NCBI GenBank assembly: GCA_016190985.1
Contig: JACPPI010000003.1
Span: 1-34,197, forward strand
From: Opitutia bacterium
GTDB lineage: Bacteria > Verrucomicrobiota > Verrucomicrobiia > Opitutales > Opitutaceae
Reading direction: 5' to 3'
Length of the DNA stretch: 34,197 bases
Under the pieces are notes generated by a model. The model worked only from the letters and a program-made list of their open reading frames with translations, did not search any database and was not told where the DNA came from. Each line of letters starts with the position of its first letter. The stretch's first letter is position 1. Shown here piece after piece: positions 1 through 34,197 of this stretch. Position numbers and translations under genes: made by a program.

Positions 1-1184
1 AGGCTGGCGGGCTTGAGCCGCTCGGAGATGACGAGCACGCCGAGCCGGCCGCGCAGATCCTGGCCGGGGGTGTAGGTGGAGTCGCGGATGCGATAGCCGG
101 TCTCGCCCCAGGCGGTGGGGCTGGAGGCGATGAGCTTTTTCACGCTGAGCCCCTCGTCGGGGGATCGGCTGATGTCCTCATTCACCACGCGGGTCGGCCC
201 GGCGAGCAGGTAGAGATTGTTGTCGATGAGCACCTGCGTGATCGGGTGGGGCAGGAAATGGCGGAGGAGCAGCTCGCCGTTGTCGGAGATGGACTGGGTG
301 TCGGTGTCGTAGATGACGTTGTCATAGACGAGCACGCCCCAGTCGAAGAGCAGGTTCTCCAAGCCGAACTGCCGCGCGGGGTCGACCAGGAGGATGACGC
401 GGCCGGCGCGGGTGGTGAGGTAATTGCGCAGCATCTCCTCCTCCTGCGGCTGGAAGCGGCCCTGCGGCGAGGCGATGATCAGCAGCGCGGCGTCGTCGGG
501 GACCTGCCGCGAGAGGCTGAGGTCGAGCCCGCCGATGTCGAAATTCCGCTGGCGGAGCTGGTCGCGCAGCTGCGAGAGGCCGCGGGCGCCGTCGACGCCG
601 TCGGGCGACATCTCGCCGTGGCCGCCGAGGAAATAGATCTTCTTTTTCGCGGCGCTGGCGACATCGAGGATGCCGGCGGTGAGGACGGCCTCGCCCTTGA
701 AGGCCTCGCGGGCGATCTTTTTCTTGATCACATAGAGGTCGTCGAGCGTCTTGAGGCTGCGGCCGCGGTCGCTCTGCAGCACGACGACGTTGGGCTGCGC
801 GACGCCGAGCGCCTCGGCCTCGCGCCGGTTCTGGTAGACATCGACGTAGCGGACCGTGATCTGGCCCTTGCCGCGCCCGCGGGTGAAGTAGGTGTATTCC
901 CGCAGCAGGGCGCTGACATCGCGGAAGGCCTGGCTGATCTCCTCGCTCTCGCCGCTGTCGGTGAGCGTGACGATGACGGTGACATCGCGCTCGAGGCGCT
1001 CGAGGTAGGACTTGGTCTCGGGGGAGAGCGAGTGCCGGCGGCTGGCGGTCACGTCGAAGCGCCAGGCGTGGTTGAGCGCGATGTAATTGAGGCCGACGAA
1101 CAGGGTGAGAAAGAACACGGCCTGCAGCAGCAGGTTGATCAACCGGATCCAGCGGGCCGCGCGGAAGCTGTCGGAGAAATGCAT
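1..1184 (-). CDS. GldG-like ABC transporter accessory protein (partial)
   Basis: Open frame of 394 codons from an ATG at 1184 that runs off the left edge, so the C-terminus is missing. After a short basic N-terminus there is one membrane segment (about residues 15-38), followed by a long soluble region typical of GldG-type auxiliary subunits (ABC_transp_aux), including a segment with GGHGEMSP and a later stretch resembling LLVDP. In this family the soluble part lies outside the inner membrane beside an ABC-2 exporter. The start is three bases after the stop of the permease gene, and an ATPase gene precedes that, so the three form one operon. The substrate cannot be read from sequence. Family assignment is from recalled sequence character and gene order. 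Confidence 0.8.
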   Translation of the reverse strand, partial: MHFSDSFRAARWIRLINLLLQAVFFLTLFVGLNYIALNHAWRFDVTASRRHSLSPETKSYLERLERDVTVIVTLTDSGESEEISQAFRDVSALLREYTYFTRGRGKGQITVRYVDVYQNRREAEALGVAQPNVVVLQSDRGRSLKTLDDLYVIKKKIAREAFKGEAVLTAGILDVASAAKKKIYFLGGHGEMSPDGVDGARGLSQLRDQLRQRNFDIGGLDLSLSRQVPDDAALLIIASPQGRFQPQEEEMLRNYLTTRAGRVILLVDPARQFGLENLLFDWGVLVYDNVIYDTDTQSISDNGELLLRHFLPHPITQVLIDNNLYLLAGPTRVVNEDISRSPDEGLSVKKLIASSPTAWGETGYRIRDSTYTPGQDLRGRLGVLVISERLKPAS

Positions 1185-1187
1185 GCG

Positions 1188-1949
1188 TCAGCCGTTGAGC
1201 AGCTTGGCCTCGACCCCGAGGATGCTGAAGATGAGGGCGAGCGTGGAGCCGGTCAGGTAGTAGAACAGCTGCCGGGTGTCGACGACGCCGTGGGTGAAAT
1301 CATCCACGTGGGTGGAAATCTGGAGCGCCTCCAGCATCCCCTTGAGCGGGCCGAGGGTGGAGCCGCTGAGGGCGCTGAGGTCGCCGAGGTAGCGGGGGCC
1401 GAGGATGGCGAGGATGAGCAGGACAAAGGTGAAGATGCCCGCCACGGGCTGGCTGCGCGTCATGGAGCTGGCGAACACGCCGATGCCGATGAAGAGCAGG
1501 CCGCTGATCGCGATGAACAGGTAGCCGCCGACCAGCGGGCCGGGATCCAGCCCGCGGAGGTCGCGGGCGTGGAGCTGCAGGATGTAGTGAAACCCCAGGG
1601 TCGAGCCCCACAGCAGCAGGTAGAAGAGGTAGGCGGCGGTGAACTTGCCCAGCACGACCTCGGCGGTGTTGACCGGCGTGGTCAGCAGCGTCTCGAGCGT
1701 GCCCTGCCGGCGCTCGTCGGCGATCGTCTTCATCGTGAGCAGCGGCACCATGAAGAGCACCGGGAACCAGAAGAACTGGAAGAACACGACCGCAGGCGGC
1801 GTCTCCTGCGGGGTCTTGCTGTAGGTGTCGAGGATGCTGGCGAAGATGAAGCCCATGACGCCGAGGAAGAACACGGCCGCGATGTAGGTGCTGGGGCTGT
1901 AGAGCAGCGCGCGGATCTCGTGGGAGAGGATGGTGAAGTAGTGGCGCAT
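1188..1949 (-). CDS. ABC-2 type transporter permease (GldF-like)
   Basis: A 253-residue integral membrane protein with about six hydrophobic segments (near residues 21-40, 53-73, 103-125, 140-160, 170-190 and 228-250). The cytosolic loop with DERRQGTLETLL after the second segment is characteristic of ABC-2 permeases that pair with NatA/GldA-like ATPases. It lies between the ATPase gene upstream and the GldG-like gene three bases downstream, the usual ATPase-permease-GldG order. It probably forms the membrane channel of an exporter of unknown substrate. ATG at 1949 is the first start giving a compact N-terminus (MRHYFTILSHEIRALL). No Shine-Dalgarno motif is evident. Confidence is high for the family and low for the substrate. 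Confidence 0.9.
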   Translation of the reverse strand: MRHYFTILSHEIRALLYSPSTYIAAVFFLGVMGFIFASILDTYSKTPQETPPAVVFFQFFWFPVLFMVPLLTMKTIADERRQGTLETLLTTPVNTAEVVLGKFTAAYLFYLLLWGSTLGFHYILQLHARDLRGLDPGPLVGGYLFIAISGLLFIGIGVFASSMTRSQPVAGIFTFVLLILAILGPRYLGDLSALSGSTLGPLKGMLEALQISTHVDDFTHGVVDTRQLFYYLTGSTLALIFSILGVEAKLLNG

Positions 1950-1975
1950 CGGGGGAAAGGCTGAAGGACGGAAGG

Positions 1976-2043
1976 ACTGAAGGGCTGAAAAACGTGGTTC
2001 GGTTAAGGATTTGGCAGCGGGTGGATCGGTTCAGCCCTTCAGT
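1976..2043 (-). repeat. Intergenic inverted repeat, 14-bp arms
   Basis: In the 113-bp gap between ATPase and permease genes, ACTGAAGGGCTGAA (1976-1989) is matched by its exact reverse complement (2030-2043) with a 40-base loop. The flanks carry further degenerate units such as CTGAAGGACGGAAGGACTGA. It lies inside the operon, so it could be a dispersed repeat, an mRNA-stabilising hairpin or an attenuator. There is no T-run clearly placed for a terminator. Confidence 0.6.
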
Positions 2044-2062
2044 TTTTCAGTCTTTCAAGCTT

Positions 2063-3085
2063 TCAAAATTTGGGCAGGGGCGGGCGGTTGTCGCCGTTGA
2101 CCGGCTGGTCGGGCAGGCGGGCGTCCCAGCTGCGGCGCGTGGCGGCGAGGAAGACATCCTCCAGCGAGGGCTGGGTGCGGCCGAGGGAGCGGATACGGTA
2201 GCCGTGCGCGGGCAGGGCGGTGAGCAGCTTCTCGCCGAGGTCGGCCGTCGACTCGGTGACCAGTGTGGCGACACAGAAGCCGTCGGGGCCGCAGTCGCCG
2301 AGCGAGGCGACCCGGAGCGTCGGCTCGATGTCCTTCAGGCGGTCGGCGAGGGTGTCGCGCTCACCGGCGAACTCGACGCGGTAGCTGGTGGAGCCGAAAA
2401 TCTCGTGCCGGAGGTCGGCGGGCGAGCCCTGGGCGACGATGCGGCCGCCGTTGATGATGAGCACGCGGTCGCAGGTGGCCTCGATCTCGGGCAGGATGTG
2501 GCTGGAGATGATGACGCTCATCCGGCCGCGCAGGCTGGCGATGAGGTCGCGCACGATGATGATCTGGTGCGGGTCGAGGCCGATGGTGGGCTCGTCCATG
2601 ATGATGACGGCGGGCTCGGCGAGGATGGCCTCGGCGATGCCCACGCGCTGCTTGTTGCCCTTGGAGAGGCGGCCGAGGATGCGGTGGCGGTTGCGCTTGA
2701 GGTCGCAGAGCTCGAGCACCTCGTCGATGCGGGCGCGGAGCTTCGCGCGGGGCATCTCCTTCAGGCGGCCGCGAAACCAGAGGTATTCGGAGACGCGCAT
2801 GTCGTCCGGCAGCGGGTTGTTCTCCGGCATGTAGCCGATGTGGCGCTTGGTGGCCTCGGGCTCGCTGGCGACGGGGTGGCCGCAGATGCGGACGGAGCCG
2901 GAGTTGGCCGGCAGATAACCCGTGAGGATGCGCATGGTGGTGCTCTTGCCCGCGCCGTTGGGGCCGAGCAGGCCGACGATCTCGCCGCGCTTCACGGTGA
3001 AACTCAGGTCGTTGACGGCGGTGAGCGCGCCGTAGGTTTTGACCAGGTGGGAGACCTCTATGGTGATGTCGGGAATTTCGGCCAT
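2063..3085 (-). CDS. ABC transporter ATP-binding protein (GldA/NatA-like)
   Basis: A 340-residue ATPase. It shows Walker A GPNGAGKST (residues 41-49), a YMPENNPL segment in the Q-loop position (the PE form usual in GldA/NatA-type ATPases), a signature LSKGNKQR (140-147), Walker B VIIMDEP (160-166) and a C-terminal extension of about 100 residues as in ABC-2 exporter ATPases. ATG at 3085 is chosen because homology begins at once (MAEIPDITIEVSHLVKTYGA); the frame is open further upstream but that overlaps birA. It would energise the permease encoded downstream. Signature position 5 of the usual LSGGQ is not conserved, a variation known in this subgroup. Confidence 0.92.
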   Translation of the reverse strand: MAEIPDITIEVSHLVKTYGALTAVNDLSFTVKRGEIVGLLGPNGAGKSTTMRILTGYLPANSGSVRICGHPVASEPEATKRHIGYMPENNPLPDDMRVSEYLWFRGRLKEMPRAKLRARIDEVLELCDLKRNRHRILGRLSKGNKQRVGIAEAILAEPAVIIMDEPTIGLDPHQIIIVRDLIASLRGRMSVIISSHILPEIEATCDRVLIINGGRIVAQGSPADLRHEIFGSTSYRVEFAGERDTLADRLKDIEPTLRVASLGDCGPDGFCVATLVTESTADLGEKLLTALPAHGYRIRSLGRTQPSLEDVFLAATRRSWDARLPDQPVNGDNRPPLPKF

Positions 3086-3141
3086 GCCGCGGGGATATCT
3101 AGACGGGGAATCCGTCCCGCGGGCAAGCCTAGCGTGGCGTC

Positions 3142-4164
3142 TCAGGCGGCCGGGGCGGACTCCCGGGCCAGAGTGACCTCGCCGGCGCGGAAGCGTTCCG
3201 TGCGGCCGGAGTCCAGCCGGACGATGAGCGAGCCCTCGGCGTCGATGCCGGTGGCGGTGCCGGTGAAGGTGCGGGTCCCCTGGGTCACGCTCACGGGCCG
3301 GCCGCGGAGCACATCGTAGCGCTTCCACAGCTCGGCGAACTTGTCGCGGTGCGCGCCCTCGAGGAACTGGCCGTAGGCCGAGAGGACGCGCCCGATGAGC
3401 GCGGCGGCGAAACGGTTGAGGTCGAGCGGGGCGCCGGTGGCCTCGGCCAGCGAGGTGGCGGTGCGCGCCACCTCGCGCGGGAGGGCGGCGGCGCGGCCGT
3501 TGACGTTGAGGCCGAAACCGAAGACGAGGTCGCGGATCTCATCGGCGTCGACGCGCGCCTCGGTGAGCATGCCGCCGGCCTTGCGGCCGTTGACGAGCAG
3601 GTCATTGGGCCACTTGAGGCCGGGCTCGATCTTGGCGAAGTTGGAGATGAGCTCGCAGAGGTTGAGCCCCATCCAAAGGGTGAAGTCCTGGAGGCGGGCG
3701 GGCTCGAGCCGGGGGCGAAAGACAAAGGTGCTGTAGAGATTCCCGGCGGGCGGGCTGTGCCAGACGCGGCCGCGCCGGCCCCGGCCCTCGGTCTGCGCGC
3801 CGGCGAGGATGACCAGCGGCACGGCCGCGCCGGCGGCGAGCAGGCGCTCGGCCTCGCTGTTGGTGCTGTCGACCGTGTCGAGGCAGACCAGGTGCGTCGG
3901 CCGCAGGCGGCCGCCGAGGTAGGCCTGCACCAGCGCGGCGTGCAGCGTGGCCGGAGTCCTGACCAGGCGGTAGCCGCGGCTGCGGCGGGCCTCAAAGGCA
4001 AAGCCCTGCCGGGTCAGTTTCTGCAAGTGCATCCAGACGGCGACGCGCGAGATGCCGAGCCGTTGGCCCAGCCGGGTGCCCGGCACGGTGCCGCCGTCGG
4101 CGGCCAGCAGTTCGCGCAGGAGGGTGACTTCGGTGGGAGGCAAGGATTTCAAGCGGCACGTCAC
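3142..4164 (-). CDS. birA: Biotin--[acetyl-CoA carboxylase] ligase, bifunctional BirA type
   Basis: About 340 residues. Residues 10-65 form a winged helix-turn-helix (RLGISRVAVWMHLQKL), so the protein may also repress transcription. The ligase domain has the biotinyl-AMP loop GRGRRGRVW (127-135), KWPND (184-188) and GRKAGGMLTEA, followed by a small C-terminal SH3-like domain. It activates biotin with ATP and transfers it to the biotin carboxyl carrier protein. The start is uncertain: GTG at 4164 is preferred, while a TTG at 4191 is also in frame but would add residues encoded by repetitive-looking DNA. The ABC ATPase gene begins 56 bases after the stop, probably without functional connection. 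Confidence 0.93.
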   Translation of the reverse strand: MTCRLKSLPPTEVTLLRELLAADGGTVPGTRLGQRLGISRVAVWMHLQKLTRQGFAFEARRSRGYRLVRTPATLHAALVQAYLGGRLRPTHLVCLDTVDSTNSEAERLLAAGAAVPLVILAGAQTEGRGRRGRVWHSPPAGNLYSTFVFRPRLEPARLQDFTLWMGLNLCELISNFAKIEPGLKWPNDLLVNGRKAGGMLTEARVDADEIRDLVFGFGLNVNGRAAALPREVARTATSLAEATGAPLDLNRFAAALIGRVLSAYGQFLEGAHRDKFAELWKRYDVLRGRPVSVTQGTRTFTGTATGIDAEGSLIVRLDSGRTERFRAGEVTLARESAPAA

Positions 4165-4214
4165 GCTCAACGCCCACCCTTGAACTCTCAACGCTCAAGT
4201 GGCAGAAGGCTTAA

Positions 4215-4272
4215 AGGTAGGGCGGATTATCCATAATCCGCCGCGGCGCGTTAAGGACAACGCGCCCTACCT
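4215..4272. repeat. REP-like element: outer stem enclosing two hairpins
   Basis: AGGTAGGGCG (4215-4224) pairs with CGCCCTACCT (4263-4272). Inside are two further hairpins: GGCGGATTAT/ATAATCCGCC (4221-4230/4233-4242, 2-base loop) and GGCGCGTT/AACGCGCC (4245-4252/4259-4266). The outer and inner stems share a few bases, so alternative foldings compete. It lies between birA and the small protein gene and resembles the elements at 23878-23926 and within array genes A, E and F. Confidence 0.75.
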
Positions 4273-4277
4273 AAAAC

Positions 4278-4796
4278 CTACGGTTTGCTCGCGGCTTCGC
4301 GGAGGGCCTTGGCGTTGGCCGGATCGGCGGTTTCGGCGGCCTTGGCGATCGTCATAATGTCGCTCAGGAACTGCCGTTTCTGGGCGATGTTGTAGTCCTC
4401 GCGGGCGCGCTCGGCGGCGGATTGGCCGCCCAGCCACGATGGCAGCGTGAACTTGTTCAGGACGCTGCGGTCAAGGGTGCTGAGATTTTTTTTGGCCAGC
4501 TCCTCGTTGAAGGCCTTGGGGCCCATGATCTCGATCTGGCCCAGGCGCGGACGGGGGCGGGGCTTGACGGTCATCTTGGGCAACTCGACGACATCGGGAT
4601 CAAGCTCGGCGGCGGGCCTGGCCGCGGCGGGCGCGGAGAATTGGGGCCGGGCGGCGGAGAGCAGCTTCTCCGTTTCCGTCATGGGCCGCGGCGCGGCTGC
4701 CAGCGGTGCGGCCTGAGCGGGGGGAGTTTCTCCCGCGCGAACCGCCACCACCAGGGTGGCGAGCAAGAGCCCGAGGAGCGGCGTCAAGGATTTCAT
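4278..4796 (-). CDS. Putative secreted or membrane-anchored small protein, unknown function
   Basis: A 172-residue protein that I do not recognise. The N-terminus MKSLTPLLGLLLATLVVAVRAGE looks like a signal peptide with a possible cleavage site after VRA. It is followed by a low-complexity Ala/Pro-rich stretch (to about residue 70), a basic PRPRPRL segment, and a helical charged C-terminal half rich in Ala, Glu and Lys. The sequence LPKMTVKPRPRPR recalls linker regions of Verrucomicrobial envelope proteins, but this is only an impression. ATG at 4796 is chosen because it places the hydrophobic stretch at the N-terminus; the frame is open 57 codons further upstream without signal-like character. 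It is divergent from the TIR array, with 304 bases between. Confidence 0.6.
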   Translation of the reverse strand: MKSLTPLLGLLLATLVVAVRAGETPPAQAAPLAAAPRPMTETEKLLSAARPQFSAPAAARPAAELDPDVVELPKMTVKPRPRPRLGQIEIMGPKAFNEELAKKNLSTLDRSVLNKFTLPSWLGGQSAAERAREDYNIAQKRQFLSDIMTIAKAAETADPANAKALREAASKP

Positions 4797-5100
4797 CAGG
4801 AAGAAATGAATACAGTTGGGTGAACCTCTCCAGACCAAAATCCGCTGGAGATCTTTCCGGGTGCGCGCAGGTGGAGCGGGGATTGGCTCGCGGCGGGCAG
4901 CTTTGGGCTCGTCAGCTCCCGGCGCGTTCGGCATCAGTTGACGCCAACAATATGCCGGCAGAACCACATGCCCCGGGCGCGGGTGCGAATTCCCAATTTT
5001 TCACAGGAGCCCGCGGAGGAAGCGGAGAAATGCACCTCCGACCGTCTCTCCCTGTTTGCTCTGTTACCTCCTGTGAAATAATTCGGTCATCTGGATCGAC
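4797..5100. other. Intergenic region between divergent genes
   Basis: A 304-base gap between the small protein gene (minus) and array gene A (plus). The left two thirds shows nothing I can name. The right third holds a long inverted repeat and a weak promoter candidate, listed separately. No convincing small ORF with conserved character was seen. Confidence 0.5.
4995..5083. promoter_or_regulatory. Operator-like inverted repeat upstream of the TIR array
   Basis: TTTCACAGGAG (4999-5009) is matched exactly by CTCCTGTGAAA (5068-5078). With a one-base bulge, AATT on both outer sides extends the match to 15 bp. A smaller stem, CGGAGG/CCTCCG (5014-5019/5035-5040), is nested inside. The right arm overlaps a weak sigma70-like candidate, TTGCTC (5056-5061), 17 bases, TAATTC (5079-5084). 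A two-site operator or a leader-RNA structure are both possible. Function is inferred; the symmetry is directly visible. Confidence 0.45.
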
Positions 5101-8100
5101 ATGAGTGACTCCGCCAAAGCCGTGTTTCTTTCCTATGCCTCCCAGGATGCGGACGCGGCGAAACGCATCGCCGACGCGCTCCGCGCCGCCGGCGTCGAGG
5201 TGTGGTTCGACCAGAGCGAGCTGGTCGGCGGCGATGCCTGGGACGCCAAGATCCGCGGGCAGATCGGCTCGTGCGCGTTGTTCGTGCCGGTGATCTCGGC
5301 CAATACCCAGGCGCGGCGGGAGGGATATTTCCGGCTGGAGTGGAAGCTCGCCGCGCAGCGCACGCACATGATGTCGGAGCGCACGGCTTTTCTTCTGCCG
5401 GTGATCATCGACGCCACGCGCGACGCCGAAGCCGATGTGCCCGGGGAATTCCGGGCCGTGCAATTCACCAAGCTCCCCGGCGGCGAGATGCCGGGAAAAT
5501 TTTGCGCGCAGGTAAAAAAATTGCTGGGTGGTTCAGAAATGGAGACGGGGCGTCCTCGCCCCGTTGAACGCGACGAGGGCGCCGCGTCTCCAGCTACTCC
5601 CAAGGTGGGCCAGCGCGTCCCTGCGCCGACATGGCTCGCCGCCGGCGCGGCCCTCGCACTCGCCGCCGGAGGCTATTTATGGTTCAAGTCTCCGACGGAA
5701 TCTGCGCCGCTCCCGGCGCAGAATGCGGGAGCAGGGACGCGCCCGCCTGCCCCGGCCAAGGAGGCGTCCACCGAATCCAAATCCGTCGCCGTGCTCGCCT
5801 TCGCCAACCTCTCCGACGACAAGGGCAACGATTCCTTCGGTGACAGCGTGAGCGAGGAATTGCTCAACGTGCTCGCCAAGGTGCCGGGCCTGAAGGTCAC
5901 CGCGCGCACCTCGGCATTTCACTTCAAGGGCAAGGACACACCCATCCCCGAGATCGCGCGCCAGCTCGGCGTGGCCTACGTGGTCGAGGGCAGCGTGCGC
6001 CGGTCGGGCGAGAAAGTCCGCATCACCGCGCAGCTCATCAAGGCGGCCGACGGCTTCCATGTGTGGAGCGACACCTTCACCCGCGACCTGAAGGACATCT
6101 TCGCCGTGCAGGACGAGATCGCCGGGCTCATCGCGGACAAGCTCCAGCTGAAGCTCGGCCTGAAGGCTAATCGCGCCGCCCTGAACCCCGAGGCTTACCA
6201 ATTGTATCTGGAGGCGGCCCGCGCGTGGAACCAGCGCGACAACGCCAGCCTCGACCGCGCCGAGCGATTGCTCCGGCGCGCCCTCGCGCTCCAGCCCGAC
6301 TTCGCCCGCGCCGTGGCCTTGATGGCGAATATCTTTTCGACCCGCGGCAACATCACCAATGCGGCGGACGCGGCTCCAATGATGCAGACTTTGGGCGAGC
6401 AGGCGCTGGTCTGGGCTGACCGCGCACTGACCCTTGATCCCGATCTCGCAGAAGGCTACGCCGCCAAGGGCAATGCGCTCGACCGCCTCGGCCGCTGGGG
6501 CGAGGCCAAGGCCGCATACCGTCGCAGCACGGAACTGGACCCGAACTACGCCACCGGCCACCAGTGGTATGCGCGCAGTCTTTCGCAGGAGGGCTACCTC
6601 GACGAGGCGCTGGCCGAAATGCGCCGCGCGATGGAACTCGACCCGCTCGCTCCGAGAATCTTGGACAACTATGCGGCACAGCTGCAGTGGGCGGGCCGCA
6701 ATGCCGAGGCGCTCGAAGTGCTGGACCGCGCTCTGGCCATCCAGCCGGGGTCGTTGCAAGCGCGGAGCTTTAAGGCCGGCGCCCTGATCAACCTGGGGCG
6801 CCACCGCGAAGCGCTGGCTATTCTGGAGGAACTCAAAACCCAGCCCAGTGCTCCCGAGTGGATTCAAATTGATCTGGCGCGCGCTCTCCAGGCGACTGGC
6901 CGGGGCTCGGAGGCGCAGACGCTGCCGCCACCCACGGACACGACTATCCGTGGACTTCTGCTCTGCCAATTGGGCCGACCCGAAGAAGGTATCCCACTGC
7001 TCAAGCCGCGTGCGTCCATCCATCGCGACGTCCTGCTTTGGACTTACCCAGAGGCCATGCCGCGCGAGTCGCCGGAGTTTCTGCGCAAGCTGGCGGAGTG
7101 GGGGATGGCCGATTCGTGGCAGCGCGCCGAAGCGTGGCGGGCAAAAAACCTGCCGAAGAAAGCCGCGCCGTCCGCGGTCGTCACCCCAGCACCCGACGAC
7201 AAGTCCGTCGCCGTTCTCGCGTTCGCCAACCTGAGCAGCGACAAGGAGCAGGAGTATTTCTCCGACGGCATCAGCGAGGAGCTGCTCAACGTCCTGGCCA
7301 AGGTGCCGGGCCTGAAGGTCTCGGCGCGCACGTCGGCGTTTCACTTCAAGGGCAAGGACACGCCCATCCCCGAGATCGCTCAAAAGCTCGGCGTCGCCTA
7401 CGTCGTCGAGGGCAGCGTGCGCAAGGCGGGGGACAAGGTGCGCATCACGGCGCAGCTCATCAAGGCGGCCGACGGCTTCCACGTCTGGAGCGACACCTTC
7501 ACCCGCGACCTGAAGGACATCTTCGCCGTGCAGGACGAGATCGCCGGGCTGATCGCAAAGAATCTTTCCCTTCGATTGGGCGTGGATCGTTCGACGAGCG
7601 GAAGACCTGCTGTTCCCGAAGCCTATGAACTTTATCTGCAAGGACGCGCGGCGTGGAATCTTCGCACGCCCGAGGGCTATGCGCGCGCCGAGAGTCTGCT
7701 GAGCCGGGCGATCGATCTGGATCCGGGATTTGCCCGAGCCCATACCGCGTTGGCCGACGTTTGGAGCATTGCCGGTTACGAAAATGAAATCGGCGGAGGA
7801 ACCTATGGCTGGAGAAATTCGCCCACGGTGGAGAAGATCGCGGCCAAAGCTAATCAGGCTCTAGCACTCGATCCTCAATGCGCCGAAGCTTACACGAGTC
7901 AGGCGCTAGCTTTTGAATTCCGTTGGGAATTGGCGGCGGCGGAGCGGTCCTACCGGCGCGCGATCGAGCTGAACCCAAACTATTCCACCGCGCGGCACTG
8001 GTTTGGCATGTTGCTGTGGGTGCAGGGCGAAATGGACGAGGCCTTGCGGCAGATGCAGCTGGCCGCCGCAAGCGATCCGTTATCCCATCGGATTCTCGAC

Positions 8101-8619
8101 ACCAATGCGCGGATGCTGAATCTGTTGGGCCGGCCCGCCGAGGCGCTGGCCGTCGCTGATCGGGCGCTGGCGCTTCAGCCGCATGCCGTCCAGGCCGCGA
8201 CGCAAAAGGCCCACGCCTTGGTTCTGCTGGGCCGCACCGACGAGGCCGTGACCTTGATTGAAAAGGCGCTCGCCTGGGGCGGGAGCATCGAGCAACGGAC
8301 CAATGCCCTTGTCGTCCTGCACATGGCCGGCGCGGATGCGGCCATGCGCCGCGTCATCGGCTCAACGGCGGATATGCCCGCCTCCCAATTTAAGTTCGCT
8401 AGCCTGATTGCCCTTGGCCGTCCGGACGAGGCGCTCGTCGAGCTCCGTCCGGCTGACCTGCACGAAAATCAACTGATCAGCACGGCCGTATTTCAGTTTT
8501 ATGATCCGGTCCGGGAGGACCCGAGATTTCTGCAGGCCATCAGTGATGTCGGTTTCATGGAGAATTACCGTCGCGCTCGAGCGTGGCTGACGGCCAACCT
8601 GCCGAAGGTGAAAAAATGA
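5101..8619 (+). CDS. TIR-TM-TolB-like-TPR-TolB-like-TPR protein (array gene A)
   Basis: 1172 residues. Residues 1-140 are a TIR domain: KAVFLSYASQD, VWFDQSELVGGDAWDAKI, and REGYFRLEWKLA with candidate NADase glutamate E80. A repeat-derived linker (about 146-168) precedes one hydrophobic segment (177-195). Unlike its paralogues, a TolB-like COG5616-type block follows directly (228-353), then TPRs, then a second block (702-827) and more TPRs. The first TPR region ends in a segment resembling the C-termini of A and F (AEAWRAKNLPKK versus RAWLTANLPKVKK), which suggests a fusion of two proteins. Block 1 has SFGDSVSEE in place of the YFSDGISEE of the others. The start has no clear Shine-Dalgarno site. 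The stop overlaps the start of gene B (ATGA). A TIR signalling or NAD-cleaving role is inferred. Confidence 0.9.
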   Translation: MSDSAKAVFLSYASQDADAAKRIADALRAAGVEVWFDQSELVGGDAWDAKIRGQIGSCALFVPVISANTQARREGYFRLEWKLAAQRTHMMSERTAFLLPVIIDATRDAEADVPGEFRAVQFTKLPGGEMPGKFCAQVKKLLGGSEMETGRPRPVERDEGAASPATPKVGQRVPAPTWLAAGAALALAAGGYLWFKSPTESAPLPAQNAGAGTRPPAPAKEASTESKSVAVLAFANLSDDKGNDSFGDSVSEELLNVLAKVPGLKVTARTSAFHFKGKDTPIPEIARQLGVAYVVEGSVRRSGEKVRITAQLIKAADGFHVWSDTFTRDLKDIFAVQDEIAGLIADKLQLKLGLKANRAALNPEAYQLYLEAARAWNQRDNASLDRAERLLRRALALQPDFARAVALMANIFSTRGNITNAADAAPMMQTLGEQALVWADRALTLDPDLAEGYAAKGNALDRLGRWGEAKAAYRRSTELDPNYATGHQWYARSLSQEGYLDEALAEMRRAMELDPLAPRILDNYAAQLQWAGRNAEALEVLDRALAIQPGSLQARSFKAGALINLGRHREALAILEELKTQPSAPEWIQIDLARALQATGRGSEAQTLPPPTDTTIRGLLLCQLGRPEEGIPLLKPRASIHRDVLLWTYPEAMPRESPEFLRKLAEWGMADSWQRAEAWRAKNLPKKAAPSAVVTPAPDDKSVAVLAFANLSSDKEQEYFSDGISEELLNVLAKVPGLKVSARTSAFHFKGKDTPIPEIAQKLGVAYVVEGSVRKAGDKVRITAQLIKAADGFHVWSDTFTRDLKDIFAVQDEIAGLIAKNLSLRLGVDRSTSGRPAVPEAYELYLQGRAAWNLRTPEGYARAESLLSRAIDLDPGFARAHTALADVWSIAGYENEIGGGTYGWRNSPTVEKIAAKANQALALDPQCAEAYTSQALAFEFRWELAAAERSYRRAIELNPNYSTARHWFGMLLWVQGEMDEALRQMQLAAASDPLSHRILDTNARMLNLLGRPAEALAVADRALALQPHAVQAATQKAHALVLLGRTDEAVTLIEKALAWGGSIEQRTNALVVLHMAGADAAMRRVIGSTADMPASQFKFASLIALGRPDEALVELRPADLHENQLISTAVFQFYDPVREDPRFLQAISDVGFMENYRRARAWLTANLPKVKK
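5540..5592 (+). repeat. REP-like element translated in the TIR-TM linker of gene A
   Basis: Outer stem TGGAGACG/CGTCTCCA (5540-5547/5585-5592) encloses hairpin ACGGGGCG-TCCT-CGCCCCGT (5545-5564). The encoded peptide METGRPRPVERDEG matches LEPGRPRPGHGTRG in gene F at the same domain boundary. Confidence 0.7.
5782..6159 (+). repeat. TolB-like block 1 of gene A
   Basis: A 126-codon conserved block (SVAVLAFANLSDD to LQLKLG), recurring intact at 7204-7581, 10590-10967 and 13913-14290, and truncated at 17972 and 21076. Confidence 0.85.
7204..7581 (+). repeat. TolB-like block 2 of gene A
   Basis: Second 126-codon block within the same gene, closer to those of B and C than block 1 is, with the YFSDGISEE motif intact. 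Homologous recombination between the two copies would delete the intervening TPR region. Confidence 0.85.
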
Positions 8620-11600
8620 GCGACCCCGCAAACAAAGCCGTCTTCCTCAGCTACGCGTCGCAGGACGCCGAGGCGGCGAAGCGCATCTGCGAGGCGCTGC
8701 GTTCGGGCGGCGTCGAGGTGTGGTTTGACTCCGAGGGCGGGCTCGAGACCGGCGACGAGTGGGACGCGAAGATCCGCCGGCAGATCAGGGAGTGCGTCCT
8801 GTTCATCCCGATCATCTCCGCGAACACCCAGGCGCGGCACGAGGGCTATTTTCGCATCGAGTGGGAGCTCGCCGCGCAGCGCGCGCTTGGCATCGCGAGC
8901 GGCGTGGCGTTTATCCTGCCCGTCGTGATCGACGACACGCGCGAACCCGCCGCTCTCGTCCCCGACCGCTTCCGCATGGTGCAGTGGACGCGGCTGCCGG
9001 GCGGTTCCGTGCCGTCGGACGTGCTACAGCCTTTCCTGAGGCTCTGGTCGCACCGCGCGGGCGTGGTGGCCCATCAGGCGGCGCAGTCGTCCGCCGCGTC
9101 CGACAACATGATGGCTCCGCTCGCACCGCGGCGCCGCGTCGCAGTGGCGGGATGGGGCGTGGCGGTTCTCGCAATCGCCCTCGCCGCCGGGGCGTTCTTC
9201 CTTTTCCGCCCGACGACAGACAAAGGCCCGGTCGGGACGGTCCCGGTCGCCGCCCCGGCGCCGGAGTCTCTCTCCGAGGCGAGGAGACTTGCCCAGCGTG
9301 CCCGGGCGGTCTTCGACGCCACAACCGTCGTCCGGCAGGACATGGAACTAGCCGAGCAACTGGTGCAAAAGGCGCAGGCGCTTGATCCCACCGACGCCTA
9401 TGTCTGGGCCGTCGCGGCGCAAGTGGACGCCGGGTTCAATCTGTTCGCCTATGATTCGAGCGAGACCCGGCGGGGCCAGGCGTTCGACAAAGCAGAGAAA
9501 GCCCTGCGGCTAGAGCAGAATTCCTTCGAGGCCCGGCTCGCGAAAGCCTTCGTGCTCACCTACGCCGTGCCGGAGGGGGCAAAGCCGACCGACGCGCTTC
9601 CGCTGGTGGAGAGCCTGTTGCGCGAACAACCGGACAACCGACGGGCCTTGCTCATCCTGGGCTGGAACATGCAAGTCGTGGGCCGCTTGGACGAAGCGGT
9701 CATCGCCTACCGCAAGGCGCATGATCGGTGGGCGGAGGGCTGGGCGCTGCTGTGGGCCGGGCGATTGGCCGAAATCGAGGCGGTGGCGGAAGCGGGCTTC
9801 AAAGCCGGCCAGGCCAACACTGACCGGGTGGCCGGGGCGGGCGATGTCCGGCAGGCCCTCATGTTGCTCTTGTCGCTGAATCTTCGCGCGCGAGAAGACC
9901 TCGAGGCCGCGCAGGCCGTGATGGAACGGATGCCACCCGACGAATTGCGGGAGGACGAGACGGCGTGCTATGCCGCCGATCTGCGCCTGATGCGGCGCGA
10001 GCCGGAGCGGGTGGGAGAAATCATGCGCAGCGTGCCTCGCGACTGGATGGTGCCGCGCGCCGGCGGCGGTCCCTACAAGGCGTATTATTCCGCCTTGGCC
10101 CTGGAACTGGCCCACCACCCAGAAGCGGCCGCGATCGAATGGCGCGCGGCGCTCAAACTGGTGGAGGAGCGGCTGGCCACCCGCGCGAACGCACCGGAAC
10201 TCGTCAAGTGGAAAGCCCTGCTTCTCGCCCGCCTCGGCGAAACGGAGGAAGCGACCCGGCTCCTGCGCCTGGCGGAGCAATTGGCCGGCCGATCCGGCGG
10301 CGAGGTGCAATGGGAAACGATTGAGACTTACCTGATCCTTGGTCGCCGCGACGAAGTCCTGGCTGCGCTGCCCAGACTTTTGCAGGATCCGTTCCTGCGC
10401 TTTTGGATCCATGCCTACCTGCGCTTCGACCCACGCTACGATTCCCTGCGCGGCGACCCCCGCTTCGAAAAAATCCTCCGGGATACGCGACCGGCCAACG
10501 CCAAGCCGTTTGCCGACCAGCCTCCAGCGCCTCCGTCTGCTCCTTCCTCCCGGCTCCCTGCTCCCGTGCCGGCGAAAGCCGACGAAAAGTCCGTCGCCGT
10601 GCTGGCGTTCGCGAATCTCAGCGACGACAAGTCGAACGAATATTTCTCCGACGGCATCAGCGAGGAGTTGCTCAACGTGCTGGCGAAAATTCCCGGACTG
10701 AAGGTGACGGCGCGCACGTCGGCGTTCCACTTCAAGGGCAAGGACACGCCCATCCCGGAAATCGCGCAGCAACTCGGGGTGGCCTACGTCGTCGAGGGCA
10801 GCGTGCGCAAGGCCGGCGACAAGGTCCGCATCACGGCGCAGCTCATCAAGGCCGCCGATGGTTTCCACGTGTGGAGCGACACCTTCACGCGCAACCTGAA
10901 GGACATCTTCGCCGTGCAGGACGAGATCGCCGGGCTGATCGCGCAAAATCTCCGGCTGAAGCTGGACGCCTCGGGTCCGGCCAAAAAAACCGTCCACCCC
11001 GAGGCCTACGCCCTGCTGCTGGAGGGCAGGTTTTTCATAGCGCGACGGAGCGAGGCAGATTTCGTGGAGGCGGAAAAACGATTTCGCCGGGCGCTGGAAA
11101 TCGATGCCGACTTTGCCCCGGCCTTCGCCGGGATCGCCGACGCGGCGGTGCTGCGCGGCACCTACGGGCTGATGGAAGGCAGTTCGGTCCAGCCGGCGGA
11201 CTTTGCCCGGGCCCGGGAAGCGGCGCGACGGGCCATGGAACTCGATCCCACGCTCGCGGAACCGCATCACACGCTGGGATTGCTTTATGTTTCGGAACGG
11301 AGATTCGCCGAGGCGGATCGGGAATTTGCCGCGGGCTTCCGGCTCAATCCCAACTACGGCATCGCCTACCATTGGCGCGCCCTGCTGACCGGCGCGCTCG
11401 GGCGCTTCGACGAGGCCATCGCGGACCTCGAGCGGGCGATCAGTCTCGATCCTCTGGCGACCACTGCTCTCTTCACCTACGCCCGGTTCATTTTTGCCGC
11501 CGGCCAGACGCAGGAGGCGCTGGCCCCGATGGAGCGCGCGATCGCCCTGCGCCCGAGTTTCTTCCCCGCCGCGCACAGCACCCGCGCGCTTTTCCTGCTC

Positions 11601-12011
11601 AAGCTGGGCCGCACCGACGAGGCGCTGGCCGAGGCCCGGCTGGTGCGGCAAAACCTCGCCGCGCCCACCCGCTGGTGGGCCGACGGCGATGCGCTTTATG
11701 TGCTCAAGCAGGCCGGCGCGCCCGGCGAAGCCGAGGCCTACCTGAGCGAACTCCGCGGCCGGTTGCCCGCCGACAGCCATTTGCTGGGCTATGCGTTGCT
11801 GGCGATGGGCGGATCCAACGAGGCCTGGCGCTTGTTGGCCGGCACCAATCCCATTTCGTGGACCCAGCTCTTTTGGGCGCCGATGATGGAGCCGCACCAC
11901 CACACCCCCCCGCTGCGAGACCTCTTCACCCGCCTCGCGGCCGTGGAGCATTACGACCACGCCCGGGCGACGATCATGCGCCTGCGCCAGGAGCACGAGG
12001 CGAAGAAATGA
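8616..12011 (+). CDS. TIR-TM-TPR-TolB-like-TPR protein (array gene B)
   Basis: 1131 residues. The TIR domain (1-140) keeps KAVFLSYASQD and EGYFRIEWELA with candidate catalytic E82, but the BB-loop region reads WFDSEGGLETGDEWD, with one extra residue and different chemistry from the WFDQSELVGGDAWD of the other four. A basic RRR patch precedes the membrane segment (175-197). A TPR-like region (about 205-640) ends in YDSLRGDPRFEKIL, then come the TolB-like block (659-784) and C-terminal TPRs ending KK. The ATG at 8616 overlaps the stop of A by ATGA, arguing for translational coupling; an in-frame ATG 33 bases upstream has no TIR homology. The middle region resembles that of E. No REP element is seen in its linker. 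Confidence 0.9.
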   Translation: MSDPANKAVFLSYASQDAEAAKRICEALRSGGVEVWFDSEGGLETGDEWDAKIRRQIRECVLFIPIISANTQARHEGYFRIEWELAAQRALGIASGVAFILPVVIDDTREPAALVPDRFRMVQWTRLPGGSVPSDVLQPFLRLWSHRAGVVAHQAAQSSAASDNMMAPLAPRRRVAVAGWGVAVLAIALAAGAFFLFRPTTDKGPVGTVPVAAPAPESLSEARRLAQRARAVFDATTVVRQDMELAEQLVQKAQALDPTDAYVWAVAAQVDAGFNLFAYDSSETRRGQAFDKAEKALRLEQNSFEARLAKAFVLTYAVPEGAKPTDALPLVESLLREQPDNRRALLILGWNMQVVGRLDEAVIAYRKAHDRWAEGWALLWAGRLAEIEAVAEAGFKAGQANTDRVAGAGDVRQALMLLLSLNLRAREDLEAAQAVMERMPPDELREDETACYAADLRLMRREPERVGEIMRSVPRDWMVPRAGGGPYKAYYSALALELAHHPEAAAIEWRAALKLVEERLATRANAPELVKWKALLLARLGETEEATRLLRLAEQLAGRSGGEVQWETIETYLILGRRDEVLAALPRLLQDPFLRFWIHAYLRFDPRYDSLRGDPRFEKILRDTRPANAKPFADQPPAPPSAPSSRLPAPVPAKADEKSVAVLAFANLSDDKSNEYFSDGISEELLNVLAKIPGLKVTARTSAFHFKGKDTPIPEIAQQLGVAYVVEGSVRKAGDKVRITAQLIKAADGFHVWSDTFTRNLKDIFAVQDEIAGLIAQNLRLKLDASGPAKKTVHPEAYALLLEGRFFIARRSEADFVEAEKRFRRALEIDADFAPAFAGIADAAVLRGTYGLMEGSSVQPADFARAREAARRAMELDPTLAEPHHTLGLLYVSERRFAEADREFAAGFRLNPNYGIAYHWRALLTGALGRFDEAIADLERAISLDPLATTALFTYARFIFAAGQTQEALAPMERAIALRPSFFPAAHSTRALFLLKLGRTDEALAEARLVRQNLAAPTRWWADGDALYVLKQAGAPGEAEAYLSELRGRLPADSHLLGYALLAMGGSNEAWRLLAGTNPISWTQLFWAPMMEPHHHTPPLRDLFTRLAAVEHYDHARATIMRLRQEHEAKK
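10590..10967 (+). repeat. TolB-like block of gene B
   Basis: Full 126-codon block, intact through GLIAQNLRLKL, joining the B-type middle region to its C-terminal TPR region. Confidence 0.85.
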
Positions 12012-15000
12012 GCACAACCGAAACCAAAGCCGTCTTCCTCAGCTACGCGTCGCAGGACGCCGAGGCGGCGAAGCGCATTGCCGACGCCTTGCGGGCCGCG
12101 GGCGTGGAGGTGTGGTTCGACCAGAGTGAACTCGTCGGCGGCGACGCGTGGGACCAGAAGATCCGCCGGCAGATCAAGGAGTGCGCGCTGCTCGTTCCCA
12201 TCATCTCGGCCAACACGCAGGCGCGCACCGAGGGCTACTTCCGGCTGGAGTGGCGGCTCGCCGACCAGCGCACTCATCTCATGGCGAAGGGGCGGCCGTT
12301 CCTGCTGCCGGTCGTAATCGACGACACGCGCGACGCCGACGCCCAGGTGCCGGACTCGTTCACCGAGGTGCAATGGACGCGCCTGCCGGGCGGGGAGGAC
12401 GGGGCGGTCTTCGCCGCGCGGGTGAAGAAACTGCTGGGTGGTGAGCCGGCAGAGGTCAGAGGTCAGAAGACAGAGGTCAGCACGCGCGACGGGGCCGTCG
12501 TGCCGCCAAAGAAAACCAACCGCCTATGGCTTGCGCCCGTCCTTCTGGTGGTGTTCGCGGGCGCGGCACTCCTGATCTGGCAGCCTTGGCGCCAAAGCGA
12601 AAAACTGCCCGCTTCGGCCGCGCTACCCGCAGCCACCACAGCCAGCGCCACCGAGATCGCGCGCGCGCGGGCGCGGATCATCCCCGACCGCTGGCAGAAG
12701 GGGGATTTCGACGCCATTGCGCCCGCGCTCGACCGGATCATCGCCGCCAGTCCCGACGAGGCCGACGCCTGGGCGTTGCGCAGCATCATCAACAGCCTGC
12801 AGGTCCTGCGCATCCTCGATCCCGGGACGCAACCATTGGAGACAGGCAAGACCGCCGCCGAGCATGCCTTGCGGCTCGCGCCCGAATCGCCGCTCGGCCA
12901 GCTTGCGCTGGGCCTGCACCTTGTCGCCAACGTCAGCCGCGGCGGCGATCCCCGGGCGTGCCGCGAACCCATTGACCGGGCGGTGGCGGCGCTGGCGCCG
13001 GATGCGCTGACCCGTTACGCCGAGCTGGTCTCGTTCTGGCTCGGTTACGATTTTGAGAATACGAAACGCGTGGCCGCTGCCTGGCTGAAAGCCGACCCAC
13101 CGGCCAACTACCCGGCCTGGATCATGACTTCCATGAGTGTTGTGATGCGCCAGGCGACCGAGGTGGAAAAATGGGCGGAGCGTTCGTTCCGCGATCAGGA
13201 CGTCACCAGTGTGCGGGCCCTGTGCAACCTGGCCGATGCACATTTCTACCTGCGGGCCGATCTGGCCGCCTGCCGCGCGACGTTGGAGCGCATCCCGGTG
13301 CGGGCGCGTTCCATCCCCCGGGTGGTGTATTGGCGGTGGCTGCTGCCCATGGCCGAGGGGCGCTGGGATGACGCGCTGCAGGAGCTGGCCCAGGTGCCGG
13401 ACGCCATGCTGCTCGATGTGGTCTACAACGGTCCCAAAGCGCTGCTCGTCGGGCTGGCCCACCAGCAGGCCGGCCGGGCCGATGCGGCGAACAGCCAGTT
13501 TCGCGAAGCAGAGCGCTTGCTGCGGGAAAAACTCGCCGCCGATCCCGACAACGAAGCCCTGCGGGCCGTGCTCGCCGTCACCTTGGCGAGCGCCGGCCAG
13601 GCCGACGAGGCGCGCCGCGAACTGACGCTCGTCGAACCACTGGTGCGAGGACGCGCGCCAAACGTTTACCGGCCCAGGTTGGTCGTCTCGCTGGCGCAGG
13701 CCTATGGGGCGCTGGGCGATTTCAAGACCATGGCGTTCTGGCTGCGGAAGCTGTTCGCCGAACCCTCGAGCGTGCCGTTCACCCCGGCCTCGTTCCGGCT
13801 GGACCCGCGCTTTAACCGCGCCATCGACGCCCCGGAAATCCAGGCGCTGCTGAAAGAATTTGCCTCGCTCGATATGCCGGTCGCGGCCCCGGCTGCCAAA
13901 GCGGACGACAAATCCGTTGCCGTGCTGGCCTTCGCCAATCTCTCCGACGACAAGGCGAACGAGTATTTCTCCGACGGCATCAGCGAGGAACTGCTCAACG
14001 TGCTGGCGAAAATTTCCGGCCTGAAGGTCTCGGCGCGGACCTCGGCGTTTTATTTCAAGGGCAAGCAGGTTCCGATGGCGGAAATCGCCCGGCAGCTCGG
14101 CGTGGCCTACGTCGTCGAGGGCAGCGTGCGCAAGCAGGGCGACAAGGTGCGCATCACCGCGCAGCTCATCAAGGCGGCCGACGGCTTCCACGTCTGGAGC
14201 GACACCTTCACGCGCGACCTGAAGGATATTTTCGCCGTGCAGGACGAGATCGCCGGGCTGATCGCGCAGCAGCTGCAGCTCAAGTTCAGTGAATCCTCGC
14301 GTGCAGTGAAACAGGTGAATCCGGAGGCCTACCGGCTGGTGCTGGAGGGGCGGCATTTCTGGATGCAGCGGACGGAGGAGGGTTTCGTCCGCGCCGAGGC
14401 GGCATACAAAAAAGCATTGGAATACGATCCGCAATTTGCCCAAGCCCACGCCGGGTTGGCGGACGTCTGGTCCATCCGCGCCTGGTATAAACTGATCGGC
14501 GGGAACCGGCAGGCAGAGGATGATCTCGCCCGCGCGAGCACGGAAGTCCGGCTCGCCATCCAAATCGATCCTTCGCTGGCGGAAACTTATGCTACTTTGG
14601 GGGCGGTGCTGTTCAACCAGCGCAAGTTTTCTGAAGCGGACCAAGCGTTTCAGGCTTCCCTGCGTTTGAATCCCAACTACGGCTTCGCGCATCATTGGTA
14701 TGCCCAGATGCTTTTTGCCGAGGGCCGGCCGAAAGAGGGGCTGCTTGAGTTCGACCGGGCCATCAGCGCCGATCCGCTGGCGTTCATCTCCCTGACCTCC
14801 TATGCCGTCTTTCTCTCCAATTTCGGACTCTATGAAGAGGCCTTGGCCATGAATGACCGGGCCATCGCCCTGCGCCCGGACATGTTTGTCCCCGCCGTAG
14901 GCCAGAGGGCCGATATCCTGCTCAATCTGGGCCGGAAGAAGGAAGCGCTCGCGCTCGCCCGCTCGGTCGTGCAGCATGCATCGGTGCAGCCGCGTTGGTG

Positions 15001-15340
15001 GATGGACGGCACGGTGATCCAAGTGTTGCGGGCGACCGGCCAGCAGCAGGAGGCGGAAGCCCACGCGGCACAGCTTTTGCAGACGCTGCCGCCGGACAAC
15101 ATGCTCCGCGGCTATGTGCTGGCCGGAGTTGGGCGTCCCGCGGAGGCGGTTCAGCAGTTGTTTGCGACAGGACTCGATTCGTCGATGATCTTCTCGTTCA
15201 TCTACGACTCATTCTGGGACGAGGTCCGGAAGGACCCCCGGTTGCCCGAATTGCTGGCCAAGCTCAACCTCGTGGAGGAATACCGGCGCGGTCGCGAAGC
15301 CTTGGCACAGATAAGGCAAGAGCGGGAACGGAAAAAATGA
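12008..15340 (+). CDS. TIR-TM-TPR-TolB-like-TPR protein (array gene C)
   Basis: 1110 residues. TIR domain at 1-140, with WFDQSELVGGDAWDQKI and EGYFRLEWRLA (candidate catalytic E81). The linker encodes a direct-repeat stretch (EVRGQKTEVS). A KK.NR patch precedes the membrane segment (173-191). The middle TPR region is clearly paralogous to that of F (both share RSIINSLQVLR and ETGK.AA). A TolB-like block follows (636-761) with a divergent YFKGKQVPMAE stretch, then C-terminal TPRs related to those of E. The ATG at 12008 overlaps the stop of B (ATGA). The frame is open far upstream through gene B, but that part lacks domain homology. Its stop overlaps another ATG, that of the degenerate copy D. 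Confidence 0.9.
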   Translation: MSTTETKAVFLSYASQDAEAAKRIADALRAAGVEVWFDQSELVGGDAWDQKIRRQIKECALLVPIISANTQARTEGYFRLEWRLADQRTHLMAKGRPFLLPVVIDDTRDADAQVPDSFTEVQWTRLPGGEDGAVFAARVKKLLGGEPAEVRGQKTEVSTRDGAVVPPKKTNRLWLAPVLLVVFAGAALLIWQPWRQSEKLPASAALPAATTASATEIARARARIIPDRWQKGDFDAIAPALDRIIAASPDEADAWALRSIINSLQVLRILDPGTQPLETGKTAAEHALRLAPESPLGQLALGLHLVANVSRGGDPRACREPIDRAVAALAPDALTRYAELVSFWLGYDFENTKRVAAAWLKADPPANYPAWIMTSMSVVMRQATEVEKWAERSFRDQDVTSVRALCNLADAHFYLRADLAACRATLERIPVRARSIPRVVYWRWLLPMAEGRWDDALQELAQVPDAMLLDVVYNGPKALLVGLAHQQAGRADAANSQFREAERLLREKLAADPDNEALRAVLAVTLASAGQADEARRELTLVEPLVRGRAPNVYRPRLVVSLAQAYGALGDFKTMAFWLRKLFAEPSSVPFTPASFRLDPRFNRAIDAPEIQALLKEFASLDMPVAAPAAKADDKSVAVLAFANLSDDKANEYFSDGISEELLNVLAKISGLKVSARTSAFYFKGKQVPMAEIARQLGVAYVVEGSVRKQGDKVRITAQLIKAADGFHVWSDTFTRDLKDIFAVQDEIAGLIAQQLQLKFSESSRAVKQVNPEAYRLVLEGRHFWMQRTEEGFVRAEAAYKKALEYDPQFAQAHAGLADVWSIRAWYKLIGGNRQAEDDLARASTEVRLAIQIDPSLAETYATLGAVLFNQRKFSEADQAFQASLRLNPNYGFAHHWYAQMLFAEGRPKEGLLEFDRAISADPLAFISLTSYAVFLSNFGLYEEALAMNDRAIALRPDMFVPAVGQRADILLNLGRKKEALALARSVVQHASVQPRWWMDGTVIQVLRATGQQQEAEAHAAQLLQTLPPDNMLRGYVLAGVGRPAEAVQQLFATGLDSSMIFSFIYDSFWDEVRKDPRLPELLAKLNLVEEYRRGREALAQIRQERERKK
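12450..12480 (+). repeat. Short direct repeats in the TIR-TM linker of gene C
   Basis: Imperfect tandem CAGAGGT units occur at the same domain boundary at which A, E and F carry REP-like palindromes. The wording resembles the CAGAAGACGGAGGACAGA stretch at 26847-26864. Confidence 0.55.
13913..14290 (+). repeat. TolB-like block of gene C
   Basis: Full 126-codon block, ending in GLIAQQLQLKF. It provides the intact reference for the deletions in E and F. Confidence 0.85.
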
Positions 15341-15462
15341 GCGAACCCACCAAAGCCGACTTCCTTTCCTGCGCGTCGCCAGCCTTCGCCATCCGCCGTC
15401 GCTGCGCTTTGGCGAGACGAGAGGCTGCGGCCGGCCGGCCGGCCGCGGAAGCAGCAAAGCGC
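15337..15462 (+). pseudogene. Degenerate TIR gene start (array copy D)
   Basis: An ATG overlaps the stop of C exactly as at the A/B and B/C junctions. MSEPTKADFLSCAS matches the start of the TIR domains, then about 22 foreign residues (PAFAIRRRCALARREAAAG and following) replace QD, then AEAAKR resumes. Homology stops there and the antisense toxin gene begins at once. The frame stays open to 15909 but only as antisense of the toxin-antitoxin pair. I read this as the 5' stump of a sixth array gene. Confidence 0.65.
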
Positions 15463-15717
15463 CTATACCCACTCGACGCGCAGCACGCGGATGACTTTGA
15501 CCGCGTGGTCCGCATGGTAGGTCACGATCAGGTCGTCCAGCAGCAGAACCTGGTTCACGCCGCCGTCACTGTCCGTCTCGGCCTAGTCGCCCTCGCGAAA
15601 TGGTGTCACCTTCAACGTTTCCATCCGTGCCACCATCCGGCGTTGCACCGCCGGCGGGCTTGCGACCAAGTCGGCGAGCACTTCTTCGCTGATGGCCAGT
15701 TTGTAGTCAGCCGGCAT
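15463..15717 (-). pseudogene. RelE/ParE-like toxin with an in-frame stop
   Basis: From ATG 15717 the frame reads MPADYKLAISEEVLADL and continues to residue 44, where a TAG (15585-15583) interrupts it. Beyond the stop it goes on in frame with VNQVLLLDDLIVTYHADH and ends RVLRVEWV. The full 84-codon length, the beta-strand-like C-terminal half and the 11-base overlap with the small gene upstream fit a RelE/ParE-type toxin partner. The assignment rests on size, layout and general character, not on a catalytic motif. The single nonsense codon could be a real inactivation or a base error. Confidence 0.5.
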
Positions 15718-15925
15718 CCGGCGCGGCCTGCAGCTTGGCGAGCATCGCCTTCACCGCGTCGAGATCGTAAGCCTTGCCGGCCGCCATCTGGCGGTTTCTG
15801 CGCGCCAGCTCCTGCCGGTTCCCCTCGGAATCGGCCCGCAGGCTGTGGCGGACATAGGCCTCCAGCTTGCGCTTCTCCTCAACGCTCAACCCGTCGAGTT
15901 GGGGCTTGATCTCCAGGAACGTCAT
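15707..15925 (-). CDS. Putative antitoxin of a type II toxin-antitoxin pair
   Basis: 72 residues starting MTFLEIKPQLDGLSVEEKRK. The pattern of a short helical N-terminus followed by a charged tail (AYDLDAVKAMLAKLQ) is like the small addiction-module proteins that precede RelE/ParE toxins. It overlaps the damaged toxin frame by 11 bases. It is divergent from array gene E, with 102 bases between the two starts. If it still binds DNA it might influence the E promoter, but that is speculation. I see no defined DNA-binding fold, so the label antitoxin depends on context. Confidence 0.55.
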   Translation of the reverse strand: MTFLEIKPQLDGLSVEEKRKLEAYVRHSLRADSEGNRQELARRNRQMAAGKAYDLDAVKAMLAKLQAAPDAG

Positions 15926-16027
15926 GCCGGAAGCAATGTCCAGGAACGGTTTGTTTTCAAGGCAAATGCCACTGACCCGCGTCCGCTGGACATCGCCAGG
16001 CCACGCCGTCATGCCTTCTGCTCCGTC

Positions 16028-19000
16028 ATGAGTGATTCCGCCAAAGCCGTGTTTCTTTCCTATGCCTCCCAGGACGCGGAGGCGGCGCGGCGCATCGCCG
16101 AGGCCCTCCGCGCCGCCGGCATCGAGGTGTGGTTCGACCAGAGCGAGCTGGTGGGCGGCGATGCGTGGGACGCGAAGATCCGCCGGCAGATCGCCGAGTG
16201 CGCCTTGTTCACGCCAGTGATCTCCGCCAACACGCAGGCGCGGCGGGAGGGCTATTTCCGGTTGGAGTGGAAGCTTGCGGCCCAGCGCACGCACATGATC
16301 GCCGACGGCACGCCGTTCCTGTTGCCGGTCGTCATAGACGCGACGCGCGACGCCGCGGCCTTGGTGCCACCGGAATTTAGCACTGTGCAATGGATCCGCC
16401 TACCCAGTGGCGAGACGCCGGAGAAATTTTGTGAGCGCGTGAAGAAACTTCTCGGCCAAAGTGAACCGGCGGGAGCGGCTTTGCGCCGCGATGGTTCGGA
16501 AGAATCGGGGCATAAAGCCCCTCCTGCAATAAAACCATCCCGTTCTTGGCCCGTGCCCGCGATAATCGGAGTCGTGGCCATCGCGGTCCTCGCGCTTTGG
16601 CAGCCGTGGAAAGAAACGGCGGTGTCGCCCGCTGCGGCCAAGACCGTGGAATCGGCGAAACCAGCCGCGCCGCTCACCGAGGCGCAGAAGCTCGTCGCGC
16701 AAGCCCGCCGGATCTACGAGGAGGGCGACGAGCTGAACCGCGAAAATCTTTTGCTGGCGGAGGAGTTCGTGCAACGCGCGCTCGCGCTCGACTCCGCCGA
16801 GCCCGCGGCGTGGGAGCTGGCCGCGTGGCTGTCCTACCAGATGGTCTGGCACTCGATCGACGAATCCCCTGCGCGCCGCGAGACGCTGCTGCGTCAGGCC
16901 AACCGCGCGGTGGCGCTCGCCCCGGACGGGGTGGCGGCCCAGCTCGTTTTTGCCAATGCGCAGTTAGTCGGACGGACGGGAAAATCGGAAGCGGCCGTTG
17001 CCCCGGGCTACTATGGGGAGATTCAACGCAGTCTGCAGCGGCTGGCGGAACAAGAGCCGCGAAATTGGAAAATCCAACGGGCCTTGGGCACCGTCTATCG
17101 AAATTTGAACCTGACGGACGAGGCGATCCGCTCCCTGCAGCGGGCGCTCGAACTATCGGGCGAAGATCCAGTGGCCAGCGCCGATCTCGTCAACGTGCTC
17201 ATCCGCCGCCAGCATTACCCGGAAGCGGAGGCGATTCTTGCGCGAGCCCTCGCGCGCCAGCGCAGCGGGCGGCTGCTCACTTTCGATGTGGTCGTAAAAT
17301 GCCGTTGGCGCGGCGATCCGGTCGGCGCGCTGAAATCGATCGAGTTGTGGCCGGCGTGGCTGTTGCGGGAAAATCGCGGCGTCGCGGTCGCCTGGCAAGC
17401 GGCCTACTGGGGCCGGCAACCGGAGCGGGCGCTTTCCATCGTGCAAGAGGTCACGCGCGACTACCTGCGCGACGTGAACTTCGCCGGACCGCGTGCCGTG
17501 CTGTCCGCGCGCGCGCACGAACTCGCGGGCAACACGGTCGCGGCCCAGGCGGACTGGCGCCTCGTCGTGCAGCGTTGCGACCAGGATCTTGCCGGCAACT
17601 CACAGGATGTCGGAGCGTTGTTTTGGAAAGCGTGGGCGCTCGTGCGTCTCGGCGACCCCGCTGGTGCGCAGGCGACGGCCACGCTCGTGCGGCAGCAGAT
17701 GCAATCCGTGCCGAGCAATTTCTTCAAAACGCAACCGGCCGCCACCCTGTGGGCGATGGTGGGCTGGACGGATCTCGCTCTCTCCGACCTTCGCGGCTTG
17801 CTGGAAAAGCCGGGGGACGAGGTTTCGTTGACGCGCGCCTACCTCGAACTCGAGCCGGCCTTCGACTCGCTCCGCCAGGATCCTCGTTTCCAAGTCCTCT
17901 TGGGACAGGCACCAGCTCCCAAGAAACCCGAGGATGGTGGGCAAAAATCGGTCTTGGTTCTGGACGACAAATCTGTCGCCGTGCTGGCCTTCGCCAATCT
18001 CTCCGACGACAAGGGCAACGAGTATTTCTCCGACGGCATCAGCGAGGAACTGCTCAACGTGCTGGCGAAGGTGCCGGGCCTGAAGGTGTCGGCGCGGACC
18101 TCGGCCCAGCAGTTGCAGCTTAAGCTCGGGGCGGCGGCCGGAACCAAGCAGATCGTGAACCCCGAGGCCTACGGTTTGGTGCTGGAAGGCCGGCATTTCC
18201 TGACGTTGCGAACGGCGACCGGTTTCGATCAGGCCGCACGCGCCTTTACCGAGGCGCTGCGACTCGACCCGCAATTTGCCCAGGCCCAGGCGGGTTTGGC
18301 GAACACCACGGCGCTGCGGGGGCGATATCGCCTGTTGGATGGGGTGGGCCGGGTCGAGGAGTTTGATCAGCTGGCGATTGCCCAAAGCCGGCTGGCCCTG
18401 CAGATGGATCCCTCGCTGGCCGAGCCCCACGCGGCGATCGGCTTTGTGCTCACGGACCGCCGGCAACTGGCGGAGGCAGAGCAGGAGTTCCAAAAGGCTT
18501 TTGCCGCCAATCCGAACTACGCGACCGCCTACCATTGGCACTCCCATGTGTATGGGGTGCGGGGCCGGTTGGACCTCGCCCTCAAGGAAATCGGCCGGGC
18601 CACCACGCTCGATCCACTTTCGTTTATCATGACCTATATCCTCGGGTTCTATACCTGCGATACGCAGCGCTATGCTGAAGCCCTCGCCATACTCGACCGG
18701 GCCGCCTCGCTCCGTGGCCAGGGCGAGTCGTTTCTGCCGTTGGAAGCGGATCGGGCGCGCATGCTGCTCGCGCTGGGCCGCCCGGCGGAAGCCCTGGCGG
18801 TGGCGCGTAAGGTATTGCACGATCCCCGGCTGATCACGGCGGGTTGGTATGCCGCGGGTGAGGCCATTCAGGTGTTGCAACGAGGGGGAGAGACCGCCGA
18901 GGCAGCCCGGCTGGCTGAGTCGCTCATCCCGGCGATGCCTCCCGGCAGCTATCAGCGCGGCTATGTGCTTTGCGCCCTGGGCAGGTTCCGTGAGGGCCTG

Positions 19001-19183
19001 CCGCAATTGGCGAGCATGCCGGTCATCGCGCAAAACCGGATTTATTGGCACCCGATGTTCGATCCCGTCCGCGATACGCCCGAGTTCCGGCAGCTGTTGG
19101 TGAAACTTGGCTGCGTGGAGGAATACAAGGTGGCGCGGGCGACGCTGGCCCGGATGCAGCAGGAGCAGGAGGCTAAGAAATGA
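16028..19183 (+). CDS. TIR-TM-TPR protein with internally deleted TolB-like block (array gene E)
   Basis: 1051 residues. TIR domain at 1-140 (candidate catalytic glutamate in EGYFRLEWKLA), nearly identical to A at its start. A REP-encoded linker precedes one membrane segment (about 178-194). The middle TPR-like region resembles that of B. The TolB-like block begins at 649, but after ARTSA (693) it jumps straight to QQLQLKLG, losing 73 residues in frame relative to C. C-terminal TPRs related to those of C follow. ATG at 16028 is chosen by homology with MSDSAKAVFLSYASQD; the open upstream frame is antisense to the antitoxin gene. E is not overlapped by a preceding gene, so it likely has its own promoter. 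Its stop overlaps the start of F (ATGA). Confidence 0.88.
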   Translation: MSDSAKAVFLSYASQDAEAARRIAEALRAAGIEVWFDQSELVGGDAWDAKIRRQIAECALFTPVISANTQARREGYFRLEWKLAAQRTHMIADGTPFLLPVVIDATRDAAALVPPEFSTVQWIRLPSGETPEKFCERVKKLLGQSEPAGAALRRDGSEESGHKAPPAIKPSRSWPVPAIIGVVAIAVLALWQPWKETAVSPAAAKTVESAKPAAPLTEAQKLVAQARRIYEEGDELNRENLLLAEEFVQRALALDSAEPAAWELAAWLSYQMVWHSIDESPARRETLLRQANRAVALAPDGVAAQLVFANAQLVGRTGKSEAAVAPGYYGEIQRSLQRLAEQEPRNWKIQRALGTVYRNLNLTDEAIRSLQRALELSGEDPVASADLVNVLIRRQHYPEAEAILARALARQRSGRLLTFDVVVKCRWRGDPVGALKSIELWPAWLLRENRGVAVAWQAAYWGRQPERALSIVQEVTRDYLRDVNFAGPRAVLSARAHELAGNTVAAQADWRLVVQRCDQDLAGNSQDVGALFWKAWALVRLGDPAGAQATATLVRQQMQSVPSNFFKTQPAATLWAMVGWTDLALSDLRGLLEKPGDEVSLTRAYLELEPAFDSLRQDPRFQVLLGQAPAPKKPEDGGQKSVLVLDDKSVAVLAFANLSDDKGNEYFSDGISEELLNVLAKVPGLKVSARTSAQQLQLKLGAAAGTKQIVNPEAYGLVLEGRHFLTLRTATGFDQAARAFTEALRLDPQFAQAQAGLANTTALRGRYRLLDGVGRVEEFDQLAIAQSRLALQMDPSLAEPHAAIGFVLTDRRQLAEAEQEFQKAFAANPNYATAYHWHSHVYGVRGRLDLALKEIGRATTLDPLSFIMTYILGFYTCDTQRYAEALAILDRAASLRGQGESFLPLEADRARMLLALGRPAEALAVARKVLHDPRLITAGWYAAGEAIQVLQRGGETAEAARLAESLIPAMPPGSYQRGYVLCALGRFREGLPQLASMPVIAQNRIYWHPMFDPVRDTPEFRQLLVKLGCVEEYKVARATLARMQQEQEAKK
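16469..16527 (+). repeat. REP-like element translated in the TIR-TM linker of gene E
   Basis: Outer GCGGGAG/CTCCTGC (16469-16475/16521-16527, one G-T pair) encloses GCGGC/GCCGC (16475-16479/16485-16489) and GGGGC-ATAAA-GCCCC (16507-16521). It has the same two-hairpin plan as the intergenic elements and is read in frame. Confidence 0.65.
17965..18105 (+). repeat. 141-bp stretch identical to 21069-21209
   Basis: From CGACAAATCTGTCGCC to GACCTCGGC the bases equal those in gene F at every position I compared. The next base differs, and that point is the deletion junction in both genes. Flanks on both sides are clearly diverged. Confidence 0.85.
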
Positions 19184-21258
19184 GCGACTCGCCCAAAGCC
19201 GTCTTCCTCAGCTACGCCTCCCAGGACGCCGAGGCGGCCAAGCGCATCTGCGAGGCGCTCCGCGCCGCGGGCGTCGAGGTGTGGTTCGACCAGAGCGAAC
19301 TCGTGGGCGGCGACGCGTGGGATGCCAAGATCCGCAAGCAGATCAGCGAATGCACGCTCTTCGTCCCGATCATCTCCGCCAACACCCAGGCGCGACTCGA
19401 GGGCTATTTCCGGCTGGAGTGGAAAATCGCCGCGCAGCGCACGCACACGATGGCGGACGAACGCGTGTTCCTCCTGCCCATCGTGATCGATACCACGCGC
19501 GATACCGAGGCTCGCGTGCCCGCCGAGTTCAAGACGGTGCAATGGACCCGGCTGCCCGGCGGTGAGACGCCGCCCGCGTTTTGCGCGCGCGTGCTGAAAC
19601 TGCTTTCCGGTTCCGGCCTGGAGCCCGGGCGACCCCGCCCGGGGCATGGAACGCGCGGCGAGGTCGCCGTGCCTCCGCGGAAAAAATCCCGGCTCTGGCT
19701 CGCGCCGGTCCTCCTCGGGTTGTTCGCGGGTATCGCGGTTGTGATCCGTCAGCCGTGGCGGCAAAATGAAAACCCGGTCCGGTCCGTGCCGCCGGCGGTC
19801 ACGCTTGCGCCCGCTGCGACCGAGCTGGCCCGCGTCCGCGCCCAGCTCACACCGGACCGCTGGCAGCGGGAAGATTTCGCCGCCATGGCACCCACGCTCG
19901 ACCGTTTGCTGGAGGCCAACCCCGAATTGGCGGATGCGTGGGCCATGCGGAGCATCATCAACAGCCTGCAGGTGCTCCGGAACTACGACTCCAGCACGAA
20001 GCCGCTGGAAACGGGTAAGGCCGCCGCCGACCGCGCGACGCGCTTGGCGCCGGGCTCGCCGCTCGCGGACATCGCGACCGGGATGCACCTCGTGGCGATG
20101 ACGAGCCGGGGCGGCGACGCCCGCGCGTGCCGGCCATATCTCGACCGCGGGGTCGCCGCCCTGCCGCCGGATGCGCTGACCCGTTATGCGGAGCTGGCCT
20201 CCTACTGGTTCGCCTACGATTTCGACCAGGTGCAACGCTGCGGGGAAGCCTGGCGGGCGGCGGAACCGCAGGCGAGTTTCCCTCCGTGGATCTTTGCGCA
20301 GCTGAATGTGGTGCGGCGCCGGCCGGCCGAGGCGGAGCAGTGGGCCGAGATTGCGAAGGCCGACCCAAACATCACCGGAGTGCGGGCGTATTTCACGGCC
20401 TTTGAGAGCAAGTATTATCTGCGCGCCGATGTGCCGGCCGCGTGGGAGGTGCTGCAAAAGGTCCCGGCGGCCGGGCGCTCGGTGCACCGGGTCGTGCATG
20501 CGCGCTGGCTGGTGGCGATGGCCGACCACCGGTGGGACGAGGCGCTGCAGGAACTGTCCCAGGTGCCGGAAACGTTTCTCTTTGACCGTTCTTACCACGG
20601 CCCGAAGGCGTTGCTGACCGGGCTCGCACACCAGCGCGCCGGACGACCCGACGCCGCCGCGGCGCAATTCCGGGAGGCCGAGCGCCTGTTGCGGGAACAT
20701 CTGGCCGCCGATTCCGACAATGAAGAATTGCACACGGTGCTCGCCGTCACGCTGGCCTGTGCCGGGCGCGGCACGGAGGCGCGTAACGAGCTCGCCCTCG
20801 TCGAACCGCTGGTGAAGGGCCGCACCCCGAGCATTTATCGCGGATCGCTGGTCCTGACCATTGCGCAGGCCTACGCTGTGCTTGGCGATTACCGCCAGCT
20901 CGCGCCGTGGCTGCGTAAGCTACTCGCCGAGCCGTCGCAGTTTCCGTTTACCCCGGCGTCACTGCGGCTGGACCCTCGCTTCAGCGGCGTGATCGACGCC
21001 CCGGAAGTCCAAGCCTTGCTGAAGGAATTCGCCGGACTGGATCAGACGGCCTTTGCGCCAACCGCCGCCGACAAATCTGTCGCCGTGCTGGCCTTCGCCA
21101 ATCTCTCCGACGACAAGGGCAACGAGTATTTCTCCGACGGCATCAGCGAGGAACTGCTCAACGTGCTGGCGAAGGTGCCGGGCCTGAAGGTGTCGGCGCG
21201 GACCTCGGCGCGAAAAGCCTGCAGTTGCGCTTGGCGGCAGGTGCGAGGGCCAGCGTAA
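19180..21258 (+). CDS. TIR-TM-TPR protein, frameshifted in the TolB-like block (array gene F, 5' part)
   Basis: 692 residues as read. TIR domain at 1-140 (WFDQSELVGGDAWDAKI; candidate catalytic E80 in EGYFRLEWKIA), REP-encoded linker (LEPGRPRPGHGTRG), a basic RKKSR patch and a membrane segment (171-189). The middle TPR region is paralogous to that of C. The TolB-like block starts at 633, breaks after ARTSA (677), and a short unrelated tail RKACSCAWRQVRGPA precedes the stop. The missing 217 bp relative to intact blocks shifts the frame; the rest of the protein continues in another frame from about 21210. ATG at 19180 overlaps the stop of E. If real, the product is a membrane TIR protein lacking its C-terminal sensor. 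Confidence 0.85.
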   Translation: MSDSPKAVFLSYASQDAEAAKRICEALRAAGVEVWFDQSELVGGDAWDAKIRKQISECTLFVPIISANTQARLEGYFRLEWKIAAQRTHTMADERVFLLPIVIDTTRDTEARVPAEFKTVQWTRLPGGETPPAFCARVLKLLSGSGLEPGRPRPGHGTRGEVAVPPRKKSRLWLAPVLLGLFAGIAVVIRQPWRQNENPVRSVPPAVTLAPAATELARVRAQLTPDRWQREDFAAMAPTLDRLLEANPELADAWAMRSIINSLQVLRNYDSSTKPLETGKAAADRATRLAPGSPLADIATGMHLVAMTSRGGDARACRPYLDRGVAALPPDALTRYAELASYWFAYDFDQVQRCGEAWRAAEPQASFPPWIFAQLNVVRRRPAEAEQWAEIAKADPNITGVRAYFTAFESKYYLRADVPAAWEVLQKVPAAGRSVHRVVHARWLVAMADHRWDEALQELSQVPETFLFDRSYHGPKALLTGLAHQRAGRPDAAAAQFREAERLLREHLAADSDNEELHTVLAVTLACAGRGTEARNELALVEPLVKGRTPSIYRGSLVLTIAQAYAVLGDYRQLAPWLRKLLAEPSQFPFTPASLRLDPRFSGVIDAPEVQALLKEFAGLDQTAFAPTAADKSVAVLAFANLSDDKGNEYFSDGISEELLNVLAKVPGLKVSARTSARKACSCAWRQVRGPA
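19620..19676 (+). repeat. REP-like element translated in the TIR-TM linker of gene F
   Basis: GGAG/CTCC ends (19620-19623/19673-19676) enclose CCCGGGCG-ACCC-CGCCCGGG (19624-19643) and GGCGA-GG-TCGCC (19657-19668). It shares GAACGCG wording and the GRPRP peptide with the element in A. Confidence 0.65.
21069..21209 (+). repeat. 141-bp stretch identical to 17965-18105
   Basis: Partner of the stretch in gene E. Identity ends exactly where the 217-bp deletion begins. Confidence 0.85.
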
Positions 21259-22232
21259 ACCCCGAGGCGTTCGAGCTCTATATGCAAGCGCGGCAGGCGA
21301 TCAACCGGCGCGATACCGCAGGTTTTGCCCGAGCCGAGGAATTGCTCACACGTGCAATCGAGTTGGAACCCGGCCTCGCGCGCGCCCATGCCGCTATGGC
21401 TGATGTTTGGATCCTTTCAGCGATCACGCGCCAGGAAAGCGGATATTTCGGGCAGAGGAACTCGCCGGTGTTCGCCCGTATCGAGGGGGCAATCGACCGG
21501 GCACTTGCCCTTGACCCCGACTCGGCTGAAGCCCGCACCTCGCTCGGTTTTGTGCGGTTTTTACAGTGGAAACCCACTGACGCGGAGCGCGAGCTGCGTC
21601 GGGCAGTGGCCCTGAATCCAAATTATACCCTCGGACACCACTGGCTCGGCGCATGCCTGACCAACAGGGGTGAGTTTGACGAAGGTGTGGCTGAGTATCA
21701 GCGCGCAGTCGAACTGGATCCCTTTTCGTTCCGCATCCTGGACAACTATGGTGATGCTCTAAATACAGCCGGGCGCAGCGAAGAGGCGCTGCTGGTGATC
21801 AACCGCTCCTTGGAGTTACAGCCGAAGTCCGAGCAAACGCTCCAAAACAAGATCAGGACGCTTCTCGCCCTCAACCGACTAGCCGAGGCCGAGGCCATCG
21901 TCCGAATGCTGCCCGAGAACGAGGCGAGGCATTACCTCGCTAGACTGGGACACAAAGCCGAAGCAGAGGAGGCCTTGGCAAAGGCCAGCGGCCGGGATCG
22001 CACAGACCTCCTTTTGGCTTTCGACCGCATTGACGGGTGGCTCGATGCGGTCAGCCCCTTAGATATTAACATTATCGGACTTAGGCGGCTGTTTTCGTCC
22101 CCGGAGTTGGATCCTTTCCGCCATGACCCGCGCTTTCAGAAACTCATCGCGACTCTTGGCTTCACCGAGGCCCATGCACGCGCCCAAGCTTGGCGCGCGG
22201 CGCATCCGCCGGAGAAGCCGGTGGCGAAATAG
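21225..22232 (+). CDS. C-terminal TPR region of array gene F, severed by frameshift
   Basis: The frame is homologous to the C-terminal region of gene A: the end of a TolB-like block (AKSLQLRLAAG from 21210), then NPEAFELYMQARQAINRRD, several TPRs (ARAEELLTRAIELEPGLARAHAAMADVW and similar units) and a family-type end with DPRFQKLIATLGF. There is no good start codon: TTG at 21225 or ATG at 21282 would be needed, and neither has a ribosome site. It is therefore most simply the 3' part of gene F. Base composition near 22060-22090 is AT-richer than the TIR halves. The stop lies one base from the convergent kinase gene. Confidence 0.75.
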   Translation: MRLAAGARASVNPEAFELYMQARQAINRRDTAGFARAEELLTRAIELEPGLARAHAAMADVWILSAITRQESGYFGQRNSPVFARIEGAIDRALALDPDSAEARTSLGFVRFLQWKPTDAERELRRAVALNPNYTLGHHWLGACLTNRGEFDEGVAEYQRAVELDPFSFRILDNYGDALNTAGRSEEALLVINRSLELQPKSEQTLQNKIRTLLALNRLAEAEAIVRMLPENEARHYLARLGHKAEAEEALAKASGRDRTDLLLAFDRIDGWLDAVSPLDINIIGLRRLFSSPELDPFRHDPRFQKLIATLGFTEAHARAQAWRAAHPPEKPVAK

Positions 22233-22233
22233 G

Positions 22234-23235
22234 TTATTGCTTCAACGCACCGGCCAGAGTGCGCAGGCGCGGCCACTGGTGGTCGGGGATGGCCGGGCCG
22301 AGGTGCTGCACGCATTCGGCGCCGAGGGCCGAGCCGAGCGCGCCGGACCGGGCGAGGGACAGTCCGCGCAAGTGACCGTAGAGGAAGCCGCCGGCCCAGG
22401 CATCGCCCGCACCGGTCGTGTCGGTGAGGCGCGCGATCTTGACCGGGGCGATGCGGTGAAGCTCGGCGCCGCGGGCGACCCACGCGCCGTCCTTGCCAAT
22501 CTTCACGCAGGCGATGCCGCCGTAACCGGCGAGCTGGCGGGCGTAGGCGTCGTAGGCGGCGTCTTTCTGGAAGAGCGCGCGGGCCTCGTCCTCGTTGGCG
22601 AAGACGATGTCCACGCCCTGCTTCAGTTGGGCGAGGATCCAGTCGCGGGCGACGTTGACGACCTCGAAGGAGGAGAGCTCAAGGCTGATGGTGCAGCCGG
22701 CGGCGCGGGCCGTGGTGGCGACCTTGTCGGCGAGTGCGGGGTTGAAGAGCAGGTAGCCCTCGATGTGCGCGTGCTTGGAGCCGGCGAAATCCGCCGGCGT
22801 GACCTCGTCGGGGCTGAGCGACATGGCGGCGCCGAGGCAGGTGCGCATGGTGCGCTGGCTGTCGGGCGTGACCATGGACAGGCAGCGGCCGTTGGGCAGG
22901 GCGGCGTGCTTGAAGCGAGAGCCGTCGCCACCGGCGGCGATGAAGTTCGCGCGGTAGTCGCGGGCGGTCACGTCGCCGCCGATCTTGCCGAGGAAGGTGG
23001 TGCGCAGCCCGAGCTTGGCGGCGGCGAGCACGGCGTTGGCGGCGGAACCGCCGGGCGTCACGGCGTAGTCGGTGCCAAGTTTGGCGACGAGTTGCTCGAT
23101 GTCGGTGTCGTCCACGAGCACCATGCCGCCCTTGTCGCCGGCGACGTGCTCCGTGAGGAATTTCTCCGGAACATGCGCGAGCAGGTCCATGATGGGATTG
23201 CCGATGCCGATGAGTTCAAACGAGGGCGAGGACAT
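22234..23235 (-). CDS. PfkB-family sugar/nucleoside kinase, adenosine kinase-like
   Basis: 333 residues. An N-terminal GIGNPIMD and GGSAANAV (62-69) form the substrate side, and DTTGAGDAWAGGF (272-284) is the PfkB signature 2, with D278 as the expected catalytic base. KIGKDGAWV and the anion-hole glycines are in place. It phosphorylates a sugar or nucleoside hydroxyl with ATP. Overall similarity is to the adenosine-kinase-like group common in Verrucomicrobia and Bacteroidetes, but substrate specificity is not decided by motifs. ATG at 23235 gives a clean start (MSSPSFELIGIGNP). It is convergent with the TIR array, with a single base between stops, so no terminator separates them. Confidence 0.9.
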   Translation of the reverse strand: MSSPSFELIGIGNPIMDLLAHVPEKFLTEHVAGDKGGMVLVDDTDIEQLVAKLGTDYAVTPGGSAANAVLAAAKLGLRTTFLGKIGGDVTARDYRANFIAAGGDGSRFKHAALPNGRCLSMVTPDSQRTMRTCLGAAMSLSPDEVTPADFAGSKHAHIEGYLLFNPALADKVATTARAAGCTISLELSSFEVVNVARDWILAQLKQGVDIVFANEDEARALFQKDAAYDAYARQLAGYGGIACVKIGKDGAWVARGAELHRIAPVKIARLTDTTGAGDAWAGGFLYGHLRGLSLARSGALGSALGAECVQHLGPAIPDHQWPRLRTLAGALKQ

Positions 23236-23285
23236 GAGAAGAGAGAGGATTCAGCCACGAAACACACGAAAGGAGCAGTTTTTTA

Positions 23286-23357
23286 ACCACAGATTTCACG
23301 GATGGAGACGGATGAATCCGGCCTTTATCAGGCATGGGATCCGTGCATCCGTGGTAA
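23286..23357. repeat. Dispersed imperfect palindrome (ACCACAGAT type)
   Basis: ACCACAGATTTCACGGATG near the left end is answered by CATCCGTGGTAA at the right (CACGGATG 23297-23304 against CATCCGTG 23346-23353). Related wording recurs at 25635-25743. It occupies the gap between the kinase gene and the next gene; nothing else is seen there. Confidence 0.6.
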
Positions 23358-23433
23358 ATGAAAGACGACAATCCCTTGGCATCACGGCATGTGGCCAATT
23401 TTCGTGTATTTGGTGGTGACCAAGGCGGCGCGG

Positions 23434-25604
<2,171 letters not shown>

Positions 25605-25634
25605 ACTGATATGATCAATCCGACCAATGCAGTT

Positions 25635-25743
25635 TTACCACGGATGGCGCGGATTAACACGGATAGGACCAAGGCTTATTAAAGTTCCTCTACCTGCTTT
25701 CCTTGGAAAATTATCCGTGTCCATCTGTGTAATCTGTGGTTAA
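25635..25743. repeat. Dispersed imperfect palindrome between pyrG and kdsA
   Basis: TTACCACGGATGGCGCGGAT and following bases (25635-25666) is answered by TTATCCGTGTCCATCTGTGT through TGTGGTTAA (25711-25743); the core ACACGGATA/TATCCGTGT is exact. It is the same family as 23286-23357. It fills the gap and may act as a transcript-end hairpin, though no T-run follows. Confidence 0.65.
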
Positions 25744-25763
25744 TTTCGTCTGTGGCCGTTCCT

Positions 25764-26558
25764 ATGCTCTTCGATCCCAAAAAACTCCTCCTCATCGCCG
25801 GGCCGTGCTCGCTGGAAAACGAGCAGGTCTGCCGCGCCGCGGCGGAGACCCTGGCGAAGATCGCCCGGAAGCACCCGGAGCTGAAAATCATCTTCAAGGG
25901 TTCGTTCGACAAAGCCAACCGCACCTCGCTCGGCACCGGGCGCGGCACCGGGATGGCGGCAGGCCTGGCGCTGCTCGCGCTGATCAAGAAGGAATACGGC
26001 TTTCCGGTGCTGACCGACATCCACGAGCGCCAGCAGGCCGTGCCGGTCGCGAAAGTGTGCGACGTGCTGCAAATCCCCGCCTTTCTCTGCCGCCAGACCG
26101 ACCTGCTGCTCGCCGCCGCCGCGACCGGCCGGGTGGTCAACGTGAAAAAGGGCCAGTTCCTGTCGCCCCAGGAGATGGAGTTCGTCACCGCCAAGCTGCG
26201 CGAGGGGAAGGCGAAGGAGGTCTGGCAGACCGAGCGCGGCACGACCTTTGGCTACCAGAACCTCGTCGTGGACATGCGGAGCTTCGGCATCATGAAGTCC
26301 TTCGGCTTCCCGACCGTGTTCGACGCCACGCACAGCGTGCAGCTGCCCGGCGCAGCCGGTGGCAAGACCGGTGGCCGGCGCGAGTTCGTGCCGCCGCTGG
26401 CCCGGGCCGCCCTCGCGGCCGGCGCCGACGGTTTATTCATCGAGACGCACCCGAACCCCGAGAAGGCCATTTCCGACGGCCCCAACCAGATTCCCACCGC
26501 CGAGCTGCCGGCGCTGATCGCCTCCTGCGTGGCGGTGTGGCAGGCGGTGCGCAAATAA
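25764..26558 (+). CDS. kdsA: 3-deoxy-8-phosphooctulonate synthase (KDO-8-P synthase)
   Basis: 264 residues. It opens with [11 protein letters not shown], then [12 protein letters not shown], the loop [12 protein letters not shown] and TDIHERQQA, continues with [13 protein letters not shown] and [14 protein letters not shown], and ends with [11 protein letters not shown] and [16 protein letters not shown]. These are diagnostic of KdsA. It condenses phosphoenolpyruvate with arabinose 5-phosphate for the KDO of lipopolysaccharide, so the organism probably makes an LPS outer membrane. ATG at 25764 is chosen; a GTG at 25752 is also possible. No Shine-Dalgarno motif. The lipoyl-domain gene begins 8 bases after the stop, suggesting co-transcription. 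Confidence 0.97.
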
Positions 26559-26566
26559 TTTTCCCC

Positions 26567-27049
26567 ATGCCCAACTTCATCATTGATGTGCCGATGCCCT
26601 CGATGGGCGCCACCGTCAGCGAACTCACCATCATCAAAATCATCGCCGCGCCCGGCGCCCAGGTGGCCAAGGGCCAGAAGCTCGCCGAACTGGAGAGCGA
26701 CAAGTCGGCGTTCGACTTCGAGTCGCCCGCCGAGGGCGCGATCATCGCCGTGCACGGCAAGGCCGGCGAGGTGAAGTCCTCCGGCCAGTCGCTCTTCCGC
26801 ATGGAGACCTCCGACGAGAGCCTGCGGCATCTGGCGGTTCAGACGACAGAAGACGGAGGACAGAAGGCAGCCGATGCGCCTGCGGTTCCGTCCTCTGCCC
26901 TCCGTCCTCCGGTTTGGACGCCCCGCGCCATCAAGATGGCGCAGGAAGCCGGGCTCGACCACGCGACGATCACCGACATCGCCGCGACCGGCCCGGGCGG
27001 CCGCGTCTCCGGCGACGACGTCACGAAGTATCTCGCGAGCCGGAGATAA
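26567..27049 (+). CDS. Free-standing lipoyl domain plus peripheral subunit-binding domain protein
   Basis: 160 residues. Residues 1-80 are a biotinyl/lipoyl domain with the modifiable lysine K46 in ELESDKSAFDF. Residues 118-156 (TPRAIKMAQEAGLDHATITD, then GPGGRVSGDDVTKYL) are an E3-binding domain as in E2 acyltransferases. The catalytic acyltransferase domain is absent, and the stop comes right after the binding domain. The linker (about 90-116) is encoded by an inverted-repeat element. It could be a truncated E2, or a mobile lipoyl carrier protein that joins a dehydrogenase complex encoded elsewhere. Its position 8 bases after kdsA is unexpected for either. The ATG at 26567 is the first start matching the family. 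Confidence 0.85.
   Translation: MPNFIIDVPMPSMGATVSELTIIKIIAAPGAQVAKGQKLAELESDKSAFDFESPAEGAIIAVHGKAGEVKSSGQSLFRMETSDESLRHLAVQTTEDGGQKAADAPAVPSSALRPPVWTPRAIKMAQEAGLDHATITDIAATGPGGRVSGDDVTKYLASRR
26852..26906 (+). repeat. Inverted repeat translated in the lipoyl-protein linker
   Basis: GACGGAGGACAGA (26852-26864) against TCTGCCCTCCGTC (26894-26906), with one mismatch in 13. It sits exactly between the lipoyl and binding domains. Confidence 0.6.
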
Positions 27050-27050
27050 A

Positions 27051-27075
27051 CGTAGGGCCGCCGCTTGCGGCGACC
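27051..27075. repeat. REP-like fragment after the lipoyl gene
   Basis: CGTAGGGC wording as at 4217-4223, followed by GCCGC-TT-GCGGC (27060-27071). Probably a half element. Confidence 0.45.
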
Positions 27076-27103
27076 TTTTGTGCCGCCCCCGAGGCGCGTA
27101 GGC

Positions 27104-27128
27104 TGATGTCAACCAATAGTTGACATCA
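27104..27128. terminator. Perfect hairpin between convergent genes, possible terminator
   Basis: TGATGTCAAC-CAATA-GTTGACATCA: a 10-bp stem with a 5-base loop. It lies between the lipoyl gene (plus) and the peptidase gene (minus), which converge here. A T-rich tail is lacking on both sides, so a repeat or a protein-binding palindrome is also possible. Confidence 0.4.
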
Positions 27129-27173
27129 ACCCGAGGCCGTTGGCGGGTGGGAGTGGAGGTTGAAGCACAGGGC

Positions 27174-29972
27174 TCAGTTCACCGGCCTCGCCGTGCTGAG
27201 GTAGAGGCCGTTGAAAAGGAGCTTGTAGGTGCCGTGCGTGCCGGCGCGGAAGGCGACCTCGGGCCCGAGCAGCCAGAGCTTGCCCGTTCCCATCGGCGCC
27301 TCGAGCGCGGCGACGCCCTGGTCCAGGTAGGACTGGCCCCAGGCCCAGCCGCTCCGCAGGGGCGCGGCGCTGGCGAACCACGCGATGGGCTTCACGCCCT
27401 TGGCCGCCGCCTCGGGGAGGAGTTTGAAGACGGGGCTGTTGTCGAAGTAGACGTCGGCGGCGGACTCCATGCCCCAGGCCAACGGCGCGGCGGAATCGAC
27501 GGCCACGCGCAGGATGCTGCCGGGCACGTAGAACTTGTCGCGCGGCAGCGGGCGCTCCTTGCCCTGCGGTCCCATCTCCACGAGGGCGCTGCGCACGGGC
27601 ACACCGAGATGGTAGGCGAGGTTGGTGCTGGTCCCGATGGCGATGATGCTGCCGCCTTGCGCGGCAAACTCGCGCAGGGCCGGGATCGATTTCTCCTCGG
27701 TGAGGCTGCCGGTCCAGCCCCGATAGGCCGCGGGCAGGTCGTCGCCCGCGGGCACCTTGACCAGGGTGTCGCTGAGGCGGGGGTTCAACGCGCCGGCCGA
27801 CTTAAGCGGAGGGACCGCGCCGGTGACAAGAACGATGACATCGTATTTGGCGCGCAGGTTGCCGGCGTCGATCTGCTGCGGGTAGACGACCTCGAACGGG
27901 AATTCGAACTGCTCGAACAGCCACCGGGTCCAGCCGGAGGACATGGAGCCGCCGTATTGGTCCCAGAGCGCGATGCGCATGGGGGCGAGCTTGAGGGCGT
28001 CGCTTGTGGGCTTGAGGTTTGTGGCCACGGCGTTGAGCCCGAGCTCGATGGCGGCCCGCTCAATGATTGGGAGCGATTGCTTGGAGGATGGTATATAGAT
28101 CGCGCCATGACCGAATTCAGGATGCCCGGGCGGAGGCGTCTTGAGCCAATAAACGGCGGCGCCGGCCTTCAGTAGGCGGTTGATCAGGAGAAAACTGTTG
28201 TTCGAGCGATGATCAACCAGCCAGTCAGCAGTTGGTGGCGCCACCTTCCCCGCCGGGGGATTCTGGAGTTCGCCGTAGGGCAGGCGCTCGAAGGGGCCGT
28301 CGAAGGCGTCGAGCACGCGGTCAAACTTCACGCCCATCTGGTAGGCGACGGTCCATCCGGCGGAATCATAGGGCGCGATCGGCGGGCCGCCCTCGTATTG
28401 GAAATCGTTCGGGTGGTCCTGCGGCTCGAAGGCGTCGAGCACGAAGGGCCGGAAGGCCTGCGCGGCCTTCACGATGTAGGAGCCGGCAGCGTAGTTTTTC
28501 CCCGCGACGGTGAAGTCCGCCGTGGCGCGGTGGAGGGCGATGCCGGATTTCACCAAGGTGTTGATGAATTTGACCGCCGTCGGGAAGTCGGCCTGGTCGC
28601 GCGGGATGATGTAGCCGCGCGGATCGCGCAGCTCGGGCTTCTTCAGGGTTTCGTCGTAGAGTTTGGAGGGGATGATGTTGCCGGTCTGGCTGGCGAAGCG
28701 GAAGGCGCGGTCGTCGTCCTCGTCGGTCTTGGCGGCGGGCTTGGCGGCGGCGCGCATGGCCTCGACGCGCTTGGGTGACAGCGACCAGTGGTCGCGGCCG
28801 CCGCGCTCGATGGAGTTGGCGCCCATGCGCCAGATGTTGAAGAGCAGCTCGTCGCGGTGGCGGGCGGCGTGGTTGAGCACGGCGTAGTTGGCGGTGAGGG
28901 AGTATTCGATGGACGAACGGAAATGCCAGGGCTGGGGCGGCGCCGGCATGGGCAGGTCACCGGAGGGAATCTGGCGCTCCGGCACGAGCGGGATCTCCAT
29001 CGGCGTGGGGCTGCCCACGGTCTCGGTGAGCAGGCCGAGCATGTTGTGGAAATACACCGTCGTGCGCAGGCCGCCGTTCCACCAGGTCGAGAAAACCGAG
29101 CCGCGCTTCATCGTCGACCCCGCCTTGCCCTCGGCCAGCCAGCGGCTGTGCATGGCCGAGCCGATGGAATCGAGCTGCGCGACGAGCAGCGGGTCGAAGA
29201 CATAGTTGAACGGGTCGCGGTAGGGCGGACCGGCGACGATGGTGCCGGTCGGTCCGGGCTGGTGGTGGTTGTAGACGATCTGGGGAAACCACTCGAGGTA
29301 GAGCTGCCGCGCCATGTTCTGCGACTCCTTCATGTTGGTCAGCATGAAGTCGCGGTTGTTGTCGTGGCCGGCGTATTTCTGGTAGAGCCGCGGCTCGCGG
29401 TCGACGATGCGCGTGGCCGGGTCGGGCCGCCGCATATACCACGAGCTGATCAGCTCCTGGCCGTCGGGATTGGCGTGGGTGAAGAGGATGATGACGTGGT
29501 CGAGGATGCGGAGCGTCTCGGCATCGGCGCGGCTGGCGAAGCGCCAGAGGGTTTCGGTGAGCTGGGCGGCGCCGAGCGTCTCGGTGGCGTGCAGGCCGCC
29601 GTCGATCCAGACCACGGCCTTGCCCTCGGCGGCGAGGGCGCGGGCCTGCGCCTCGGTCACGCCCTCGGCGCGGGCGAGTTTCTGGGCGATCTCCTTGTAG
29701 CGGTCGAGCTTCGCCAGGTTGGCCGGCGAGGTGCAGATGACCAGGTATTGGCGGCGGCCCTCCTCGGTGGGGCCGATGTCGACGAGCTTCAGCCGGTCGG
29801 ACTCGGCGGCGAGCTTCTTGAAATACGCCTCGGTCTGCGTGTAGGTGGCGAGGTGGTAGTCGTCGCCGATGGCGAAGCCGAAATGCTCCTGCGGCGAGGT
29901 GAGGGCCGCGGCGAACGGCGCGAGGAACAGGGCGGCGGCGCAGGCCGCCCGGCGGAACAACGGGGATGTCAT
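27174..29972 (-). CDS. Secreted M14-family zinc metallopeptidase
   Basis: 932 residues. The N-terminal MTSPLFRRAACAAALFLAPFAAA is a signal peptide. The peptidase domain shows the zinc pair H128 and E131 in GGLHATETLG, a third His in YNHHQPG (236 or 237), GHDNNRDF with the substrate-binding Asn-Arg, and a likely catalytic Glu (E317) in LLTETVG. A long C-terminal half (about 450-932) resembles a class I glutamine amidotransferase-like fold without evident active site, as in other large M14 proteins of this kind. Probable periplasmic or exported carboxypeptidase, natural substrate unknown. ATG at 29972 gives the signal peptide directly. It stands alone: the oxidoreductase gene stops at 30017 upstream on the same strand. 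Confidence 0.9.
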   Translation of the reverse strand: MTSPLFRRAACAAALFLAPFAAALTSPQEHFGFAIGDDYHLATYTQTEAYFKKLAAESDRLKLVDIGPTEEGRRQYLVICTSPANLAKLDRYKEIAQKLARAEGVTEAQARALAAEGKAVVWIDGGLHATETLGAAQLTETLWRFASRADAETLRILDHVIILFTHANPDGQELISSWYMRRPDPATRIVDREPRLYQKYAGHDNNRDFMLTNMKESQNMARQLYLEWFPQIVYNHHQPGPTGTIVAGPPYRDPFNYVFDPLLVAQLDSIGSAMHSRWLAEGKAGSTMKRGSVFSTWWNGGLRTTVYFHNMLGLLTETVGSPTPMEIPLVPERQIPSGDLPMPAPPQPWHFRSSIEYSLTANYAVLNHAARHRDELLFNIWRMGANSIERGGRDHWSLSPKRVEAMRAAAKPAAKTDEDDDRAFRFASQTGNIIPSKLYDETLKKPELRDPRGYIIPRDQADFPTAVKFINTLVKSGIALHRATADFTVAGKNYAAGSYIVKAAQAFRPFVLDAFEPQDHPNDFQYEGGPPIAPYDSAGWTVAYQMGVKFDRVLDAFDGPFERLPYGELQNPPAGKVAPPTADWLVDHRSNNSFLLINRLLKAGAAVYWLKTPPPGHPEFGHGAIYIPSSKQSLPIIERAAIELGLNAVATNLKPTSDALKLAPMRIALWDQYGGSMSSGWTRWLFEQFEFPFEVVYPQQIDAGNLRAKYDVIVLVTGAVPPLKSAGALNPRLSDTLVKVPAGDDLPAAYRGWTGSLTEEKSIPALREFAAQGGSIIAIGTSTNLAYHLGVPVRSALVEMGPQGKERPLPRDKFYVPGSILRVAVDSAAPLAWGMESAADVYFDNSPVFKLLPEAAAKGVKPIAWFASAAPLRSGWAWGQSYLDQGVAALEAPMGTGKLWLLGPEVAFRAGTHGTYKLLFNGLYLSTARPVN

Positions 29973-30016
29973 GGGGTGGGGTGTGCCTGGTCAAGGTGGG
30001 TTTTGCGACCGCGGAC

Positions 30017-31525
30017 TCAAGGGGCCTTCTCCACGCCGGCGGCCAGCGGGGCGCCGTAGTTGAGGTAGAACTGGTTTTCGAAGATACCGTGCGGGTCGTA
30101 ACGCCGCTTGAGGGCGAAGAATTCCGGGGCTTGGGGATAGGCCCGCAGGAACTGCTCCGCTGTGGCGTGCGGCCGGTAGGGCAGGTAGTAGCGGCCGCCG
30201 CAGGCCAGCGCCACGTCGATCAGCTCGCGCGTCATCACCTTCATGGTGGCCTCGGCCGCGGCATCCCGCCGCTGGTGGAACAGCAGGACCAGTCCGAACA
30301 TCTCCTCCGGGGCGTAGCGCAGGAACGTGTCGTGGTCGGGCTCGACGTTGCGCACGGTGACATTCAGCAGCTCGGGCCGGTAGGACAGGAAGACCGGGCG
30401 GGACTTCTCGATGAAGTCCGCAAAGCGGCTGGCGGGGATGAAATATTCGTGGAGAATGTCGGTCGCATCCGGGTCGCGCGTGGCGTAAAGGTTCGAGGGC
30501 TCGTTCATGACCTGATTGCGCGACAAAACCTTGCCGGCGGTCTCGCCCATCTGCTTTTCCAGCCACCAGCGCAGGTTCTTGCCGTAGTCGCTCCCGACCT
30601 CGCCGCGATAGACCAGTCGTTTCAGCAGGCTCGGCTGCTCGTCGCGGAGGGTGTGCTTGGTCGGTTTGTCCGTGGCCGTGCGGCGCAGGAGAGTGACGGA
30701 GGCTTCCTGGAAGAACGATACGGGCGCCACGCTGATCCGGCCGTAGGCCATGCCCGCGTCGGGGTGGCCGCGCGTCAGTTCGTGGTAAACCTTCACGTAG
30801 TCCCGGGGCGCGACCGGATGGGCCTCCGCCTCGTAGTAGTCGTTGGGCACGACCCGGAGTTCGACCTCCAAGATGACGCCGAACAGGCCGTAGCCGCCGA
30901 GGACGAGCGAGAACAGTTCCTGATTCTCACCCCGGCTGCAGCGCACGATTTCGCCCGAGGCGGTGAGCAGCCGGAAGGACTCCACGGTGCCGCAGATCGG
31001 CGGCATGTCGTTCTGCCAGCCGTGGCAGTTGACCGAGATCGAGCCGCCGACGGAGAAATCGTTGTTGGTCTGCATGACGGAGACGGCATAGCCGCGCTCG
31101 TCGAGAAATGGAATGACCTCATGCCACCGCGCGCCGGCGCCGACGGTGAGGAGCTTTTTGCCCTCGTCGAGCGCCAGACGGTTGAACGGGTGCATGTCGA
31201 GCGCGATGCCGCCCGGATAGAGCGTGTGGCCGCCCATGGAATGCTGCGCGCCGGCGATCGCGATGTGCCGGCCTTCGCGCGCGGCGCGGCGCACCAGGTC
31301 GGCGAGCTGTTTTTCCGCCTCGGCGGGATCGGCGGCCACGCGGATCACCTCGGCAGGCTGGGTGGCGTTCAAGCGGCTGGCGTCGTCGGTGCCGGCGGCG
31401 GGCATGCTGCGCGGCGTCTTGCCGTCCTGCCACCAGACCCCGGCCAGAAACAACACGGGCCGGGCGACGATCAGGCCGGCGGCGATCAGCAGGATCGCGA
31501 GGAGGGAGAGGACGGTCTTGCGCAT
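30017..31525 (-). CDS. FAD-binding oxidoreductase, membrane-anchored (VAO/aldonolactone-oxidase type)
   Basis: 502 residues. An N-terminal hydrophobic segment (4-30) is a signal anchor. The FAD-binding PCMH domain follows: HIAIAGAQHSMGGH, with H95 in the position used for FAD in the GRGHS-type enzymes, then VGAGARWHEV, TNNDFSVGGSISVNCHG, and a domain end with LGGYGLFGVI. The C-terminal part has YYLPYRPHAT and a BBE-like ending DPHGIFENQF. It likely oxidises a sugar, lactone or alcohol using FAD; the substrate is not evident. ATG at 31525 is preferred since it begins the anchor, although the frame is open 28 codons further. It is the third gene of an operon with two membrane-protein genes, 19 bases after the preceding stop. 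Confidence 0.85.
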   Translation of the reverse strand: MRKTVLSLLAILLIAAGLIVARPVLFLAGVWWQDGKTPRSMPAAGTDDASRLNATQPAEVIRVAADPAEAEKQLADLVRRAAREGRHIAIAGAQHSMGGHTLYPGGIALDMHPFNRLALDEGKKLLTVGAGARWHEVIPFLDERGYAVSVMQTNNDFSVGGSISVNCHGWQNDMPPICGTVESFRLLTASGEIVRCSRGENQELFSLVLGGYGLFGVILEVELRVVPNDYYEAEAHPVAPRDYVKVYHELTRGHPDAGMAYGRISVAPVSFFQEASVTLLRRTATDKPTKHTLRDEQPSLLKRLVYRGEVGSDYGKNLRWWLEKQMGETAGKVLSRNQVMNEPSNLYATRDPDATDILHEYFIPASRFADFIEKSRPVFLSYRPELLNVTVRNVEPDHDTFLRYAPEEMFGLVLLFHQRRDAAAEATMKVMTRELIDVALACGGRYYLPYRPHATAEQFLRAYPQAPEFFALKRRYDPHGIFENQFYLNYGAPLAAGVEKAP

Positions 31526-31544
31526 GGGAAAACGGAGTGGCGGC

Positions 31545-32675
31545 CTAGTAGTCAAAAAGGTGCTCGAGCCGGAGGTTCTTGGCGGACATCTCCCGGAGCA
31601 CGGCGCCAAGGGATCTTGCCGGGACCTGCACGGCGACGCGCTTCACGGCGGGGCCGGTGAGGAGTGTCATGGTGAAGAGGGGCCGGCCCGCGCCGAGGTC
31701 GTAGCTCCAGGCCGCCGGGGCGATCAGCGTGAGCATGATCTCGTCGTTGCCGGCGATCTCCTCGAACTCGACGCCGTCCCGCGCGAGCAGGGGCACGGTG
31801 TCGGTGAAGCCCTGGTAGTGCGGCACCGTGAAGATCCAGTGTTGCGCGCCCAACTCCCGCACCCGCCGGACGCCGGGCCGGGCGAGGGATGTCTCCCCGA
31901 TGTTGCGGGCCGAGGCGAACACCTCCGTGTCGGCGACGCCGTAGACCGAGTGGCTGGCGAAACGGATCACGCCGGCGTAAAGCGCCTTGAGGCCGTATTC
32001 GAGGCTGAGGAAAAACTTGCGCTCCCACTTCCGGAGGAAGTGCGGGCCGAAGAAATCGTGGGCCGACCACAGCGTCGTGAACTTGCGGCCGAACGGGAAC
32101 TCGAACCACGGCCGGGTCGGGATGAAGTCGCCGTAGTCCTTCGCGACCTGCGCGGCGAAGGCGTCCTCCGGGGTCGGCTGGCTTCCGGCGGTCCATTCGG
32201 CGAGGCGGCCGACGGTGTTCTCGTAGACGCCCTTGACCCCGAACTCGACCGTGGAGCTGCCGCAGATCACGACGAGCATGAGATTGTAGCCCGGGTTGAA
32301 GCGGTAGTGTTTTTGGGCGATGCCATATGTCTGCGCGTAGCCGTCCCACATTTGCGCGATGCCCCGGAAGTAGGGGAAGCCGCTCGGCGGCTTCGTGGCC
32401 AGGTATTGCGCGTATTCCTGCGGGTTGAACACGAGATACCATTCGGAGAAGGTCAGGTAGGTGGCATCCTCGTCACGCCGATACTTCGGCGTGGCCGCGA
32501 TGCGCGCGGCCTGTTCCGGCGAAGCCGGGTCAGAGATGGGGCGGAATTCCTTCTGCGCCCCGCGGGCGGCGAGCAGGAAGGCGCCGACGGAGACGATGCT
32601 GCCCAGCAGACTGGCGAGGAATGCCCATTTGCCCAACCGCCACCACCACCGCGCTCGAATCCACCGGCGGATCAT
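31545..32675 (-). CDS. Conserved single-span membrane protein, unknown function
   Basis: 376 residues that I do not recognise. One membrane segment (about 15-37) follows a very basic, Trp-rich start (MIRRWIRARWWWRLGKW), so the bulk is expected to lie on the outer side of the inner membrane. The conserved-looking centre contains TYLTFSEWYLVFNPQEYAQY and GYNLMLVVICGSSTVEFGVK. It ends LRLEHLFDY. Its ATG overlaps the stop of the gene upstream (ATGA), and the oxidoreductase follows 19 bases downstream, so the three products probably act together, perhaps in electron transfer or envelope modification. That is inference from the operon alone. Confidence 0.7.
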   Translation of the reverse strand: MIRRWIRARWWWRLGKWAFLASLLGSIVSVGAFLLAARGAQKEFRPISDPASPEQAARIAATPKYRRDEDATYLTFSEWYLVFNPQEYAQYLATKPPSGFPYFRGIAQMWDGYAQTYGIAQKHYRFNPGYNLMLVVICGSSTVEFGVKGVYENTVGRLAEWTAGSQPTPEDAFAAQVAKDYGDFIPTRPWFEFPFGRKFTTLWSAHDFFGPHFLRKWERKFFLSLEYGLKALYAGVIRFASHSVYGVADTEVFASARNIGETSLARPGVRRVRELGAQHWIFTVPHYQGFTDTVPLLARDGVEFEEIAGNDEIMLTLIAPAAWSYDLGAGRPLFTMTLLTGPAVKRVAVQVPARSLGAVLREMSAKNLRLEHLFDY

Positions 32676-33106
32676 GGTGTCGCCGGCTTTTCACGCGCCG
32701 CCAGCCAGAAGCCGATCAGCATCATCGTGGCGGGAATCAGGATGTGCGGTGTGTTGGTCAGCGCGGCACGCACGCTCAGGTCGGGGCCGCGCGGTCCCAC
32801 GGTGCAGAGGTCGCCGTTCAGGAACTCCACGCCGAGGAAGATGCCTGTCAGGGCGTCGATGCCGTAGGGAATGCCGGCGTATTTGAAATAGTTCACCGAC
32901 CAGGCGTGCGACTTCCAGGCCACGACTCCGGCGAGCAGACCCGAGAGCAGATGGAAGATGTCGTCAATCGGGTCGATGGCGAACAATCCCAGGAGCCGGC
33001 CCTGCGCGTCCGTGAGGCCCGGCCAGTGGCTCAGGGCGACGATGAAAAGAAAATTGGCGCAGTAGAACCACGCCAGCCATTGGATTTTCGAGAACGGGTT
33101 GGTCAT
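32672..33106 (-). CDS. Small multi-span membrane protein, unknown function
   Basis: 144 residues with about three to four hydrophobic segments (near 10-28, 48-66, 78-95 and 118-137). The segment DPIDDIFHLLSGLLAGVVAWK recalls small DUF4383-like integral membrane proteins, but I cannot assign a function. ATG at 33106 is the first start. It is the promoter-proximal gene of the three-gene operon and overlaps the next gene by ATGA. rsmE upstream is separated by 25 bases and may be co-transcribed. Confidence 0.7.
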   Translation of the reverse strand: MTNPFSKIQWLAWFYCANFLFIVALSHWPGLTDAQGRLLGLFAIDPIDDIFHLLSGLLAGVVAWKSHAWSVNYFKYAGIPYGIDALTGIFLGVEFLNGDLCTVGPRGPDLSVRAALTNTPHILIPATMMLIGFWLAAREKPATP

Positions 33107-33131
33107 GGGCAGTTGCTTCGGCTAGGGGGCG

Positions 33132-33974
33132 TCATTCCTGCAAAGCGTGGCTCAGGATGCTCAGGGCGTAGACGGCGGCGGTGTCGCTGCGCAGCACCAG
33201 CGGGCCGAGCGTGATGGGCTGGAAGCCGGCCGAGATGGCCGCGGTCGTTTCCACCGGGGAGAAATCGCCTTCCGGCCCGACGAGCCACAACGCCTTGCGC
33301 GGGAGGTGTCCGTGTTTCGCGGCGTAACCGGCGAGCGACTTCTTCAGCGTGCTGGCGCCGCCGTGCAGGCTGGCGATGAGCTTGAGGTCGAAGCTGGTGG
33401 ACTCGAGGTGGAGCATGGCCTCCGGACGCGCTCTGAACCCCTCCGGAGGCCGGGTTCCACCTTCGATAGCTGCGGTGTCAGGCGCCCGCAATGTCGCAAG
33501 AAACGCTTCCAGTTTCTGCAAGGCCGCGATCTCCGGCAGCCACGGATTACCGCATTGCTTGGCGGCTTCGATGGCGGCGGTGCGCCATTTTTCGATTTTC
33601 TTCTCGGCGCGGTCGCCGTCAAGGTGCACCTGCGTGCGCTCGCTGAGGAGCGGCACGATGCGGGCGGCGCCGATCTCGGTGGCCTGGCGGACGATGTCGT
33701 CCATCGTCGCGCCCTTGGGCAGCGCCTGGGCGAGGGTGATCTCGTGTGGCCGGGGTCTCGCCGGGCGGGATTCCTTCACTCGCAGCACGGTTGCGCTCTT
33801 GCTCGGGTCGATGCATGCGGTGATCCACTCGCGGCCGCGCCCGTCAAAGGCCGTGACCGGATCGCCGCGGCCGCAGCGGTTCACGGCGACGAGGTGGTGG
33901 CTTTCCTCGGGTGAGAGTTGGATTTCCTTTGCGTCGGCGGGGGCGGCGGGAGCGTAGGCGCGGAAGTCGGGCAT
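33132..33974 (-). CDS. rsmE: 16S rRNA (uracil-1498-N3)-methyltransferase
   Basis: 280 residues. The N-terminal PUA-like domain begins MPDFRAYAPAAPADAKEIQLSPEESHHL in two parts. The SPOUT methyltransferase has ALPKGATMDDIVRQATEIGA, SERTQVHL, EAAKQCGNPWLPEI, and the knot motifs LWLVGPEGDFSPVE and ITLGPLVLRSDTAAVYAL. It methylates U1498 of 16S rRNA with S-adenosylmethionine. An inverted repeat (33417-33451) is inserted in frame between EAFLATLR and LHLE. ATG at 33974 is chosen by family start; the open frame upstream runs through the insertion-sequence end. The IS end lies 75 bases upstream, in the likely promoter region. Confidence 0.95.
   Translation of the reverse strand: MPDFRAYAPAAPADAKEIQLSPEESHHLVAVNRCGRGDPVTAFDGRGREWITACIDPSKSATVLRVKESRPARPRPHEITLAQALPKGATMDDIVRQATEIGAARIVPLLSERTQVHLDGDRAEKKIEKWRTAAIEAAKQCGNPWLPEIAALQKLEAFLATLRAPDTAAIEGGTRPPEGFRARPEAMLHLESTSFDLKLIASLHGGASTLKKSLAGYAAKHGHLPRKALWLVGPEGDFSPVETTAAISAGFQPITLGPLVLRSDTAAVYALSILSHALQE
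33417..33451 (-). repeat. Inverted repeat inserted in frame within rsmE
   Basis: GGCCTCCGGA (33417-33426) against TCCGGAGGCC (33442-33451), exact 10-bp arms and a 15-base loop. The peptide GGTRPPEGFRARPEAM is foreign to RsmE and lies in a surface region. Confidence 0.65.
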
Positions 33975-34013
33975 GGCAGGAAGCTGAAGGCTCGGAGCAC
34001 TCGGAGCAAGGCA

Positions 34014-34048
34014 GCGATTGGCCACAAAAGCACAGAGAACACAAAAAC
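34014..34048. repeat. Short dispersed repeat (CCACAAAAGCACAGAGAACA type)
   Basis: Wording akin to the kinase-flanking stretch CCACGAAACACACGAAAGG near 23256-23274 and to 23286-23357. It directly abuts the insertion-sequence end. Confidence 0.4.
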
Positions 34049-34197
34049 TGAAGTTGCCCCCGTTTTGTGGACAGAGGGCGCGGACCATCCCAAAAGGAAC
34101 CGATACCCATGCCCAAGACCAAACCATCCTACAGTGCAGAGTTCAAACGCGAGGTGCTCGCCTATCAGGCGAGCACCGGCCAGTCCCAGAAAGAGGT
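34049..34197 (+). mobile_element. Left end of an IS3-like insertion sequence (partial)
   Basis: From TGAAGTTGCCCCCGTTTTGT onward the sequence has the look of an IS3-family terminal repeat, ending inside the window after the start of a transposase gene. The right end is outside, so the inverted repeat and target duplication cannot be checked. It is inserted upstream of rsmE. Confidence 0.65.
34109..34197 (+). CDS. IS3-family transposase OrfA (partial)
   Basis: ATG at 34109, 29 codons visible before the window ends: PKTKPSYSAEFKREVLAYQ, the N-terminal helix-turn-helix start of an IS3 OrfA (HTH_Tnp_1 type), which binds the element ends. The usual OrfB with the DDE integrase core would lie beyond the edge. 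Confidence 0.75.
   Translation, partial: MPKTKPSYSAEFKREVLAYQASTGQSQKE

What the first reader, a model, noticed from the sequence alone, without database searches (positions are those of the whole stretch)
5101..22232. Tandem array of five giant TIR-TM-TolB-like-TPR paralogues plus a degenerate sixth
Directly seen: five genes each begin with a TIR domain retaining the candidate NADase glutamate (EGYFR.EW), then one hydrophobic segment, then TPR and TolB-like parts; A/B, B/C, C/D and E/F are coupled by ATGA. Known: bacterial TIR domains often cleave NAD+ or make NAD-derived signals, and proteins with TolB-like/TPR regions after a membrane span are known with winged-helix or cyclase N-termini. 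Inference: here TIR takes the place of the regulator, forming a multi-receptor operon, perhaps for defence or envelope sensing. No Thoeris ThsA-like partner is seen.
Basis: partly seen in the sequence, partly recalled or inferred. Interest (0 to 1): 0.85.

Follow-up and report, generated by a model that had tools for sequence, protein, structure and literature searches.

The report
Shuffled TIR receptor array in Opitutaceae
A bacterium carries rows of large membrane proteins that join a constant immune-type enzyme domain to swapped, highly variable binding parts, which looks like a bacterial immune-receptor repertoire, although nobody has yet tested what it does.

Summary
The array is real: five TIR-led genes (A, B, C, E, F) at 5101-22232 with four ATGA junctions. 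The putative catalytic glutamate is invariant in all 84 TIR-led ORFs examined from 13 genomes. Corrections: "D" is only a ~14-codon TIR stub; E and F lose the same TolB core at the end of a 141-bp exact repeat, the length by which two contig ends of this assembly overlap, so that damage is probably an assembly artefact. The genome has a second array and 17 TIR hits over cut-off.
New result: modular evolution. TIR and TolB blocks are conserved (72%, 80-84%), the TPR cassettes are not (30-34%), and the nearest relatives of front and rear cassettes never coincide (0 of 28; halves of one cassette agree in 19 and 13 of 28).
The second array holds a SIR2-TIR protein followed by an nSTAND1-TM-TPR ATPase, a pair adjacent in 75 of 80 loci of Opitutaceae and Proteobacteria. 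I read the array as a recombining repertoire of membrane TIR receptors signalling through NAD+, probably for defence. It is not Thoeris by membership. Enzyme activity, ligand and defence are untested.

The parts
5101..8619 (+). Receptor A, 1172 aa: TIR - weak TM - TolB-like - TPR - TolB-like - TPR
8616..12011 (+). Receptor B, 1131 aa: TIR - TM - TPR1 - TolB-like - TPR2; overlaps A by ATGA
12008..15340 (+). Receptor C, 1110 aa: TIR - TM - TPR1 - TolB-like - TPR2; overlaps B by ATGA
15337..15380 (+). 'D': TIR start stub of about 14 codons, overlapping C by ATGA; not a full paralogue (right edge approximate, by eye)
15466..15925 (-). Remnant of two small minus-strand ORFs (toxin-antitoxin-like by eye only; second ORF broken by a stop); the stretch 15459-16368 also lies between two receptors in G010:C166 at 84% identity
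   Evidence: no Pfam match
16028..19183 (+). Receptor E, 1051 aa as assembled: TIR - TM - TPR1 - truncated TolB-like - TPR2
19180..21258 (+). Receptor F, front part, 692 aa as assembled: TIR - TM - TPR1 - truncated TolB-like; overlaps E by ATGA
21225..22232 (+). Receptor F, rear TPR part in another frame
17965..18105 (+). 141-bp exact repeat, copy in E; TolB core missing right after it
21069..21209 (+). 141-bp exact repeat, copy in F; TolB core missing right after it
12032..12394 (+). TIR domain of C; candidate catalytic Glu is aa 81 (EGYFRLEW, second E)
12524..12580 (+). Predicted membrane segment of C (aa 173-191)
13910..14278 (+). TolB-like block of C (aa 635-757)

Best explanation
The window holds one of at least two arrays of membrane-anchored TIR receptors in this genome. 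Each has a TIR domain at the N-terminus (inferred cytosolic), one membrane segment, and a long TPR-TolB-TPR sensor that I infer to be periplasmic. Shown: the TIR and TolB blocks are kept nearly constant, while the two TPR cassettes differ strongly between copies and assort independently of each other among genomes; copy number changes at one locus. Inferred: recombination and gene conversion in the constant blocks swap TPR cassettes and so make a repertoire of sensors. Inferred: binding of an envelope-side cue (phage, toxin or competitor) clusters the TIR domains, which then cleave NAD+ either to deplete it or to make a nucleotide signal. Inferred and weaker: the signal, or co-assembly through TIR domains, feeds the SIR2-TIR / nSTAND1-TM-TPR pair that sits inside the second array.
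For: Catalytic-type Glu81 invariant in 84 of 84 TIR-led ORFs and in 10 of 10 SIR2-TIR proteins (one of the 84, L047:5736-6188, is probably the detached TIR of a second SIR2-TIR copy). Mean identity among 28 long receptors: TIR 71.5-71.7%, TolB 79.7-83.5%, TPR1 30.5-32.2%, TPR2 32.6-34.0%, alike within and between genomes. Same nearest partner for TPR1 and TPR2 in 0 of 28 (rho 0.02), against 19 of 28 (0.58) for the halves of TPR1 and 13 of 28 (0.75) for the halves of TPR2. dS of C against its G010 counterpart: 0.97 TIR, 0.94 TPR1, 0.67 TolB, 0.23 TPR2; C against B: 0.51 TIR, 0.42 TolB, 1.45 TPR1, 1.70 TPR2. Exact tracts of 134 bp in TIR (G013) and 152 bp in TolB (G017) between neighbouring receptors. 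Same locus with two receptors in G010 and G012. SIR2-TIR/nSTAND1 pair in exactly the same 10 of 57 genomes, adjacent in 75 of 80 loci. A TPR-S (PF20308) protein lies beside the second array.
Against: No activity, ligand, expression or phage data. The TIR part of the receptor model is below pLDDT 50, so the pocket was not checked by structure. Charges flanking the membrane segment favour N-in in only 31 of 49 (9 equal, 9 opposite). The pair is absent from three array-bearing genomes (G003, G013, G017) and receptors flank it in only 13 of 80 loci (7 of 24 with full 10-kb flanks), so the link is optional. In the window itself no effector, nuclease or known defence gene was seen. No receptor matched a PADLOC model as a whole. 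Arrays in draft genomes could in part be mis-joined at TolB, as E/F probably are.
Confidence: 0.45

Rival explanations
1. The proteins are ordinary signal-transduction receptors for envelope stress or nutrients, in which TIR is a protein-protein adaptor or a housekeeping signal enzyme; copies expanded by lineage-specific duplication without a conflict role.
For: TolB-TPR halves are shared with a cyclase-annotated protein. No defence gene in the window. The arrays lie beside housekeeping genes (PfkB kinase, CTP synthase, ABC transporter).
Against: Presence varies among the 20 other genomes of the genus (0 to 19 TIR_2 hits), modules are reshuffled, and Glu81 never varies. Part of the arrays carry SIR2-TIR and nSTAND1 genes.
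Confidence: 0.3
2. A multi-sensor Thoeris-like relay: the membrane TIR proteins work as ThsB-like signal makers for one SIR2-type effector, here the SIR2-TIR protein.
For: Several TIR genes around one SIR2 gene in the second array. SIR2 part fits BcThsA (Z 13.8, rmsd 4.2, 249 aligned). Thoeris itself can have several ThsB per ThsA (PMC7272460 and PMC12578639, passages).
Against: No SLOG or macro part is annotated; a TIR domain takes its place. The position read as the sirtuin Asn is Thr in 77 and Ser in 3 of 80 (that it equals ThsA N112 is inferred from motif and position). The pair usually occurs without such receptors and three arrays lack it.
Confidence: 0.15
3. A decaying or selfish duplicate family whose mosaicism is mostly assembly error or neutral recombination.
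For: E/F junctions at a 141-bp overlap, TIR stubs between genes (12 short matches in 7 genomes, some weak), F frame change.
Against: Most ORFs are open over about 1,100 codons; dN/dS is 0.07-0.54 in the five comparisons made with other genomes or with F, and at most 0.73 for C against B. Exact shared stretches in most drafts are 68 bp or less, too short to fool long-k assembly. G013 and G017 have intact arrays on contigs of megabases.
Confidence: 0.1

Closest known systems
Class III cyclase (and winged-helix) proteins with a C-terminal TolB-like/TPR sensor (COG5616-type; the winged-helix members are recalled, with only weak NCBIfam HilA/CadC matches)
   Same: TolB-TPR half: C aa 642-987 at 38% to a cyclase-annotated Rhizobium protein
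   Different: TIR takes the place of the cyclase or DNA-binding module; tandem arrays; additional TPR1 cassette in the long form
Thoeris (ThsA/ThsB)
   Same: TIR proteins in several copies near a SIR2 protein in the second array; SIR2 fold like ThsA
   Different: Membrane TPR-TolB receptors; effector is SIR2-TIR without an annotated SLOG; Asn position changed
SPARTA TIR-APAZ, AbTir, PdTir, TcpB TIR NADases
   Same: TIR domain related by sequence and, for SIR2-TIR, by fold (Z 12.6 to 8i87)
   Different: No APAZ or Argonaute; attached to membrane sensor or to SIR2
STAND/NLR-like conflict systems of multicellular bacteria (Kaur et al. 2020, PMC7159879; DGR-diversified sensors, PMC10907252; passages seen)
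   Same: TIR, nSTAND1, TPR parts; sensors that diversify
   Different: Here the TIR receptors hold no ATPase, and variation appears to come from cassette swapping, not from a retroelement (a retroelement was not searched for)

Membership tests
TIR domain (TIR_2, PF13676) | Match over the curated cut-off | tested here: met
   A, B, C, E, F at 64.8-78.9 bits, cut-off 28
TIR NADases | Conserved catalytic glutamate of helix alpha-C | tested here: met
   Glu81 in 84 of 84. HMMER aligns the same Glu of SIR2-TIR with a Glu of the SPARTA TIR; that this is the catalytic one is recalled
TIR NADases | NAD+ cleavage | not testable with these tools
   needs assay
TolB/FlgO-like sensor proteins (COG5616) | TolB-like block followed by TPRs | tested here: inconclusive
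   FlgO over cut-off in A only; alpha/beta block at aa 636-763 of the C model; no COG library
Thoeris | ThsA-type effector with SIR2-SLOG or macro-TM architecture | tested here: not met
   Window has none; the pair's protein is SIR2_2 + TIR_2 only at E up to 1
Thoeris | ThsB model match | tested here: not met
   Only partial, weak PADLOC ThsB matches of 15.7-19.8 bits; NCBIfam ThcB4 15.8 bits, cut-off 220
SIR2 NADases (SIR2_2, PF13289) | Match over cut-off and SIR2 fold | tested here: met
   33.2 and 32.2 bits, cut-off 24.5; Z 13.8 to BcThsA over 249 residues (model pLDDT 63)
SIR2 NADases (SIR2_2, PF13289) | Catalytic Asn and His (N112, H152 of ThsA) | tested here: inconclusive
   His178-type in 79 of 80, Asn position Thr/Ser in 80 of 80, but no residue-level alignment with ThsA was obtained
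nSTAND1 STAND ATPases (PF20703) | Match over cut-off, Walker A and B | tested here: met
   110.7 and 105.2 bits, cut-off 27.1; GQSGLGKT and ILIFDQFEE
Known anti-phage systems in PADLOC-DB 2.0.0 | Whole-protein match to a system model | tested here: not met
   Best is a TIR-only stretch of Aga_TIR-PNTD1-PNTD2, 46.0 bits, 106 of about 430 positions; nSTAND1 protein 0 matches

The most novel reading that the evidence does not exclude
Opitutaceae build a combinatorial, envelope-facing immune-receptor repertoire: constant TIR and TolB blocks serve as recombination handles between which two variable TPR cassettes are exchanged within and between genomes, and all receptors speak through NAD+ chemistry to a shared SIR2-TIR / nSTAND1 hub. 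This would be a bacterial counterpart of a diversified receptor family that does not use a retroelement.
Probability: 0.25. Interest if true: 0.88.

Novelty: new variant of a known kind. Interest (0 to 1): 0.66.

Why it matters
If right, bacteria diversify immune-type sensors by shuffling repeat cassettes between constant blocks, and TIR signalling can be fed by a transmembrane receptor, as in animal Toll receptors. Three things become directly testable: whether TPR cassettes set specificity, whether Glu81-dependent NAD+ chemistry follows, and whether the SIR2-TIR/nSTAND1 pair, found far beyond this family, is a defence system of its own. For annotation, the E/F case shows how near-identical tandem receptors can be damaged by short-read assembly.

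Tried and rejected
Degenerate full sixth paralogue: rejected, only a stub. Biological truncation of TolB in E and F: thought less likely than an assembly join, but natural 134- and 152-bp repeats in G013 and G017 and the lack of reads leave it open. Overall concerted evolution: mean identity within genomes is no higher than between genomes for TIR and TPRs, so only local conversion tracts are claimed. Membership in Thoeris: not met. A toxin-antitoxin identity for the D remnant: no Pfam match. PDB sequence search for the TolB block gave one match at E 1.6, and for the SIR2 profile A4 nothing relevant. Receptor fold search returned only TPR solenoids among the 50 rows shown. Plasmids: no record covers 80% of C; one distant SIR2-TIR (30.6%) in a Paraburkholderia replicon, again followed by nSTAND1. 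Literature: ten searches listed no paper that I recognised as describing TIR-TM-TolB-TPR arrays or a SIR2-TIR/nSTAND1 pair; two of them returned nothing and one (65) mostly noise, and only the open-access library was searched. Only passages were seen of PMC7159879, PMC7272460, PMC12578639, PMC12700824, PMC10474274 and PMC10907252.

Limits of counts: the 84 ORFs come from stretches that I chose and fetched because they had TIR hits, include ORFs cut at stretch or contig ends, leave out TIR matches under about 120 positions, and include one probable detached TIR of a SIR2-TIR copy (L047:5736-6188). In one search receptor A is among the 28 although its 'TPR1' stretch includes its first TolB block; E and F are not among them. 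In one search a dummy row (winE_C) entered the TPR2 set by a script slip; one search does not contain it. The 1.5-kb adjacency test allows overlap. The Fisher test (9 of 12 against 1 of 45, p 2.3e-7) used a threshold of 5 TIR hits chosen afterwards, counts the TIR of SIR2-TIR itself, and ignores kinship; I give it little weight.
Full report
What is there. The window is contig C6 of a 2.95-Mb, 34-contig genome. From 5101 to 22232 on the + strand lie five TIR-led genes: A 5101-8619, B 8616-12011, C 12008-15340, E 16028-19183 and F 19180-21258 with a rear part in another frame (21225-22232). ATGA overlaps are found at 8616, 12008, 15337 and 19180. On the left lie a minus-strand hypothetical gene and ABC-transporter genes, on the right a PfkB-family kinase (minus strand) and CTP synthase. 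Species names are not given for G000; same-genus genomes G004 and G018 carry contigs with the same lengths (24,614 and 18,906) as contigs of an Opitutus sp. and a Lacunisphaera sp. MAG, hence Opitutaceae by inference.

What was misread. 'D' is a stub of about 14 codons followed by a remnant of small minus-strand ORFs; the same stretch (15459-16368) lies between two receptors in G010:C166 at 84% identity. A has two TolB-like blocks. E and F share 141 identical bases, and in both the TolB core is missing right behind them; behind the repeat the two sequences differ at once. The only other 141-bp exact repeat among the fetched stretches of this genome is the overlap of two contig ends, which fits an assembler k of 141; related MAG contigs bear names such as k141_996631. 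I conclude a probable assembly join (my estimate 80-85%); the natural repeats of 134 and 152 bp in G013 and G017 count against certainty.

Family and spread. This genome has 18 TIR_2 hits, 17 over the cut-off, one of them the TIR of a SIR2-TIR protein. Of 57 genomes searched (own, 20 same-genus, the rest same family or order) 34 have a TIR_2 hit; the 20 same-genus relatives have 0 to 19. Fetched stretches show long receptors (TIR-TM-TPR1-TolB-TPR2, about 1,100 aa), short ones (TIR-TM-TolB-TPR, about 780 aa) and some without a detected TolB. In 387 genomes of the phylum, a TIR-to-TolB model was matched over nearly its whole length in 7, all of the same family; only five candidates per genome were scored, so this is a lower bound.

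Modules. Among 28 long receptors, identity is about 72% in TIR, 80-84% in TolB and 30-34% in the TPR parts, alike within and between genomes. For each receptor I asked which other receptor is nearest, module by module. Halves of TPR1 name the same partner in 19 of 28, halves of TPR2 in 13 of 28, but TPR1 and TPR2 in 0 of 28; rank correlations over 378 pairs are 0.58, 0.75 and 0.02. TIR and TPR1 agree in 4, TolB and TPR2 in 5, TolB and TPR1 in 1, TIR and TPR2 in 2 of 28. Where both partners are strong the figures are 10 of 11, 9 of 16 and 0 of 9. Examples: the rear cassette of C is 94% identical (dS 0.23) to a G010 receptor whose TIR and TPR1 differ at dS 0.97 and 0.94; the front of F and the rear of E both match one G011 receptor, though E and F are the doubtful pair. 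Exact shared stretches between receptors of one genome are 68 bp or less in 8 of 12 genomes with two or more receptor ORFs; the others are G000 (141, the E/F pair), G011 (104), G013 (134) and G017 (152). So mis-joins by long-k assembly do not readily explain the pattern. In G013 and G017 the tracts lie in TIR and TolB, the blocks proposed as recombination handles.

Turnover. The same chromosomal place (ABC genes and hypothetical gene on one side, PfkB on the other) holds two receptors in G010, where the ABC ATPase is 99.5% identical over 212 aa and PfkB 91.9%, and two receptors plus a stub in G012.

Catalytic residue. The second E of EGYFRLEW (Glu81 in C, Glu80 in A) is invariant in 84 of 84 TIR-led ORFs and 10 of 10 SIR2-TIR proteins; the first E (Glu75) is kept in 77 of 84. 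HMMER aligns the SIR2-TIR glutamate with one in SPARTA TIR; that this is the catalytic residue there is recalled, and the passages of PMC10474274 that I saw did not show it.

Topology. Of 55 intact receptors 49 have a hydrophobic segment in the linker and 7 have more than one segment. K/R counts are higher before it in 31, equal in 9, lower in 9. N-in with periplasmic TPRs is therefore likely, not shown. The model of C has pLDDT 80 overall, TPRs largely above 90, TolB block about 54-86, TIR mostly below 50.

The pair. The second array of this genome, and arrays in G004, G015, G018 and G035, contain a SIR2_2-TIR_2 protein (463 aa in G000 and G004) and next to it an nSTAND1-TM-TPR protein (about 1,090 aa). 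In the 57-genome set each was found in 10, the same ten; each of 11 SIR2 hits has the nSTAND1 hit beside it, while two nSTAND1 hits at contig starts stand alone. Nine of the ten have TIR-TolB receptors in the fetched stretches; G005 has only a TIR-led ORF without a detected TolB. G003, G013 and G017 have arrays without the pair. A scan of named genomes found 106 relatives, 80 kept: the two genes are neighbours in 75; the other five are L058, L076, L114, L122 and L132, most of them near contig ends. Hosts are Opitutaceae and other Verrucomicrobia records, Gamma- and Betaproteobacteria including Lysobacter strains. TIR receptors flank 13 of 80 (7 of 24 with full flanks), one of them in a record labelled Proteobacteria (L112). 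So the pair is a system of its own that is often, not always, nested in these arrays. By fold its front is like ThsA and KomC (Z 13.8 and 13.3), its rear like SPARTA TIR (Z 12.6); model confidence is modest (pLDDT 63). The residue two before the conserved Asp, Asn in active sirtuins by the motif as I recall it, is Thr in 77 and Ser in 3 of 80, while His is kept in 79. In ThsA, N112A abolishes NAD+ cleavage (PMC7272460, passages). So TIR rather than SIR2 may be the active part of this protein; this is an inference.

Mechanism. Shown: architecture, conservation, module assortment, gene coupling, the linked pair. Inferred: periplasmic sensing by variable TPRs, TIR clustering, NAD+ cleavage, defence. 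Defence is favoured by patchy presence, turnover, shuffling, TIR/SIR2/STAND company and a TPR-S protein beside the second array, but housekeeping neighbours and the absence of any known defence gene in the window leave a signalling role open.

Known or new. Parts are all known; the combination TIR-TM-TPR-TolB-TPR in tandem with independent cassettes was not met in ten literature searches of one open-access library, in PADLOC or in NCBIfam. I rate it a new variant of a known kind.

Noticed in passing
L019:12608-13996 and 14461-17742 (own genome, contig C11); 80 loci L057-L136: SIR2-TIR + nSTAND1-TM-TPR two-gene cassette spread over Opitutaceae, Lysobacter relatives and Betaproteobacteria; no PADLOC match for the nSTAND1 protein and only TIR-part matches for the other.
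   Followed up: partly
L019:3362-5386 (minus): Protein with TPR-S (PF20308) and MAP3K_TRAF_bd matches, next to the second TIR array; a TonB-dependent receptor gene lies beyond it.
   Followed up: no
window 17965-18105 and 21069-21209; G000 C3:1-141 and C11 end: 141-bp exact overlaps, a fingerprint of the assembler k; C11 and C3 probably adjoin or share a repeat in the real genome.
   Followed up: partly
G012:C42, G000:C11:94318-94497, G011:C61, G013:C1, G020, G018, G010: Short TIR start stubs between receptors, perhaps scars of recombination at TIR starts; some matches are weak.
   Followed up: partly
L042, L045, L047, L049 and other SIR2-TIR loci: The SIR2 domain has Thr/Ser where active sirtuins have Asn, yet keeps Asp, Glu and His: a possible non-cleaving, NAD-binding or filament-forming SIR2.
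   Followed up: partly
window 3-3328 (minus): ABC-2 transporter set with an ABC_transp_aux (GldG-like by recall) protein next to the array; housekeeping-looking neighbour.
   Followed up: no
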